The translations under genes were made by a program, and so were the position numbers. Under the pieces are notes generated by a model. It searched no databases. It was not told the DNA's origin and worked only from the letters and a program-made list of their open reading frames with translations. From Rhodovulum sp. MB263 (GTDB taxonomy: Bacteria > Pseudomonadota > Alphaproteobacteria > Rhodobacterales > Rhodobacteraceae), in contig NZ_CP020384.1 of NCBI RefSeq assembly GCF_002073975.1, positions 1,240,001-1,304,000 of the forward strand: a DNA stretch of 64,000 nucleotides, in the 5' to 3' direction. Shown here in pieces: positions 1-64,000 of the stretch. Each line of letters begins with the position of its first letter. The stretch's first letter is position 1.

Positions 1-257
1 ACGAAGCCCAGCCTTCCGCCGAGGATCACGCCCAGCACGATCCAGGTCAGAAGCTCTTCGACCTGATCGGGGCGCATCGGCGGGCGGGATCCGGCCCAGA
101 TCCGGTCGCGGCGCATCAGCGCGACGACGAGGCGCCAGCCAAGCACGATGCCCGCGATATAGGCGAGCGCGTACCAGCGCAGCGCAAAATCGAGGCCGAA
201 GACCGAGATCGAGAAGATCTCGGGGCTGAGGTCGGGGAAAGAGAGTACCGCTTGCAT
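1..257 (-). CDS. lgt: Prolipoprotein diacylglyceryl transferase, N-terminal part (window edge)
   Basis: Lgt transfers diacylglycerol from phosphatidylglycerol to the lipobox cysteine of prolipoproteins in the inner membrane. Only the first 85 or so codons are inside the window; the gene runs off its left end. The start ATG reads on the minus strand at 257-255. The visible protein has a short periplasmic N-terminus, a first membrane segment with the family signature [19 protein letters not shown], a cytoplasmic loop rich in Arg ([10 protein letters not shown]) and the beginning of a second membrane segment ([17 protein letters not shown]). It is divergent from the ubiK-like gene. Identification rests on the recognisable N-terminal motif. 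Confidence 0.9.
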
Positions 258-368
258 CCTGGGTCTTCTGTTCTCTGTGCGGCGCGGCGAAGTCAACCTT
301 GAGCTTGGCGCGCCTGCGGGCCATATAGGGCGCGATTGTGAAAGCCAGTATAAAAGCCAGAGGCCGCC

Positions 369-608
369 ATGCAGACCCGCAACAAATTTCTCGACGACAT
401 GTCGAAGCTGATGACGAATGCCATGGGTGTGGCCCAGGGGGCCAAGGACGAAGCCGAGACCGCCATGAAGAGTATGCTCGACCGTTGGCTCGCCGACCGG
501 AATTTCGTGACGCGTGAGGAATTCGACGCGGTGCGGGCGATGGCGCAGAAGGCGCGCGAGGAGAACGAGGCGCTCAAAGCCCGGATCGCGGCGCTGGAAG
601 CGAAATAG
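369..608 (+). CDS. ubiK: UbiK-family accessory factor (BMFP domain protein)
   Basis: A 79-residue protein of the BMFP/UbiK family (formerly DUF526). In E. coli UbiK helps the ubiquinone biosynthesis complex and binds membranes through an amphipathic N-terminal helix. The sequence fits: an amphipathic first half ([15 protein letters not shown]), the typical central [21 protein letters not shown] and a C-terminal coiled coil of Ala/Leu/Glu heptads ending [11 protein letters not shown]. The length is normal for the family. It is a single gene divergent from lgt and followed by a strong hairpin. The exact role in this organism is inferred from the family. Confidence 0.85.
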
Positions 609-638
609 GCGGCGCTCTGCGCGGCGGCCGCCAGGGGG

Positions 639-659
639 CGAATTTTCGACGAAAATTCG
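639..659. terminator. Hairpin terminator downstream of ubiK
   Basis: Ten-base arms CGAATTTTCG (639-648) and CGAAAATTCG (650-659) are perfectly complementary around a single base, 31 nt after the ubiK stop, and are followed by TTCT. The TTCG-N-CGAA centre is the same as in the hairpin at 34188-34210 and in a degraded copy near 21487-21502. It is a plausible bidirectional transcription terminator. Confidence 0.6.
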
Positions 660-1264
660 TTCTAGGGCAAAGCGGCGCGTCCCGCCGCGGGCCTTGTCCG
701 GTCTGCTGCCGCAGCCGGGCTTTATCCGTCTCACGGCATCGGCGGATCCTGTCTGGCATCCCGCCTTTGCCAGCCTTTGTCGGCCCGGACCCGGATCTGA
801 CATGGGGCTGTGCCCCCCGGGCGGTCCCGCTGTCCGTCTTTGCCCCTCTGGATCGTCGCGCGCCGGATAACGGGCCGCCTCTCCGCATCGGAAGATGGTC
901 TCTTTCCCTGTCCGGTTCCGCTCGGCCGTCATCGCGATGGCGCAAGGCAACCCGCGCCGTCTGATGGGCCCGGAGGCCGTGCGCGGTCCGGCCGGCCTTC
1001 CGAGAGCTTTGGCCGGAGACCGTCCGGCAGGGATCTCTTTATCCACAGATCCCCGACGCGTTCCGGATTTCCGCGTCACGCCTGAATTGTCCACAAGATA
1101 TTGCGGTCTGTCTTTCAAACTTAACAAAAATCCACTTTACAGCCTCCGGCTTTGCCCTCACCATATTTTGTAAGGAAACGGGGGTGCTCCCCCGGACCTA
1201 GAGCAAGAGCCAAAGCCTAGTGGGCCTCGGTCCAGCCTGGGCTAGACCGAAAGCGAGGCCGGGC
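660..1264. other. 605-bp intergenic stretch without a supported gene
   Basis: Several short open frames cross this stretch on both strands, but none has family resemblance, a good ribosome-binding site or a consistent codon pattern. The left two thirds are GC-rich. The right third (about 1035-1175) is AT-richer and carries two DnaA-box-like sequences. The promoter for the YbjN-domain gene presumably lies here. Confidence 0.5.
1039..1095 (+). promoter_or_regulatory. Pair of DnaA-box-like sites
   Basis: TTATCCACA at 1039-1047 matches the DnaA-box consensus exactly, and TTGTCCACA at 1087-1095 differs at one position. They are on the same strand, 48 bp apart, just before an AT-richer run (1110-1140). 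They could be a DnaA-responsive regulatory region, a DnaA titration site or part of an origin. No dnaA, dnaN, parAB or hemE is nearby, so an origin is not supported beyond the boxes themselves. Confidence 0.4.
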
Positions 1265-1768
1265 ATGAGCTATACCGAAGATTACCTGCTGAGCGACGAG
1301 ATCCATCCCATCGACCTGGTCGAGACTCTCGCCTCGCATCATGACTGGGAATTCGACCGTGTCACCGATGACCAGATCGCGATGGCGGTGGTCGGCCAGT
1401 GGCGGACCTATTCGATCACCCTGGCCTGGTCGGCCTTCGACGAGACGCTGCGGCTGGTCTGCACCTTCGAGATGGAGCCCCCGCCCGAACGTCTGCCGGT
1501 GCTTTACGAGACGCTCAATGCCACCAATGACATGTGCTGGGCCGGAGCCTTCACCTTCTGGCACGATCAGCGGCTCATGGTCTGGCGCCACGGGCTGATG
1601 CTGTCGGGCGGGCAGACCGCAAGCCCGGAGCAGATCGACCAGCTGATCCAGGCGGCGGTGTCCTCCTGCGAGCGCTTCTACCCGGCCTTCCAGCTGGTGG
1701 TCTGGGCCGACCGCACGCCCGCCAATGCCCTGCAGGTCGCCATTGCGGATGCCTACGGGCGCGCCTAA
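1265..1768 (+). CDS. YbjN domain-containing protein
   Basis: A 167-residue cytosolic protein of the YbjN family, a fold related to type III secretion chaperones and of mostly unknown function. The start chosen is the ATG at 1265, which gives MSYTEDYLLSDEIHPIDLVE; an upstream ATG at 1220 would add 15 residues of low-complexity sequence. Typical family features are the acidic N-terminus, the strand WRTYSITLAWSAFDETLRLV and the helix ERLPVLYETLNATND, followed by WAGAFTFWHDQRLMVWRHG. It lies 32 bp upstream of proC in the same direction and is likely cotranscribed with it. The function is not known. Confidence 0.85.
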   Translation: MSYTEDYLLSDEIHPIDLVETLASHHDWEFDRVTDDQIAMAVVGQWRTYSITLAWSAFDETLRLVCTFEMEPPPERLPVLYETLNATNDMCWAGAFTFWHDQRLMVWRHGLMLSGGQTASPEQIDQLIQAAVSSCERFYPAFQLVVWADRTPANALQVAIADAYGRA

Positions 1769-1800
1769 CCTCCGGCCCCGACAGGCAGAAGGGGCATATC

Positions 1801-2622
1801 ATGGAATTCGACGACCTTTCCGCCCGGGGGCTGGTGCTTCTGGGCTGCGGCAAGATGGGATCGGCGCTGCTCGAGGGCTGGCTGAAGCGCGGCCTGCCCG
1901 CAGGTGCGGTCTGGGTGCTCGATCCGCACCCCTCCGACTGGCTGCGCGCACGGGCCGCCGAGGGGCTTCATCTCAACGAGGATCTGCCCGGGGCGCCCGC
2001 GCTGGTGCTGCTTGCGGTCAAGCCGCAGCTGATGGACGAGGCGCTGCCGCAGGTGGCGGGCTTTGCCGATGGGCGCACGCTGTTCGTCTCGATCGCGGCG
2101 GGCAAGACGCTTGGCTATTTCTCCGACCGGCTGGGCGCCGGGGCACCGGTGGTGCGGACCATCCCGAACACCCCCGCCGCCGTCGGGCGCGGCATCACCG
2201 CTCTGATCGGCAACGCCAAGGTCGACGAGGCGGGGCTGGCGCTGGCCGAGACGCTTCTGTCGGCCGTGGGGCAGACGGTGCGGCTTGACGATGAAAGCCA
2301 GATGGATGCGGTCACGGCCGTTTCGGGCTCCGGGCCCGCCTATGTGTTCCACCTGATCGAGACCCTGGCCAAGGCGGGCGAGGCCGCGGGCCTGCCGCCG
2401 GAAATGGCGATGAAACTGGCCAAGGCCACGGTCGCGGGGGCGGGGCAACTGGCCGAGGAGGCCGCCGAGGACCCCGCACAGTTGCGCATCAACGTCACCT
2501 CGCCGGGCGGCACGACGGCGGCGGCGCTGGCGGTGCTGATGGACCCCGAGACCGGCTTTCCGTCGCTTCTGGAAAAGGCGGTCGCGGCCGCGACGGCACG
2601 CGGCAGGGAACTGGGCGCATGA
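1801..2622 (+). CDS. proC: Pyrroline-5-carboxylate reductase
   Basis: This enzyme reduces 1-pyrroline-5-carboxylate to L-proline with NAD(P)H, the last step of proline synthesis. The 273-residue product has the N-terminal Rossmann motif LGCGKMGSALLEGW, the family block VRTIPNTPAAVGRG, and the C-terminal signature that starts at AVSGSGPAYVF and ends at NVTSPGGTT. The length is typical. The ATG at 1801 directly follows the purine-rich AGAAGGGG. The stop overlaps the next start in ATGA, so translation is probably coupled to the CsaA-like gene. Confidence 0.96.
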   Translation: MEFDDLSARGLVLLGCGKMGSALLEGWLKRGLPAGAVWVLDPHPSDWLRARAAEGLHLNEDLPGAPALVLLAVKPQLMDEALPQVAGFADGRTLFVSIAAGKTLGYFSDRLGAGAPVVRTIPNTPAAVGRGITALIGNAKVDEAGLALAETLLSAVGQTVRLDDESQMDAVTAVSGSGPAYVFHLIETLAKAGEAAGLPPEMAMKLAKATVAGAGQLAEEAAEDPAQLRINVTSPGGTTAAALAVLMDPETGFPSLLEKAVAAATARGRELGA

Positions 2623-2957
2623 GCGAGATTTCCTTCGACGATTTTCTCAAGGTCGATATCCGGGTGGGGCAGATCAGCCGGGCAGAGCCCTATCCCGAGG
2701 CGCGCAAGCCCGCGATCCGGCTCTGGGTCGATTTCGGCCCAGAGATCGGCGAGAAGAAAAGCTCGGCCCAGATCACCGCGCATTACGCGCCCGAGGACCT
2801 GCCGGGCCGCCGCGTGCTGGGGGTGGTCAATTTCCCGCCGCGCCAGATCGGCAAGGTCCGCTCCGAGGTGCTGGTGCTCGGTCTGCCCGACGAGAATGGC
2901 GAGGTGGTGCTGATCGTGCCCGACAAGGACGTGCCTCTGGGCGGGCGGCTGTTCTGA
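2619..2957 (+). CDS. CsaA-like tRNA-binding domain protein
   Basis: A 112-residue single-domain protein of the tRNA-binding OB-fold family (CsaA type). It resembles the C-terminal domain of bacterial MetRS, and members bind tRNA or act as export-related chaperones. The characteristic motifs are present: FLKVDIRVGQI at the N-terminus, the KSSAQIT segment, VVNFPPRQIGKVRSEVLVLG in the middle and the terminal PLGGRLF. It overlaps proC by 4 bp and its stop overlaps the next start, so it belongs to a proC operon of three genes. In vivo function is uncertain. Confidence 0.88.
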   Translation: MSEISFDDFLKVDIRVGQISRAEPYPEARKPAIRLWVDFGPEIGEKKSSAQITAHYAPEDLPGRRVLGVVNFPPRQIGKVRSEVLVLGLPDENGEVVLIVPDKDVPLGGRLF

Positions 2958-3913
2958 TGGCGAAGATCCTCGTCACCCGCCCGATGCCCGAGATGGTCGT
3001 CGAGGCGGCCCGGCCCCTGGGCGAGACCGAGTTCCGGCAATCGACGCAGCCGCTGTCGCCGGACGAGCTGCGCGCGGCGCTCACGGGCTATGACATCGTG
3101 CTGCCGACGCTGGGCGATGCCTTCTCGGCCGCGGTCTTCGCCGATGTGCCCGTGCCGCGGGCGCGTCTGCTGGCCAATTTCGGCGTCGGCTTCAACCATA
3201 TCGACGTGGCGGCGGCGCGGTCGGTCGGAGTGGCTGTGACCAACACGCCCGGCGCCGTGACCGATGCGACCGCCGATATCGGCATGATGCTGATCCTGAT
3301 GAGCTGCCGCCGCGCAGGCGAGGGCGAGCGGCTGGTGCGCGCGGGTCGCTGGCAGGGCTGGCATCCGACGCAGATGCTGGGGCTGCATGTGACCGGCCGG
3401 ACGGTCGGCATTCTCGGCATGGGCAATATCGGGCAGGCCATTGCCCGGCGCTGTCATTTCGGCTTCGGCATGGAGGTTCTCTATCACAGCCGCAGCCCGA
3501 AGGTGCTGGATTTTCCGGCCCGGGCGCTGGGCAGCCCCGAGGCGCTGGCGGCCGAGGTCGATATCCTCGTCTCGGCGGTGCCGGGCGGGGCCGCGACCCG
3601 GCATCTGATCGGGGCCGGCGTGCTGGCGGCGATGAAGCCCACCGCGCATCTCGTGAACATCTCGCGCGGCGAGGTGGTCGACGAGGCGGCGCTGATCGCG
3701 GCGCTCGAGGCGGGCAAGATCGCGGGGGCGGGACTTGATGTCTACGAATTCGAACCCGAGGTGCCCGAGGCGCTGCGGGGCCGCGAGAACGTGACGCTTC
3801 TGCCCCATCTCGGCACCGCGACGCTGGAGGTCAGAACCGCCATGGGGCTGATGGCGGTCGAGAATATCCGCGCCCATCTGGACGGCCGGCCGCTGCCCGA
3901 TCCGGTCGGCTGA
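2957..3913 (+). CDS. D-2-hydroxyacid dehydrogenase (glyoxylate/hydroxypyruvate reductase type)
   Basis: A 318-residue NAD(P)-dependent D-isomer specific 2-hydroxyacid dehydrogenase. Visible motifs are LLANFGVGFNHIDV and VTNTPGAVTDATADIGMML in the substrate domain, the Rossmann glycine motif GILGMGNIGQAIARR, the block VNISRGEVVDEAALIAAL with its catalytic-domain Arg, a Glu in DVYEFEPEVPE and the catalytic His in LLPHLGTAT. The FGVGFNHIDV and TGRTVGILGMG combination is typical of the glyoxylate/hydroxypyruvate/glycerate subgroup, so that substrate class is likely but not proved. It overlaps the CsaA-like gene by one base. Confidence 0.9.
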   Translation: MAKILVTRPMPEMVVEAARPLGETEFRQSTQPLSPDELRAALTGYDIVLPTLGDAFSAAVFADVPVPRARLLANFGVGFNHIDVAAARSVGVAVTNTPGAVTDATADIGMMLILMSCRRAGEGERLVRAGRWQGWHPTQMLGLHVTGRTVGILGMGNIGQAIARRCHFGFGMEVLYHSRSPKVLDFPARALGSPEALAAEVDILVSAVPGGAATRHLIGAGVLAAMKPTAHLVNISRGEVVDEAALIAALEAGKIAGAGLDVYEFEPEVPEALRGRENVTLLPHLGTATLEVRTAMGLMAVENIRAHLDGRPLPDPVG

Positions 3914-3924
3914 GCGGTCGGGGC

Positions 3925-4377
3925 TCAGCCCGCCAGATGGCGGATGAGCCCGCGCGAGGCGTCCTCGACCAGATCGAGCACCAGATCGAAGCTGCCGTCG
4001 TAATAGGGGTCGGGCAGCTCGTCGCGGTCGGCTTCGGCAAAGTCGAGGAACAGACTGACCGGCGTTTCGCTGTCGATCGGGCGCATCCGCTCCAGCGCGG
4101 TGAGGTTCGAGCGGTCCATCGCGAGGATCAGATCGTAGGTGGCGAAATCGGCGGCCCTGACCTGGCAGGCGCGCAGCCGTGTCAGGTCGTAGCCACGCCC
4201 GGCCGCGGCGCGGATCGCGCGCGGGTCGGGCGGATCGCCCACATGCCAGCCCCCCGTTCCCGCGCTTTCGACCTCGACATCGAGGCCCTCGGCCCGGGCC
4301 AGGGTCTGGAACACCGCATGCGCGGTCGGCGAGCGGCAGATATTGCCGAGACAGACGAAAAGGATTCGGGTGGTCAT
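3925..4377 (-). CDS. Low-molecular-weight protein-tyrosine phosphatase
   Basis: A 150-residue cytosolic phosphatase with the P-loop CLGNICRSP (C-x5-R-S) at residues 9-17 and the general-acid loop DPYY near residue 127. The start is the ATG at 4377-4375, which gives MTTRILFVCLGNICRSPTA, with AAGGAGG just upstream on the minus strand. The same frame is open far upstream but that extension has no family similarity. It is convergent with the dehydrogenase (11 bp apart) and divergent from the sirtuin gene. Physiological substrates are unknown; the family acts on protein phosphotyrosine or phosphoarginine. Confidence 0.93.
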   Translation of the reverse strand: MTTRILFVCLGNICRSPTAHAVFQTLARAEGLDVEVESAGTGGWHVGDPPDPRAIRAAAGRGYDLTRLRACQVRAADFATYDLILAMDRSNLTALERMRPIDSETPVSLFLDFAEADRDELPDPYYDGSFDLVLDLVEDASRGLIRHLAG

Positions 4378-4419
4378 GGCGGCCTCCTTTTGCTCTGAGG
4401 GATAGCGGAGGTAGGCCTG

Positions 4420-5121
4420 ATGACCAAGATCGTGATTCTCACCGGGGCCGGGATCTCGGCCGAAAGCGGGCTTGGCACGTTCCGCGACGTGGACGGGCTC
4501 TGGACCCGCTACGACCTGAACGATGTGGCGACGCCCGAGGGCTTTGCCCGCGATCCGGGGCTGGTGATGCAGTTCTACAATGCGCGGCGCCGGAATGCGG
4601 CCGAGGCGGCGCCGAACCCGGCGCATCTGGCTCTGGCCCGGCTCGAGGCGGCGCTGCCGCCCGGATCGGTCCGGATCGTGACCCAGAATGTCGACGATCT
4701 TCATGAGCGCGCCGGAAGCCGCGCGGTCTGGCACATGCATGGCGAACTGGCACGGGCGCGCTGCACGGCCTGCGGCGCGGGCTGGCAGGCGCCGGCCGAG
4801 ATGCGGGTGGCGGATGCCTGCCCGTCCTGCGGCGCGCCCGCGACCCGGCCCGACATCGTCTGGTTCGGCGAGATGCCCTATCACATGGAAGAGATCTGGG
4901 AGGCGCTGCGCGTGGCCGATCTGTTCGTGGCGATCGGCACCTCGGGCAGCGTCTATCCGGCGGCGGCCTTCGTGCAGGATGCGGCAAGGGCCGGGGCCGG
5001 AACGCTCGAGCTGAACCTCGAGCCCTCCGAGACGGCCGGCTATTTCGACCGGGTCCGGCACGGGCCCGCCTCGGAGATCGTGCCGGGCTGGGTCGAGGAC
5101 TATCTCGGCGCCCGGGGCTGA
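4420..5121 (+). CDS. cobB: NAD-dependent protein deacylase (sirtuin, CobB type)
   Basis: Sirtuins remove acyl groups from protein lysines while consuming NAD. The 233-residue protein has the NAD-binding GAGISAESGLGTFRD, TQNVDDLHERAG, the catalytic His in HMHGEL, and a four-Cys zinc site (CTACG and CPSCG). The block RPDIVWFGEMPY is typical of class III/CobB enzymes, as are Tyr and Arg positions in the first helix (LWTRYDLNDVATPEGFARDP). It is a single gene, 42 bp from the divergent phosphatase gene. Confidence 0.93.
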   Translation: MTKIVILTGAGISAESGLGTFRDVDGLWTRYDLNDVATPEGFARDPGLVMQFYNARRRNAAEAAPNPAHLALARLEAALPPGSVRIVTQNVDDLHERAGSRAVWHMHGELARARCTACGAGWQAPAEMRVADACPSCGAPATRPDIVWFGEMPYHMEEIWEALRVADLFVAIGTSGSVYPAAAFVQDAARAGAGTLELNLEPSETAGYFDRVRHGPASEIVPGWVEDYLGARG

Positions 5122-5167
5122 GGATGGATGGGCCGGAGGCCGGATGGCCCCCGGCGCCCCGAGCGGC

Positions 5168-5668
5168 CTATTGCGCCATGTGGCCCTTCATCGGCATGTC
5201 TGCGCCGTTGCCGGCATGGCCGCCCACCGACGGACGGACCTTCTCGACCGGGGCCTGGATCTTGAGCTTGCCGGCCCTCTCGAAGGTCAGGGTCAGATCG
5301 ACCATGTCGCCCGGGTTCAGTGGACGGGTCAGGCCGAGCAGCATGACATGATCGCCGCCGCGGCGCAGCTCGTGCCGGCCATGGGCGGGCAGCGGGAAGC
5401 CCTCCTCGACCTCGATCATCCGCATCACGCCATTGGCATCCGAGACATGGGTGTGCAGCTCGACCCGCTCGGCGGCGTCGGAAGAGGCGGCGATCAGCCG
5501 GTCGTCCTCGGCGCCGTTGTTGACGAGGGTCATGAAGGCGGCGCCCGATTGCGCCATCGGCGAGGAGACGCGGGCATAGGCGCCCTCGACGACGATATCT
5601 CCGGCCATGGCGGGCAGGGCGGAGGCGAGCGCGATCAGGCCCGCATAGAGAGTGGTTTTCAGGGACAT
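5168..5668 (-). CDS. PCu(A)C-type periplasmic copper chaperone
   Basis: A 166-residue secreted copper chaperone that in relatives delivers Cu(I) to the CuA or CuB site of cytochrome c oxidase. The start at 5668 gives MSLKTTLYAGLIALASALPAMA, a clear signal peptide with cleavage after AMA. Metal ligands of the H-x(n)-M-x(n)-H-x-M motif are visible in ELHTHV, GVMRMIEV and GDHVMLLGL. A short C-terminal tail GHAGNGADMPMKGHMAQ adds further His and Met residues, probably additional copper ligands. It is followed on the same strand by no other copper gene; a small secreted protein gene lies just upstream. Confidence 0.92.
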   Translation of the reverse strand: MSLKTTLYAGLIALASALPAMAGDIVVEGAYARVSSPMAQSGAAFMTLVNNGAEDDRLIAASSDAAERVELHTHVSDANGVMRMIEVEEGFPLPAHGRHELRRGGDHVMLLGLTRPLNPGDMVDLTLTFERAGKLKIQAPVEKVRPSVGGHAGNGADMPMKGHMAQ

Positions 5669-5712
5669 TTCTGGCCTCCTGGTCCTTGGCTGTCTGGAAG
5701 GGTCTTCGGGGG

Positions 5713-6063
5713 TCAGGCGATGCGACCGGGAGGGGCGCGCGAGCGGGGCCGCGGTGGGCGGCATCCGCAGGGAGCGGGCCGCCGGGCCGGGCGGCGCAGC
5801 GGCCGGGCGCGGAGCAGGCGGAGCGGCAGGGCTGGGGGCGCGGGGGCAAGGGCTGCCAGCGCCGCGAGCCCGTCGGGGCAGATATGCGGCGGTCCGATCG
5901 GCTGCCCGGTCGCGTCGATCTCTATGGCCTGCAGGCCGAAGCCGGTGCAGAGCAGGAACCGGTCGACCGGGCGCGGCGCCGTGCGTGCCGCCGCGAGGCT
6001 CAGCGAGGTGAGCGCGAGCAGCAGTGCGAGGCAGAGGCCGAGGAGAGAGCGGAGCCCGGTCAT
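5713..6063 (-). CDS. Small secreted protein of unknown function, upstream of the copper chaperone
   Basis: A 116-residue product with a signal peptide (LLGLCLALLLALTSLSLAAA), two Cys residues in LLCTGFGL and PHICPDG spaced as in small hypothetical proteins found next to copper or cytochrome oxidase assembly genes, and a very Arg/Pro-rich tail. The ATG at 6063 and its position 44 bp upstream of the PCu(A)C gene on the same strand suggest a two-gene unit. The Arg/Pro-rich C-terminal third may be out-of-frame sequence or a genuine tail. No function can be assigned. Confidence 0.55.
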   Translation of the reverse strand: MTGLRSLLGLCLALLLALTSLSLAAARTAPRPVDRFLLCTGFGLQAIEIDATGQPIGPPHICPDGLAALAALAPAPPALPLRLLRARPLRRPARRPAPCGCRPPRPRSRAPPGRIA

Positions 6064-6246
6064 GGCGCGAGTCTAGAGCGGTTCGAGACCGGGGGCGAGC
6101 CGGTTTCGTGCCGGGCAGCGGGCGGGCGCTCCCGCCTCCAGCCTGCACGGGGCTGGCGCCCCGCTTGGCCCGAGTTGGGCCGGGCCGCGCGCAGGCGCGC
6201 GGCGCCTCCGGCGGGGGTATTGGTGCCAAGAAGAAGGGGCGCATGC

Positions 6247-6270
6247 AAAAGGCCCCGCGCAAGCGGGGCC
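6247..6270 (-). terminator. Rho-independent terminator of rpmB
   Basis: On the minus strand the arms GGCCCCGC and GCGGGGCC (6251-6258 and 6263-6270) form an 8-bp stem with a 4-base loop followed by TTTTGC (6250-6245). It lies about 40 bp past the rpmB stop codon. Confidence 0.8.
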
Positions 6271-6308
6271 GTCGGACTGTTTGCACAAGAAGGGTAGGCC
6301 GGGCCGGA

Positions 6309-6596
6309 TCAGGCGGTGGCCTGGGCCTTCTCGATGTCTTTCTTGACCTTGAGGGCCTTTTCGGAAAGCTCTGCTTCGCTGGCCTTTGCCAGGAAGTTGT
6401 CCAGGCCGCCGCGGTGGTCGACGGTGCGCAGGCCCGCGGCCGAGACGCGGAACTTGAAGGACCGGCCCAGGACGTCGGAGATCAGGGTCACCTCGTTGAG
6501 GTTCGGCAGGAACCGGCGCCTGGTCTTGTTATGGGCGTGGCTGACATTGTTGCCGGTCATCGGCCCTTTGCCGGTCAGTTCGCAGACGCGCGACAT
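6309..6596 (-). CDS. rpmB: 50S ribosomal protein L28
   Basis: A 95-residue ribosomal protein. The start [21 protein letters not shown] is the conserved alphaproteobacterial L28 N-terminus, followed by [19 protein letters not shown] and the block [21 protein letters not shown]. The ATG at 6596-6594 was preferred to an in-frame upstream extension that has no L28 similarity. It is monocistronic with its own hairpin terminator. Confidence 0.97.
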
Positions 6597-7240
6597 GGTT
6601 GTTTTCCTCGTTTCGATAAAGCGACAGACGCCGCAAAGGCAGCGCCGGGAATTCTGTCCGGGCTGAATAGGGGGAAGAAGGGGCGAGGTCAAGCGATTCA
6701 TCCCGAGGCAGGGAAGGGGGGCCTGTGCGGGAATGGGAGGCTTGGCGCGATGAGGCGGGGTATGGAAGCGGGGTGGGATGGTCTGGGGAGCAGCGATCCT
6801 CCGGTCAGGGCAAAGCGCGATCCTGTCATCGCCGGTTTGGGGCTGGAAAATGACCCCGGTCACGCCAGATCCGGGCTTCGACGCCCGCGCTGTCGGCTCT
6901 TGGGGCGAGCTGTGTGGCTTGTGCAGCGGCCTCGCGGTGGATCATCTGGAACGGAGGTCTGCCCGGCGGGTGGCGAGGGCCGGGACGGTCGGGGTCGCGG
7001 GGGCGGCGCCTGTCATGCGCCAGTCGGGGACCGGGTGGCTTGGCAAAGCGGCCCATGGAACCGGCGTGCCGAGGCGGCGGGTTATGAGGCCGATCCTGTG
7101 GCCGCAGCCCGGGCAGAAGTTCGGGTCGGTCCATGCTGGTCTTGGTCATCGGGCTCTCGGTATGGCCTGGGGTGACGCTTCGAGACGCCATCTTAATCCT
7201 GCAGCTCGAGGACCTCCCTGGATCACACCGCCAGCGGCGT
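6597..7240. other. Gene-poor stretch between rpmB and the IS remnants
   Basis: Open frames here are mutually overlapping and none is convincing. On the minus strand around 6960-7150 one frame encodes a Cys-containing segment (TDPNFCPGCGHRIGLITRR) without a start codon; it could be the remains of a gene. The first part contains the rpmB promoter. I see no intact gene and no clear IS end. Confidence 0.4.
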
Positions 7241-7362
7241 CGACATGACACCAGCTCCCCGGACAGGAACGACCAGGGCCGTTGGCGATCTGGTTTGGTT
7301 CCGAGATGGAGTGGCGGGGCAGGTGGCCGGGGCAAACAGGGGCATCCAGAGGCTTTTTCCGA

Positions 7363-7407
7363 ATCTGAAGGGGCAGGAAACGGTCCGGGGGGCCATTTCC
7401 CTGACGA
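7363..7407 (+). repeat. Hairpin insertion G in the IS5-family remnant
   Basis: A 45-nt segment between the codons for Ser-Asp of HPEAFSD and the codons for Ala-Ile of the following AAIRTC. The arms CAGGAAACGG (7374-7383) and CCATTTCCCTG (7393-7403) are complementary apart from one bulge and one mismatch. The core GGTCCGGGGGG resembles that of the hairpin at 30643. The upstream part reads in one frame and the downstream part in the next, as expected for a net gain of 43 nt. Confidence 0.5.
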
Positions 7408-7587
7408 CTGCGATCCGGACATGTCTGAGCTTGAGGGGCCTGTTCGGCCCGGTCGCGCGCCTGATCCGGATGACCGGGCTCGACCGGCCAGGTCCTGACT
7501 GTTCGTCGCCGTGCCAACGCCAGGCACTTCTCGCAGTGCAGCCTCCATGCCGCTGCTTCTGTCAACCCTTGAACCTGTTGATCGACA

Positions 7588-7627
7588 ATGAGCTATTGCC
7601 CGCCATTGGTGCGAGGCAATGCCGGAT
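7588..7627 (+). repeat. Hairpin insertion A in the IS5-family remnant
   Basis: Forty bases replace about 5 bases in the Asp-Ser-Thr-Gly block that contains the first catalytic Asp (LLID just upstream, GI.FRSDGDW downstream). It contains the shared core CGCCATTGGTGCGAG (7601-7615), with outer arms GCTATTGCC (7592-7600) and GGCAATGCC (7615-7623) complementary at most positions. The net gain of 35 matches the observed change of frame. Confidence 0.55.
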
Positions 7628-7998
7628 GGCATCCCCTTCCGCAGCGATGGAGACTGGACCGCACGCAAGCACGGCGCGATGCGCCGGCGCGAAGGACGCA
7701 AGCTTCATCTCCAGATGAACACCGCCACCGGCGACATCCGCGCAGCCGAGGTCCCCTCGCGCGGTCAGGACGACAGCCCATTCGCCGGAAAAAGGATCCG
7801 CCGGATCGTCTCCCGATCGTTCTCATTGCGGGGGCGGCTCTCTCAGATCCCGCGCGGAGAGGAAATCGATACCGTCACCGCCGACGGGGGATATGCCGTT
7901 GCCATGCGGCCATCCCCGAGGGTGATGCAGAACCGGCCTGAGCGTTCCTCCGGATCCCGGACCGGGAGTCGAAGTGCTTACAAAGCGAAGGCCTCCTT

Positions 7999-9180
7999 AT
8001 GAGCAGACAGCCTCCGCCGTTTCACCGGCGGGTTCAAGGATCAGGCCGTTTCGCGTCGGTCAGAGCTCGGCGCCGCCCAGACCGGCATCGCGCGCGACCC
8101 CGGGCGTGACGCCGTCGCGGCTGAAAAGCTGGCGGCTTGACTTGAACGCGTGGCCGCTGGTTCGGCCGGGGCAATCCGGCGGCAGCAGGTCGAGACCGCG
8201 GAACTGATCGAGCTGCGCGGCGAGAACCGGCGCCTGAAGGAAGAGGGGGATGCGATGCGGACAGGTGAACAGGCGAGCGGCATGCGTTCGAGTGAGCCTG
8301 TGACCGCTTTTCGCGCCTTGGGCGGCGAAGCCATGAAGGACAAGCTCGCCTTCATCGCGGACCATCTCGGCGAACACGGCGTCGGCCTCATCTGGCAGGT
8401 GCTCTCGGCCAGCACGAGCTGGTTCCCCCCTTGGTGCGCCGCCGCCCCGAAAAGAGCGCTGCGCCATGCCGCGCGGGACAGTCTTCTTCCCGGGATATGT
8501 GCGATCTTCGAGGCGCTCCGCGGGCGCTACAGGGCACCCCGCGGTTGCCTTTGTCCGCCATTGGTCCGAGCGGCAATGGCGAGTGGCATCGGCCAGCAAG
8601 GCGCGGTCGGCCGCGTTCCGCGGACAACCGCCAGCCGGCACAACCTCGGCATCGCGCCGAACTTGCCGAAGCGGAATATCAGGGCTGCGGAGCCGGACAG
8701 GATCTGGCTGGCCGACATCAGCGAGGTGCCGGCTGACGAGGGCTGGCTCTATCTGGTCGGGGTCGAGGACATGGCGGGGATGAAGATCGTAGGGGGGCGA
8801 TGTCAGAGCAGCTGAAAATCAGGCTGGCCCTCGATGCGATGGGCATGGCGCTGCAGAACCGGCGGCCGGTACCGGGGTTGATCTGGCATTCGGATCGCGG
8901 GGTCCAGTGCGCGGCCAGTGACTGCAGGCGGCGTCTGGAGACCCGCAAAGCCGACGCGTCGATGCGCCGGAAAGGCAAGTGGCTGGATAACGCTCCCATG
9001 GAGAGCTTCTGCGCATCGCTCAAGAACGAGCTGGTCGACCGCATCAGGGGCCGGATGCGCCAGGAGACGAAGGCCGCTCTGTCCGAGCAGATTGCCATCC
9101 TCTGCAATCGACACCGTCGTCACCCTAGCACCGGCGACCGGACGCCGGATCAGGCAAGGATCGACACGGGTCCCGTGATG
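7999..9180 (+). pseudogene. IS3-family transposase orfA and orfB, multiply frameshifted (copy 1)
   Basis: OrfA starts at ATG 7999 (MSRQ) and is recognisable out of frame as GVTPSRLKSWRLDL and then AAGSAGAIRRQQVETAELIEL. OrfB begins near 8333 with MKDKLAFIADHLGEHGVGLI and continues through IAPNLPKRNIRAAEPDRIWLADIS. After a frameshift near 8800 come LDAMGMALQNRRPVPGLIWH and HSDRGVQ, WLDNAPMESFCASLKNELVD and the final PDQARID. The catalytic D and E blocks (ADIS, HSDRGVQ, APMESF) are present but in different frames. A hairpin insertion at 8543 is followed by a deletion relative to copy 2. Not functional. Confidence 0.8.
8543..8582 (+). repeat. Hairpin insertion B in IS3-family copy 1
   Basis: A 40-nt segment after the codons for RYRAPR. 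It holds the core CGCCATTGGTCCGAGCGG and the right arm GCAATGGCGA; CGCCATTG and CAATGGCG form an 8-bp perfect stem, and a looser third arm TTGCCTTTG lies to the left. It is at the same position of orfB as the insertion at 30196 in copy 2. Confidence 0.6.
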
Positions 9181-9225
9181 GCCGCAGTGAATATCAGCCC
9201 AGTCCGGGATGAAGGGGCAAGCTCG

Positions 9226-9573
9226 GAGAGTTCATTGCGGCTTAAGCTGCAACCGCCTGAATGTCCGGTGAAACGGGGGCAAGACCAGACATTCATCCCC
9301 TCGACTGATAGCTACACCGAGCTCCAGCGGATTGGTGTCGAAGAGAAGATGGCGGCAGACCCCGGCGGCAAAAGAGAAAATCTTGTCCGTTCATGGTGGT
9401 GAAAGCCATCCCGGATTCAATAGCTTCCCGCATCGACCCTGCGACTGCATAGATGCGGGCATGATCGTGTGAAGTCCTTCACCGGCGACCGCAACCGGCC
9501 ACCAGTGCCCGACAGTATGGAAGGGACGCCCCGGCAGGGCGGCCCTTCGGGTTTGAGGGGTGAGGTGACAGGC
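9226..9573. other. Stretch between IS3 copy 1 and the TRAP operon
   Basis: No supported gene. One open frame continues out of the IS3 orfB remnant to 9402 but has no family resemblance beyond the IS boundary at 9225. The sequence may include eroded mobile DNA. The 3' end of the TRAP transporter transcript probably terminates here, but I see only a weak GC hairpin near 9528-9543. Confidence 0.35.
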
Positions 9574-10641
9574 TCAGCTGCGCCCGGCCAGAAGCGGCAG
9601 GGTCATCGCCCGGGCATAGTCGCGGGCCTCGGCCAGGGCCGGGTCGTAGCTGGCGCGGACCTTGGCCACATCGGCATGCTCGGCGGCCAGCGCATCCTGG
9701 ACCTCGTTCCAGGCATCGCGCTGGGCGGTGATGACTTCCTCGGGGAAGTTGAGGAAGCGCACGCCCTGCGCCTTGAGCTCGGCCAGCGACTTGGCGTTGA
9801 AATGGTCGAACTGGCCCTGCACCTCATAGGCGGCGGCCAGCGCCGCGGCCTCGCAGATCGCCTGCAGATCGGGCGTCAGCTCGTCCCAGGCATCCTGGTT
9901 GAACACGACGGCCAGCCCGGCGCCCGGCTCGGTGAAGGCGGGCAGGTAGCAGATATCGGTGATCTTCTGCAGCCCGAAGGCCTGGTCGAGATGGGGTGAG
10001 ACCCATTCGGCCGCGTCGATGGCGCCCGATTGCAGCGCCTGGAAGATCTCGGCCGGCGGCATCAGCACCGCATTGACGCCGAGCTTGCGGAACACCTCGC
10101 CGCCGAGCCCGGCGATGCGCATGTTCAGGCCCTTGAGATCCTCGACGCTTTCGATCGGCTTCCTGAACCAGCCGGCAGACTGCGTGTTCGAGTTGCCGGA
10201 ATAGAGAGGCTTGAGATTGCGCTGGGCATAGATCTCGTCCCAGACCTCCTGACCGCCGCCCCAGCGCAGCCAGGCCATGTGCTCGGCCGAGGTCATGCCG
10301 AAGGGCACACCGGTGAACCAGTGCAGGGCGGGGTTCTTGCCCGCAGCGTAATAGGTCGGCCCATGCCCGACGGGCGCGTTGCCGGCCTGCACCGCATCCT
10401 CGACGCCGAAGGCCGGCACCAGCTCGCCCGCGCCATAGACGGTGAAGCTCAGCCGGCCATCCGACATCGCGGCCACGCGCGCGGCGAAATTGGTGACATT
10501 GGTGCCCACGGCGGGGGCCATCTTGGGAAAGGCGGTGGGCAGTTTCCAGTGGATCTTGCCCGAGGCGAGTACGGGGCTGGCCAGCGTGCCGGCCGCGGCG
10601 ACGCCGGCGCCCGTTTTCAGGAAGGTTCTGCGGTGCATCAT
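9574..10641 (-). CDS. dctP: TRAP transporter substrate-binding protein (DctP/TakP type)
   Basis: The periplasmic solute receptor of a tripartite ATP-independent transporter. The 355-residue protein starts with a twin-arginine signal (RRTFLKTGAGVAAAGTLASP), common in TakP-like receptors. The mature part contains the DctP signatures KPIESVEDLKGLNMRIAGLG (conserved substrate-binding Arg in MRI) and AEIFQALQSGAIDAAEW. Similarity to the alpha-keto-acid binder TakP of Rhodobacter (YYAAGKNPALHWFTGVPFGM) suggests a 2-oxo acid or similar carboxylate. It is the last gene transcribed in a three-gene minus-strand operon after the Q and M permeases. Confidence 0.93.
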   Translation of the reverse strand: MMHRRTFLKTGAGVAAAGTLASPVLASGKIHWKLPTAFPKMAPAVGTNVTNFAARVAAMSDGRLSFTVYGAGELVPAFGVEDAVQAGNAPVGHGPTYYAAGKNPALHWFTGVPFGMTSAEHMAWLRWGGGQEVWDEIYAQRNLKPLYSGNSNTQSAGWFRKPIESVEDLKGLNMRIAGLGGEVFRKLGVNAVLMPPAEIFQALQSGAIDAAEWVSPHLDQAFGLQKITDICYLPAFTEPGAGLAVVFNQDAWDELTPDLQAICEAAALAAAYEVQGQFDHFNAKSLAELKAQGVRFLNFPEEVITAQRDAWNEVQDALAAEHADVAKVRASYDPALAEARDYARAMTLPLLAGRS

Positions 10642-10658
10642 GTCCTCTTGCGTTGCGC

Positions 10659-12197
10659 CTACCGGAATATCGTCTGCGGCAGCCAGGTCGCAAGCTCGGG
10701 CAGGGCGACCAGGACGCCGAGGGCCACGAGCTGCAATGCCACGAAGGGCAATACGCCGCGATAGGTGTCGAGCGTGGTGATGTCGGGCGGCGCGACCGAG
10801 CGGAAATAGAACAGCGCGAAGCCGAAAGGCGGGGTCAGGAAGGAGGTTTGCAGGTTCATCGCGATCAGGATCGCGAACCAGACCGGCGAGATGTCCGAGC
10901 CAAGGATCGGCGGGCCCAGCAGCGGGACCACGATATAGATGATCTCGACCGCCTCGAGGATGAAGCCCAGGACGAAGATCACCGCCATCACCAGGAAGAT
11001 CGCGGTCATGCCGCCGCCGGGCAGGCCTGCCATGAGCTCCTCGACGAGATGATCGCCGCCGAAGCCGCGGAAGACAAGCGACAGCAGCGAGGCCGCGACC
11101 ACGATGCCGAAGACCATGCCCGAGATCCGGATGGTATCGCTCAGCGCGCCCTGCAAAAGGCCCGCGCGCCAGGTCCGGAGGCCCGCCATCAGCGTGCCCG
11201 TCGCGATCAGGATCGCGGCGCCAAGCGCCAGCAGGCCCGGCAGGGTGCCGAGGGCTGCGCGGCCGAGCCCGGCCATGCCCATCCCGACAAGAAGAAGCGC
11301 CGCAAGCCCCGCAGAGGCGATCAGTCCGCGCCCGAACGCGCTGCCCCCGGCCCGCTGCGCGGCCATCAGCAACGCCCCGACCGCGCCGAGTGCCGCTGCC
11401 TCGGTCGTGGTGGCGACGCCGGCGAGGATCGAGCCCAGCACCGCGAGGATCAGCAGGACCGGCGGCAGGAAGGTGAACAGGATTTCCGAGACGGGCACCG
11501 CTTCGCGGGGCGCGCGCGGCTCGGGCGCGGGGCCGAGCCGCAGCGCGACATAGACGGCATAGATCGCGACCAGCATCAGCCCGGGCAGCAGCGCACCCGC
11601 GAAGAGATCGCCGACCGAGACCGGGTCGGGCGCGAAATTGCCCGCCGCCTGCTGCGCCTCGAGATAGACATTGCCGATCTGGTCGCCCAGCAGCACCAGG
11701 ATGATCGAGGGCGGGATCACCTGACCGAGCGTGCCGGAGGCACAGATCAGCCCCGCCGCCAGCCGCTTGTCGATCCCGGCCGAGCGCATCGCGGGCAGAG
11801 AGATCAGCACCAGCATGACCACCGTCGCCCCGATGATGCCGGTCGAGGCCGCTATCAGCGCCGAGAAGGCCAGCACGCTCAGCCCCATGCCGCGCGGCGA
11901 GCCGCGTGTCAGGCGGCCGAGCACGCCCAGCATGCGCTCGGCAAGCTGCGCGCGTTCGAGCAGCACCCCCATCAGCACGAAGAGCGGCACCGCCATCAGC
12001 AGCCGGTTCGACATCACGCCCCAGACCCGGCCCGGGAAGAAGTTGAGGAAACTCAGGTCGAACAGCCCGAAGGCCGAGGCGATCAGCGCGGTCACGAGCG
12101 GCACGCCCGCGATCGCCAGCATCGCCGGGATGCCGCTGAGAATGCCGCCGAACAGCCCGAGCAGCAGCGCCAGCAGCACGCCTTCCTGCCCCGTCAT
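10659..12197 (-). CDS. dctM: TRAP transporter large permease (DctM)
   Basis: The 12-TM, ion-driven transport subunit. The start at 12197 gives MTGQEGVLLALLLGLFGGILSGIP, typical for DctM; the same frame continues upstream but overlaps the small permease. At 512 residues it is longer than the usual 430 because of an extra hydrophobic segment between about residues 230 and 370, as seen in the larger TakM-like permeases. Signature regions include MAVPLFVLMGVLLER, SGTLGQVIPPSIILVLLGDQ and the C-terminal LTPPFGFALFYFRSVAP. Its start overlaps the small permease stop by 4 bp. Confidence 0.93.
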   Translation of the reverse strand: MTGQEGVLLALLLGLFGGILSGIPAMLAIAGVPLVTALIASAFGLFDLSFLNFFPGRVWGVMSNRLLMAVPLFVLMGVLLERAQLAERMLGVLGRLTRGSPRGMGLSVLAFSALIAASTGIIGATVVMLVLISLPAMRSAGIDKRLAAGLICASGTLGQVIPPSIILVLLGDQIGNVYLEAQQAAGNFAPDPVSVGDLFAGALLPGLMLVAIYAVYVALRLGPAPEPRAPREAVPVSEILFTFLPPVLLILAVLGSILAGVATTTEAAALGAVGALLMAAQRAGGSAFGRGLIASAGLAALLLVGMGMAGLGRAALGTLPGLLALGAAILIATGTLMAGLRTWRAGLLQGALSDTIRISGMVFGIVVAASLLSLVFRGFGGDHLVEELMAGLPGGGMTAIFLVMAVIFVLGFILEAVEIIYIVVPLLGPPILGSDISPVWFAILIAMNLQTSFLTPPFGFALFYFRSVAPPDITTLDTYRGVLPFVALQLVALGVLVALPELATWLPQTIFR

Positions 12198-12721
12198 AGG
12201 GTCTCCTGCATGTCTTTGCCTCGCTCGGCCGGTTTCACGATCATCGCGATCCCCTGCAGGATCATCAGCGTCGAGGCCAGCGGCAGGGTCGATTTGACGA
12301 TGAAGAGCCCGTCCAGACCGCCGGTCTCGATCGCGCCCTCGCGGATCGACCAGGAATAGGAGAGATCGGGCCAGAATGCCCGGATCATCAGCCCGAAAAC
12401 CGGGATCAGGAAGACCAGCACGGCGACGATGTCGGCAATGCGGATATAGCGCGGCGACAGCCGTTCGGAGAAGACCTCGACCCGGACATGGCCGCCGCGC
12501 GCCAGCGTGACCGGAATGCTGAAGACCAGAAGGCTCGCGAAGGCATAATCGGCGGCGTTCTGGAACTGGATCGAGCCGGTGCCGAAGCCGTAGCGCAGGA
12601 TCACGATGGCCAGGGTCGACCCGGTCAGGAACAGGGCCGCCGCCACGCAATAGGCCAGCGTGGCACGGTCGAGCCAGTTGCAGAGCCTGAGATAGGCGGT
12701 GAGGGGCGCGGCGCGTTTCAT
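12194..12721 (-). CDS. dctQ: TRAP transporter small permease (DctQ)
   Basis: The four-TM small membrane subunit that pairs with DctM. The start chosen at 12721 gives MKRAAPLTAYLRLCNWLDRA, with AAGG upstream. A longer in-frame start at 12814 would add 31 residues without family features. The 175-residue protein shows four hydrophobic segments (ATLAYCVAAALFLTGSTLAI, FASLLVFSIPVTLARGGHVRVE, IADIVAVLVFLIPVFGLMI, LPLASTLMILQGIAMI). The GGHVRVEVF motif is the family mark. It is the first gene of the operon, divergent from the NADH dehydrogenase gene; the 221-bp gap should hold both promoters. Confidence 0.9.
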   Translation of the reverse strand: MKRAAPLTAYLRLCNWLDRATLAYCVAAALFLTGSTLAIVILRYGFGTGSIQFQNAADYAFASLLVFSIPVTLARGGHVRVEVFSERLSPRYIRIADIVAVLVFLIPVFGLMIRAFWPDLSYSWSIREGAIETGGLDGLFIVKSTLPLASTLMILQGIAMIVKPAERGKDMQETL

Positions 12722-12942
12722 TGGTCCGGGGCCTTGCCACAGTCGGGGCCGAACCGCAATTGGCGATCTGGACAGGACGGGGCGAAGCAGGTCCTGCCCG
12801 GGCCGGTGGCGCAAGTTCGGCCGAAGAACTTGCCCCTATGACAATATACCGTCTGGCGGCGGGCTGGCGATGCTTTATCCTGCAGCGCCGCGAGAGCCAG
12901 GCAGGACCGTCAGGCAGGACCGAGCGAGGACAGGAGGGCGCG

Positions 12943-14580
12943 ATGGCGACCAGGATAGTGGTTCTGGGGGGTGGTTTCGGGGGCATGTATGCAGCCCGCG
13001 CGCTGCGTCGCCAGTTCGGCCGCAAGGCCGAGATCGAGGTGATCAACGCCCAGAACTATTTCGTCTTCCAGCCGCTTCTGCCCGAAGTGGCGGGCGGTTC
13101 GATCACGCCCGCCCATGCGGTCTCGCCGCTGCGGTTCATCCTCGACGGCATCTTCGTGCGCAAGGCCGTGGTCGACAGCGTCGATTTCGAGCGCAAGGTG
13201 GTGACCGTTTTCCAGGGCATCCAGCGGCGCCCGACCGAGGTCGGCTATGACCATCTGGTGATCGCGCTGGGCCAGGGCACCGACTTTTCGCGGATGCCGG
13301 GGCTCGAGGAACATGCGCTGAAGATGAAGACGCTCGAGGATGCGCGCCGCCTGCGCGGCCATATCATCGAGCAGCTCGAACATGCCCAGGTGACCGAACT
13401 GCCCGACACCAAGCGCGGCGCGCTGACCTTCACCGTGGTCGGCGGCGGCTTCTCGGGGGTCGAGACGGTCGGCGAGATGAAGGAGATGATCGACCGCTCG
13501 CTGCGCTTCTACCCCAAGATCGACCCGTCCGAGGTGCGGGTGCAGCTGATCGAGTTCGCGCCGCGTATCCTGAACGAGATGCCCAGGCCTCTGGCCGATT
13601 ACGCGGTGGGCCATCTCGAGCGCCACGGCATCGAGATCAAGCTGGGCACCGGTGTGAAAAGCGCCACCCACCGCCAGCTGGTCACCACCACGGGCGAGGT
13701 GATCGACACCCGCACCATCGTCGCCACCATCGGCAATGCGCCTCTGCCGGTGGTGCAGCGGATGGGGCTGACGCTTGAGAAGGGGCGAATCCCGGTCGAC
13801 CGGATGCTGCGGGTGGCGGGCCTCGACGGGGTCTGGGCGCTGGGCGACTGCGCGCTGATCCCGCTGAAGGAGGGCGCCTCGGAACGGGCCGATTTCGCCC
13901 CGCCGACCGCGCAATTCGCGGTGCGCGAGGCCAAGCGGGTTGCCCGGAACATCGCGGCCACGGTCAGGGGGCGCGCGCCGAAGCCCTTCGCCTATGCTTC
14001 GCGCGGGGCGCTGGCCTCGCTGGGCGCCAAGCGCGGCGTCGCCAATGTCTTCGGTCGCAACATCACCGGTTTTCCCGCCTGGTTCATCTGGCGGTCCTAT
14101 TACCTGGCGCTCCTGCCCGGCATCGGCACCCGCATCCGGGTGATGATCAACTGGTCGCTCGACATGCTGGGCGCGCGCAGCCTGGTGCAGCTGAAATTCT
14201 ACGGCAAGCCGCCGCTGCGCTATGTCTATTACCGTGCGGGCGACCGTATCTACAATGCGGGCGACCGCTCGGACGGGTTCTACACGGTGATTTCGGGCAC
14301 CGTCGAGATGGAGCGGCCCGACGAGACCGACGCCGGGACCGGCGCCATGACGACCCGCGTAATCGGCCCGGGCGGGCATTTCGGCGAAAGGCTGATCCTC
14401 GGGGCGACCCGGCGCCGGACCACGGTGCGCGCCAGGGAAGATTGCAAGGTGCTGGTCATGAACCGCGAGGAGTTCATGATGCTGGCCGAAGGCTTCTCGG
14501 CCTTCCGCGACTATTTCCGGCCCTATATGGAAAAACGCGGTGTCGCGCTTCCCGATGGGGATGAAAAGGACGGCAGATAG
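12943..14580 (+). CDS. Type II NADH dehydrogenase-like oxidoreductase fused to a cyclic-nucleotide-binding domain
   Basis: A 545-residue flavoprotein. The N-terminal two thirds is a pyridine-nucleotide/FAD oxidoreductase of the NDH-2 type: FAD Rossmann motif VVLGGGFGGMYAARALRR near residue 6, the quinone-reductase motif FVFQPLLPEVAGG, the second nucleotide site TVVGGGFSGVETVGE and the FAD contact VWALGDCALIP. NDH-2 moves electrons from NADH to quinone without pumping protons. From about residue 425 a cNMP-binding fold follows (YRAGDRIYNAGDRSDGFYTV, GPGGHFGERLIL, RRRTTVRA). AGGAGG at 12931 supports the ATG. The fusion suggests a ligand-controlled respiratory branch; whether it binds cAMP, cGMP or c-di-GMP cannot be told. 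Confidence 0.88.
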   Translation: MATRIVVLGGGFGGMYAARALRRQFGRKAEIEVINAQNYFVFQPLLPEVAGGSITPAHAVSPLRFILDGIFVRKAVVDSVDFERKVVTVFQGIQRRPTEVGYDHLVIALGQGTDFSRMPGLEEHALKMKTLEDARRLRGHIIEQLEHAQVTELPDTKRGALTFTVVGGGFSGVETVGEMKEMIDRSLRFYPKIDPSEVRVQLIEFAPRILNEMPRPLADYAVGHLERHGIEIKLGTGVKSATHRQLVTTTGEVIDTRTIVATIGNAPLPVVQRMGLTLEKGRIPVDRMLRVAGLDGVWALGDCALIPLKEGASERADFAPPTAQFAVREAKRVARNIAATVRGRAPKPFAYASRGALASLGAKRGVANVFGRNITGFPAWFIWRSYYLALLPGIGTRIRVMINWSLDMLGARSLVQLKFYGKPPLRYVYYRAGDRIYNAGDRSDGFYTVISGTVEMERPDETDAGTGAMTTRVIGPGGHFGERLILGATRRRTTVRAREDCKVLVMNREEFMMLAEGFSAFRDYFRPYMEKRGVALPDGDEKDGR

Positions 14581-14736
14581 GTCCGGACCCGTCTGAAAAG
14601 ACGGCTTGGTCGCAGGTTTCGGGCCGTAAAGGCGATTTGGAGCCCCGTCGCGGCCCGGTTGTGGCCGGGCCCGAGTTTACAGCGGGGCCAAAACCGTCTT
14701 TGCTGCCGGAGAGCTGCGTCAACCTATGGATCCTCC

Positions 14737-17700
14737 ATGGCGATCACCGCGACCATCCGGCACCTGACCCATTACCGCTATGACCGTCCCGTCAGCCTTG
14801 GCCCGCAGGTGATCAGGCTGCGGCCCGCGCCGCACAGCCGCACGCGGGTGATCTCGCATTCGCTGAAGGTCTCGCCCGGCGGGCATTTCGTCAACCACCA
14901 GCAGGACCCTTACGGCAACTGGCTGTCGCGCTTCGTCTTCCCCGAGCCGGTGCGCGAGCTGAAGATCGAGGTCGATCTGGTCGCCGACATGACGGTCTAC
15001 AACCCGTTCGACTTCTTCGTCGACGAGACGGCCGAGGAATGGCCCTTCGACTATCCGGCGGATCTGGCGGATGATCTGACGATCTATCGCAGGCCCGAGC
15101 CCGCGGGCGAGCGGATGCAGGCCTTCCTGGCCTCGGTCCCGCGCAACCGGATCCGGACCATCGATTTCCTTGTCGGCCTGAACGCCCGGCTGGAACGCGA
15201 GATCGACTACCTGATCCGGATGGAGCCCGGGGTGCAGAGTCCCGAAGAGACGCTGGTGTTGCGCTCCGGCTCCTGTCGCGACACGAGCTGGCTGCTGGTG
15301 CAGCTGCTGCGCCATCTGGGCTATGCCGCGCGTTTCGTCTCGGGCTACCTGATCCAGCTGAAGCCAGATCTGGTGTCGCTCGACGGGCCGGCGGGGACCG
15401 ATCACGACTTCACCGACCTGCATGCCTGGGCCGAGGTCTTCCTGCCCGGCGCGGGCTGGATCGGGCTCGACCCGACCAGTGGCCTTCTGACCGGCGAAAG
15501 CCATATCCCGCTGGCCGCGACCCCGCATTACCGCAATGCCGCGCCGATCTCGGGCATGGCGAGCCCGGCCGAGGTCGATTTCCGCTTTCACATGGAGGTC
15601 CATCGCACCGCCGAGCATCCCCGCATCACCAGACCCTTTCCCGAGGATGCCTGGGAGGCGCTGGACGCGCTGGGCCAGAAGGTCGATGCGCAGATCGCGG
15701 CGCAGGACATGCGGCTGACCATGGGCGGCGAGCCCACCTTCGTCTCGATCGACGATTTCGAGGCCGGGGAATGGAATACCGACGCTGTCGGGCCGATGAA
15801 GCGGGGGCTCGCGGACCGGCTGATCCGGCGGCTGCGGGACCGCTTCGCGCCCGGGGGCTTTCTGCATTACGGGCAGGGCAAATGGTATCCGGGCGAGACG
15901 CTGCCGCGCTGGACCTTCTCGCTTTACTGGCGCCGCGACGGGGTGCCGGTCTGGCGGGACCCGGACCTCATCGCCGAGGAAGACCGCAGCGGCGCCAGTG
16001 CCGAGGAGGCCCGCCGCTTCCTGTCCGGGCTGGCCGAGGCCATCGGCGTCGGCGCGGATTATGTCCATGCCGCCTATGAGGACCCGGTGGACTGGATCCT
16101 CAAGGAGGCCGGGCTGCCGGTCAACGTGACCCCCGAGGATTCGAAACTGAAGGATCCCGAGACCCGCGCCCGGATCGCCCGGGTCTTCAATCGCGGCCTC
16201 GACCGGCCCGCGGGCTTTGCCCTGCCGATCCAGCGCTGGCAGTCGAAGGCGGCTGCCGGGCGCTGGCGCTCGGAACACTGGAAGACCCGGCGCGGCCATC
16301 TTTTCCTCATTCCCGGCGACAGCCCGGTGGGCTTTCGCTTGCCGCTGGGGTCGCTGCCCTTCGTGCCGCCCTCGGCCTATCCTTACGTCTATCCGGCCGA
16401 CCCTTCGGCCCCCGCCGGTCCGCTGCCCGATTTCCATGCGGGGCGCGCGGACCGCCGTCACGCGCTGATGGCGGAATTCGAGAGGATCGCCTGCGAGGAA
16501 GAGACCGCTGCCATGCCCGGCGCGACGCCGGGCCGGACACAGCCGGTGTCGGAACCGCAGGCTGCGGGGCCGCGCCAGACCGTGATGGAACAGGGCGTCG
16601 ATCCGAAGGCCGGTGCCGTGCGCACCGCCATCGCGGTCGAGCCGCGTGACGGGCGGCTTTGCCTGTTCATGCCGCCGGTCGAGGCACTGGAGGATTACCT
16701 GGAGCTGCTGGCTGCCGCCGAGGAGACCGCCCGGGCGCTGGGCCTGCCGATCCATGTCGAGGGCTACACGCCTCCCCAGGATGCGCGCATGAACGTGATC
16801 CGGATCGCGCCGGATCCGGGCGTGCTCGAGGTCAACGTGCATCCCGCTCAAAGCTGGGAGGAGTGCAAGGCGATCACCTTCGGGGTCTATGAAGAGGCAC
16901 GGCAGTGCCGGCTGGGCGCCGACAAGTTCATGATCGACGGCAGGCATTGCGGCACGGGTGGGGGCAACCATGTCGTGGTGGGCGGCGCCACGCCGATGGA
17001 CTCGCCCTTCCTCAGGCGGCCCGACCTGATGCGCTCGCTGATCCTCTACTGGCAGCGCCATCCCAGCCTGTCCTACCTGTTCTCGGGGCTCTTCATCGGC
17101 CCGACCAGTCAGGCGCCCCGGATCGACGAGGCCCGCCATGACAGTCTGTACGAGCTGGAGATTGCGCTGAGCCAGTTTCCCGACCCGGGCGAGGGCCAGG
17201 CGCCGCCGCCCTGGCTGGTGGACAGGCTGCTGCGCAACGTCCTGATCGACGTGACCGGCAATACCCACCGCACGGAAATCTGCATCGACAAGCTGTTTTC
17301 CCCCGACGGGCCCACGGGGCGGCTGGGGCTGGTCGAGTTCCGCGGCTTCGAGATGCCGCCCGATGCGCGCATGAGCCTTGCGCAGCAGGTGCTGATCCGG
17401 GCGATCCTGTCGCGGCTCTGGGACGCTCCGGTCAGGGGCGCGCCGGTGCGCTGGGGCACGGCGCTGCATGACCGGTTCATGCTGCCGCATTTCGTCTGGG
17501 CCGATTTCCTCGATGTGCTGCGCGATCTGCAGGATCACGGCTTTGCCTTCCGGCCCGACTGGTACGAGGCGCAGGCCGCGTTCCGCTTCCCGTTCTGCGG
17601 CGAGGTCGAATATGAGGGCGTGCATCTGGAGCTGCGCCAGGCGCTGGAGCCCTGGCATGTGCTGGGCGAGCGCGGTGCCATCGGCGGCACGGTGCGCCAT

Positions 17701-18138
17701 ACCGACAGCTCGGTCGAACGGCTGCAGGTCAGGCTGACGACCACCAATCCGGGCCGCTACTCCGTCACCTGCAACCGTCGCCCGGTGCCGCTGACCGAGA
17801 CCGGGACCAGCGGCGTGCGGGTCGGGGGCGTGCGCTTCAAGGCCTGGCAGCCCGCCGAGGCGCTGCACCCGGTGCTGCCGGTCAATGCCCCGCTGGTCTT
17901 CGACATCTATGACAGCTGGTCGGGCCGGGCGCTGGGCGGCTGCACCTATCACGTCGCCCATCCCGGCGGGCGCAGCTATGACACCTTCCCGGTCAATGCC
18001 AACGAGGCCGAGGCAAGGCGGCTCGCGCGGTTCGAGAAGATGGGGCATCATGCCGGGCCGTACCGGCCCGGTCCCGACCCCGTGCATCCCGAATTTCCGA
18101 TGACCCTCGATCTGCGCCGCCCGCCCGGATTGTCGTGA
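14737..18138 (+). CDS. Large transglutaminase-DUF2126 protein (predicted peptide-modifying enzyme)
   Basis: A 1133-residue protein. Residues 1-90 are the bacterial transglutaminase N-terminal domain ([20 protein letters not shown]). A transglutaminase-like Cys protease core follows, with Cys180 in RSGSCRDTS, His229 in DLHAWAEVF and Asp245 in LDPTSG. The remaining 850 residues are a DUF2126 region starting at [16 protein letters not shown], which has been grouped with COOH-NH2 ligase-like amidoligases (for example [45 protein letters not shown]). The gene starts an operon with the ATP-grasp/alpha-E gene (1 bp apart) and a second transglutaminase. The predicted role is peptide-bond formation or modification, from family and context only. 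Confidence 0.88.
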
Positions 18139-18139
18139 C

Positions 18140-20542
18140 ATGACCGCCCCCGAAGACATTGCCGAGGACCCGGTTGCGGCATTGTTGCAGGCCTACAGCC
18201 CGCCTGCCGGCGTGGCCGATGAGCTCTTGCGACCCGATGGCAGCCTGCGTCCGGTCTGGCGGCCCTTGATCGGGCTTCTGGCGCGGCAGAGCCCCGAACA
18301 GATGGCCGAGCGTTTCGCCCGGGGCGACCAGCATCTGCATGATGCCGGCGTCTATTACCGCCAGCACACCCAGAGCGGCTCGGCTTTGCGCGACTGGCCG
18401 CTGTCGCATGTGCCGGTGGTGATCGACGGGGCCGAATGGCAGGGGCTGGTCGAGGGCATCGTGCAGCGGGCCGACCTGCTGGAAAAGGTGATGGCCGATC
18501 TCTACGGGACGGGCGATCTGGTCGCCAGCGGGCTGTTGCCGGCCGAGCTGATCGCGCGCAATCCCGAATGGCTGCGCCCGGTGGTGGGGATCCGGCCGCG
18601 CTCGGGCCATTTCCTGCATTTCCTGGCCTTCGAGGTCGGGCGTTCGCCGGACGGGTCCTGGCTGGTTCTGGGCGACCGCAGTCAGGCGCCCTCGGGCTCG
18701 GGCTTCGCGCTCGAGAACCGGATGGCGACCTCCCGGGTGTTCCAGGATCTCTTTCCGGGGGCCAATGTCGAACGTCTGGCGGGCTTCTTCCGCGCCCATC
18801 GCAACGCCATGACGGCGCTGAAGGCGGGGAGCGAGGGCAAGGTCGCGATCCTGACGCCCGGGCATCATTCGGACACCTATTTCGAGCATGCCTATATCGC
18901 GCGCTATCTCGGGCTTCTGCTGCTGGAATGCGAGGATCTGAAGCTCGAGCGCGGGCGGCTGATGGTGCGCACCATCCATGGGCCGCAGCCGGTCAGCGTG
19001 CTGTGGCGGCGGCTCGACTCGCGCTTTGCCGACCCGCTGGAACTGGACGAGACTTCGGCGCTCGGCACGCCCGGCATGCTGGCCGCGCTGCGTGCGCAGG
19101 ATGTCACCATGCTGAACTGCCTCGGCTCGGGCGTGCTGGAGGCCCGGGCGATGATGGCCTTCCTGCCGAGGATCTGCGAAAGGCTGATGGGGGCGCCGCT
19201 GAAACTGCCCAACATCGCCACCTGGTGGTGCGGGCAGGACTGGGAGCGCAGCTATGTCTACGAGAACCTGCACCGGATGATGATCGGTCGGGCGCTGTCC
19301 CCGGATCTGCCCTTCGAGGTCGATGCCCTGACCGCGCTGGGCGGCGATTTCCGCGGCACCGCGCGACGCCCGATCGGCGAATGGCTGGAACGCGACGGGC
19401 CCGATCTGGTGGGGCAGGAGGCGGTGACGCTGTCGACCACGCCCGCCATGATCGACGGCCAGCTTCTGCCGCGTCCGGCGCTGATCCGGGTCTTCGCGAC
19501 CCGCACGCCCAAGGGCTGGGTGGTGATGCCCGGGGGCTATGCCCGGATCGGGCGGGCAGGCGATCCGACCGCGCTGGCGATGAAGAATGGCGGCTCGGTC
19601 GCCGATGTCTGGGTCACGAGCGCGCGGCCGGTCGAGCCCGAGACGCTGAGCGGGCCGGGCGAGGGCCCCTTCCTGCGGCGTGCCCCGAGCCTCTTGCCCA
19701 GCCGCGCCGCCGACAACCTGTTCTGGCTCGGCCGCTATATCGAACGCGCCGAGGCGCGGGTGCGGGAGCTGCGCGCCTATCATCTGCGATTGTCGGAAAG
19801 CGGCGATCCGTCCTTGCCGCTGGTGGCGCGGCTCGGCGCCTTCATCGAGGGCTTCGGGGTCGATATCGGCGAGCCGGTCCCGGCCGCGGTGCTGGAGCTT
19901 TTCGAGGCTGCCCAGGGCTGTGCGGGCAAGGTCCGCGACCGGTTCTCGACCGATGGCTGGGACGCGCTGACCGACCTTGCCTTCACCGCGCGGGGCCATT
20001 TCGGCCGTGTGGCGCCGGGCGATCCGGCGGTCCGGGCGATGGGCGAGCTGCTGCGCAGGCTTGCCGGGTTCTCGGGGCTGGTACATGAGAACATGTTCCG
20101 CTCGTCCGGCTGGCGCTTCCTGACGATGGGGCGCGCGCTGGAGCGGGCCGACCAGATGATCTCGCTGCTGGCGGTCTTTGCCGATCCGGCCCAGCCGCCC
20201 GGCGGGTTCGACGTGGCGATCGAGGTGGGCGACAGCGTGATGACCCATCGTCGCCGCTATTCCGTCCATACCGACCGCAACACCGTGATCGATCTTCTGG
20301 GGTTGGATATCGGCAATCCGCGCTCTGTCCTCTTCCAGCTCGATCTTCTGCGCGAGCAGGAGCGGATGCTGAGCCAGAGCGCCCCCGGCGCGCCGATGTC
20401 CGACCTGGCCCGGGCGATCCTGCTGCTGCATACTGAGCTGTCGGCGGCGGTGCCCGAGGATATCGGCCCCGATCGGCTTTTCGGGTTCCAGCAGGACGTC
20501 CGCGACATCTCGACATTGCTGACCCAGCGTTATCTGAGCTAG
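18140..20542 (+). CDS. Circularly permuted ATP-grasp ligase fused to an alpha-E domain
   Basis: An 800-residue protein. The first 480 or so residues are a circularly permuted type 2 ATP-grasp domain: the HVPVVIDGAEWQGLVEGIVQRADLL block, LEKVMADLYG, ALENRMATSRVFQDLF, VAILTPGHHSDTYFEHAYIA, and the metal/ATP region LNCLGSGVLEARAMMAFLP. The last 300 are an all-helical alpha-E domain beginning LLPSRAADNLFWLGRYIERAEA, with ENMFRSSGWRFLTMGRALERA and the terminal helix of the family. The two domains are often neighbouring separate genes; here they are joined. ATP-grasp enzymes ligate a carboxylate to an amine. It is translationally linked to the DUF2126 gene. Confidence 0.88.
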   Translation: MTAPEDIAEDPVAALLQAYSPPAGVADELLRPDGSLRPVWRPLIGLLARQSPEQMAERFARGDQHLHDAGVYYRQHTQSGSALRDWPLSHVPVVIDGAEWQGLVEGIVQRADLLEKVMADLYGTGDLVASGLLPAELIARNPEWLRPVVGIRPRSGHFLHFLAFEVGRSPDGSWLVLGDRSQAPSGSGFALENRMATSRVFQDLFPGANVERLAGFFRAHRNAMTALKAGSEGKVAILTPGHHSDTYFEHAYIARYLGLLLLECEDLKLERGRLMVRTIHGPQPVSVLWRRLDSRFADPLELDETSALGTPGMLAALRAQDVTMLNCLGSGVLEARAMMAFLPRICERLMGAPLKLPNIATWWCGQDWERSYVYENLHRMMIGRALSPDLPFEVDALTALGGDFRGTARRPIGEWLERDGPDLVGQEAVTLSTTPAMIDGQLLPRPALIRVFATRTPKGWVVMPGGYARIGRAGDPTALAMKNGGSVADVWVTSARPVEPETLSGPGEGPFLRRAPSLLPSRAADNLFWLGRYIERAEARVRELRAYHLRLSESGDPSLPLVARLGAFIEGFGVDIGEPVPAAVLELFEAAQGCAGKVRDRFSTDGWDALTDLAFTARGHFGRVAPGDPAVRAMGELLRRLAGFSGLVHENMFRSSGWRFLTMGRALERADQMISLLAVFADPAQPPGGFDVAIEVGDSVMTHRRRYSVHTDRNTVIDLLGLDIGNPRSVLFQLDLLREQERMLSQSAPGAPMSDLARAILLLHTELSAAVPEDIGPDRLFGFQQDVRDISTLLTQRYLS

Positions 20543-20562
20543 AGCCCGGGGAGGGAACGCGC

Positions 20563-21441
20563 GTGCCGATCGAATACGACATCCGTCTCGAAATCGGCTA
20601 TGTCTATGACAGCCCGGCCGCCTCGAGCCGCACGCTCTTGCGGATGCTGCCGCTGACCAATGGCGAGCAGACCTTGGTTTCGGGCCGGGTCTCTGCCGAT
20701 CCCGAGCCCGATTTCCGACGCGACGGGGTCGATTTCTTCGGCAATGGCACCACCGAGATCGCCCATGACGCGGGCAAGACCGAGTTCCGGTTCCGCTTCG
20801 ATGGCCGGGTGCGGCGGATCCCGCGCGGCACCATGCTCGATCTCTCCTGCGGGCTGGGCGCGCTCGGCGCCGAGCTGCAGTCGATCCACAGCATTCTGCC
20901 GATGTCGCCGCATCACTTCCTGGGCGCGTCCGAACGGATCCGGCACGAACCCGAGATTGCCGCCTTCGCCGAAGAGCTGACCGGTCCCGACATGTCGGTT
21001 CTGGCGGCGCTGAAGGTGGTGTCGCATGCGATTCACGAGCGATTCGATTTCGACCCCGGCGCGACCGAGGTCTCGACCCCGCCGATCGAGGCGTTCCGGA
21101 ACCGGCGCGGGGTCTGTCAGGACATCAGCCAGGTCACCATCGCGTCATTGCGCGCGATCGGTATTCCGGCAGGCTATGTCAGCGGCTTCCTGCGGACCGT
21201 TCCGCCGCCCGGACAGGCGCGGCTGGACGGGGCGGATGCCATGCATGCCTGGGTCCGGGCCTGGTGCGGCGTCGAAACCGGCTGGGTCGAGATCGACCCC
21301 ACCAATGACATGCTGGTCGGCCCCGATCATATCGCGGTGGCGGTCGGGCGCGATTACGCGGATGTGGCGCCGGTCAAGGGCTCGTCGCGGACCTCGGGCT
21401 CGCACCGCACGGATCACAAGGTGGATGTGATCCCGCTCTGA
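20563..21441 (+). CDS. Transglutaminase-like cysteine protease family protein
   Basis: A 292-residue predicted cytosolic protein that starts at a GTG (20563) preceded by GGGGAGGG. It has the bacterial transglutaminase N-terminal domain (residues 1-85, ending in a beta sheet) and a papain-like core with the triad Cys185 (RRGVCQDIS), His228 (AMHAWVRAW) and Asp245 (EIDPTNDM). SLRAIGIPAGYVSGFL between Cys and His is the family mark. It is the third gene of the cluster. In other proteobacteria a proteasome-like protease gene often follows; here chemotaxis genes do. It probably acts as peptidase or transpeptidase for the product of the upstream ligases. Confidence 0.9.
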   Translation: MPIEYDIRLEIGYVYDSPAASSRTLLRMLPLTNGEQTLVSGRVSADPEPDFRRDGVDFFGNGTTEIAHDAGKTEFRFRFDGRVRRIPRGTMLDLSCGLGALGAELQSIHSILPMSPHHFLGASERIRHEPEIAAFAEELTGPDMSVLAALKVVSHAIHERFDFDPGATEVSTPPIEAFRNRRGVCQDISQVTIASLRAIGIPAGYVSGFLRTVPPPGQARLDGADAMHAWVRAWCGVETGWVEIDPTNDMLVGPDHIAVAVGRDYADVAPVKGSSRTSGSHRTDHKVDVIPL

Positions 21442-21486
21442 GCCGCTATGCCGGAGATCCGGCCCAGACCCGCCGCGATCGCGGCC

Positions 21487-21502
21487 AATTTTCGACGATT
21501 CG
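21487..21502. terminator. Degraded TTCG-N-CGAA hairpin after the transglutaminase cluster
   Basis: AATTTTCGACGATTCG keeps the left arm and centre of the perfect hairpin at 639-659 but its right arm has decayed. It lies 45 bp past the stop codon at 21441, where a terminator would be expected. Low confidence as a working terminator. Confidence 0.3.
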
Positions 21503-21556
21503 TCAGGTCATACGCGCCCTCGACGCGCTCCGGAAGAATTCCGGCCAGATCCGCCT

Positions 21557-21610
21557 GTCCGCCTGATTCCGCTTGTCCGCCTGACTCCGCCTGTCCGACT
21601 GACGGAATTC
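21557..21610 (+). repeat. Short 18-bp tandem repeat, about 2.6 copies
   Basis: Units GTCCGCCTGATTCCGCTT (21557-21574), GTCCGCCTGACTCCGCCT (21575-21592) and a partial GTCCGACTGAC (from 21593) follow one another without gaps, with TCCGCCT also preceding the first. The repeat is in the 292-bp gap between the transglutaminase cluster and the chemotaxis genes, which otherwise holds no gene. Confidence 0.75.
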
Positions 21611-21733
21611 GCGGCGGGGCAATCGCAAGGGCAGGCGCCGCGATCCTGGCTTCTGCCATTCACCACTTCTTAGGCTCTGCGGGGGTATTCACTTCTGAAC
21701 AGAGCGCACGTTGCAGGAACTCGAGGGATCGGA

Positions 21734-22027
21734 ATGGAATCCGAATGCCAGTATGAGCTCGACATCACCGATCCGGCCTGGTCGGAGGACGCGGGTGGTG
21801 TCATGAAATCCGTCCTGGAGGCGGCCCCGAAGCAGCTTCTTGTACAGGCGGCCGAAGCGCCGGCCCAAAGCGCGCTTTCGGCCCAGCTTCTTCTATTCCT
21901 CAGACAATATGTGGAATCCGGCGGCGGCACCTTTTCCGTCTCCGACGCCTCGCCGGCCTTTTCCGAAGGACTGAGCCTTCTCGGCCTGCATGACATGATC
22001 CTAGGAACTGCGGAGGCCCAGCAATGA
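21734..22027 (+). CDS. Small STAS-like chemotaxis protein (CheS-like)
   Basis: A 97-residue acidic protein with a STAS-like layout: strand-helix-strand with SALSAQLLLFLRQYVESGGGTFSVSD and the terminal SEGLSLLGLHDMIL, which resembles the C-terminus of anti-sigma-antagonist domains. It overlaps the next cheY by 4 bp (ATGA). In Sinorhizobium meliloti the gene directly before cheY1-cheA is cheS, also 97 codons, whose product binds CheA and speeds loss of phosphate from CheY1. Position, length and fold type match, so a CheS-like phosphate-sink helper is likely. No conserved Ser phosphorylation site was identified with certainty. Confidence 0.72.
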   Translation: MESECQYELDITDPAWSEDAGGVMKSVLEAAPKQLLVQAAEAPAQSALSAQLLLFLRQYVESGGGTFSVSDASPAFSEGLSLLGLHDMILGTAEAQQ

Positions 22028-22392
22028 TCAACATCCTCGCCATCGACGACTCGCTCACGATACGCGAGATGGTCCGGGAGACGCTCAGTTCCGCCGGCTT
22101 TGCGGTGACGACGGCGAATGACGGCCAGGACGGTGTCGACCAGTTCTCTAAGGACCGCTACGACGCGGTCATTACCGACATCAACATGCCCAAGATGGAT
22201 GGCTTCGGCGTGATCGAGCACATTCGCGGCGGCGGCAGCAATGCGCGTGTGCCGATCCTCGTGCTGACCACGGAAAGCGGCGCCGCCCTCAAGGAACGTG
22301 CCCGTGCAGCCGGGGCGACCGGCTGGATCGTCAAGCCGTTCCAGGACGAGGGTCTGATCAGCGTGGTCCGCCGGGTCACGGGAGCGCGCTGA
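22024..22392 (+). CDS. cheY: Chemotaxis response regulator CheY (first copy)
   Basis: A 122-residue single-domain receiver. The acidic pair Asp8-Asp9, phosphoacceptor Asp52 (ITDINMPKMDG), the Thr in LVLTTES and Lys in WIVKPF are all present, so it should be phosphorylated by the CheA encoded next. The layout (cheS-like, cheY, cheA, cheW, cheR) follows the alphaproteobacterial pattern in which the first CheY often works as a phosphate sink and a second CheY drives the motor. The stop codon is 3 bp before cheA. Confidence 0.93.
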   Translation: MINILAIDDSLTIREMVRETLSSAGFAVTTANDGQDGVDQFSKDRYDAVITDINMPKMDGFGVIEHIRGGGSNARVPILVLTTESGAALKERARAAGATGWIVKPFQDEGLISVVRRVTGAR

Positions 22393-22395
22393 GCC

Positions 22396-24570
22396 ATGTC
22401 CCGCGACGATCTCAAGGCCACATTCTTCGCCGAGTGCGAAGATCTTCTGGACCAGCTTTCGGAAGGCACCGGCGAGCTGGAGGCCGGAACCGCCTCCGAA
22501 GAGACGGTTCACGCCATCTTCCGGGCGGTCCATTCGATCAAGGGCGCGGCGGGGGCTTTCGCTCTCGACACGCTGGTCAAGTTCGCACACCGCCTCGAAA
22601 CGGTTCTCGACCGCTTGCGCTCCGGGGCGCTGGTCCTCGATCCGGATGCCTTGCAGGTCATCCTGCGCTCGGGCGACATGCTGGCCGAGCTGGTCGAGCT
22701 GGCACAGGCCGAAAGCGACGAGGAACCGCCGCAGATGGCCGAGCTTATCGAAAGCCTTGTGGGGCTTTCGGGGTCGGAGGAAGACGGTTCCTCGGGGCCC
22801 GAACCCGACGAGGCGTTCGAGTTCGCGCCTGTCGCCTTCATGCCGATGTCCTTCGACGGCCCCGAGGAGGAGCCCGAGGACGTCTACAAGATCCGCGTCC
22901 CCGCGATTGCCGAGCTCTTCCGCAATGGCCATGATCCTTTACTTCTCTTCTCCGAACTGGTCGCACTGGGTCAGCTCGAAGTCTCCTGCGATGCCTCGGC
23001 CCTGCCTGACGCCGACGCGTTCGATCCGGATCGCTGCTATCTGTGCTGGGAGCTGACGCTCACCGGAACGATGACCGAGGCCAGCATCCGCGACGCCTTC
23101 GTCTTCCTCGACGATATTTGCGAGATCGAGCAGGTTTCCGGCGGATCGGCCGCTTTGGGGGACGAGCTTCCCGGGGCTCAAGCCGAGGAAAGTCCAATGA
23201 GCGTCGGCGCGCCTGAAAACCCTTCCCTTCCGCAGGTCGCAGCTGAAGAAGCTGCGGCAGAACCGGCCAACGCGGCGTCTGTGACGTCCGAGCCGGCTGC
23301 GGCCGAGAAATCCAAAGCGGCAAAGCCCGCGGCGTCGGTGCCCCAGACGACTCTTCGCGTCGACCCGGAACGGGTCGACCGGCTGATCAACACCGTGGGC
23401 GAGCTCATCATCAACCAGGCCGTGATCACGCAGAAGCTCCTGGCCTCCGGGATGGCGTCCAATTCGGATATCATGAGCGATCTCGACGACTACCAGTATC
23501 TTGCGCGCGAACTTCAGGAAGGGGTGATGGCGATCCGGGCCCAACCGGTGAAGCCCTTGTTCCAGCGGATGCAGCGTATCGTGCGCGAGGCGGCCTATGG
23601 CCTGGGCAAGGACGTCGCGCTGGTCTCCGAAGGCGAGTCGACCGAAGTCGACAAAACCCTGGTCGAACGTCTGGCCGAACCGTTGACGCACATGATCCGC
23701 AACGCGGTGGACCATGGCATCGAGAGCCCCGAGAAACGCATGGCTGCGGGAAAGCCGGCGCAGGGTACGATCAAGCTCTCGGCGGCGCATAGTTCTGGCG
23801 ATGTGCTGATCGAGATCTCCGATGACGGTGCCGGGCTCAATCGCAAGCGCGTCCTCGAAAAGGCGGTCAGTCAGGGCCTGGTTGCGCCAGATGCCAAGAT
23901 GACCGATGCCGAGATCGATAACCTGCTTTTCATGGCCGGGTTTTCGACGGCAGAGAAGGTCACCAACCTGTCGGGGCGCGGTGTCGGAATGGATGTGGTG
24001 AAGACCGCGATCGCCTCGCTTGGCGGTCGCATCTCGATCAGCAGCCGTCCGGGGTTGGGCACGAAATTCTCGATCGCCCTGCCGCTGACCCTCGCTGTGA
24101 TGGACGGAATGGTCATCCATGCGGCCGGTGAAACGTTGGTGGCGCCGCTTTCGAGCGTGGTCGAAACGATCCGTCCCAAGCCCAAGGACATTCTGCCTTT
24201 TGGGCGGGACGGACGACTGCTGTCGATCCGCGGCACTTATGTTCCGATCGTGAACCTGGCCAAACTTCTGGGTTTCCCGACCGATGCTGAGATCACCTCG
24301 GACAATATCCTGATCTTGATCCGCTCCGAGCAATCCGGTTTGGTCGCGCTCGCCGTCGATGACATCTCCGATCAACGTCAGGTCGTGATCAAGAGTCTCG
24401 AAGGCAATTACGGAGCGATCGAAGGAATTTCGGCCGCCACCATTCTGGGCGATGGCCGCATCGCCCTAATCATCGATACTGACGCCATCCTGTCCCTGGC
24501 CGGTCACTTTGGCCGGGACATGGCCTCCAGAGAGGAGATGGACTATGCCCAGACCGCAACAATGGGGTGA
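22396..24570 (+). CDS. cheA: Chemotaxis histidine kinase CheA
   Basis: A 724-residue cytosolic kinase. P1: Hpt domain with phospho-His46 in AVHSIKGAAGAF. A region of about 200 residues follows, containing an ALFRNGHDP-like segment (residues 155-270), probably the response-regulator docking part, then an Ala/Glu-rich linker. P3: dimerisation helices from VDPERVDRLINTVGELIINQ. P4: ATPase with N box HMIRNAVDHGIE, G1 ISDDGAGLN, F box near LLFMAGFSTAEKV and G2 GRGVGMDVV. P5: CheW-like regulatory domain from about residue 570. All catalytic residues are there. It overlaps cheW by 26 bp. Confidence 0.95.
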   Translation: MSRDDLKATFFAECEDLLDQLSEGTGELEAGTASEETVHAIFRAVHSIKGAAGAFALDTLVKFAHRLETVLDRLRSGALVLDPDALQVILRSGDMLAELVELAQAESDEEPPQMAELIESLVGLSGSEEDGSSGPEPDEAFEFAPVAFMPMSFDGPEEEPEDVYKIRVPAIAELFRNGHDPLLLFSELVALGQLEVSCDASALPDADAFDPDRCYLCWELTLTGTMTEASIRDAFVFLDDICEIEQVSGGSAALGDELPGAQAEESPMSVGAPENPSLPQVAAEEAAAEPANAASVTSEPAAAEKSKAAKPAASVPQTTLRVDPERVDRLINTVGELIINQAVITQKLLASGMASNSDIMSDLDDYQYLARELQEGVMAIRAQPVKPLFQRMQRIVREAAYGLGKDVALVSEGESTEVDKTLVERLAEPLTHMIRNAVDHGIESPEKRMAAGKPAQGTIKLSAAHSSGDVLIEISDDGAGLNRKRVLEKAVSQGLVAPDAKMTDAEIDNLLFMAGFSTAEKVTNLSGRGVGMDVVKTAIASLGGRISISSRPGLGTKFSIALPLTLAVMDGMVIHAAGETLVAPLSSVVETIRPKPKDILPFGRDGRLLSIRGTYVPIVNLAKLLGFPTDAEITSDNILILIRSEQSGLVALAVDDISDQRQVVIKSLEGNYGAIEGISAATILGDGRIALIIDTDAILSLAGHFGRDMASREEMDYAQTATMG

Positions 24571-25012
24571 TGACGACCTCCTGGAATTCGTCACTCTGAA
24601 GGCCGCAGGACAGAGTTTCTGCATCGAGATTACGCAAATTCGCGAAATCCGGAGGTGGACGCCGGTCACAGCACTTCCTCATGCTGAAGATGCGGTGCTC
24701 GGGGTGATGAACTTGCGCGGTGCGGTTATTCCGATCATAGACCTTGCCGCACGCCTCGGTCTCGGAGAATGTGAGGCGTCGCCGCGCCATGTAATCATTG
24801 TTGTCGCTATCGGCTCGAAGACGATCGGTCTTCTGGTCGACTCGGTTTCCGAGATCCTGACAGTTGACGGCAGCCAGATCTGCGAAGCGCCGACCATGGG
24901 CGGCGGCGATATTCCGAATAGCATTCTGGGCCTGATCTCGATCGAGGAAGGAATGTCTCGTATTCTGGCTCCGGAGATTCTGGTGCCTCGTGGCCTGACG
25001 GATGCTGCATGA
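24545..25012 (+). CDS. cheW: Chemotaxis coupling protein CheW
   Basis: A 155-residue SH3-like adaptor that links CheA to chemoreceptors. The start ATG at 24545 (MPRPQQWGDDDLLEFVTLK) is preceded by AGAGAGGAGATG and lies inside the end of cheA, indicating coupled translation; an upstream ATG at 24509 would add an unrelated 12 residues. Family features are FCIEITQIREIRRW, VLGVMNLRGAVIPIIDLAARLG and IGLLVDSVSEIL. The stop overlaps the cheR start by 4 bp. Confidence 0.94.
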   Translation: MPRPQQWGDDDLLEFVTLKAAGQSFCIEITQIREIRRWTPVTALPHAEDAVLGVMNLRGAVIPIIDLAARLGLGECEASPRHVIIVVAIGSKTIGLLVDSVSEILTVDGSQICEAPTMGGGDIPNSILGLISIEEGMSRILAPEILVPRGLTDAA

Positions 25013-25878
25013 ACGCTCCCACGCCTTCAATGACCCCGCGACGAAGCTCCGATATCGTTTTCGAGGAGAGCGACTTTCAGCGTATAGCGGTATTTGCGAA
25101 ATCGGAATATGGTTTGCATCTGGAACCGTCAAAAAAGGCCATGATACATTCCCGTCTTGGGAAGAGGATCGCCTCTCTTAATCTCAAGGGGTTCGCTGAG
25201 TATGATAAGTATCTTAAGGCTAATATCGAAACCGAAAGCGAACACTTCATTTCAGCTCTGACGACGAATGTAACGAATTTCTACCGGGAGAAACATCACT
25301 TCGAGCAGCTGCAGGCCGATGTCTTGCCAAAGCTTGTCGAGCGTGCGCGATCAGGGGGAAGAGTCCGTCTCTGGTCGGCCGGTTGCTCATCCGGTCCGGA
25401 ACCCTATTCCTTGGCCGGAAGCGTTGTTCTCCTGTGTCCTGAGGCGCCAAAGCTGAATATTCGAATCCTTGCGACAGACATCGATCCTTTTGTCCTGCGC
25501 CGAGCCGAGGTCGCGGTTTATAGCGATGAGGAAGCTAAAATCCCCTCAGGTCCCTGGGCTGGTCAGGTGTTCGAGAAAACTGGTGGAAAGAGTCGGGAGT
25601 TTCGAGTGCGCTCGGATGTTCGTTCTCTTGTTTCGTTCAGGAAATTGAACATCAATGGTCCATGGCCGATGTCCGGCCTATTTGATGTGATCATGTGTCG
25701 GAATATGGCGATCTACTTTGACGGTCAAACCCAACAGATTCTTTGGCGCCGTCTCGCAGAGCAACTCGTTCCAGGCGGGATGCTGTTCATCGGTCACTCC
25801 GAGCGCGTATCCGGACCAGCCACCGCGTTGGTCGAGGTCGCCGGTGTGACGGCCTACAGAAAACGTTCCGCTTCGTAA
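25009..25878 (+). CDS. cheR: Chemoreceptor glutamate methyltransferase CheR
   Basis: CheR methylates glutamates of chemoreceptors using S-adenosylmethionine. The 289-residue protein has the N-terminal all-helical substrate domain with TTNVTNFYRE and the methyltransferase domain with RLWSAGCSSGPEPYS (SAM loop), ILATDID, the DVIMCRNMAIYFD block and IGHSE. No TPR or other extension. Third codon positions here are visibly less GC-biased than in flanking housekeeping genes. Together with CheB and CheD it forms a receptor-adaptation set. Confidence 0.95.
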   Translation: MNAPTPSMTPRRSSDIVFEESDFQRIAVFAKSEYGLHLEPSKKAMIHSRLGKRIASLNLKGFAEYDKYLKANIETESEHFISALTTNVTNFYREKHHFEQLQADVLPKLVERARSGGRVRLWSAGCSSGPEPYSLAGSVVLLCPEAPKLNIRILATDIDPFVLRRAEVAVYSDEEAKIPSGPWAGQVFEKTGGKSREFRVRSDVRSLVSFRKLNINGPWPMSGLFDVIMCRNMAIYFDGQTQQILWRRLAEQLVPGGMLFIGHSERVSGPATALVEVAGVTAYRKRSAS

Positions 25879-25910
25879 CTTGAAAGCGGCAAAAGGAAAG
25901 GACACTATCC

Positions 25911-26297
25911 ATGTCTCTCAAGGACAGTCTTAGGATCATGGTCGTCGACGACATGACCGTCAGTCGCGGGCTTGTGACCCAGGCATTGGAGGAGCTTGGC
26001 ATTTTCCACGTGGCTACCGAAGCAAGTGGCCGCGCTGCGTTGTCCAGACTTGCCGCCGATCCAGTTCATCTTGTGCTGGCCGATTACAATATGCCCGGAA
26101 TGGATGGTTTGCAGTTGCTCGAAGGGTTGCGGCGTAATCGTTCCACCCAACGTATCGGATATATTCTTGTTACGGGGACGCCGACACCGGAGCTTATTCA
26201 AAAGGGGCAGCAACTTGGGTTAAATAATATGGTGCGCAAACCTTTCACTACAGCGACTATGAAAAAGGCAATCGAAGCCGTGGTGGGAAGGCTGTGA
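25911..26297 (+). CDS. cheY: Chemotaxis response regulator CheY (second copy)
   Basis: A 128-residue single-domain receiver with Asp13-Asp14, phosphoacceptor Asp58 (VLADYNMPGMDG), Thr in ILVTGTP and Lys in VRKPF. An AAGGAAAGG ribosome-binding site precedes the ATG. It overlaps the following small gene by GTGA. By analogy with Sinorhizobium and Agrobacterium the second CheY is the more likely flagellar-motor effector, but this is inference. No flagellar genes are in the window. Confidence 0.93.
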   Translation: MSLKDSLRIMVVDDMTVSRGLVTQALEELGIFHVATEASGRAALSRLAADPVHLVLADYNMPGMDGLQLLEGLRRNRSTQRIGYILVTGTPTPELIQKGQQLGLNNMVRKPFTTATMKKAIEAVVGRL

Positions 26298-26662
26298 CAC
26301 GTCACGATCTTCAGCTTGTCTCCGAGGGTCCTCGTTTGCCTGAGATTATGGACGTGTTCGGCCATGAACTTCTGCATGCAGCAGAACTTCTGCGACGCTA
26401 TGAGAAGGCAGTCCTGGAACGACAGGTCGCCCAGTCGGTTCGCCAGAGAGGAGCAAGCGAATTGCAACTCGTCGACCTGGTCATTCAGATTTTGGAGGAT
26501 ATGGCGCCCTTTAGCCAGGACCTCGCAAAGCTTATGCCTGAGGAAACGCGTGTTCCGGAAAGTATTATCGACCGGCTGCGTCTTGATCAACTGCGTACGG
26601 TTATGGGGGGTGCGGAAACTCGCGACTCACCTCATTCCGGTGGAGAAATCGACGTCTTCTAG
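26294..26662 (+). CDS. CheT/CheZ-like small chemotaxis protein with a D-x-x-x-Q motif
   Basis: A 122-residue, mostly helical protein starting with GTG at 26294 inside the cheY stop (GTGA), hence coupled to it. It has no strong family I can name. It does contain Asp61-Leu-Val-Ile-Gln65 within SELQLVDLVIQILEDM, the D-x-x-x-Q arrangement used by CheZ and by the CheT protein of Sinorhizobium to attack phospho-CheY. Two long amphipathic helices (residues 16-47 and 52-80) flank it, and an acidic tail ends in GEIDVF, like the CheY-binding tail of CheZ. A CheY phosphatase or CheR/CheY regulator is the best guess. Confidence 0.6.
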   Translation: MTRHDLQLVSEGPRLPEIMDVFGHELLHAAELLRRYEKAVLERQVAQSVRQRGASELQLVDLVIQILEDMAPFSQDLAKLMPEETRVPESIIDRLRLDQLRTVMGGAETRDSPHSGGEIDVF

Positions 26663-27111
26663 CGCTTGTATGTCGTTCGTGTCAAGAAAGGCTGGGCGTG
26701 CAGATTTTAAATCCCATGTCGAGATAATCGAAATTTTTTGCGTTTCTCGGGATTTAATTTTTGTATCTTTTCAAGATAGTCGTGGGGTGGTGGGCTTTAA
26801 TGTCAGCATTACCTATTCGGCGTTCCAGTTGGTTCTCTTCTGTTGTTCAAGTCGAGAGGTGACGAAAAGAGGGCGAAAGGTGGCGGTGATGAGCTTTTAT
26901 CATGTATGAAGAAGATCGTGGTTTTCTTATGCGTATACCAGTGGTCTGCATGCGAGCAAGGAATGCAGCTTTTCCTTTGAGGGGCTTCGGCTTATCGGCG
27001 ATCCCGTAGGGACAATATCGTACGATATTGTCACGGTAAGGCTGAAAGCCAACGTCGGGCCTCAATTTGGTACCGGATCAAACTCTAGGGGAGTGAGGCA
27101 AGGATGGGGCT
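26663..27111. other. 449-bp AT-rich gap inside the che cluster
   Basis: No gene is supported. The sequence is markedly richer in A and T than its surroundings (for example the run around 26740-26775) and breaks what would otherwise be one tightly packed operon. It holds a perfect 22-bp palindrome at 27011 and the ribosome-binding site AAGGATGGGG just before cheB. It probably contains a separate promoter for cheB-cheD; alternatively it is what remains after loss of a gene. Confidence 0.5.
27011..27032. promoter_or_regulatory. Perfect 22-bp palindrome upstream of cheB
   Basis: The half site GACAATATCGT (27011-27021) is followed without spacer by its exact reverse complement ACGATATTGTC (27022-27032). 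It lies 80 bp before the cheB start, in AT-rich DNA, where an operator for a dimeric regulator would be. Which protein would bind is unknown. Confidence 0.5.
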
Positions 27112-28104
27112 ATGCGTGTAATGATCGCAGACGAACGGACAGAGACAAGAGACCGGCTCGCGGCCGCTGTCGAGCAGATGCGGGCAGTTTCGTTGGGTGC
27201 GTGCGTATCAAATCTGAGCGAGACCTATCATGTTGCAGAAAGTCGTCCACCGCAGGCAGTGATTGTTGCAGAAGCGTTAGCGCGGCTTGCAGAGTTCGAG
27301 GTGCTTCTTATGCTGTTTAAGGCGCTTGGAATTCGCTGCGTTATCGTGAGCGAAACGGCGGCTGGCATGGCACGCCTGCCGGCTTCTCTGATCCGCGAGG
27401 GAGTAGCCGTAACGCATAACGGCGCATCTGTGGAAGATTTGCGGCAGTGCTTGCTGCGTGTCCATTTGGGCCGTACTTCGCATGATGCTTCAATACGGTC
27501 GTCCGATGCCGAAATGGCGTTTCAACACGGGCGTCTTATTCTTCTGGGCGCGTCGACTGGCGGAGTTGATGCATTGGTCAAGGTTCTTGAGAATTTTCCT
27601 TCGAATTGCCCGCCGACATTGATTGTTCAGCATACGAGCGAGTCCTTCAGTGCAGGTCTTGCGCGCCTTCTTGACCGCAACACCGCCGCGACTGTCGAGG
27701 AGGCTCAGGACCAGGAGCCGTTAGTCCCGGGGCGCGTTCTGCTTGCTCCGGGAAAGGCGCATCATCTCGAAGTCGGGGCGTCAGGTGCTCTTCGTTGCCG
27801 CCTCAGGGAAGGGCCGCTTCAATCCGGTCACCGTCCGTCGGTCGACGCTCTGTTTATGTCGGCGGTTCCGGTTGCGTCGAGGGTTTGCGCGGCCATTCTT
27901 ACGGGAATGGGGCGTGATGGGGCAGAAGGCATGCTGGCGCTCCACCGCGCAGGTGCGCATACGATCGGACAGGACGAAAAGACATCGCTGGTCTACGGAA
28001 TGCCTCGGGCGGCTTATGAGCTCGGTGGCGTTCGAAACAGGCTGCCGCTGGATTCCATCGGTCGGGCGGTTCTTGAAAACTGTAGCCGAAGGAGCGCTGC
28101 ATGA
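27112..28104 (+). CDS. cheB: Receptor methylesterase CheB with a degenerate receiver domain
   Basis: A 330-residue protein. The C-terminal methylesterase domain is intact: Ser148 in LLGASTGGV, His174 in IVQHTSESF and Asp269 in LTGMGRDGAEG. The N-terminal 120 residues have the receiver fold but lack its chemistry: the acidic pair is Asp7-Glu8, the place of the phosphoacceptor Asp is Ala53 (AVIVAEALARL), and the switch Lys region reads VTHNGAS with no Lys-Pro. It therefore cannot be activated by CheA in the usual way. The gene is preceded by an AT-rich gap with a palindrome and overlaps cheD by 4 bp. Confidence 0.92.
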   Translation: MRVMIADERTETRDRLAAAVEQMRAVSLGACVSNLSETYHVAESRPPQAVIVAEALARLAEFEVLLMLFKALGIRCVIVSETAAGMARLPASLIREGVAVTHNGASVEDLRQCLLRVHLGRTSHDASIRSSDAEMAFQHGRLILLGASTGGVDALVKVLENFPSNCPPTLIVQHTSESFSAGLARLLDRNTAATVEEAQDQEPLVPGRVLLAPGKAHHLEVGASGALRCRLREGPLQSGHRPSVDALFMSAVPVASRVCAAILTGMGRDGAEGMLALHRAGAHTIGQDEKTSLVYGMPRAAYELGGVRNRLPLDSIGRAVLENCSRRSAA

Positions 28105-28664
28105 CACCGCAACCGCCAAATCGGACAGCCGACAAAGACACCTGGCCATCGCGTGTACATTCAGTGGTGCAGGGTGAATATCATGTTTCACGAGATCCTG
28201 ATATCGTGCTCTCTACCGTTCTTGGGTCCTGTGTCGCAGCGTGCATTTTTGATTCGCGTGTCGGACTAGGAGGAATGAATCACTTTCTTCTTCCCGGCGA
28301 TGCAGAAACAGGTTCGACTGAACTAAAATACGGTGCTATGGCCATGGAGCTTCTTATCAATGAGTTGCTCAAAGCTGGTGCACGGCGATCCGATATGAAG
28401 GTGAAGCTCTTCGGCGGAGCGCGTGTCAGTTCTGCTTTCAGGGATATCGGCGCCAGAAATGTCGATTTCGCTCGCTCTTACATTAGACGTGAGGGATTCG
28501 AAGTCTTGTCTGAGAGTCTAGGTGGCATGCAGGCCCGGCGCCTTCATTTCAGGCCGGTGACCGGAGCTGCCCGATTGGTACTCCTCCCCCCCACGGAAGC
28601 ACCTACCGAGAAACGAATTACGGTGCCAAAAGTAAAGACCGCTACTGACATTACTCTGTTCTAG
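28101..28664 (+). CDS. cheD: Chemoreceptor glutamine deamidase CheD
   Basis: CheD deamidates receptor glutamines and in some bacteria helps CheC or controls CheA through the receptors. The 187-residue protein has the catalytic Cys44 in TVLGSCVAACIFD and His61 in GGMNHFLLP, followed by Y-G-A-M-A-M-E-L-L-I and KLFGGARV. It ends the che cluster; the inverted repeat of an IS3-family element begins only 14 bp past the stop codon. Confidence 0.93.
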   Translation: MTPQPPNRTADKDTWPSRVHSVVQGEYHVSRDPDIVLSTVLGSCVAACIFDSRVGLGGMNHFLLPGDAETGSTELKYGAMAMELLINELLKAGARRSDMKVKLFGGARVSSAFRDIGARNVDFARSYIRREGFEVLSESLGGMQARRLHFRPVTGAARLVLLPPTEAPTEKRITVPKVKTATDITLF

Positions 28665-28738
28665 AAGCCTAGGTGTTCTGAGCTTGCCCGCGGATCCCGG
28701 ACCGGGAGTTCTCGTACTCGCAGAGAAAGGGATCCCAC

Positions 28739-28781
28739 ATGAGCAGACACCCCCGCCGTCACCTCACCGCCGGGTTCAAAG
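28739..28781 (+). pseudogene. IS3-family orfA, 5' fragment (copy 2)
   Basis: Fourteen codons from ATG 28739 (MSRHPRRHLTAGFK) match the start of IS3-family orfA. The frame is cut at 28782 by the IS481-like element, and the rest of orfA is missing. Confidence 0.7.
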
Positions 28782-29002
28782 TGTCCACTTAACCTTCTTT
28801 CCATGCTATTTTGGGAAAGGAGGAGCCCGCCATGGATGGAACACCGAAAGCGACGAAACCCAAGGCTCGTGACGCGAAGACCAAGATCGCGCAAACCCGC
28901 ATGAGCGTTCTGGAACTGGCGAAAGAACTCGGCAACGTGGCCGAGGCCTGTCGCCAGCGCGGCATGGACCGCACCAGCTTCTATGAGTGGAAACGCCGGT
29001 TT

Positions 29003-29051
29003 TGGGTTTGAGGGACCGTGGCGCCGGTGGCGCCGCGTAAGCCCGAGAACG
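29003..29051 (+). repeat. Hairpin insertion F in the IS481-like transposase
   Basis: Forty-nine bases between the codons for KRRF and GFEGLKD, where the family normally has about three codons. The outer arms GGGTTTG and TAAGCCC pair if G-T wobbles are allowed. The centre is GGCGCCGGTGGCGCC, which on the opposite strand shares GGCGCCACCGG with insertion E. The net gain (about 40) fits the frame change from 2 to 0. Confidence 0.45.
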
Positions 29052-29240
29052 GGCTTCGAGGGGCTGAAGGACCTGCCGCCGATCCACAAGACCCACCCGC
29101 AAACGACCCCGCCGGAGACGGTCGAGCGGATCAAGGCGCTGGCGCTCGAACATCCGGCCTAGGGCTGCAACCGCTTCGAGGCGATGCTGGCGCTCGAGGG
29201 CGTGCGGGTCTCCTCGATCACCATCCAGAAGATCCTGAAC

Positions 29241-29280
29241 GGTCGCCAGCGTGGCGCCACCGGTTCGAGCCCGCTGGCGA
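29241..29280 (+). repeat. Hairpin insertion E in the IS481-like transposase
   Basis: Forty bases replace the Asp-Asn of the expected ILNDNGLGTR block. Outer arms TCGCCAGCG (29243-29251) and CGCTGGCGA (29272-29280) are perfect 9-bp complements. The core between them is GGCGCCACCGGTTCGAGC. The net gain of 35 matches the observed return from frame 0 to frame 2. Confidence 0.65.
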
Positions 29281-29637
29281 CGGCCTGGGCACGCGCTGCG
29301 ACCGCTGGCTGGCGCTCGAGGACGCCCATGCGGGCCAGACCATCGAGATCACTGCCGAACAGGCCGCCTTCCTCGAGAAGCAGAACCCGTGCTTCCGGGA
29401 ACGACACGTGGGATCAGGCACTCCCGGCGAGCTGCTCTCGGCCGACACGTTCTTCGTCGGCACGCTGAAGGGGATCGGCAAGGTCTATCTGCACGCGGTC
29501 GTCGATACCTTCGGCAGCTACGCCTTCGGCTTCCTGCACGTTTCCAAGCAGCCCGAGGCGGCGGTCGCAGTCCTGCACAACGACGTGCTGCCCTTCTACC
29601 GCGCCCTGGACCTGCCGGTGAAAGCGGTGCTGACCGA

Positions 29638-29679
29638 GCGAGCCATTGAAGGCGCCATTGGTTCGAGCCCAATGGCGAG
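29638..29679 (+). repeat. Hairpin insertion D at the catalytic Asp codon of the IS481-like transposase
   Basis: Forty-two bases replace about 3 bases between LPVKAVLT and GREFCGTE, destroying the T-D-N-G motif. The inner arms CGCCATTGG and CCAATGGCG are perfect complements around the 7-base loop TTCGAGC, and a third copy of the arm, GCCATTG, lies upstream at 29642-29648. The net gain is a multiple of three, and the frame stays open across it. Confidence 0.65.
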
Positions 29680-30195
29680 CGGCCGCGAATTCTGCGGCAC
29701 CGAGCGTCACCCCTACGAGCTCTATCTCGACCTCAACGCAATCGAGCATCGCCGCACCAAGGTCCGCACGCCGAAGACCAACGGCTTCGTCGAGCGGTTC
29801 AACGGCACGGTGCTGGAGGAGTTCTTCCGCGTGAAGATGCGCAAGACCTTCTACGAGACTGTCGAGGCCCTCCAGGCAGATCTCAACGCCTGGCTCGTCC
29901 ACTACAACACCGAGCGCCCGCATCTGGGTTACCGAAACATGGGGCGACGTCCCATCGAAACCGTAATGTCATTCGTTAGCCAAGAAGGTTAAGTGTACAA
30001 ACGCTTGTTTCGCCCACGCTGCCGAGCACGCCGTGATCCTCATGTGCCGGGTGCTCTCGGTCAGCACGAGTTGGTTCCACGCCTGGCGCGCCGCTGCCCC
30101 CGAACGGGCGGCGCGCCAGACACGGCGGGACGCTCTGGCACCACGGATCCGGGAAATCTCCGATGCGAGTCACCAGCGATACGGCGCGCCACGCA

Positions 30196-30236
30196 GTTGC
30201 CATTGACGTGCCACTGGTCCGAGCGGCAATGGCGAC
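30196..30236 (+). repeat. Hairpin insertion C in IS3-family copy 2
   Basis: Forty-one bases after the codons for YGAPR, replacing about 5 bases before AELRDQG. The core is GCCACTGGTCCGAGCGG, with outer arms TTGCCATTG (30197-30205) and CAATGGCGA (30227-30235) complementary at 8 of 9 positions. The insertion keeps the frame but brings in a TGA. The same orfB site is occupied in copy 1 (8543-8582). Confidence 0.65.
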
Positions 30237-30642
30237 GCCGAACTTCGCGATCAAGGCATCCGGGTGGCCAGGAAGACGGTGGCCAGGCTCATGAAAGATC
30301 ACGATATCCCTCCGCCGGGCCGCGCCGGGGCCGCCGCGTTCCGCGGACGACCGACGGCCGGCACAATCTCGGCATTGCGCCAAACCTGCTGCGGCGGAAT
30401 TTCCGCGCCGCGGAGCCGGACAGCATCTAGCTGGCCGGCATCAGCTACGTGCCCACTGACGAGGGCTGGCTTTACCTTGCGGCGGTGAGAGACATGGCGA
30501 CCATGGAGATCGTGGGGTGGTCGATGTCGGACCGCCTGAAAAGCAGCCTCGCGGTCGACACGATGCGCATGGCGCTACAGAACCGGCGGCCGGTCCGGGA
30601 CTGGTTTGTCACTCCGATCGTGGAGTTCAATACGCCAGCGGA

Positions 30643-30667
30643 TCGAACGGTCCGGGGGACCGTTCGA
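30643..30667 (+). repeat. Perfect 11-bp hairpin H in IS3-family copy 2
   Basis: TCGAACGGTCC (30643-30653) and GGACCGTTCGA (30657-30667) are exact complements around GGG. It sits where orfB should encode the stretch after the HSDRGVQYASG block, and is followed by a deletion up to NAPMES. The centre CGGTCCGGGGG is shared with insertion G at 7363. Confidence 0.6.
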
Positions 30668-31045
30668 AGGCGCAGAACGCGCCGATGGAGAGCTTCTTCG
30701 GCTCGCTCAAGAACGAACCGGTCCACCGCACCAGGTTCCGGTCGCGCCAAGAGGCGAGGGCCGCGCCGTTCGAGTACATAGCGATTTTCTACAACCGCCG
30801 GCGCCGCCATTCGAGCATCGGTTCCCGCACGTCCGAACAGGCAAGGATGGCCGCATAGTGAACATCACCCCAGTCCGGGATCCGGGGGCAAGCTCACCCG
30901 GGCTTCAAACTGGCCTATGCAAGACGGGGCGAGCCAAATGGCGAGGCCGAACGGCAATCTGCCGAGGGCAAGCCACTGACAAGGGCCTCGGATCGCCTGA
31001 CGGGATTGCGGGCGGCTTTGGGCCGCCCGGTCGCGGTCGGGCGGT

Positions 31046-31432
31046 TCAGTCGGTCGCGGCATTGACCCGGATCGGTGCGCCCGAGGCCATATCGGTGCCG
31101 GTATAGGGCTTGAGCGCGGCCTTCCAGGCGGCAAAGCCGCCTTCGAGATGGGCCACCCGGTCATGACCTGCCGCCAGCCAGGCCTCGGCGACCTTGCGCG
31201 AGCGCACGCCCGATCCGCAGTGAAACACCAGACGCTTGTCGCCGCCCTCCGGCAGGAAGGCCGGATCGAACCCCGCCAGCGGCAGCAGCAATGTTCCGCG
31301 GATATGCTCGAACAGGTATTCCTGCGGTGTCCTCACGTCGATCGTCACCACCTCGCCGGCCGCCATCGCCGCCTCGAGGTCGTCGCAATTCCAGTGTTCC
31401 AGCACCTTGCCCTTCACGTCCTCGCTATGCAT
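31046..31432 (-). CDS. Rhodanese-like domain protein
   Basis: A 128-residue single-domain sulfurtransferase family protein. The active-site loop CGSGVR (LVFHCGSGVRSRKVAEAW) keeps the catalytic Cys and closing Arg, so it could bind persulfide sulfur. Other marks are TIDVRTPQEYLFEHIRGTLLLPL and HLEGGFAAWKAALKPY. The start chosen (31432) gives MHSEDVKGKVLEHWNC; the frame is open upstream but without family similarity. It lies between the IS cluster and the divergent tat operon. The substrate is unknown. Confidence 0.88.
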   Translation of the reverse strand: MHSEDVKGKVLEHWNCDDLEAAMAAGEVVTIDVRTPQEYLFEHIRGTLLLPLAGFDPAFLPEGGDKRLVFHCGSGVRSRKVAEAWLAAGHDRVAHLEGGFAAWKAALKPYTGTDMASGAPIRVNAATD

Positions 31433-31661
31433 CCGGCTCTCTCCATCTGTTCTCTTTCGCGGGCCTGTCTGTCCCGCGACAGGAAAGTGAATGAATTTCG
31501 CCCTCGCCTGCAAGGGGCCGCGTCGCGGGCGGGCCCTGCGGGGCAGGGGCAAATAATCGCGCTGCGCGGGGAGAATGGGTCTTTGAACCTGCGGCAAGAC
31601 TCAATAGATGTGTGTCACCTGTGTCGCAAGGGGGCCGGTCGCGTCCCCGAGGGAGAAGACC

Positions 31662-31874
31662 ATGCTGAACAATATCGGCCTGCCGGGCCTTCTGCTGATC
31701 GCCGTTGTCGTGCTCGTGCTGTTCGGGCGCGGCAAGATCTCGTCGCTGATGGGCGAAGTCGGAAAGGGCATAACGGCCTTCAAGAAGGGCGTGAAGGAAG
31801 AGACCGAAGAGGCCCAGAAAAGCCTCGACACCGCCCGCGACGTGACCCCCGAGACCGACAAGGACAAGGCGTAA
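31662..31874 (+). CDS. tatA: Sec-independent translocase subunit TatA
   Basis: A 70-residue pore-forming subunit of the twin-arginine export system. It has one N-terminal membrane helix (IGLPGLLLIAVVVLVLFG), the FGRGKISSLMGEVGKGI hinge and amphipathic helix, and an acidic/Lys-rich tail. The ATG at 31662 follows GAGGGAGAAG. It heads tatABC. The TRAP receptor encoded in this window has a twin-arginine signal and could be a substrate. Confidence 0.94.
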   Translation: MLNNIGLPGLLLIAVVVLVLFGRGKISSLMGEVGKGITAFKKGVKEETEEAQKSLDTARDVTPETDKDKA

Positions 31875-31898
31875 TCCGCCAGTTGCGAGCCTGATCCC

Positions 31899-32375
31899 AT
31901 GTTCGATATCGGCTGGACCGAACTTCTGCTGATCGGCGTCGTGGCGCTGGTCGTCGTGGGTCCGAAGGACCTGCCCGGTATGTTTCGCACTCTGGGGCGG
32001 TTCACCGCCAAGGCGCGCAACATGGCCCGCGAGTTTCAGCGCGCGATGGATGATGCCGCCGATCAGTCCGGGGTTCGCGAGACCGTCGACGATCTCAAGG
32101 ACATCGCCAATCCGCGCAAGCTCGGGCTCGACCGGTTGAACGAGGCTGCCGACCGGTTCGAGAAATGGGAGCCGAAGCTGCCCAAGCCCGGCGAAGGCGC
32201 CAGCCACACGACCGATGCGCGGGCGGCCAAGGCCGAGAAGATCCGCAGGGCCATGGCCGAAACGGGGGCGGCAAACCGTGCCGCGCCAGAGGCCGCCGAG
32301 GGTGAGACTCCGGCGCCGGAAGACAGCTCCGGCCAGATGCCCGCCCAGACGCCCGACAAGACGAGCGATGCATGA
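31899..32375 (+). CDS. tatB: Sec-independent translocase subunit TatB
   Basis: A 158-residue protein that forms the Tat signal-receptor complex with TatC. N-terminus [26 protein letters not shown] is the TatB signature, with the Glu8 and Gly-Pro typical of the family. An amphipathic helix ([20 protein letters not shown]) and a long charged tail rich in Ala/Glu/Pro follow. It overlaps tatC by 4 bp. Confidence 0.94.
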
Positions 32376-33253
32376 CCAGCGATGACATTGACGATACCTC
32401 CGCGCCGCTGATCGAGCATCTGGCCGAGCTGCGCTCGCGCCTGATCTATGCGCTGGCGGCCTTCGTCGCGGCGATGGTGGCCTGTTTCACGGTCTGGAAC
32501 CCGCTCTTCAATTTCCTGACCCATCCGATCTGCTCGGCCCTGGCCGAGCGCGGGCAGGAATGCGGGCTCTATCTGATCAAGCTGCAGGAAGGCTTCTTCG
32601 TCGCGATCCAGATTTCGCTGGTCGGCGGCTTCGCACTGGCCTTTCCCTTCATTGCCTTCCAGCTCTGGCGCTTCGTTGCCCCGGGACTTTACCGCTCGGA
32701 GAAGCGCGCCTTCCTGCCCTTCCTGCTGGCCTCGCCCTTCATGTTCATTCTTGGGGGCGCCTTCGCCTATTTCGTCATCACGCCCCTGGCCTTCGATTTC
32801 TTCCTGGGCTTCCAGCAGACAGGTTCGCTTGGCGCCGAGGGCGGCGGTCAGTCCGAAACCGCGGGCATCACCTTCCATGGCTCGGTGCAGGAATATCTGT
32901 CGCTGACGATCAAGTTCATCCTGGCCTTCGGGCTCTGCTTTCAGTTGCCGGTGCTCCTGACCTTGATGGGCAAGGCCGAGCTGGTCTCGGCGGCGGGCCT
33001 GGGCTCGGTGCGGAAATATGCAGTGGTGGGCATCCTCGTGCTCGCCGCGGTCGTCACGCCCCCCGACGTGATCACCCAGGTGATCCTGTTCACGGTGGTC
33101 TACGGGCTTTACGAGATCTCGATCCTTCTGGTTCGGCGCGGCGAGAAGAAGCGCGAAAAGGAGCTGCGCGCCCAAGGCCTGTGGTTCGACGAGGATGAGG
33201 ACGGGGCAGAGGACGGGATGCCGGCCGGGCCCGAAGGAGAGCCCCGGCCATGA
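32372..33253 (+). CDS. tatC: Sec-independent translocase subunit TatC
   Basis: A 293-residue polytopic membrane protein that recognises twin-arginine signals. It starts with [19 protein letters not shown], where the conserved Glu-Leu-Arg-x-Arg belongs to the signal-binding face, and has six hydrophobic segments; conserved Pro and Glu residues occur in [18 protein letters not shown]. The C-terminal tail is charged. The periplasmic loop containing [22 protein letters not shown] is longer than in E. coli, as is common in Rhodobacterales. It overlaps the DUF815 gene by 4 bp. Confidence 0.95.
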
Positions 33254-34125
33254 CGGCGCAGGCGACAGAGCTCGCCTTCGGCCCGGAGGTGGCCGACAGC
33301 CTGCGGCGCATCGCCGAGGCGCTGGAACGGCGTTATCCTGCGCCGGCTGCGGCCCCCGATTTCGCGGCAGCCGAGGCGTTTCTCTGGCATGTCGCGCCGG
33401 ACCGGCTGAGCCCGGTTCCCGAGGTCAACCGGGTCGATCTGACGCTTCTGCAGGGGATCGACCGTTCGCGCGACACGCTTCTCGAGAATACCCGCCATTT
33501 CGCCCGGGGCCTTCCCGCCAATAACGCGCTTCTCTGGGGCGCGCGCGGCATGGGCAAGTCGAGCCTTGTCAAGGCGGTCCATGCCGCGGTGGCGGCCGAG
33601 GGGCATCCGCTCAAGCTGGTCGAGGTGCAACGCGAGGATCTGCCCTCGGTCGGGCGGCTGCTGGGGCTGCTGCGGGGAGCCACCGAGCGCTTCGTGCTCT
33701 TCTGCGACGATCTTTCCTTCAGCCATGACGATCAGCATTACAAGTCGCTCAAGGCGGTTCTGGACGGCGGCATAGAGGGGCGGCCCGGGAATGTGGTCTT
33801 CTACGCCACCTCGAACCGACGCCACCTGATGCCCCGCGACATGATCGAGAACGAACGTTCGACCGCGATCAGCCCTTCCGAGGCGACCGAAGAGAAGGTG
33901 TCGCTTTCGGACCGGTTCGGGCTCTGGCTCGGGTTCCATCCCTGCAGCCAGGACGAGTATCTGGCGATGATCGGCGCCTATTGCGCGGCCTATGGGATCG
34001 CGACCGATCCGGAAATCCTCCGCGCCGAGGCGATCGAATGGCAAGCCACGCGCGGGGCGCGTTCGGGCCGGGTCGCCTGGCAGTTCTTCACCGATCTCGC
34101 GGCGCGTCGCGGTGTCCGGATCTGA
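33250..34125 (+). CDS. DUF815 AAA-type ATPase
   Basis: A 291-residue predicted cytosolic ATPase of the DUF815 family. Walker A is [15 protein letters not shown], Walker [11 protein letters not shown], and sensor-like [14 protein letters not shown] follows; [12 protein letters not shown] is the family mark. Function is unknown; related proteins are sometimes linked to the cell envelope. It overlaps tatC by ATGA, so it is made with the Tat machinery, and a hairpin terminator follows. A link to export is inferred only from this coupling. Confidence 0.85.
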
Positions 34126-34187
34126 CTGCCCGATTTCCCGCTTCTTCTTGGCTTAAATACCCATACCGGCGCCGCATGCGCCGGTTG

Positions 34188-34210
34188 AAAAATCTTCGGC
34201 GAAGATTTTT
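34188..34210. terminator. Bidirectional hairpin between DUF815 gene and nlpD
   Basis: Eleven-base arms AAAAATCTTCG and CGAAGATTTTT pair perfectly around one G. The A/T ends make it a rho-independent terminator in either direction, serving convergent genes. It has the same TTCG-N-CGAA centre as the hairpin at 639-659. Confidence 0.8.
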
Positions 34211-34216
34211 GCCCGC

Positions 34217-34244
34217 AAGGCGCCCCCGCAAGCGGGGGTGCCTT
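34217..34244 (-). terminator. GC-rich hairpin overlapping the nlpD stop
   Basis: AAGGCGCCCCCGC and GCGGGGGTGCCTT pair (one mismatch) around AA, overlapping the nlpD stop codon on the minus strand. Followed on that strand by the A/T-rich hairpin at 34188, it likely contributes to nlpD termination. Confidence 0.55.
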
Positions 34245-35439
34245 ACGGTGTCAGATAGGGCATCGGATCGACGCTTTCGAAGCCCTTGCGAAGCTCGAAA
34301 TGCAGGAAGGCGGGGTTGCCGGAGCGGACCTGTGCCAGGGTCTGGCCCCGGGTGACCTTGGCCCCCTTCTGCACCGCGATTCCGTCGATATTGGCATAGA
34401 CCGACAGCATGTTGTCGGCATGGCGCACGACGAGGATCGGAACCTGGTCGGTGTCGCGGGTGATCGCGGCGACGGTGCCGTCGGCAGCCGCCTTGACCGA
34501 CGTGCCGGCCTTGGCCGAGATGTCGACCCCGTCATTCTTGCCCTTCTGATAGCCGCGGATGATGCTGCCCGAGACAGGCATCGCGAAGCGGGCTGCTGGG
34601 GCGCTCTGTTCCTTGGCCATCTGCGGCGAGGCCGGAACGGCGGGCTTGGCCGTGGTCTCGGGCCTGGGCAGGGGCGTGGCCGCCGAGGGCGGGGTCGGGA
34701 CGGCAGAGCCCTGACCGGGCCTTTCGGTGGTCTGGCTGGTCGCAGCTGCGGCAGAGGCGGCTGCCGTCGCCGGGCCGCTCTGGCGGCTCTGTGCGCTCGC
34801 CACCGGGATCAGCAGATACTGTCCCTCGCGCACGGTCAGGTCGGGGCCGAGCCCGTTCCAGTCGGCCAGCGCGCGCGGCGTGACATTGTAAAGCCGGGCA
34901 ATCGAATAGGCGGTCTCGCCCCGCGCCACCTTGTGCCGGACCGGTTCCTGCCCTGCGGGCTGGCTTGCCGCCGGGGCGGTGCCTCCGGCCCGGTCGAGCG
35001 CATTGCCCGCCAGCGTCGCGATATCGACCTGGCCTGCAGGGGTGATGGTGCCATTGCCGGGCGGGGCTGCGGCGATGGCGCCTCCGGGCTCGGCGACCCG
35101 GCGGGGCAGGGCGATGATCTCGCCATTGTTCAGCCGAACATCCTCGTTCATGCCGTTATAGGCGGCGAGTTCCGAGACGGGCAGGCCGACCCGGGCGGCC
35201 ACATCCGTCAGCCGGTCGCCACTGCGCGCCACGGCCACCTGATAATTCGGGTAGGAGATCACGCCGCGCTGATCGGGCTCGGGCCGGGGGGCGGCCTCGA
35301 CCCGCGGCGGTGAGGGGTTGTTGCCGAGATTGCGGAAATCATAGTCCCAGCCGCTTTCGCAGCCGGCGACCAGGGTCATCCCCAGACCAAGGGCCAGAAG
35401 CCGGGCCGGCAACCGGCGGGCGGGGAAAATAGGGTCCAT
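34243..35439 (-). CDS. nlpD: NlpD-like lipoprotein with LysM repeats and degenerate M23 domain
   Basis: A 398-residue lipoprotein: signal peptide with lipobox LVAGC (Cys at residue 27), two LysM peptidoglycan-binding domains (VAVARSGDRLTDVAARVGLP and HKVARGETAYSIARLYNVTP), a Pro/Ala/Ser/Thr linker and a C-terminal LytM/M23 fold. Catalytic metal ligands are missing: the H-x-G-x-D site reads KNDGVDI, YAH is YAN, and H-x-H is AFLHFEL. As in E. coli NlpD, it should therefore activate cell-wall amidases instead of cutting peptidoglycan. The surE-pcm-nlpD order supports the name. Confidence 0.9.
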   Translation of the reverse strand: MDPIFPARRLPARLLALGLGMTLVAGCESGWDYDFRNLGNNPSPPRVEAAPRPEPDQRGVISYPNYQVAVARSGDRLTDVAARVGLPVSELAAYNGMNEDVRLNNGEIIALPRRVAEPGGAIAAAPPGNGTITPAGQVDIATLAGNALDRAGGTAPAASQPAGQEPVRHKVARGETAYSIARLYNVTPRALADWNGLGPDLTVREGQYLLIPVASAQSRQSGPATAAASAAAATSQTTERPGQGSAVPTPPSAATPLPRPETTAKPAVPASPQMAKEQSAPAARFAMPVSGSIIRGYQKGKNDGVDISAKAGTSVKAAADGTVAAITRDTDQVPILVVRHADNMLSVYANIDGIAVQKGAKVTRGQTLAQVRSGNPAFLHFELRKGFESVDPMPYLTP

Positions 35440-35508
35440 CGCTCGATCCTCGCTGCGTACGGGGCCCGTTTCGCCGGACCCTCGCCTCTCTCTTTTCCTG
35501 CCTCGGCC

Positions 35509-36156
35509 TCAGTCCTGGCCAAGCCCCTCGAGGAGGGGCACGAACCGGACCTGCCTCAGCTCGTCATAGTCAAAGCCGTTCTCGCCGCGGGTGACCTTGA
35601 TCAGCCGCTGCACCGTGTCGGACTGACCGACCGGCACGATCATGATACCGCCAACCCGCAACTGCGCCAATAGGGGCCCCGGCGGGTCCTCGGCGGCGGC
35701 GGTCACGAGAATGCGGTCGAAGGGCGCCTGATCGGGCAGCCCGCGCGAGCCGTCGGCGGCCATCGCGGTGACATTGGTCAGCCCCAGCGCCTCGAACCGT
35801 TTCTGCGCCGCGGCGGCAAGCCTGCGATGGCGTTCCAGCGTATAGACCCGGCGCGAGAGCCGCGACAGCACCGCCGCCTGATAGCCCGAGCCGGTGCCGA
35901 TCTCGAGCACCTTGTTGCGCGGTTGCAGGTCCAGCGCCTGGGTCATGATCGCGACCACCGAGGGCTGGCTGATGGTCTGGCCGCAGGCGATGGGCAGGGG
36001 CGTGTCCTCATAGGCGTGCTGCGCGAAATGGCCGGTGACGAACTGGCCGCGGTCGATCTCCTCCATTGCGGTCAGCACACGCCTGTCGGTCACGCCGCCG
36101 GACCTGAGCGCGAACAGGAACTGCATCTTGCGCTCTGCGGTCGAGTGATCGTTCAT
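35509..36156 (-). CDS. pcm: Protein-L-isoaspartate O-methyltransferase
   Basis: Pcm methylates isoaspartyl residues in aged proteins with SAM so that they can return to aspartate. The 215-residue protein shows the family block [23 protein letters not shown] motif [16 protein letters not shown] and the post-motif [14 protein letters not shown]. Its start overlaps the surE stop by 4 bp, a widespread surE-pcm arrangement. Cytosolic, single domain. Confidence 0.95.
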
Positions 36157-36938
36157 CCCAGTCGGGCCTTCACATCGGCAATGCAGTCATGTGCGGTCAG
36201 ATCGGCCCGAAGCGGCGTCACCGCGATATAGCCATCGAGGTTCAGCGCCGCATCCGACCCGGCCGCGGTGGGCAGGTTCTGGGCGCCGCCCCGGATCCAG
36301 AGGAACTTGCGGCCCGAGGGCGACAGGTGCGGCTCGACCCCGAAGGAGGCATCGCGGCGGTAGCCCTGCGGCCCCACCCGCAGCCCCTTGACCTGATCGG
36401 CCGGGACGGGCGGGAAATTCACGTTGTAGAACAGCCGGTAATCGGCGCTGTCCCAGGGGGCGGCGTCAAGCAGCGCGTTGACCGTAGCGGCGCCATGGGC
36501 GGCTGCGGCCTCGAATTGCAGGTCTTCGTCGAAATTCAGCGGGCCGAGATATTGCGACAGCGCGATGGCGGGCAGGCCCTGCAGCGCGGCTTCCATCGCG
36601 CCGCCGATGGTGCCGGAATACAGCACGTTCTCGGCGGCGTTGTTGCCGCGGTTGACGCCCGAGAGCACCAGATCGGGCCGGGCATCGGTCATCACGTCGT
36701 AAAGCCCGGCCAGCACGCAATCGGCGGGCGAGCCCTCGGCGGCGAACCGGCGCGGACCCAGCTCGGCGATCATCATCGGGCGGGTATAGGAAATCATGTG
36801 ACCCACGCCCGATTGCTCGAAAGCGGGGGCGACGACCCAGACCTCGCCGGTGGGACCGGCCACTTCGGCCGCAATGGCCTCGAGCACCGCCAGCCCGGGC
36901 GCGTTGATCCCGTCGTCATTCGTGATGAGAATGCGCAT
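36153..36938 (-). CDS. surE: 5'-nucleotidase SurE
   Basis: SurE is a metal-dependent nucleoside 5'-monophosphatase linked to stationary-phase survival. The 261-residue protein begins [16 protein letters not shown], with metal ligands Asp8-Asp9, and contains [13 protein letters not shown] (Ser ligand), [28 protein letters not shown]-type sequence with the Asn ligand, and NVNFP in the C-terminal half. First gene of surE-pcm-nlpD on the minus strand; its promoter lies in the 197-bp gap before the SDR gene. Confidence 0.95.
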
Positions 36939-37135
36939 ATCTGCTCAACCTTGCCTTATTTCCCTTCCATAGTGGAGCGGGCCCGAGGCGTAAAGGCGAT
37001 GCCGGGGGCTGCGGCCGGAAACCTTTCCGGACGGGGATGTCGTCGCCCCGCCCCGAAGAGTGCCCGCCCCGGGGTGGGGCAGGCATGGGGCAGGAAGGTC
37101 TCTGCGGTGCGGGGCGCGGGAACCGGGACGGGGGC

Positions 37136-37798
37136 TCAGGCCAGCCCCAGCTCGGCGGCCAGACGGCGCGCCTCGTCGGCCGGGCGTGCCAGCGTGTCGG
37201 TCTTCTCGCCCGGATAAAGCCGGTTGCGGTGGTTCGTGGGCATCGGTGCGGGCACGAAGCGACGGACATGCACGTCCTGAAGCCGGGCCTGCTCGGCCTC
37301 CCAGGCCTGGAACAGCGCGCGCTGTGCGGCCTTGCAGGCGGCATAGGCGCCCAGGAAGGGGCCTTCGGCCGGATCGTCGATCAGCACCGCGCTGCCGCCG
37401 CCCGTGGCGGCGCGCAGAAGCGGCGCGACGAAGGAGACAAGCACGCCCAGGGCCTCGACATCGGCCTTCACCGCCTTGGTCCAGAACGGCAGGTCGATCT
37501 GCTCGGCCGGGCTGAAGGGTGGCGACTGGATCGCGGCATGGACCCAGAGATCGACATGACCCCAGCGGTCATAGATCCCCCGGCACAGCGTGCGCATCGC
37601 GTCGGTTTCGGTGATGTCCATGGGCGCCAGCGTCGCGCTGCCGCCCAGGGCCTTGATCCGGTCGTCGAGTTCCTCGAGCGCACCGGTGGTGCGGCCGACC
37701 GCGACGACATGATAGCCGGCGCGCGCCAGCTCTTCGGCCACCGCCGCGCCGAATCCGCGCGAGGCGCCAGTCACAAGGGCAAGTTTCTGGTCTGTCAT
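37136..37798 (-). CDS. Short-chain dehydrogenase/reductase family protein (YciK-like), catalytic Ser replaced
   Basis: A 220-residue Rossmann-fold SDR. The cofactor motif TGASRGFGAAVAEEL and the catalytic Tyr-x-x-x-Lys (AYAACKAAQRALF) are present. The active-site Ser usually found about 13 residues before the Tyr is replaced: the stretch reads AVLIDDPAEGPFLGAY, with Asp at the expected place. The overall layout and length resemble E. coli YciK. Whether it is an active oxidoreductase is unclear. It lies downstream of purF on the same strand, 85 bp away. Confidence 0.82.
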   Translation of the reverse strand: MTDQKLALVTGASRGFGAAVAEELARAGYHVVAVGRTTGALEELDDRIKALGGSATLAPMDITETDAMRTLCRGIYDRWGHVDLWVHAAIQSPPFSPAEQIDLPFWTKAVKADVEALGVLVSFVAPLLRAATGGGSAVLIDDPAEGPFLGAYAACKAAQRALFQAWEAEQARLQDVHVRRFVPAPMPTNHRNRLYPGEKTDTLARPADEARRLAAELGLA

Positions 37799-37882
37799 GG
37801 ACGGTCCTTGGAATACCTGAGCGATGGCGTCAAGATCCCGGTCCCGGACGGGACCGGCCGGGCGACAATCCGGCGCAGGCGG

Positions 37883-39364
37883 CTATTCGGCCGCCTTGGT
37901 CTGGAAGCCCTTCTGGATCATGTCGCTGGGCGCCACCGGGTATTCGCCCGAGAAGCAGGCATCGCAATATTGCGGGCAGCGGTCGTTTCGGCCGGCAGCC
38001 TCGCCCGCGGCCCGGTACAGCCCGTCGAGCGAGATGAACCGGAGGCTGTCGACGCCCAGATAGTCGCACATCTCGTCCTCGGACATGCGGCTGGCCAGAA
38101 GCTTGTCGCGGTGGGGCGTGTCGACACCGTAGAAGCAGGGCCACGCGGTAGGCGGGCTCGCGATCCGGAAATGGACCTCGGCTGCGCCCGCATCGAGGAT
38201 CATCTCGCGGATCTTGCGGCTGGTCGTGCCGCGCACCACGCTGTCATCGACGAGGACGATCCGCTTGCCAGCGATCAGGGCGCGATTGACGTTCAGCTTG
38301 AGCCGGACCCCCATGTTGCGGATCTGCTCGGTCGGTTCGATGAAGGTCCGGCCCATATACTGGTTGCGGATGATCCCCATGCCATAGGGAATGCCGCTTT
38401 CATGGCTGAAACCGATGGCGGCGGGGGTGCCGCTGTCGGGCACCGGGCAGACCAGATCGGCCTCGACCGGCGCCTCGCGGGCCAGCTCGATCCCGATCTG
38501 GCGGCGGGTCTCGTAGACCGAGCGGCCGCCCAGGATCGAGTCGGGGCGCGAGAAATAGACATGCTCGAAGATGCAGAAGCGCGAGGAGCGGTGTTCGAAC
38601 GGGTGGAAGCTCTCGACGCCCTTCTCGGGCGAGATCAGCACCATTTCGCCCGGGGCGACCTCGCGGACGAATTCGGCGCCGATGATGTCGAGCGCACAGG
38701 TCTCCGAACTCAGAACCCAGCCCTCGCCGATCCGGCCCAGTACCAGCGGCCGCACCCCCAGCGGGTCGCGCACGCCGATGAGCTTGGTGCGGGTCATGGC
38801 GACCACCGAGAAGGCGCCCTCGACCCGGCGCAGCGCGTCCTTCATCCGCTCGGGGATGGTCTTCTGAAGCGAGCGCGCCATCAGGTGGATGATGCATTCG
38901 CTGTCGGAGGAGCTCTGGAAGATCGAGCCGTGCTGGATCAGTTCGCGGCGCAGCGCCTCGGCATTTGTGATGTTGCCGTTATGGGCGATGGCGGCGCCGC
39001 CCATCGAGAATTCGCCGAAGAAGGGCTGCACGTCGCGGATCGCGGTCTGGCCCTTCGATCCTGCGGTCGAATAGCGGACATGGCCGATGGCCAGCGACCC
39101 GGGCAGGGTCTCCATCAGGCTGGCCTTGGTGAAGTTGTCTCGGACATAGCCGAAGCGGTGCGCGGACTGGAACCCGCTTTGGGGTGCGTAGGCGACGATG
39201 CCGCCGGCCTCCTGGCCGCGATGCTGCAGCGCATGCAGGCCGAGCGCCACGAAATTGGCGGCATCCGCCAGGCCGATCACGCCGAAAACGCCGCATTCCT
39301 CCTTGAGCTTGTCATCGTCGAAGGGATGTGCGGGCGGCATGGTGCGGGTGGAATGCGGGCGCAT
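37883..39364 (-). CDS. purF: Amidophosphoribosyltransferase
   Basis: PurF makes 5-phosphoribosylamine from PRPP and glutamine, the first committed step of purine synthesis. The N-terminal Ntn-hydrolase Cys is in KLKEECGVFGVIG; the short leader before it would be cleaved. The PRPP loop is VLVDDSVVRGTTSRK. The Cys-rich CPQYCDACFSGEYP near the C-terminus is typical of the Bacillus-type enzyme with a 4Fe-4S cluster. Two starts are possible, 39364 (used) and an ATG 8 codons later (MPPAHPFDDD). It is 155 bp downstream of cvpA on the same strand, as in many bacteria. Confidence 0.95.
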   Translation of the reverse strand: MRPHSTRTMPPAHPFDDDKLKEECGVFGVIGLADAANFVALGLHALQHRGQEAGGIVAYAPQSGFQSAHRFGYVRDNFTKASLMETLPGSLAIGHVRYSTAGSKGQTAIRDVQPFFGEFSMGGAAIAHNGNITNAEALRRELIQHGSIFQSSSDSECIIHLMARSLQKTIPERMKDALRRVEGAFSVVAMTRTKLIGVRDPLGVRPLVLGRIGEGWVLSSETCALDIIGAEFVREVAPGEMVLISPEKGVESFHPFEHRSSRFCIFEHVYFSRPDSILGGRSVYETRRQIGIELAREAPVEADLVCPVPDSGTPAAIGFSHESGIPYGMGIIRNQYMGRTFIEPTEQIRNMGVRLKLNVNRALIAGKRIVLVDDSVVRGTTSRKIREMILDAGAAEVHFRIASPPTAWPCFYGVDTPHRDKLLASRMSEDEMCDYLGVDSLRFISLDGLYRAAGEAAGRNDRCPQYCDACFSGEYPVAPSDMIQKGFQTKAAE

Positions 39365-39519
39365 GGGCGGGGGCTCCGAATCCGTCTGGTGAGGTTGGGC
39401 TCTCTCTAGTCGGTCCGGCGCGCGGTGTCACGAAAGGATCATGAATAAAGCTTCACGGCCCCGCGACGCAGGCGGAGGCGGGGCAGTGAAGACGGGCCGC
39501 CGAGTGCTGTGGCGGGCCT

Positions 39520-40080
39520 TTATTGCGGCGCGCCGCAGGTGCCGACGAGCTGTTCGTATTGGGTGGTCAGCCAGCCCAGCGCCTGTTCGGGGTCGGCCTC
39601 GGCGATCTTGGCGGTCAGCGAGGCGAAGACCGCCGACGAGCGCGAATTCTCGACCGCCGGGAAGCTGTGATCGGTGATCACCATGCCGTAGACGAAGAAG
39701 GCGACCGCCACCAGTAGCGCGCCGCGCGCCGCGCCGAACAGAAAGCCGAGGCTCTGGTCGACGCCCCCCAGCACCGAGCCCTGGATCATCGAGGACAGGA
39801 GCGGCGTGAACAGAGACACGATCACCAGGGCCACCGCGAAGACCGCCGCGAAGGAGGCCATGATCGAGATCTCGCAGGAACTGCCGATGAAATCGCCCAG
39901 GTAAGGGATCTCGCGCACCAGCGGCTCGGCCTGGGGCGCGAAGGTGAAGGCCATGAGCGCGGCGATGATCCAGCCCGCGATCGCCATGATCTCGCGCACC
40001 ATCCCCCGGGAATAGGCGAGAATGGCCGAAACCAGGATCACGGCGGCAACGATGCCGTCAACGACGGTGAATGATTCCAT
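39520..40080 (-). CDS. cvpA: CvpA family inner-membrane protein
   Basis: A 186-residue membrane protein with four hydrophobic segments: DGIVAAVILVSAILAYSRG, GWIIAALMAFTFAP, MASFAAVFAVALVIVSLF and LLVAVAFFVYGMVI. The motif SRGMVREIMAIAGWI is the family mark. CvpA is needed for colicin V production in E. coli, and for envelope or bile tolerance elsewhere; its biochemical role is unknown. It sits between radA and purF on one strand; cvpA-purF is a common pair. Confidence 0.93.
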   Translation of the reverse strand: MESFTVVDGIVAAVILVSAILAYSRGMVREIMAIAGWIIAALMAFTFAPQAEPLVREIPYLGDFIGSSCEISIMASFAAVFAVALVIVSLFTPLLSSMIQGSVLGGVDQSLGFLFGAARGALLVAVAFFVYGMVITDHSFPAVENSRSSAVFASLTAKIAEADPEQALGWLTTQYEQLVGTCGAPQ

Positions 40081-40099
40081 GGACTCGTCCCTCCTCGGG

Positions 40100-41467
40100 C
40101 TAACCGGCGCCGAAAATTTCCCCGACGAAGGCGGTCAGGTCGGGCATCTGCCGCACCGTCATGCCTCCGGGTGCGCCGAGCTTGCTGCGTTCGGGCGCGA
40201 TGGCGCTGGAAAAACCAAGTTTCAGCGCCTCTTTCAACCGGTTTTCGGTCTGGGCCACCGGACGCAACGCCCCGGAGAGGGAAATTTCCCCGAAAAGCAC
40301 GCAATCGGGCGGCAATGCCACATCTTCGCGTGCCGATAACAATGCGGCCGCGACCGCCAGATCGGCGGCGGGCTCGGTCACCTTCAGCCCGCCCGCCACG
40401 TTCAGATAGACATCGAAGCCCGCGAAGGGGATGCCGCAGCGCGCCTCGAGCACGGCCAGCGTGGTCGAGAGCCGCCCGGCATCGAGCCCGACCGCGCTGC
40501 GCCGGGGCGTGCCCAGCGGCGAGGGGGCGACCAGTGCCTGGATCTCGGTCAGCACCGGCCGGGTGCCCTCGATGCCCGCGAAGACGGCCGCGCCCGGGGC
40601 AGGGGTGCCGCGTTCGGACAGGAACAGCGCCGAAGGATTCGCGACCTCGGCAAGCCCGCCGCCGGTCATCTCGAACACCCCGATCTCGTCGGCCGGGCCG
40701 AAGCGGTTCTTGACGCTGCGCAGGATCCGGAACTGGTGGCCGCGTTCGCCCTCGAAATAGAGCACCGTGTCGACCATGTGCTCGACCACGCGCGGGCCCG
40801 CGATCTGGCCTTCCTTGGTGACATGGCCGACCAGCATCACCGCGGTGCCATGACGCTTGGCGAAGACGGTCAGCTCATGCGCAGAGGCGCGCACCTGGGC
40901 GACCGAGCCCGGCGCGCTGTCGACCATGTCGGCCCAGAGCGTCTGGATCGAATCGAGAATCGCCAGATCGGGCTTTTCGGCCTCGAGCGTGGTCAGGATC
41001 GCGCGCAGGTCGGTCTCGGTGGCGAGCTTCACCGGTGCCTCGGCCAGCCCCAGCCGTCGCGCCCGCATCCGGACCTGGGCGCTGGCTTCCTCGCCCGAGA
41101 TGTAAAGGCATTTGAGCCCCTGATTGGCGAAGGCGGCGGCGGCCTGCAAAAGCAAAGTCGACTTGCCGATGCCCGGATCGCCGCCGACCAGAATCGCCGA
41201 GGCCGGCACCAGCCCGCCGCCCAGCACCCGGTCGAATTCGCCCAGACCCGAGGCGGCGCGGGGCGGCTCGGGTTCCGAGGTCGCCAGATCGCTGAGCGCC
41301 AGCCGCCGGCCGCGCGCGGGGCCCAGGGATTTCGAGGCTGGGCCCGCGCTCAGGGGCGCATCCTCGACGATGGTGTTCCAGGCGCCGCAGGCGTCGCAGC
41401 GCCCGGCCCATTTGCTCTGGGTCGCGCCGCAGGCAGTGCAGGTGAAGACGGTTGTCGGTTTGGCCAT
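40100..41467 (-). CDS. radA: DNA repair protein RadA (Sms)
   Basis: RadA is a RecA-like helicase that helps branch migration in recombination. The 455-residue protein has the N-terminal zinc finger (CTACGATQSKWAGRCDACG), Walker A GGDPGIGKSTLLLQ, the RadA-specific KNRFG motif (SVKNRFGPADEIG) and the C-terminal Lon-like domain (TPRRSAVGLDAGRLSTTLAV, VYLNVAGGLKVTEPAADLAV). Length is normal. It is 19 bp upstream of cvpA and divergent from the crotonase gene. Confidence 0.96.
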   Translation of the reverse strand: MAKPTTVFTCTACGATQSKWAGRCDACGAWNTIVEDAPLSAGPASKSLGPARGRRLALSDLATSEPEPPRAASGLGEFDRVLGGGLVPASAILVGGDPGIGKSTLLLQAAAAFANQGLKCLYISGEEASAQVRMRARRLGLAEAPVKLATETDLRAILTTLEAEKPDLAILDSIQTLWADMVDSAPGSVAQVRASAHELTVFAKRHGTAVMLVGHVTKEGQIAGPRVVEHMVDTVLYFEGERGHQFRILRSVKNRFGPADEIGVFEMTGGGLAEVANPSALFLSERGTPAPGAAVFAGIEGTRPVLTEIQALVAPSPLGTPRRSAVGLDAGRLSTTLAVLEARCGIPFAGFDVYLNVAGGLKVTEPAADLAVAAALLSAREDVALPPDCVLFGEISLSGALRPVAQTENRLKEALKLGFSSAIAPERSKLGAPGGMTVRQMPDLTAFVGEIFGAG

Positions 41468-41582
41468 GCCCCTAGCTGCCCGAGCCGGGGCGCCGTTTCA
41501 AGGCCGCATCGCGCTGGCCCGGCTTGCCCCGGGGGCGGGGCCGCGGCTAGGATTCGACGCGACAGCCGATGGGAGGGGCAGG

Positions 41583-42377
41583 ATGCAGGACGGGCTCGAG
41601 ATCGTCATCGACGGGCGGGGCGTGGCGCGGCTGACGCTGCGGCGGGCGGAAAAGCACAATGCGCTGTCCTCGGATCTGATCGCGGCGCTTACGGCGGCGG
41701 CAGGGCGGCTTGGCGCCGATCCGTCGGTGCGGGCGGTGGTGCTGACGGGCGCGGGCGAAAGCTTCTGTGCAGGGGGCGATCTGGGATGGATGAAGGCGCA
41801 GATGCAGGCCGATGGCGCCAGCCGCGCCACCGAGGCGCGCAAGCTTGCCGCCATGCTGCGCGCGCTCAACGAGATGCCGAAGCCGCTGATCGGCCGGGTC
41901 CAGGGCCAGGCCTATGGCGGCGGCGTCGGGCTGATTGCCGTCTGCGACGTGGCGATCGGGGTCGAGACCGCGCGGTTTGCCCTGACCGAAACCCGGCTCG
42001 GGTTGACGCCTGCCACGATCGGTCCCTATGTCGTGGCGCGGCTCGGGGCGGCGCGGGCCAGGCGGGTGTTCATGTCGGGGCGGCGTTTCGACGCGGCCGA
42101 GGCGGTCGGGCTGGGGCTTCTGGCGCGTGCCGTGCCCGACGCGGCGCTGGAGGCGGCCGTCGAGGCCGAGATCGCGCCCTATCTGACCTGTGCTCCGGGC
42201 GCGGTCGCGCTGGCCAAGGCGCAGGTCCTGAGCCTCGGGCCGCGGATCGACGAGGCGGCGATCGAGGCCAGCATCGCACAGCTTGTCGCAGCCTGGGAAA
42301 CAGAGGAGGCTGCCGAGGGAATCGCGGCCTTCTTCGCGCGTCGCAAACCGGCCTGGAGCGGCCCGGCCGAGCCCTGA
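41583..42377 (+). CDS. Crotonase-family protein, methylglutaconyl-CoA hydratase-like
   Basis: A 264-residue enoyl-CoA hydratase/isomerase family enzyme. The oxyanion-hole motifs are GESFCAGGDLGWMK and GQAYGGGVGLIAVCDVAI. FALTETRLGLTPATIGPYVV places a Glu (TETRLGL) in the catalytic region and closely resembles methylglutaconyl-CoA hydratases of leucine breakdown. ATG 41583 follows GGGAGGGGCAGG. It stands alone, divergent from radA and 256 bp before nuoA; no leucine or isovalerate genes are nearby, so the substrate remains a guess. Confidence 0.85.
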   Translation: MQDGLEIVIDGRGVARLTLRRAEKHNALSSDLIAALTAAAGRLGADPSVRAVVLTGAGESFCAGGDLGWMKAQMQADGASRATEARKLAAMLRALNEMPKPLIGRVQGQAYGGGVGLIAVCDVAIGVETARFALTETRLGLTPATIGPYVVARLGAARARRVFMSGRRFDAAEAVGLGLLARAVPDAALEAAVEAEIAPYLTCAPGAVALAKAQVLSLGPRIDEAAIEASIAQLVAAWETEEAAEGIAAFFARRKPAWSGPAEP

Positions 42378-42633
42378 CGCCTCCCGGCAGCAAGGCGTAA
42401 ACGAGCCGAAAACAAGGCAGAAACCCAGATTTTACGGCGCTTTGATGTCAAAAGCCGGAGTGTCGCATTTTCAATGCGCACGACTGTATACATTTCCGCT
42501 GAGGCGCTGTAACAGAGGGGCGCGGATCGCGGGGCGGGCCTGTTGACCCTCTGCCGCGCCCCCGACTAACGTCACGGTCGGAAAACCAGTGCGCGTGGCA
42601 CCGGGCCGCGCGCGGCAAGATAGGGAGACCGAG
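42378..42633 (+). promoter_or_regulatory. Leader region of the nuo operon
   Basis: 256 bp without a gene before a large operon, so it should contain the nuo promoter. It is AT-richer around 42415-42500 than its surroundings. It contains a short near-palindrome TTTGATGTCAAA at 42441-42452; spacing does not fit an FNR/FnrL site. I cannot place -35 and -10 boxes with confidence. Confidence 0.4.
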
Positions 42634-42999
42634 GTGGACCAGCTCCTGAGCAACTACCTTCCCATTGCGATCTTCTTCGGCATGTCCATCGCGCTGGGGC
42701 TTATCCTCATGCTGTCGGCGGTGATCGTGGCGGTCCGCCACCCCGACCCCGAGAAGCTTTCTGCCTATGAATGCGGCTTCAACGCCTTCGACGATGCGCG
42801 CATGACCTTCGATGTCCGGTTCTACCTCGTGGCGATCCTTTTCATCATCTTTGACCTCGAGATTGCATTTCTCTTCCCTTGGGCCGTCGCTTTCGGCACC
42901 ATCGGTCTTGTCGGGTTCTGGTCGATGATGGTTTTCCTTGCCGTTCTGACGATCGGCTTTGCCTATGAATGGAAGAAAGGGGCGCTCGAATGGGCGTGA
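42634..42999 (+). CDS. nuoA: NADH-quinone oxidoreductase subunit A
   Basis: A 121-residue three-TM subunit of complex I near the quinone cavity. The start is a GTG at 42634 (AGGGAGACCGAG upstream), giving a first helix [20 protein letters not shown]. The conserved cytosolic loop [20 protein letters not shown] includes the Cys whose exposure marks the active/deactive switch in mitochondrial ND3. Remaining helices are [20 protein letters not shown] and the C-terminal one. First gene of the nuo operon; overlaps nuoB by 10 bp. Confidence 0.96.
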
Positions 43000-43523
43000 T
43001 GACCGGCCCCAATACTGCCGGGGGCGACCGCGAGGTGGCCACCCAGGCGCTGAATGCCGAGCTGCAGGACCGGGGTTTCCTCGTGACCTCGACGGCCGAC
43101 ATCATCAACTGGGCGCGCACCGGCAGCCTGCACTGGATGACCTTCGGCCTGGCTTGCTGTGCTGTCGAGATGATGCAGGTCTCGATGCCGCGCTACGATC
43201 TGGAGCGCTTCGGCACCGCGCCGCGCGCCAGCCCGCGCCAGTCCGACCTGATGATCGTCGCGGGCACGCTGACCAACAAGATGGCGCCCGCGCTGCGCAA
43301 GGTCTATGACCAGATGCCCGAGCCGCGCTATGTGATCTCGATGGGATCCTGTGCCAATGGCGGCGGCTATTACCACTATTCCTATTCGGTGGTGCGCGGC
43401 TGCGACCGCGTGGTGCCGGTCGACATCTACGTGCCGGGCTGCCCGCCCACGGCCGAAGCCCTGCTTTACGGATTGTTGCAGCTTCAGCGCAAGATCCGCC
43501 GCACCGGGACCATCGTGAGGTAA
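42990..43523 (+). CDS. nuoB: NADH-quinone oxidoreductase subunit B
   Basis: Carries the terminal 4Fe-4S cluster N2 that hands electrons to quinone. The 177-residue protein has the tandem cysteines in [11 protein letters not shown], a third in [19 protein letters not shown] and the fourth in [12 protein letters not shown]. The ATG at 42990 (after GAAAGGGG) lies inside nuoA; an in-frame ATG at 42969 is an out-of-family extension. Soluble, attached to the membrane arm. Confidence 0.97.
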
Positions 43524-43526
43524 GCC

Positions 43527-44129
43527 ATGGATGAGTCGCTGAAAGAACTCGGCGCCCTGATCGCGGCCAAGCGCCCCGACTGCGTGATCGGCTGGGAGGT
43601 CTCGCATCGCGAGCTCAATATCGACGCCGCCCCGGCCGCGATCGTCGCGCTGACCGAATTCCTGCGCTCGGATGCGGGCTGCCGGTTCTCGTCGCTGGTC
43701 GACATCACCGCCGTCGATCATCCCGAGCGCGAGGCCCGCTTCGTCGTGGTCTATCACTTCCTGTCGATGTACCAGAACCAGCGGATCCGTGTCCGCTGCG
43801 CGCTGCGCGAGGACGAGATGATCCCCTCGATCGTGTCGGTCCACCCCTCGGCCAACTGGTTCGAGCGCGAGGTGTTCGACATGTTCGGCATCATCTTCTC
43901 GGGCCATCCCGACCTGCGCCGGCTGCTGACCGATTACGGCTTCCGCGGCCATCCGCTGCGCAAGGATTTCCCGACCACCGGCTATACCGAGGTCCGCTAT
44001 GACGAGGCGCAGAAGCGCGTGGTCTACGAACCGGTGAATCTGGTGCAGGAATTCCGCCAGTTCGACTTCATGTCGCCCTGGGAAGGCGCCGACTATATCC
44101 TGCCCGGCGACGAGAAGGCGAAGGCCTGA
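43527..44129 (+). CDS. nuoC: NADH-quinone oxidoreductase subunit C
   Basis: The 30-kDa subunit of the peripheral arm, unfused to nuoD as in other alphaproteobacteria. The 200-residue protein carries the family signature [27 protein letters not shown] and the C-terminal [19 protein letters not shown]. Begins 3 bp after nuoB. Its stop overlaps the ATG of a 41-codon frame that fills the space before nuoD. Confidence 0.96.
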
Positions 44130-44254
44130 TGGAACGGTTCTGCGACAGTCCCGTCATCGCCCGCTCCGGCGGCAAAGACGATCGCGCGGCCGCTCTCCGG
44201 CCGCTTCGGCAACAGGGTTTCGGGGCCGGCGCGGCCGCCCGGAGCGAGGTGTGA
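44129..44254 (+). CDS. Possible 41-residue small protein between nuoC and nuoD
   Basis: An open frame that starts in the nuoC stop (TGATG) and ends one base before the nuoD ATG, filling the gap exactly. The product ([20 protein letters not shown]..., rich in Arg, Ala and Gly) has no family I recognise. The precise fit at both ends suggests translational coupling between nuoC and nuoD, whether or not the peptide itself matters. GC-rich DNA makes such frames common by chance, so confidence is low. Confidence 0.35.
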
Positions 44255-44255
44255 G

Positions 44256-45467
44256 ATGAAGGACAACGCCTTTCAGGACGTGCGGACCGGCGAACAGAAG
44301 ATCCGCAACTTCAACATCAACTTCGGCCCGCAACACCCTGCGGCGCACGGGGTTCTCCGGCTTGTGCTGGAACTTGACGGCGAGATCGTCGAGCGTGCCG
44401 ACCCGCATATCGGGCTGCTTCACCGCGGCACCGAGAAGCTGATGGAAAGCCGCACCTATCTGCAGAACCTGCCCTATCTCGACCGGCTCGACTATGTGGC
44501 CCCGATGAACCAGGAACATGCCTGGTGTCTGGCCATCGAGAAGCTGACCGGCACCGAGGTGCCGCGCCGCGCGCAGTTGATCCGGGTGCTGTTCTCGGAA
44601 ATCGGCCGGGTGCTGAACCACCTGCTGAACGTCACCACGCAGGCGATGGATGTCGGCGCGCTGACGCCGCCGCTCTGGGGCTTCGAGGAACGCGAGAAGC
44701 TGATGGTGTTCTATGAGCGGGCCTGCGGGGCGCGGCTCCACGCCGCCTATTTCCGGCCCGGTGGGGTGCACCAGGACCTGACGCCGCAACTGATCGAGGA
44801 TATCGACGCCTGGGCGGAGGACTTCCCCCGCGTGCTCGACGATATCAACGGCCTGCTGACCGAGAACCGGATCTTCAAGCAGCGCAACGTCGATATCGGC
44901 GTCGTTTCCGAGCAGGACATTCTCGACTGGGGTTTCTCGGGCGTGATGGTGCGCGGCTCGGGGCTGGCCTGGGACCTGCGCCGGGCGCAGCCCTATGAAT
45001 GCTACGACGAGTTCGAGTTCGACATCCCGGTGGGCAAGAACGGCGATTGCTACGACCGCTATCTGGTGCGCATGGAAGAGATGCGGCAGTCGACCCGGAT
45101 CATCCGTCAGGCCTGCGCCAAGCTGCGCAAGGAGCCGGGCGAGGTGCTGGCGCGCGGCAAGATCACGCCGCCGAAGCGCGGCGACATGAAGACCTCGATG
45201 GAAGCCCTGATCCATCATTTCAAGCTTTACACCGAAGGGTTCCACGTGCCCGCGGGCGAGGTCTATGCCGCGGTCGAGGCGCCGAAAGGCGAATTCGGCG
45301 TCTACATGGTGGCCGACGGCACCAACAAGCCCTACCGCGCCAAGCTGCGCGCGCCGGGCTTCCTGCATATGCAGGCGATGGATTTCATCTCGAAGGGCCA
45401 CATGCTGGCCGACGTGGCGGCGATCATCGGCACGCTCGACATCGTCTTCGGCGAGGTCGACAGATGA
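44256..45467 (+). CDS. nuoD: NADH-quinone oxidoreductase subunit D
   Basis: The 49-kDa subunit that forms the quinone-binding cavity with NuoB. A 403-residue protein with [22 protein letters not shown] (quinone-site His in the QHPAAHG loop), [31 protein letters not shown] and the C-terminal FGEVDR. The block [23 protein letters not shown] is typical. GAGGTGTGAG precedes the ATG. Its stop overlaps the start of a 17-codon frame that leads into nuoE. Confidence 0.97.
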
Positions 45468-45517
45468 CACGCGCCGCCCAACCCCAAGCTTTCGAAGAGT
45501 TTTGCGACCGATGCTGA
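45464..45517 (+). CDS. Possible 17-residue coupling peptide between nuoD and nuoE
   Basis: A minimal frame ([17 protein letters not shown]) begins in the nuoD stop (ATGA) and terminates inside the nuoE start (ATGCTGA), so a ribosome could move from nuoD to nuoE by two successive overlaps. No function is claimed for the peptide. It may be accidental. Confidence 0.25.
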
Positions 45518-46254
45518 GACGCCTTCACCCCGAGCAGCCCGACAGTTTCGCCTTCACGCCCGAGAACCGCAAATGGGCCGAGGCGCAGCTGACGAAATAT
45601 CCGGAAGGCCGTCAGGCCTCGGCCGTGATCCCGCTTCTGTGGCGGGCGCAGGAGCAGGAAGGCTGGCTGACGCGTCCGGCGATCGAGCATGTCGCCGACA
45701 TGCTGGGCATGGCCTATATCCGCGTGCTCGAGGTCGCGACCTTCTACTTCATGTTCCAGCTCGCGCCGGTGGGCTCGGTCGCCCATGTGCAGGTTTGCGG
45801 CACCACCTCCTGCCTGATCTGCGGCGCCGAGGACCTGATCTCGGTCTGCAAGGAAAAGATCGCGCCCGAGCCGCATATGCTCTCGGCCGATGGCCGGTTC
45901 AGCTGGGAAGAGGTCGAATGCCTCGGCGCCTGCTCGAACGCGCCGATGATCCAGGTCGGCAAGGATTATTACGAGGACCTCACCGCCGAGAGCCTCGCTG
46001 CGATCCTCGACAAGCTGGCGCGGGGCGAGGTCCCGGTGCCGGGGCCGCAGAACGGCCGCTTCGCCTCGGAGCCCAAGGGCGGGCTCACGAGCCTGACCGA
46101 TGGCGAGAAGGTCAATGAACATAATGCTTCTGCCGCCCGCGCTCTGGCGGTCGGTGACGGCATCAAGCGGATCGACGGAACGGAAGTGCCGCTTCTGACG
46201 CCTTGGCGGGGCGCGGGGGCTGCGGCGGAAGACGTCAAGACAGACGGAAGCTAA
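45511..46254 (+). CDS. nuoE: NADH-quinone oxidoreductase subunit E
   Basis: The 24-kDa subunit with the 2Fe-2S cluster N1a. A 247-residue protein, longer than the E. coli 166 because of a C-terminal extension of about 60 residues after [14 protein letters not shown], as in other Rhodobacterales. The cluster ligands are in [14 protein letters not shown] and [14 protein letters not shown] 45511 ([19 protein letters not shown]) chosen by family match. It leaves 48 bp before the helix-hairpin-helix gene. Confidence 0.95.
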
Positions 46255-46302
46255 AGCGTTACAAATGGCGTCGGAGAACAACCGTCGTAGCGGAGAGAAC
46301 GC

Positions 46303-46995
46303 ATGAACATTTCTCGCACAGAAGCAAGATTCAAGTTTGCCATCTTCTGGTGGCTGGTCGCCGCGCTTTGCGGGCTGACCGTCGCCACCATCGGCTATGG
46401 TGTCGGCCTCTGGGCCCTGGGCGCCTTCGTCGGCGGCTTCGGCACCTTCATCGTTGCCGGCGTCGTCCTGACCTGGGCCTTCTGCCATACCGATGCCGAA
46501 TTCTCGGCGATGGTGGCCAAGAAGCGCGAGGCCATGGCCGCCATGAAGCCCTATCGCGACGCCAATGCGGCGATCGTGATCCCGAACCGTCCGAAACCCG
46601 GCGGTCCGAAAGTGGCGCCGACCGTTCCGAGATCCGCGCCGAAGGCGCCCGCCGCCGCTCCCGCGGCCCGGGTCGCGCCGAAGGCCGCCGTTGCGGAGAC
46701 CGCGTCCCCAAAGCCTGAGGCGGCGCCCACTGCCGCCCAAGAAAAGGTGGGGAACGGTCCTGCCGCGCTGTCGGCTCCCAGGGCCGGTGGTGCCGACGAC
46801 CTGAAGAAGATCAAGGGCGTCGGTCCGAAACTCGAGAAGCAGGTGAACGATCTGGGGATATACCACTACGACCAGATCGCATCCTGGACGGCCGAAGATG
46901 TGGCCTGGATGGATGAGAACTTGGAAGGCTTCAAGGGCCGTGTCAGCCGGGATGACTGGGTGGCACAGGCCAGGGCTTTGACCAGCGAAGGCTGA
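46303..46995 (+). CDS. Membrane-anchored helix-hairpin-helix protein in the nuo operon
   Basis: A 230-residue protein with two N-terminal membrane segments (AIFWWLVAALCGLTVATIGY and LGAFVGGFGTFIVAGVVL), an Ala/Pro-rich linker (residues 95-160) and a C-terminal helix-hairpin-helix module: DLKKIKGVGPKLEKQVNDLG, YHYDQIASWTAEDVAWMDE, then FKGRVSRDDWVAQAR. Such modules often bind DNA, but this type is regularly found next to nuoE/nuoF in alphaproteobacteria and may serve as a complex I-associated protein. No catalytic residues seen. Function unknown. Confidence 0.75.
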   Translation: MNISRTEARFKFAIFWWLVAALCGLTVATIGYGVGLWALGAFVGGFGTFIVAGVVLTWAFCHTDAEFSAMVAKKREAMAAMKPYRDANAAIVIPNRPKPGGPKVAPTVPRSAPKAPAAAPAARVAPKAAVAETASPKPEAAPTAAQEKVGNGPAALSAPRAGGADDLKKIKGVGPKLEKQVNDLGIYHYDQIASWTAEDVAWMDENLEGFKGRVSRDDWVAQARALTSEG

Positions 46996-47153
46996 GCCCG
47001 GCAGGGGATGACCCGGCGCCGCTTGTCGGCAGGGGGCGTCCTTCTGCACAGACGATACGATTGTGCCCGGCGGGCGGCGATGCCTGCCTGCCGGACGCGC
47101 CAAGACCCAGCTGGCCGTGAGGCCGCGTCAGGACAACACAGCGGGGACGAACC

Positions 47154-48449
47154 ATGCTGACGGATCAGGATCGGATCTTTACCAATCTTTACGGGATGTC
47201 CGACCGCACACTTTCCGGCGCGCGCGCCCGCGGACATTGGGACGGCACGGCTCAGATCATCGCCAAGGGCCGCGACTGGATCATCGACGAGATGAAGAAA
47301 TCCGGTTTGCGCGGCCGTGGCGGGGCGGGTTTCCCTACCGGGCTTAAATGGTCCTTCATGCCGAAGGAAAGTGACGGAAGGCCGCACTACCTTGTCATCA
47401 ATGCCGACGAGTCCGAGCCGGGCACCTGCAAGGACCGCGAGATCATGCGGCATGACCCGCATACGCTGATCGAGGGCGCGCTGATCGCCTCTTTCGCGAT
47501 GCAGGCCCATGCCTGCTACATCTACATCCGCGGCGAATATATCCGCGAGCGCGAGGCGCTGCAGGCAGCCATCGACGAGGCCTATGATGCCGGGCTTCTG
47601 GGGCGGAACGCCGCCAGGACCGGCTGGGATTTCGATCTTTACCTCGCCCATGGCGCGGGCGCCTATATCTGCGGCGAGGAAACCGCGCTTCTGGAAAGCC
47701 TCGAGGGCAAGAAGGGCATGCCGCGGATGAAACCGCCATTCCCGGCAGGCGCCGGGCTTTACGGCTGCCCGACCACGGTCAACAACGTGGAATCGATCGC
47801 GGTGGTCCCGACCATCCTGCGCCGCGGCGGCGACTGGTTCTCGTCTTTCGGCCGCCCGAACAATGCCGGCACCAAGCTGTTCGCGATCTCGGGCCATGTG
47901 AACCGGCCCTGCGTGGTCGAGGAAAGCATGTCGATCGGCCTGCGCGAGCTGCTCGACCGCCATTGCGGCGGGGTGCGCGGCGGCTGGGAAAACCTCAAGG
48001 CGGTGATCCCGGGCGGCTCGTCGGTGCCGCTTCTGCCGGCGCAGATCTGCGAAGACGCGGTGATGGATTTCGACTGGCTGCGCGAGCAGAAATCGGGCCT
48101 CGGCACCGCGGCGGTGATCGTGATGGATCAGTCGACCGACGTCATCAAGGCGATCTGGCGGCTGGCCTCCTTCTACAAGCATGAAAGCTGCGGCCAGTGC
48201 ACGCCCTGCCGCGAAGGCACCGGCTGGATGATGCGGGTGATGGACCGGCTGGTGCGCGGCGAGGCCGAGATCGAAGAGATCGACATGCTCTTCGACGTGA
48301 CCAGGCAGGTCGAGGGCCACACCATCTGTGCGCTCGGCGATGCCGCGGCCTGGCCGATCCAGGGCCTGATCCGGCATTTCCGCGATGAAATCGAGGATCG
48401 GATCCGCGCCCGCAAGACCGGTCGCACCAGCGCCGTGGCCGCCGAGTGA
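47154..48449 (+). CDS. nuoF: NADH-quinone oxidoreductase subunit F
   Basis: The NADH-oxidising subunit with FMN and 4Fe-4S cluster N3. A 431-residue protein. The NADH-binding loop is [16 protein letters not shown], the FMN site includes [18 protein letters not shown] and [16 protein letters not shown], and the cluster ligands are in [15 protein letters not shown] plus the later Cys in [13 protein letters not shown]. 158 bp separate it from the upstream gene, without a recognisable feature. Its stop overlaps a GTG start of the next gene. Confidence 0.97.
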
Positions 48450-48889
48450 GCTTGACGGCGGTCATATCGCCCCTGGGACGGGCCGCGGCTTTTGCCGCCG
48501 GGCTTGGTCTTGCCGCCACGGTTTCGGCCGCGGGCGCCGAGACGCGTCCGGCGCTTGGCGAGCAGACCGAGATCGTCCGGGGGCTGCAGGTGATCGCGAC
48601 CGCCGACATGATCCGCAAGAAATGCCCCACGATCGGGGCGCGTATGCTGACCGCTTTCGGCTATATGCAGCGGCTCAAGTCGAAGGCCTCGCGGCTTGGC
48701 TATCCCGATGCCGAGATCCGGGCCTTCGTCGAGGACAAGGCCGAAAAGGCCCGGGTCGAGACCGCCGCCCGCAACTGGCTTACGGCCCGTGGCGTGCAGC
48801 TCGACGAGCCCCCGAGCTATTGCCCCGTGGGCCTGGCCGAGATCCGGTCCCGGACCGAGATCGGCCGTCTTCTGAGGGCGCGCCAGTGA
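48446..48889 (+). CDS. DUF5333-like secreted protein in the nuo operon
   Basis: A 147-residue protein starting with GTG at 48446 in the nuoF stop (GTGA). It has a signal peptide ([20 protein letters not shown]) and a helical mature part with two Cys (IRKKCPTIG and PSYCPVG) that could form a disulfide in the periplasm. [23 protein letters not shown] resembles DUF5333 proteins known from Rhodobacteraceae nuo operons. Its role is unknown; a periplasmic protein encoded with complex I is notable. Confidence 0.75.
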
Positions 48890-48981
48890 TGACGGCGCGG
48901 GCAGGAACTGACGGGATGACGGCCGGGCGGACCGCGCCCGCGACAGGAACGGGCGCAGGGCGCGCCCGCTTCGGGATCTAG
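48889..48981 (+). CDS. Possible 30-residue frame before nuoG
   Basis: An open frame overlapping the previous stop (TGATG), with Ala/Gly/Thr/Arg-rich sequence and no recognisable family. It ends 58 bp before nuoG. Kept only because similar tiny overlapping frames occur at two other nuo junctions; likely non-coding. Confidence 0.15.
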
Positions 48982-49039
48982 GATACGCGCGCCCCGCCGG
49001 ACCGGGGCGGGACGACGCAGCAAGCGACAAGGCAAGGGC

Positions 49040-51049
49040 ATGGCAGAGCTACGCAAGATCATCATCGACGGCACCGAGATCGAGGTCGACCCGGCCATGA
49101 CGGTGCTTCAGGCCTGCGAGGTTGCCGGGATCGAGATCCCGCGCTTCTGCTATCATGAACGCCTCTCGATCGCCGGCAACTGCCGGATGTGTCTGGTCGA
49201 GATCGTCGGCGGCCCGCCGAAGCCCGCCGCCTCCTGCGCGATGCAGGTCAAGGATCTGCGGCCCGGCCCCGACGGCGCGCCGCCGGTCGTGAAGACCAAT
49301 TCGCCCATGGTCAAGAAGGCCCGCGAGGGGGTGATGGAGTTCCTGCTCATCAACCACCCGCTCGACTGCCCGATCTGTGACCAGGGCGGCGAATGCGACC
49401 TGCAGGACCAGGCCATGGCCTATGGCGTCGATTTCAGCCGCTACCGCGAGCCCAAGCGCGCCTCTATCGACCCCGATCTGGGCCCGCTCGTCGGCACCTG
49501 CATGACCCGCTGCATCTCCTGTACCCGCTGCGTGCGCTTCACCACCGAGGTGGCGGGCATCACCCAGATGGGCCAGACCGGGCGCGGCGAGGATGCCGAG
49601 ATCACCTCCTATCTGGGCCAGACGCTCGACAGCGAGCTGCAGGGCAACATCATCGACCTTTGCCCGGTCGGTGCGCTGACCTCGAAGCCCTACGCCTTCA
49701 CCGCCCGGCCCTGGGAGCTGACCAAGACCGAGACCATCGACGTGATGGACGCGCTCGGCTCGAATATCCGGGTCGATACCAAGGGCCGCGAAGTTATGCG
49801 GATCCTGCCGCGCAACCATGACGGCGTGAACGAGGAATGGATCTCGGACAAGACCCGCTTCGTCTGGGACGGCCTGAGACGCCAGCGGCTCGACCGGCCC
49901 TATATCCGCGAGAACGGCAGGCTGCGTCCGGCAAGCTGGCCCGAGGCGCTGCGCGCCGCCGCCGCCGCCATGACCGGGCGCAAGGTGACCGGTCTGATCG
50001 GCGATCTGGCCCCGGCCGAGGCGATCTTCGCGCTGAAATCGTTGGTCGAGGGGCTGGGCGGTACCGTCGAATGCCGGACCGACGGCGCCAGGCTGCCGGC
50101 GGGCAACCGCTCGGCCTATGTCGGCACCGCCGCGATCGAGGATATCGACAGCGCGCGGCAGATCTATCTGATCGGCAGCAATCCGCGTGCCGAGGCGCCG
50201 GTGCTGAACGCCCGGATCCGCAAGGCCTGGCTGCATGGCGCGGCGGTGCACCGGGTCGGTCCTGTCGTCGATCTGACCTATGACGTGATCGAGGAAGGCA
50301 CCGACCGCGCCGCGCTGCTCCGGCTGGCGGGCGCGGCCGAGAAGACCGAGAACGCGCTGGTGATCGTCGGGCAGGGAGCGCTGACCGAGGCCGATGGCGA
50401 AGCCGTCCTCAGCCAGGCGATGGCGCTGGCCGGTCGGCTGGGCGCGGGGCTCTTGGTGCTGCATACCGCGGCGTCGCGGGTCGGCGCGATGGATCTGGGC
50501 GCCGTGACCGAAGGCGGCATCGAGGCCGCGACCGGCGGGGCCGAGGTGATCTACAATCTCGGGGCCGACGAAGTCGAGATCGGCGCCGGTCCCTTCGTGA
50601 TCTATCAGGGCAGCCATGGCGATCGCGGCGCGCATCGTGCCGACGTGATCCTGCCCGGCGCGGCCTATACCGAAGAGGCCGGGCTGTTCGTCAATACCGA
50701 GGGCCGGCCGCAACTGGCGGTTCGCGCGGGCTTCCCGCCGGGCGAGGCCAAGGAAAACTGGGCGATCCTGCGGGCGCTGTCGGCCGAGCTCGAGGCGAAG
50801 CTGCCCTTCGACACCCTGACCCAGCTGCGGCGCAAGCTGACCGCGGCGCATCCCGACCTGGGACTGGTCGACGAGGTGATCGAGAACCACTGGCGCCCGC
50901 TTGAGCTGTCCGAACCGGGCAAGGCCGAGTTCCGCTATGCGGTCAGGGATTTCTACCTGACCAACCCGATCGCTCGGGCCTCGGCGCTGATGGCCGAGCT
51001 GTCGGCCAGTGCCAGCGCCCGGCGCGCGGCGCCGATGGCGGCCGAATAG
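49040..51049 (+). CDS. nuoG: NADH-quinone oxidoreductase subunit G
   Basis: The large iron-sulfur subunit. A 669-residue protein. N-terminus: 2Fe-2S cluster N1b ([18 protein letters not shown]), the His-ligated 4Fe-4S cluster N5 ([18 protein letters not shown]), and cluster N4 ([10 protein letters not shown] with a later Cys in [12 protein letters not shown]). The C-terminal part is a molybdopterin-oxidoreductase-like fold without cofactor. The size matches the mitochondrial 75-kDa type. AAGGCAAGGGC precedes the ATG. Confidence 0.97.
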
Positions 51050-51051
51050 GG

Positions 51052-51465
51052 GTGACCCGCGGGGCGCGGCATATGGCGGGGCTTGCCCTCGCGGTTGCGA
51101 CCGGCAGCACGGCGGGCTGTTCGCCCCTGCCCGGTGCCAGCGCCCCGGGCCGCGCGCCCGCCTATCTCGGCGCCGAGACGGTGGCGCTGAAGGACGGTCT
51201 GGTCTCGGTCGCGCTGCGGATGCGCGCGCCTGACGGGGTCGGGGGGCTTGACGATTACGGGCGTTGCGCGGTTGCGCGCCATGCGCTCGACAACGGCTAC
51301 GGCTTCGCGCGCCATCTGCGCACGACGCTTGGCCGGGAAGGGGGCGGCGTCTGGACGGCGGACGCGGTCTACATGATGACAAGGACGTTTCCGCGAGGCG
51401 TCAGCCGGGTCGATGCCCGGCAGGAAATACGGGACTGCGCCGCGCGGGGCATACCGACGGTCTGA
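51052..51465 (+). CDS. Small secreted or lipoprotein-like protein between nuoG and nuoH
   Basis: A 137-residue product from GTG 51052, 2 bp after nuoG. The N-terminus (MTRGARHMAGLALAVATGSTAGC) looks like a lipoprotein signal with the weak lipobox T-A-G-C at residue 23. The mature part has a few Arg/Asp-rich strands (GLVSVALRMRAPDG, RCAVARHALDNGYGFARHLR) and a conserved-looking end RQEIRDCAARGIPTV. No family recognised. Codon use resembles its nuo neighbours, so it is probably a real gene. Second envelope protein encoded within the nuo operon. Confidence 0.6.
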   Translation: MTRGARHMAGLALAVATGSTAGCSPLPGASAPGRAPAYLGAETVALKDGLVSVALRMRAPDGVGGLDDYGRCAVARHALDNGYGFARHLRTTLGREGGGVWTADAVYMMTRTFPRGVSRVDARQEIRDCAARGIPTV

Positions 51466-51481
51466 GGAATGACGAGGCGAG

Positions 51482-52519
51482 ATGGCTGACTTCATGGATA
51501 CCGGCATTGGGCTGGCGCTGACGATCATGGGACATGGCCTTCTGGTCATTGCCTTCGTGATGATCTCGCTGCTGTTCCTGGTCTATGGCGACCGCAAGAT
51601 CTGGGCGGCGGTGCAGATGCGGCGCGGGCCCAACGTGGTGGGGGTGTTCGGGCTGTTGCAGACCGTCGCCGACGCGCTGAAATACGTGGTCAAGGAGGTG
51701 ATCATCCCGGCGGGGGCGGACCGGCCGGTCTTCCTGATCGCGCCGCTGATCGCCTTCGTGATGCCGCTGCTCTGCTGGGCGGTGATCCCGTTCTCGGACC
51801 GGCTGGTGATGGCCGACATCAACGTTGCCGTGTTGTACATCCTCGCGATCTCCTCGCTCGAGGTCTACGGCGTGATCATGGGCGGCTGGGCCTCGAACTC
51901 GAAATACGCCTTCCTCGGCTCGCTGCGCTCGGCGGCGCAGATGATCTCGTACGAGGTGTCGATCGGGCTGATCATCATCGGTGTGATCCTCTCGACCGGC
52001 TCGCTGAATTTCGGCGATATCGTCGCCGCCCAGGACGGTCGCTTCGGCTTCCTGTCCTGGTACTGGCTGCCGCATTTCCCGATGGTGTTCCTGTTCTTCA
52101 TCTCGGCCCTGGCCGAGACCAACCGCCCGCCCTTCGACCTTCCCGAGGCCGAGTCGGAACTGGTCGCGGGCTATCAGGTGGAATACGGCTCGACGCCCTT
52201 CCTGCTGTTCATGGCCTGCGAATATATCGCGATCTTCCTGATGTGCGCGCTGATGAGCATCCTGTTCTTCGGCGGCTGGCTGTCGCCCATCCCGGGCCTG
52301 CCGGACGGCGCGATCTGGATGGTCGGCAAGATGGCGGTGTTCTTCTTCCTCTTCTCGATGGTCAAGGCCATCGTCCCGCGCTACCGCTACGACCAGCTGA
52401 TGCGGCTGGGCTGGAAGGTGTTCCTGCCGATGTCGCTGATCTGGGTTGTAGCGGTGGCCTTCTTCGCTCAATTCGAACTGTTCGGCGGCGCCTATGCCCG
52501 CTGGGCGGTGGGAGGCTGA
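51482..52519 (+). CDS. nuoH: NADH-quinone oxidoreductase subunit H
   Basis: The eight-TM subunit that links the quinone cavity to the proton-pumping arm. 345 residues. Signature regions: [20 protein letters not shown], the loop [20 protein letters not shown] with its conserved Glu residues, and [11 protein letters not shown]. The ATG at 51482 follows GACGAGGCG. It is followed at 1 bp by nuoI. Confidence 0.97.
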
Positions 52520-52520
52520 C

Positions 52521-53015
52521 ATGGCTGCAATCGACTGGCAAAGGGCGGGCAAGTACTTCCTGCTTCTGGACTTCTTCGAAGGCTTCAAGCTCGGGATGAA
52601 GTATTTCTTCGCCCCCAAGGCCACGCTGAACTATCCGCATGAGAAGGGTCCGCTCAGTCCGCGCTTCCGGGGCGAGCATGCGCTCAGGCGCTATCCCTCG
52701 GGCGAGGAGCGCTGCATCGCCTGCAAGCTCTGCGAGGCGATCTGCCCGGCCCAGGCCATCACCATCGATGCCGAACCCCGCGAGGACGGCTCGCGCCGGA
52801 CCACGCGCTACGACATCGACATGACCAAGTGCATCTATTGCGGCTTCTGCCAGGAGGCCTGCCCGGTCGATGCCATCGTCGAGGGCCCGAATTTCGAATT
52901 CGCGACCGAAACCCGCGAAGAGCTGTTCTACGACAAGGCCAAGCTGCTGGAGAACGGCGACCGCTGGGAGGCCGAGATCGCCCGCAACCTCGAACTGGAT
53001 GCGCCCTACAGATGA
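52521..53015 (+). CDS. nuoI: NADH-quinone oxidoreductase subunit I
   Basis: An 8Fe ferredoxin-like subunit (clusters N6a and N6b). 164 residues with two complete cluster motifs [12 protein letters not shown] and [12 protein letters not shown], an N-terminal amphipathic segment ([19 protein letters not shown]) and the C-terminal [20 protein letters not shown] 52521 after GGGAGGCTGAC. Its stop overlaps the next start (ATGA). Confidence 0.97.
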
Positions 53016-53422
53016 GCGGATACGCGAAACTCTTCGAACAGATGCTGGAGCAGAGCCACAAGATGGCCCGCACCTTCAACCCGGCGCTGGAGAGCTTCCA
53101 GGTGCACGGGTTCGACAAGCTGATCCCGACCATGCCCAAGGATTTCATGGACATGATGTGGGGCAACACCTTCAACCCCGAAGGGCTGGACAGCAAGACC
53201 CGGCTTCTGGTCGTGGTCGCGGGGCTGACGGTCCTGGGCGCGCAGGCCGATGCCCAGTTCAAGATCGCCGTGCGCCATGCGCTCGAGGCGGGGGCTACGG
53301 AACGCGAGATTGCCGAGGTGATCTACCAGATGGCGATGCTGGGCGGCATTCCCGCCATGAGCCGGGCGCTGGACTTGGCGCAGGCGGTATTCGACGACAA
53401 GGACGAGGAGACGGGCAAATGA
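53012..53422 (+). CDS. Carboxymuconolactone decarboxylase-fold protein, Cys-less, in the nuo operon
   Basis: A 136-residue helical protein of the carboxymuconolactone decarboxylase/AhpD superfamily. The middle ([20 protein letters not shown]) and helix [20 protein letters not shown] match the family, but the C-x-x-C redox motif of AhpD-type members is absent and the protein has no Cys. It overlaps nuoI and nuoJ by 4 bp at each end, so it is strictly cotranslated with complex I subunits. A role in complex I is inferred from this context only. Confidence 0.8.
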
Positions 53423-54033
53423 CCCTGGGTGAATTCGCGTTCTATGCGTTTTCGGTGGTGACCGTGGTCTCGGGCCTGTTCGTGGTCCTGGCACGCAACC
53501 CCGTGCATTCGGTCCTGTGGCTGATCCTGGCCTTTCTCAGCTCGGCCGGGCTCTTCGTGCTTCTGGGCGCCGAGTTCGTCGCGATGCTGATGGTCATCGT
53601 CTATGTCGGCGCCGTCGCCGTCTTGTTCCTCTTCGTGGTGATGATGCTCGATGTCGATTTCTCCGAGCTCAAGGCGAAGATGGCGGCCTATTTCCCGATT
53701 GCGGGGCTGATCGGCGCGGTGTTCCTGGCCCAGCTGGTGCTGGTCTTCGGGGTCTGGAAAAGCTCGGACGGCGCCGCTGCGCTGCGGGGCGCGCCGACGC
53801 CGGACCCGGCCGAGATCCACAACACTCTGGCTCTGGGGCAGCTCATCTATGTCGACTACATCCATCTCTTCCAGGCTGCGGGGCTGGTGCTCCTGGTCGC
53901 GATGGTCGGCGCCATCGTGCTGACCCTGCGCCACCGGCCGAACGTCAAGCGTCAGAACGTGCTGGCGCAGATGTACCGCGATCCGGCGAAGGCGATGGAG
54001 CTGAAGGATGTCAAACCGGGGCAGGGGCTGTGA
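53419..54033 (+). CDS. nuoJ: NADH-quinone oxidoreductase subunit J
   Basis: A five-TM membrane subunit (204 residues) with [20 protein letters not shown], the conserved [15 protein letters not shown] and the pi-bulge helix region [21 protein letters not shown]. It overlaps the upstream gene by ATGA. The C-terminal tail ([20 protein letters not shown]) is typical for alphaproteobacteria. 58 bp to nuoK. Confidence 0.96.
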
Positions 54034-54091
54034 ACGGCCCCACGATCCCGGAACGGAAGGGACTAGCGGGCGGACGGCCCGGAGGAACGGA

Positions 54092-54397
54092 ATGATCGGA
54101 CTGGAACATTACCTGACGGTGGCCGCGGCGTTGTTCGTCATCGCCATCTTCGGGATCTTCGTGAACCGCAAGAACGTGATCGTCATCCTGATGTCGATCG
54201 AGCTGATGCTCTTGTCGGTCAATATCAACCTGGTCGCCTTCTCGGCCTATCTGGGCGATCTGGTCGGCCAGATCTTCACCATGTTCGTGCTGACCGTCGC
54301 CGCTGCCGAAGCCGCCATCGGGCTTGCCATCCTGGTCTGCTTCTTCCGCAACCGCGGCTCGATTGCGGTCGACGATGTCAACGTGATGAAAGGCTAG
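54092..54397 (+). CDS. nuoK: NADH-quinone oxidoreductase subunit K
   Basis: A 101-residue three-TM subunit. The two membrane Glu residues of the proton channel are in [19 protein letters not shown] and [14 protein letters not shown]. The ATG at 54092 follows CCGGAGGAACGGA; an in-frame upstream start would add an unrelated segment. Six bp before nuoL. Confidence 0.97.
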
Positions 54398-54403
54398 GGG
54401 CTC

Positions 54404-56449
54404 ATGGAAAAGATCATCCTCTTCGCCCCGCTGATCGGCGCGCTTCTGTGCGGCTTCGGCTACCGGATGTTCGGCGAGAAGGCCGCGATGTGGATCACCA
54501 CGGCGATGGTGTTCCTGTCGATGCTGTTCTCCTGGGTCGTCTTCATGGGCTTCGACGGCGAGATGCGCCAGGTCGAGATCTTCCGCTGGATCGACAGCGG
54601 CAGCTTCGTGGCCGACTGGGCGATCCGCGTCGACCGGCTGACCGCGATCATGCTGATCGTGGTGACGACGGTCTCGGCCTTCGTCCATCTCTACAGCTTC
54701 GGCTACATGGCGCATGACCCGGAATGGCGCGAGGGCGAAAGCTACAAGCCGCGCTTCTTCGCCTATCTGTCCTTCTTCACCTTCACCATGCTCGCGCTGG
54801 TGACGGCCGACAACCTTGTCCAGCTGTTCTTCGGCTGGGAGGGCGTGGGCGTCGCCTCCTATCTGCTGATCGGATTCTATTACCGCAAACCCTCGGCCAA
54901 TGCCGCCGCGATCAAGGCCTTCGTGGTCAACCGGGTCGGCGATTTCGGCTTCCTGCTGGCGATGTTCGCGCTGTTCTTCCTGCTAGACAGCGTCCGCTTC
55001 GACGACATCTTCGACAAGGCGCCAGAGCTCGCGGCAACCCAGCTCAGCTTCCTGAGCGGCAGCTGGAACGCGGCCAATGTGGTGGGCGTTCTGCTCTTCA
55101 TCGGAGCGATGGGGAAATCGGCACAGCTTTTCCTCCATACCTGGCTGCCCGACGCGATGGAGGGGCCGACGCCGGTCTCGGCGCTGATCCACGCCGCGAC
55201 CATGGTCACGGCCGGGGTGTTCCTCGTCTGCCGGATGTCGCCGGTGCTGGAATTCGCCCCCGATGCCAAGAACATGATCGTCTTCATCGGCGCGGTCACC
55301 GCCTTCTTCGCAGCGACGGTGGGGCTGGTGCAGAACGACATCAAGCGCGTGATCGCCTATTCGACCTGTTCGCAGCTGGGCTACATGTTCGTGGCGGCGG
55401 GCGTCGGGGTCTATTCGGCGGCGATGTTCCACCTGCTGACGCATGCCTTCTTCAAGGCACTGCTGTTCCTCTGTGCGGGCTCGGTCATCCATGCCATGCA
55501 TCACGAACAGGACATGCGGAACTATGGCGGGCTCAGGAAGAAGATCCCCTTCACCTTCTGGACGATGGTGATCGGCACGCTGGCCATCACCGGCGTCGGC
55601 ATTCCGCTGACCCATATCGGCTTCGCGGGCTTCCTGTCTAAGGACGCCATCATCGAGAGCGCCTGGGGCGGGCATGCCTATTTCGCCTTCTGGATGCTCG
55701 TGATCGCCGCGGCCTTCACCAGCTTCTATTCCTGGCGGCTGATCTTCATGACCTTCTTCGGCGAGTCGCGGGGCGACCGGCACACTCATGAGCATGCCCA
55801 TGAAAGCCCCTCGACCATGCTGGTGCCGCTTGGCGTGCTGAGCGTCGGCGCGGTGCTTGCGGGCATGCTGTGGTACGGTAACTTCTTCGGCAGCCATGAC
55901 CAGGTGAACCGGTTCTACGGCGTGCCCTCGCATGAGGTCGTGGCCGGGATCGGCGATCATGGCGACACTGCCACCGAGAGCGCGGCCGCGCTGCCGGGGC
56001 AGGGGGCGATCTATACCGCGCCCGACAACCACGCGATGGAGAACGCCCATCACGCGCCCAAATGGGTCAAGGCCTCGCCCTTCCTGGCGATGCTGGCGGG
56101 CTTCGCCGTGGCCTGGATGTTCTACATCAAGTCGCCCGAGCTTCCGGTCCGGACCGCGCGTGCGGCCCGTCCGCTCTATTTGTTCCTGCTGAACAAGTGG
56201 TATTTCGACGAGCTTTATGACGCGATCATCGTCCAGCCCGCGCGCAATATCGGCCGGGCGCTCTGGAAGGGAGGCGATGGCGGCATCATCGATGGCGGCA
56301 TCAACGGGGTGGCGATGGGCATCGTGCCCTTCTTCACCCGCCTCGCGGGCCGGCTGCAGTCGGGCTATCTCTATCACTATGCCTTCGCCATGGTCATCGG
56401 CATTGCCGTACTCGTCACCTGGATGGCGCTGACCGGGGGAGCCCAGTAA
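54404..56449 (+). CDS. nuoL: NADH-quinone oxidoreductase subunit L
   Basis: The distal antiporter-like proton-pumping subunit with the long lateral helix. 681 residues. Key regions: [18 protein letters not shown] with the conserved channel Glu, [35 protein letters not shown] with Lys and His, and [16 protein letters not shown] His-rich stretch ([11 protein letters not shown]) near residue 465 is in a loop. The stop and nuoM start overlap by one base. Confidence 0.97.
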
Positions 56450-57990
56450 TGGACAACCTGCTTTCCATCATCACCTTCACGCCGCTGATCGCGGCGCTGA
56501 TCCTGGGCGTCTTCCTCAAGGGCGACAGCCCGTCGGACCAGACCAATGCGAAATGGGTGGCGCTGATCGCGACGACGGCGACCTTCCTGATCTCGCTTTT
56601 CGTGCTGTTCGAGTTCGATCCCTCCGATACCGGCTTCCAGTTCGTCGAGGACCGCTCCTGGCTTCTGGGCCTGCGCTACAAGATGGGCGTCGACGGGATC
56701 TCGGTCCTGTTCGTGATGCTCACCACCTTCCTGATGCCGATCACCATCGGCGCCTGCTGGACGGTGACGCACCGGGTCAAGGAATACATGATCGCCTTCC
56801 TGGTGCTAGAGACGCTGATGCTGGGCGTGTTCTGCGCGCTCGATCTGGTGCTCTTCTACCTGTTCTTCGAAGGCGGCCTGATCCCGATGTTCCTGATCAT
56901 CGGCATCTGGGGCGGCAAGGAGCGGATCTACGCCACCTTCAAGTTCTTCCTCTACACCTTCCTCGGCTCGGTGCTGATGCTGGTGGCGATGCTGGCGATG
57001 TATATCGATGCCGGCACCACCGACATCCCGACCCTGCTGACGCATCAGTTCAGCGCGGGCGACATCGTGATCGGCGGCAAGACCGTGGTCGGCGGCATGC
57101 AGACCTTCCTGTGGCTGGCCTTCCTCGCCTCTTTCGCGGTCAAGATGCCGATGTGGCCGGTCCATACCTGGCTGCCCGATGCCCACGTGCAGGCGCCGAC
57201 GGCGGGCTCGGTGGTGCTGGCGGCGATCATGCTGAAGATGGGGGGCTACGGCTTCCTGCGCTTCAGCCTGCCGATGTTCCCGGTGGCCTCGGATATCTGG
57301 GCGCCGCTGATCTTCTGGCTCTCGGCCATCGCCATCGTCTACACCTCGCTGGTGGCGCTTGCGCAGAAGGACATGAAGAAGCTGATCGCCTATTCCTCGG
57401 TCGCCCATATGGGCTACGTGACCATGGGGATCTTCGCGGCGAACCAGCAGGGCGTCGACGGCGCGATCTTCCAGATGCTGAGCCACGGCTTCGTCTCGGG
57501 CGCGCTCTTCCTTTGCGTCGGCGTCATCTATGACCGCATGCACACCCGCGAGATCGAGGCCTATGGCGGGCTCGTGAACCGGATGCCGGCCTATGCGCTG
57601 ATCTTCATGCTGTTCACCATGGCCAATGTCGGCCTGCCGGGCACCAGCGGCTTCATCGGCGAGTTCCTGACGCTGGCGGGCATCTTCCAGGTCAATACCT
57701 GGGTGGCGGCTGTCGCGGCGACCGGGGTGATCCTGTCGGCCGCCTATGCGCTCTGGCTCTATCGCCGGGTGGTGTTCGGCGACCTGATCAAGGAATCGCT
57801 CCGGACCATCGGCGACATGAACCTGCGCGAGCGGGCGATCTTCGCGCCGCTGGTGGCGATGACCCTGCTTCTGGGCGTCTATCCGGCATTGGTGACCGAC
57901 ATCATCGGGCCCTCGGTCGAGGCGCTTATTTCGAACTACCAGACGGCACTGGCCGAGACCGCGGTCTCGACCCAGCTGGCCGGAAACTGA
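56449..57990 (+). CDS. nuoM: NADH-quinone oxidoreductase subunit M
   Basis: Antiporter-like proton-pumping subunit, 513 residues and 14 predicted membrane helices. The channel Glu is in [18 protein letters not shown], the Lys in [20 protein letters not shown] and the second Lys in [18 protein letters not shown]. The block [15 protein letters not shown] is the usual C-terminal signature. Ten bp before nuoN. Confidence 0.97.
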
Positions 57991-58000
57991 GGGGAACGAG

Positions 58001-59443
58001 ATGATCTCTGACGATCTTTCCGTCGTCCTGCCGGAAATCATCCTTTCGGTCTACGCGATGCTGGCACTGGTCGGGGCCGTCTATACCGGCAAGGACAGGG
58101 CGGCACCGGTGATGGTCTGGACCACCTCGGCGCTGATGCTGGCGCTGGCGGTCTGGATCGGCGTGACCGCCGGGCCGACCAGAACCGCCTTCGGCGGCGC
58201 GCTGATCGATGACGGCTTCGCGCGCTTTGCCAAGGTGGTGGTGCTGGCCTCGGCCGCGCTTGTCATGCTGATGAGCCATGACTACATGCGGCGTCAGAAG
58301 ACGCTCCTGTTCGAATTCCCGGTGCTGATCACGCTCGGCGTCGTCGGCATGATGCTGATGGTCTCGGCGGGCGATCTGATGATGCTCTACATGGGGCTCG
58401 AGCTGCAATCGCTGGCGCTTTACGTCGTCGCCGCGATTCGGCGCGACAATATCCGCTCGACCGAGGCCGGGCTGAAATATTTCGTGCTGGGCGCGCTGTC
58501 CTCGGGGCTTCTGCTTTACGGCGCGTCGCTGACCTATGGCTATGCCGGCACCACGCTGTTCTCGGGCATCCTCGCCTCGATCGGCGACGGTCCGATCGGC
58601 GTCGGGCTTCTCTTCGGGCTGGTCTTCATGATCACCGGGCTGGCCTTCAAGATCTCGGCCGTGCCCTTCCACATGTGGACGCCCGACGTTTATGAGGGCG
58701 CGCCGACGCCGGTGACCGCCTTCTTCGCGACGGCGCCCAAGATGGCGGCCATCGCGCTTTTCGCGCGGGTGCTGTTCGATGCCTTCGGCTCGGTGCCGGA
58801 CGACTGGGGGCAGGTGCTGGCGGTGCTTGCGCTGCTGTCGATGTTCCTTGGCGCCTTCGCCGGGATCGGCCAGCGCAACTTCAAGCGGCTGATGGCCTAT
58901 TCCTCGATCGCGCATATGGGCTTTGCGCTGATGGGGCTGGTTGCGGGCACCGCGCTCGGCGTGCAGGCGATGCTGGTCTACATGGCGATCTATGTCACCA
59001 TGAGCATCGGCACCTTCGCCTTCATCATGGGCATGGAGAAGGACGGCCAGCCGGTCACCGACATCCGCAGCCTGCACATGTATGCCTCGGTCGAGCCGCT
59101 GAAGGCGCTGGCGCTGATGATGCTGATGTTCAGCCTGGCGGGCGTGCCGCCCTTCGTCGGCTTCTTCGGCAAGTTCTACGTCATCCGGGCGGCCGTCGAT
59201 GCAGGCTATGTCTGGCTGGCGGTGGCGGGCGTGATCGCCTCGGTGATCTCGGCCTTCTACTACCTGCGCATCGTCTTCTACATGTATTTCGGGGACGAGG
59301 GCGACCGCAGGCTGGACGGCTCGATGCCGCCGGTGATGTGGGGCATCATGATGGCCGCCTCCTTCGCCATGATCCTCGGCGTCGTGAACCTGTTCGGCGT
59401 CGAGGGGCTTGCACTCGCTGCGGCCCAGACCCTTGTCAACTGA
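58001..59443 (+). CDS. nuoN: NADH-quinone oxidoreductase subunit N
   Basis: Third antiporter-like subunit, 480 residues and 14 helices. Channel residues are in [17 protein letters not shown] (Glu), [21 protein letters not shown] (Lys) and [19 protein letters not shown] (Lys). GAGGGGAACGAG precedes the ATG. It is the last nuo gene, but birA starts inside it, so transcription probably continues through birA, coaX and rnj. Confidence 0.97.
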
Positions 59444-60197
59444 GGTCGAGGGCTGGCACTGGCCGGCCGGACATGACCTGATCCTGCTCGATGAGGTCGA
59501 CAGCACCATGGCAGAGGCGCGCCGGCGGCGCGACCTCGTCCGGCCCACCTGGATCGTCGCCCGCCGCCAGACGGCGGGCGTCGGCCGCCGGGGCAGGGCC
59601 TGGGGGGCGCCGTCGGGCAATCTGGCCGCGACCCTCGTCTTTTCGCCCGGATGTCCTCCGGCGACGGCAGCGCTCTATTCTTTCGTCACCTCCTTTGCGC
59701 TTTACGCCACCTGTCTGGCCTATCTCGACAATCGCGACGCCATCACGCTGAAATGGCCCAATGACGTGCTGCTGAATGGCGGCAAGATGGCGGGCATCCT
59801 GCTTGAATCCGAAGGCACGGTGTCCGGGGTCGGGCGGCTGTCGATCGGGCTGGGGGTCAATCTGAACGCCCTTCCCGACGCCGCCACCGTCGAGCCCCGC
59901 GCGCTGATGCCCGCCACCCTGGCCGAAGAGATCGGTGAGCCCGTCGATCCGCTCGAATTCCTGTCCTTCTTTGCCGAGCATTTCGACCATCAGGACCGGT
60001 TCTTCCGGCAGAACGGCTTCGGACCGCTGCGCTCGGCCTGGCTCGAACGCGCGGCACGGCTCGGCGATACCATCACCGCGCGCATGGGCGCCGAGGAAAT
60101 CTCGGGCCGTTTCCTGACGGTGGACGAAGACGGGCAGCTTGTCATAGAGACGCCCGGCGGCCGACGTGCGATTGCCGCTGCGGACGTGTTCTTCTGA
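59433..60197 (+). CDS. birA: Biotin--[acetyl-CoA-carboxylase] ligase, monofunctional
   Basis: Attaches biotin to carboxyl-carrier proteins through biotinyl-AMP. The protein has no N-terminal DNA-binding domain, so it is not a repressor. Motifs: LLDEVDSTM, the adenylate loop [20 protein letters not shown] (GRGRxG type), [18 protein letters not shown] and SIGLGVNLN. The start is uncertain: TTG at 59433 ([14 protein letters not shown], overlapping nuoN by 11 bp) is used; a TTG at 59409 is also possible. About 254 residues. Followed by coaX at 14 bp. Confidence 0.9.
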
Positions 60198-60211
60198 CCG
60201 GGGGGATCCCC

Positions 60212-60991
60212 ATGCTTCTCTGCATCGATTGCGGCAATACCAATACGGTCTTCTCGCTCTGGGACGGCACGCGGTTTCTCTGCACGCTGCGCACCGCGAC
60301 CGAACATACCCGCACGGCCGATCAGTATTACGTCTGGTTCTCGACCCTGCTCGAGCGCTACGGGATCGAGCCCGAGATCGCGGATGTGATCATCTCGTCG
60401 ACGGTGCCGCGGGTGGTGTTCAACCTGCGAGTCTTCACCGACCGCTTCTTCGGGCTGCGACCGCTGGTCGTTGGCAAGCCCGAATGCCTGCTGCCGCATA
60501 TGGCGCGGGTCGATCAGGGCACCAATGTCGGGCCCGATCGGCTGGTCAACTCGGCCGGGGCCTTCGACCGGCATGGCGGCGATCTGATCGTGGTCGATTT
60601 CGGCACCGCCACCACCTTCGACGTGGTCGCCCATGACGGTGCCTATGTCGGCGGCGTGATCGCGCCCGGGGTCAATCTCAGCCTCGAGGCGCTGCACATG
60701 GCGGCGGCTGCGCTGCCGCATGTGGACGTGACCCAGCCGCCGCAGGTGATCGGCACCAACACCGTCGCCTGCATGCAATCGGGGGTCTTCTGGGGCTATG
60801 TCGGTCTCGTGCGCGAGATCTGCGACCGGATCCGGGCGGAATACGACCGGCCGATGCGGATTATCGGCACCGGGGGGCTTGCGCCGCTCTTCGCACAGGG
60901 CGATGTCCTGTTCGACTGCATCGAAGACGATCTGACCATGCACGGCCTGACCGTGATCCACGCCTATAACAAGGAAAACGGGGCGACATGA
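60212..60991 (+). CDS. coaX: Type III pantothenate kinase
   Basis: Phosphorylates pantothenate, the first step of coenzyme A synthesis; type III enzymes are not feedback-inhibited by CoA. The 259-residue protein has the ASKHA-fold motifs LLCIDCGNTNTVFSLWDG, the catalytic Asp in GPDRLVNSAGA, VVDFGTATTFDVV and IGTGGLAPLF. It starts 14 bp after birA (GGGGGGATCC upstream) and overlaps rnj by 4 bp, the birA-coaX-rnj order being frequent after nuo in alphaproteobacteria. Confidence 0.96.
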   Translation: MLLCIDCGNTNTVFSLWDGTRFLCTLRTATEHTRTADQYYVWFSTLLERYGIEPEIADVIISSTVPRVVFNLRVFTDRFFGLRPLVVGKPECLLPHMARVDQGTNVGPDRLVNSAGAFDRHGGDLIVVDFGTATTFDVVAHDGAYVGGVIAPGVNLSLEALHMAAAALPHVDVTQPPQVIGTNTVACMQSGVFWGYVGLVREICDRIRAEYDRPMRIIGTGGLAPLFAQGDVLFDCIEDDLTMHGLTVIHAYNKENGAT

Positions 60992-62658
60992 GCAAGAACA
61001 GACTGATCTACCTTCCCCTCGGCGGCGCCGGGGAAATCGGCATGAACGCCTATGTCTATGGCTATGGCGCTCCGGGGAAGGAGCGTCTGATCCTCGTCGA
61101 CCTGGGCGTCACCTTCCCCAACATGGAGACGAGCCCCGGCGTCGATCTGATCTTCGCCGACATGAGCTGGCTCGAGGAACGCCGCGACCGGCTCGAGGCG
61201 ATCTTCATCACCCATGCCCATGAGGACCATGTCGGCGCGCTCGGCCATCTCTGGCCGCGCCTCGGCGCGCGGGTCTATGCCCGGCCCTTCACCGCCAATA
61301 TCGCCTGCCACAAGATGGAGGATCAGGGCCAGGATCCCGGGAAGATCACCGTGGTCGAGCCCTGGCCCGCCCGGATCAATGCGGGGCCGTTCCAGGTCTC
61401 TTACCTGCCGGTGTCGCATTCGATCCCCGAAAGCTCGGGGCTGGTGATCGACACGCCCGTGGGGCGGATCGTTCATACCGGCGATTTCAAGCTCGACCGC
61501 ACGCCCATCGTCGGCGACCCGTTCGACCCGGATCTCTGGGGACAGGTCGCGGCCGAGGGGGTCAAGGTGCTGACCTGCGACTCGACCAATGTCTTCTCGC
61601 CCAATCCGGGCCGGTCGGAAACCACGCTGGGGCCGGCGATCCGCCAGCTTGTCGAGCGCGCCGAGGGCATGGTCGTGGCCACCACCTTCGCCTCGAATAT
61701 CGCGCGGCTGAAGACCCTGGCCGAGGCCGGGCGCGATGCCGGACGTTCGATCTGCCTGCTGGGCCGGGCGATGCGCCGGATGGTCGAGGCCGGGATCGAA
61801 AGCGGCGTGCTGACCGATTTTCCCAAGGTCGTCAGCCCCGAAGAGGCGGCCGATCTGCCCCGCGACAAGGTGATGCTGATCGTGACCGGCAGCCAGGGCG
61901 AACGGCGCGCGGCCTCGGCCCAGCTCTCCCGTGGCAAGTATATGGGGCTCAGCCTCGCCGAGGGCGACATGTTCCTGTTCTCGTCGAAGACCATTCCCGG
62001 AAACGAGCGCGAGGTGATCCGCATCATCAACGCGCTCTCCGAGATGGGCGTGGATGTGGTGTCGGACGACGCCGATCTTTATCACGTCTCGGGCCATGCC
62101 AACCGGCCGGACCTGTCGCGTATCCATACGCTGATGAAGCCGGATATGGTGGTGCCGATGCATGGCGAACACCGTCACCTGCGCGAGCATGTCAAGCTTG
62201 CCGCCGAAAACGGCCTGCCGGCCGTGGTGGCGGTCAACGGCACGATGCTGGATCTCACCGGCACGCGGCCGCAGCCGGCCGAGTTCGTCGAGACCGGGCG
62301 GACCTATCTGGACGGCTCGGTGCAGATCGGGGCGCTTGACGGCATCGTGCGCGACCGGATCCGGATGGCGCTGAGGGGGCTCGTGGTGGTGACCGCGATC
62401 CTCGACGAGGAGGACGAGCCGCTGGGCGAGCCCTGGGTCGAGCTGAACGGCCTGCCCGAGACCGGGCGGTCGCGCGCGGCGCTGTCGGAGGTGCTCGAAG
62501 AGGATCTCGACCAGTTCCTGCGCCGCGCCGATGACAAGACCCTGGCCGATGACGACAAGCTCGAGGAGGCTATGCGCCGTATCGTGCGCCAGACCGCCCA
62601 GGCCGAGATCGGCAAGAAGCCCGAGGTGATCGTGGTGATCAGCCGGCTCAGCGCCTGA
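60988..62658 (+). CDS. rnj: Ribonuclease J
   Basis: A metallo-beta-lactamase/beta-CASP ribonuclease with endo- and 5'-3' exonuclease activity used in RNA decay and rRNA maturation. 556 residues. Metal motif FITHAHEDHVGAL (H-x-H-x-D-H), VSHSIPESSGLVIDT, VHTGDFKLD, and beta-CASP motifs CDSTNVFSPNPGRSE, VTGSQGE and HVSGHANRPDL, then PMHGEHRHL. The C-terminal dimerisation domain follows. It overlaps coaX by ATGA and is followed by two hairpins. Confidence 0.96.
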   Translation: MSKNRLIYLPLGGAGEIGMNAYVYGYGAPGKERLILVDLGVTFPNMETSPGVDLIFADMSWLEERRDRLEAIFITHAHEDHVGALGHLWPRLGARVYARPFTANIACHKMEDQGQDPGKITVVEPWPARINAGPFQVSYLPVSHSIPESSGLVIDTPVGRIVHTGDFKLDRTPIVGDPFDPDLWGQVAAEGVKVLTCDSTNVFSPNPGRSETTLGPAIRQLVERAEGMVVATTFASNIARLKTLAEAGRDAGRSICLLGRAMRRMVEAGIESGVLTDFPKVVSPEEAADLPRDKVMLIVTGSQGERRAASAQLSRGKYMGLSLAEGDMFLFSSKTIPGNEREVIRIINALSEMGVDVVSDDADLYHVSGHANRPDLSRIHTLMKPDMVVPMHGEHRHLREHVKLAAENGLPAVVAVNGTMLDLTGTRPQPAEFVETGRTYLDGSVQIGALDGIVRDRIRMALRGLVVVTAILDEEDEPLGEPWVELNGLPETGRSRAALSEVLEEDLDQFLRRADDKTLADDDKLEEAMRRIVRQTAQAEIGKKPEVIVVISRLSA

Positions 62659-62667
62659 GCCGAGCAG

Positions 62668-62699
62668 GGAAGGGCGCCGTCAGGGGCCCTTCCGCTTTT
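62668..62699 (+). terminator. Rho-independent terminator of rnj
   Basis: GGAAGGGC (62668-62675) and GCCCTTCC (62686-62693) form an 8-bp stem with a 10-base loop, followed by GCTTTTC, ten bases after the rnj stop. It should end the long nuo-birA-coaX-rnj transcript. Confidence 0.75.
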
Positions 62700-62702
62700 C
62701 CC

Positions 62703-62740
62703 ACATGAAAAAGGCGCCCCGCGGGGCGCCTTTTTCATGT
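62703..62740. terminator. Perfect 38-bp palindromic bidirectional terminator
   Basis: The left half ACATGAAAAAGGCGCCCCG is followed by its exact reverse complement. The GC stem flanked by A and T runs gives a rho-independent terminator in both directions, between the convergent rnj and DEAD-box helicase genes. Confidence 0.9.
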
Positions 62741-62784
62741 CTCTGCACGCGCCCCGTCGGGGCGCGGCGATCTCTGTCAGAGCG

Positions 62785-64000
62785 TCATTCGGCGTTCTGT
62801 TCCACCGGCTCGTCCACCGCTTCCGACTCGGTCTCGGTCCGGGGCTTGAACGAGCGCAGCAGGAAGGCCGGCATGTGATCGCCCATCCCCACCACCGGCT
62901 CGTCGCGATGGCCGCGACCGCCGCTGCGGCGCTGGTTCTGGTTCTGGCTCTGGTGACGGCCCTGTTGCCTGCCATGGTCCTGGTTGTCATGGCTGCGCTC
63001 GGCCCGCTCGGGGCGGCGCTCGTTCCGGGCGGGCCGGCTGCTTTCGCGCGGTTCCTCGCTGCGTTCCGGGCTTGCCGGAGTCGCCGGAGCCGCTGCGGCC
63101 TCGGTATCGCTGTCATGAGGCTTGTTGCGACGCGTGCGGTTGCCCCGGTCCTCGTCCCCGCTTTTCAGCGGGCTTTCGACGCGCGGGATCTTCTTCTCGA
63201 CCAGATCCTCAATCGCGGTCAGCCATTTCTCGTCATAGGGCACGCAGATCGTCAGCGCCTTGCCCTCGCGGCCCGCGCGGCCGGTCCGGCCGATCCGGTG
63301 GACGTAATCCTCGGCATGAGAGGGAACGTCATAGTTGAAGACATGGCTGACGGCCGGCACGTCGAGGCCGCGCGCCGCCACATCCGAGGCGATCAGGAAG
63401 CGCAGCTTGCCTTCGCGGAAGGAATCCAGCGTCCGGGTGCGTTGCGACTGGTCGAGATCGCCATGGATCGGCGCCGCGTCATAGCCATGTGCCTTGAGCG
63501 ACTTGGCGACGATGTCGACCTCGGTCTTGCGGTTGCAGAAGATGATGGCGTTGGTGCAGGCCTCGCCCTCGCGGTCGATCAGGGCCCGCAGCAGCTCGCG
63601 CTTTTCCTTGGCCTGACGGTCCTTGCGCGAGGCGGTGTAGCAGATCACGCCCTGCTCGATGCTTTCGGCGGCGCTGGCGCGGCGGGCGACCTCGATCTTG
63701 GCCGGTGCCGAGAGGAAGGTGTTGGTCACCCGCTCGATCTCGGGCGCCATGGTGGCCGAGAAGAACAGCGTCTGCCGGGTGAAGGGGGTCAGCTGGAAGA
63801 TCCGCTCGATATCGGGGATGAACCCCATGTCGAGCATCCGGTCGGCCTCGTCCACCACCATGATCTGCACGCCGGTCAGAAGCAGCTTGCCGCGCTCGAA
63901 ATGGTCAAGCAGGCGGCCGGGGGTCGCGATCAGCACGTCGACGCCCTTGTCGATCAGCGCATCCTGTTCCTTGAAGCTGACGCCGCCGATCAGGAGCGCC
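62785..64000 (-). CDS. DEAD-box RNA helicase, C-terminal part (window edge)
   Basis: An ATP-dependent RNA helicase; the N-terminal part with the Q motif and Walker A lies beyond the right end of the window. Visible motifs are GGVSFKEQ, ATPGRLLDHFERG (Ib), VDEAD (II), FFSATM (III), IIFCNRK, GDLDQSQRTRTLDSFREG, FLIASDVAARGLDVP and HRIGRTGRAGREG (VI). A low-complexity basic tail of about 120 residues rich in Arg, Asn, Gln, Glu and Ser follows, probably for RNA binding. It resembles RhlE-type helicases. It converges with rnj. Confidence 0.94.
   Translation of the reverse strand, partial: ALLIGGVSFKEQDALIDKGVDVLIATPGRLLDHFERGKLLLTGVQIMVVDEADRMLDMGFIPDIERIFQLTPFTRQTLFFSATMAPEIERVTNTFLSAPAKIEVARRASAAESIEQGVICYTASRKDRQAKEKRELLRALIDREGEACTNAIIFCNRKTEVDIVAKSLKAHGYDAAPIHGDLDQSQRTRTLDSFREGKLRFLIASDVAARGLDVPAVSHVFNYDVPSHAEDYVHRIGRTGRAGREGKALTICVPYDEKWLTAIEDLVEKKIPRVESPLKSGDEDRGNRTRRNKPHDSDTEAAAAPATPASPERSEEPRESSRPARNERRPERAERSHDNQDHGRQQGRHQSQNQNQRRSGGRGHRDEPVVGMGDHMPAFLLRSFKPRTETESEAVDEPVEQNAE

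Follow-up and report, generated by a model that had tools for sequence, protein, structure and literature searches.

A probable family of mobile palindromic hairpins of about 41 nt in transposase, phage and GTA genes of Rhodobacterales

Short hairpin insertions within coding sequence are familiar from the byp elements of mitochondria and the T4 gene 60 bypass. Mobile palindromes residing in open reading frames are known from the Rickettsiales (RPE and WPE), whose obligate intracellular life makes the mechanism difficult to investigate. As far as the relevant sections of two reports go, RPE and the Wolbachia palindromic elements are palindromic, look mobile and preserve the frame of the ORFs they enter (PMC3767692, PMC10969869). 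The relevant section of a third report gives a REP as a palindrome of 20-40 bp (PMC3733652); taxon terms searched for in that paper were not found.

We analyzed a 64,000-nucleotide stretch of the Rhodovulum sp. MB263 genome (the window), in which the original prediction had reported eight hairpin segments interrupting transposase remnants as one family of miniature insertions (Table 1). Five of these (A, C, D, E and G) do form a single hairpin family, each carrying CGCCAYTGGTYCGAG or a variant one or two bases off, plus a complementary outer stem. Segment F is an insertion without that core and may be a degenerate hairpin or one of another kind; the segments at 7363 and 30643, which likewise lack the core, are no more than candidate insertions. 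The element consists of two outer base pairs, a foot, a variable stem of 7-9 bp and the conserved loop CGCCAYYGGTYCGAG, the foot being a tandem G.A/A.G or, in a second subclass, fully Watson-Crick paired. Element length was 40-44 nt at 44 GA-foot IS sites and 41 nt in 71 of 73 viral contexts, the latter collected with a pattern that permitted 5-9 and 3-9 arm bases. The suggested likeness of the core to a tRNA T-arm (TTCGAGC) is not general: 10 of 15 exact core matches in the MB263 genome read TCCGAGC, and a tRNA origin was set aside as ARAGORN found no tRNA in the window. An Rfam scan of window positions 6800-31200 (E<=1) placed no curated family on the segments and gave two weak matches, at 19146-19215 and 22492-22519, both off the segments.

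Table 1 Hairpin segments and the IS481-like element of the window
Feature	Position	Strand	Remarks
Hairpin A	7588..7627	+	IS5-family transposase remnant; GA-type foot ATGAG..CGGAT; R1 match G000:C1:1247590, E=0.004
Hairpin C	8545..8584	+	IS3-family remnant; R1 match, E=2.7e-7
IS481-like element with terminal repeats	28781..29999	+	Own-genome and L034 comparison
Segment F	29003..29051	+	49 nt replacing ~9 nt, net +40; empty copy L034
Hairpin E	29241..29282	+	Fully paired foot GTCG..CGAC; R1 match; also in L034
Hairpin G	29638..29680	+	43 nt replacing TAAC, net +39; R1 match, E=2.0e-9; also R2 match
Hairpin D	30197..30237	+	IS3-family remnant; also in L031, L032; R1 match
30643 segment	30643..30667	+	Perfect hairpin without family core; candidate insertion only
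7363 segment	7363..7405 (end approximate)	+	Without family core; candidate insertion only

The family extends well beyond the window. With one mismatch allowed, the 16-base core gave 28 matches in the MB263 genome versus 1 for the reversed pattern, and covariance model R1 gave 40 matches at E<=1. A sample of 295 genomes yielded 34 core-pattern matches in 24 genomes, the reversed-pattern control giving 0 in all 295. When model R2 was run on 14 genomes from other families of the class, 13 lacked a match and one (G045) had two; matches at L009-L015, from such families, and at L018 had unconvincing outer arms and were rejected as chance coding matches. The named carrier records are nearly all Rhodobacterales, the exceptions being two Acetobacteraceae MAG contigs, one Thiohalocapsa MAG and one record titled Enemella. 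These counts, together with the covarying arms and empty copies described below, bear out the miniature insertion family of the original prediction as real. An origin of the hairpins by chance in G+C-rich IS remnants is refuted for the core family, by the controls of 1 (own genome) and 0 (295 genomes), by three covariation measures that 0 of 500 shuffles reached and by the existence of empty copies; chance retains a foothold in the three of the eight segments without the core (7363, 30643 and F), although F is still an insertion.

Pairing is maintained while sequence varies, as had been claimed. Among 15 elements, aligned with N padding added by hand, 87.6% of cells were paired versus 27-49% in slid controls, and 39 equal-length elements that needed no padding gave 89.5% versus 30-41%, with 140 two-sided cells. 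In the 39-element set three of five measures were reached by none of 500 shuffles. The other two were less decisive: pairs with two-sided change were equaled by 8 of 500 (15 elements) and 91 of 500 (39 elements) shuffles, and pair types by 24 and 39 of 500, respectively. The 39 elements, the R2 input, were chosen from 58 distinct 41-mers by removing near-duplicates, including some in which a pair was broken; since mean pairing at the 11 pairs is about 89% over all 58, this choice was immaterial. As the covariance sets were selected by a pattern fixing the core and the GAG..CGA foot, the invariance of these two parts is partly built in. A competing inner helix, formed by the core and the 3' arm, showed no covariation. 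At a seemingly single site of one GTA-associated gene the arms CCCGGTTC, ACCGGTTC, ACCGCTCC and ACCGATCC were found, each with its matching 3' arm. The variable arms are not target-derived, and the origin of matching arms is unexplained unless the elements diversify by compensatory change, a point that we counted against the explanation favored below.

Comparison of empty and filled copies at 61 distinct sites showed target bases lost at every one, which upheld the prediction that a few target bases are replaced without duplication; as empty IS copies exist, the segments are not native coding sequence of the IS. At the 44 GA-foot IS sites 4 (24 sites), 5 (19) or 3 (1) bases were replaced, with a purine preceding the target at 43 of 44 and a G following it at 34 of 44, whereas the 17 non-GA sites were less regular (4-12 bases). 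We could not assign this exact exchange of 4-5 bases to any known transposase. The point occupied by hairpin A is filled in L006/L101, L238 and L213 and reads GACA[GCAC(C)]GGC in empty relatives. A tree for the IS5 position S1, with 5 filled and 17 empty rows, required two changes, most simply two gains. The IS481-like element has four further matches in the MB263 genome at 97-99%, three of them over nearly the full length and one in part, and L034, an 88% relative, lacks F and G. Hairpin G fell in the TDNG stretch of this transposase. For C and D the loci searched held no empty homologues. At the 44 IS sites 26 elements were sense and 18 antisense, and thus insertion is independent of the coding strand; net length modulo 3 was 0 at 12 sites, 1 at 10 and 2 at 22. 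The earlier statement that net insertion predicts the observed frame was checked only at F, at G and in copies of the IS5 element.

In the MB263 genome 32 of the 40 R1 matches adjoin segments similar to transposase pieces. Seven more were assigned to IS by inspection, six to an IS481-like gene, pieces of which matched nothing in two Pfam scans, and one to an IS256 gene named by Pfam; the remaining match (E=0.5) has no IS evidence. Contexts were read for 30 of the 34 matches from the 295 genomes: 24 were IS (three by inspection), 5 GTA or phage and 1 unassigned, none being demonstrated in an ordinary cellular gene. Model matches agree with the observation that ordinary genes of the window are free of the element. 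The stronger proposal that it occurs only in transposase genes failed, because copies also sit in frame in phage genes (terminase, portal, head) and in GTA genes, among them the megatron gene, and the paired-foot subclass lies between genes in other genera, in terminator-like DNA. Among 244 contexts (268 minus 15 without the CGA foot and 9 with a weak stem), IS labels fell on 90 of 113 with the GA foot, 24 of 99 with the paired foot and 12 of 32 others, an IS label being a BLAST match to one of 37 segments, with a few labels HTH-only or under cut-off. Pfam matched 38 of 49 segments scanned and gave nothing for 11; of 10 further contexts scanned, 4 gave no match and 1 a tRNA synthetase. The two foot classes occupy different niches, which counted in favor of the explanation given below.

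Copies in phage and GTA genes add a uniform length. All 18 empty/filled pairs from GTA and terminase regions were net +36: 41 nt stood in for 5 in fifteen pairs, 43 for 7 in two with paired-foot copies, and 46 for 10 in one viewed over a wider frame. Left out as spurious were 2 of 15 gp15 matches (L393, L413) and 7 of 12 terminase matches, which lacked an empty partner and had 2-3 mismatches. Both the gp15 frame and the terminase frame stay open across the insert, a net 12 codons, and judging from sequence such copies could be translated into 12 additional amino acids. An AlphaFold model of a terminase with an insert had a mean pLDDT of 38.9 and was set aside. Translational bypass was ruled out, since the replaced target bases would remain lost and the protein would not be restored (G, for example, removes TAAC of TDNG). 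Thirteen phage and GTA sites were sense and one antisense; the latter, in the GTA megatron gene of L665 (a partial gene, NCBIfam score 764 versus a cut-off of 800), overturned the idea that all such copies are sense. As the longest frame over 73 viral contexts was sense phase 1 in 33, antisense in 39 and sense phase 0 in 1, that test alone is indecisive, and the strand was taken from PHROG and Pfam names.

The family is like the RPE and Wolbachia elements in being palindromic, mobile-looking and present in ORFs, with in-frame insertion in the phage and GTA pairs and mixed phase at IS sites. However, RPE are 100-150 bp long, belong to Rickettsia (and Wolbachia) and are reported in metabolic genes, whereas the present hairpins are about 41 nt, have a conserved loop and covarying arms, replace 4-5 bases and reside in IS, phage and GTA genes of Rhodobacterales. 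REP/REPIN sequences with their RAYT share the palindrome size, conserved foot bases and, for the paired-foot subclass, the intergenic position, but the GA-foot class is intragenic with variable arms and a conserved loop, and the 5' foot dinucleotide was TA, as in the GTAG tag, in 1 of 244 contexts. Like MITEs the hairpins are short, non-autonomous and dispersed; unlike MITEs they are only about 41 nt, cost the target bases and make no target-site duplication (61 sites, 18 of 18 pairs). Searches for Y1_Tnp and RVT_1 turned up no parent transposon. They differ from byp elements and the gene 60 insert in that in-frame copies are stop-free and read through, with target bases lost. No description of this hairpin family turned up in the literature searched, and in our judgment it is a new form of mobile palindromic element.

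A RAYT had been suggested as one candidate for the mobilizing gene. A Y1_Tnp profile search found none in the MB263 genome (control rings were positive in 5 of 14), and such genes occurred in 2 of 15 hairpin-bearing versus 2 of 7 other genomes; being missing from the genome at issue and without association with carriers, this candidate was rejected. RVT_1 occurred in 8 of 15 hairpin-bearing genomes (G033 under the family cut-off) versus 1 of 7 others. A reverse transcriptase is not required, as G093 has 16 R1 matches yet neither Y1_Tnp nor RVT_1, and the Y1_Tnp and RVT_1 candidates yielded no mobilizing gene.

Mobility is read throughout from presence/absence (filled versus empty) comparisons only. 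On these grounds the family is probably a palindromic element of Rhodobacterales that is mobile but non-autonomous, about 41 nt long and moved as follows. A trans-acting enzyme would recognize the loop and the foot on a single strand in its folded state, either ssDNA or RNA that is copied where it lands, and exchange that strand for a short target gap, such recognition selecting for a covarying stem. Copies in cellular genes would mostly be lost, those in dispensable IS copies would be retained and travel with the IS, and those in needed phage or GTA genes would persist only where in-frame read-through holds. It is rather doubtful that the hairpins form an undescribed class of element that moves as a folded strand of 41 nt, takes the place of five target bases and is actively targeted to transposase, phage and GTA genes, beyond being tolerated there; if true, the element would act as a hyperparasite or as a marking system run by the host, adding 12 residues to the genes of other mobile elements or breaking them.

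An ordinary REP- or MITE-like repeat without preference, its IS, phage and GTA bias due to survivorship and the horizontal spread of its carriers, has a substantial chance of being correct, somewhat short of even. The intergenic paired-foot copies fit such a repeat, as do IS copies inherited with the IS (the IS481-like copies of the MB263 genome share E and G) and the 23 of 113 GA-foot contexts without an IS label, not all of which are named. It accounts less well for 44 distinct GA-foot sites spread across many IS families rather than a few amplified ones, for 0 of 30 sampled contexts demonstrated in an ordinary cellular gene though GTA and phage genes tolerate in-frame copies, and for the near absence of the GTAG foot (1 of 244 contexts at most), no RAYT in the genome and no target duplication. 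Selected RNA structures in transposase, phage and GTA mRNAs (for cleavage, translation control or termination), kept by host or element with mobility secondary, seem unlikely: 18 of 44 IS sites are antisense, where the mRNA would bear the complement, and at the same gp15 sites of GTAs 60-79 of 80 loci have no insert. Such structures would nonetheless suit the covariation at apparently one site of one GTA-associated gene, the terminator-like setting of the paired-foot class and the sense bias at phage and GTA sites.

Compared with the Rickettsiales palindromes, the Rhodobacterales family offers culturable hosts and a shorter element. Empty and filled copies can be paired at many sites, replacement follows a near-exact rule, the stem covaries strongly and the copies are biased toward IS, phage and GTA genes. 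With such material, the enzyme that mobilizes the element, its target rule and what a 12-residue insert does are testable in laboratory strains. At one locus (L215) one hairpin was nested inside another.

The hairpins, palindromic elements of about 41 nt in Rhodobacterales, carry a conserved core in the loop between variable stem arms, and in the Rhodovulum genome (4.16 Mb, three contigs) the core matched 28 times at up to one mismatch versus once for the reversed pattern. A first covariance model (R1) was built from 15 elements with arms padded by hand; 87.6% of its alignment cells were paired, 17 being two-sided. A second set, 39 equal-length elements selected by a pattern fixing the core plus the GAG..CGA foot, bore out the original prediction that pairing is kept while arm sequence changes: 89.5% of cells were paired, with 140 two-sided cells across 10 of 11 pairs, versus 30-41% paired in slid registers. 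In 500 shuffles the paired-cell count, the two-sided count and the covariation score were never attained, and the remaining two measures were attained by 91/500 and 39/500. A competing helix, in which the core would pair with the 3' arm, gave no covariation. Across 268 contexts the foot has a bimodal distribution (GA/GA, a tandem G.A/A.G, 113; TC/GA, fully paired, 81; TT/GA, 18), and many arms contain a second tandem G.A (columns 11-12 with 30-31). Of five examples folded as RNA, four formed the outer stem (z -1.4 to -3.5) and one scored no better than shuffles (z -0.5). Sequence alone does not distinguish RNA from single-stranded DNA.

With each hairpin removed, we searched the flanks against the loci collected and measured the empty partner, which was found for 100 hairpins; 61 distinct sites were listed. 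Against the empty copies the 44 GA-foot sites had lost four (24 sites), five (19) or three bases (1), in agreement with the proposal that a few target bases are replaced without duplication. At the 17 other sites 4-12 bases were replaced, as measured in a frame too wide for the paired-foot class. GA-foot targets had a purine before in 43/44 and G after in 34/44. The IS5 position ATGG[CGCT]CCGG was filled in the Rhodovulum genome and also in L112, L141, L142, L211 and L245, which are 67-75% identical; closer copies (87%, 85%) were empty. The tree of this position (22 rows, five filled, four of these from the Rhodovulum genome; four of the five loci just named lie outside it) cannot be explained with fewer than two changes, as its starred branches dictate, and two gains are the simplest account. 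One locus has a hairpin nested in another of opposite orientation (see table).

Coordinates of hairpins and associated genes
Feature	Locus	Position	Strand
Core-bearing segment A	window	7588	
Core-bearing segment C	window	8545	
Core-bearing segment E	window	29241	
Core-bearing segment G	window	29638	
Core-bearing segment D	window	30197	
Core-less hairpin F	window	29003-29051	
Core-less hairpin	window	7363-7405	
Core-less hairpin	window	30643-30667	
phrog_14596 gene	L357	3322-3690	
In-frame hairpin	L665	1500-1541	antisense
Nested hairpins	L215	near 7457	-
Reverse-transcriptase-domain gene	G000:C1	863422	
Reverse-transcriptase-domain gene	G000:C1	3150746	

In the Rhodovulum genome 32/40 R1 matches adjoin segments resembling labelled transposase pieces. 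By inspection six more lie in an IS481-like gene, two pieces of which gave no Pfam match, and one in an IS256 gene (Transposase_mut adjoins in L027); for one (E=0.5) no IS evidence was found. Families at 44 distinct IS sites include rve, rve_3, DDE_Tnp_1, DDE_Tnp_1_2, DDE_Tnp_1_5, HTH_Tnp_1, HTH_21, IstB and IS66, with Y2_Tnp, TniB and Transposase_mut as hosts in other contexts. R1 at E<=1e-4 matched 44/100 genera of Rhodobacteraceae. In four Rhodovulum IS5 copies a 36-nt insert keeps the frame, and two of them have a 325-residue frame open across it; an IS3 OrfB of G028, likewise open across an in-frame insert (320 residues), matched rve, rve_3 and HTH_21. These are possible candidates for living transposases.

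IS labels varied with foot class (244 contexts: GA-foot 90/113, paired-foot 24/99, other 12/32). Genome G033 had an IS label in 0/14 contexts, nearly all its copies lying between CCGGGG and GGGC(A/T)G..CCCC terminator-like flanks; such flanks occurred in 57/100 contexts drawn from clusters with at most three members. Across Rhodobacterales, terminator-like arms, CCGGGGG and GGGCAGAGCCCCC, enclose paired-foot hairpins (L289-L305 of G033 and many of L109-L188). In G045, of the same class but another family, a match to the second covariance model R2 (40.5 bits; L016/L620) adjoins a class I tRNA synthetase frame (PF00749).

The original suggestion that the hairpins occur only in transposase genes was not supported, as phage and gene transfer agent (GTA) genes also host them. 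Viral-contig scans with three patterns gave 17, 17 and 84 stretches. PHROGs and Pfam named GTA gp15 (megatron, phrog_4271, PF13547) with three in-frame inserts in L345, terminase large subunit with an in-frame insert in L346, L350 and L357 (also the L352 frame), and portal (L352) and major head (L343) genes, also with in-frame inserts. Among 80 gp15 loci, 10 held 13 credible inserts, each exactly +36 nt, and 60-79 loci were empty per site; the terminase set gave five more, each +36 nt with 8-68 loci empty, and four of these five concern a neighbouring gene or strand. The RcGTA structure 6tba has no insert at the ITDG site. In 71/73 viral contexts the element is 41 nt, and in 72/73 the frame that reads GAG as one codon is stop-free within it. 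Thirteen sites in named genes were sense and in frame: nine inside the stretch that matched (five in gp15, two in terminase and one each in head and portal), plus another portal site and sites in phrog_14596, a helicase and phrog_16731, which lie on or past the border of that stretch. One site, at the megatron N-terminus of L665, was antisense. The L665 context recurs in L561, L568 and L569, megatron being named in L665 only. The small GTA-associated gene phrog_14596, of unknown function, also occurs in L361 and several of L536-L603, with apparently one insert site and several compensating arm pairs among contigs.

A sample of 295 genomes, one per genus and not selected for viral content, contained 34 matches to the GA-foot pattern, spread over 24 genomes (reversed control, 0). 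Thirty contexts were read: 24 IS (19 by BLAST; L645 and L653 by Pfam/NCBIfam; L639, L646 and L640 by inspection, the frames submitted giving no Pfam match), five GTA/phage (L662 and L665 named by Pfam/NCBIfam; L656, L659 and L666 by likeness to viral copies) and L657 without assignment. An ordinary cellular host gene was demonstrated in 0/30.

The mixed strand (26 IS sites sense, 18 antisense) and the lack of bias to multiples of three (net change mod 3, 0:12, 1:10, 2:22) suggest that insertion ignores frame and strand, after which selection seems to sort the copies that survive in needed genes; for phage/GTA genes the bias to the sense strand is suggestive but falls short of proof. From the covariation, foot motif and loss of target bases, the element would move as a single strand. 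A RAYT mobiliser found no favor: Y1_Tnp was absent from the Rhodovulum genome and present in 2/15 carriers versus 2/7 genomes without R1 matches. RVT_1 occurred in 8/15 carriers versus 1/7, and was absent from G093; the Rhodovulum genome has two reverse-transcriptase-domain genes. REP/RAYT elements differ from the family in tag and enzyme, and MITEs in target duplication. The nearest system is the Rickettsia palindromic elements, which have a habit in common with the hairpins but differ in length, host organism, target rule and the genes that carry them (PMC10969869, PMC3767692). The family was undescribed in the literature searched, most subscription papers and preprints lying outside its reach.

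The eight window segments had been taken as one family, which stood for A, C, D, E and G, all carrying the core, and was not confirmed for the three core-less hairpins. An IS481-like element from another species of the genus (L034, 88% identical) retains E and lacks both F and G. Segment G replaced TAAC in ACCGA[TAAC]GGCC (net +39 nt), bases encoding DN of the catalytic TDNG motif in the IS481-like transposase. Empty homologues of C, D and the segments at 7363 and 30643 were sought among the loci searched and not found. As F is an insertion (+40 nt net versus empty L034) without the core, a second hairpin family may occupy the same IS elements.
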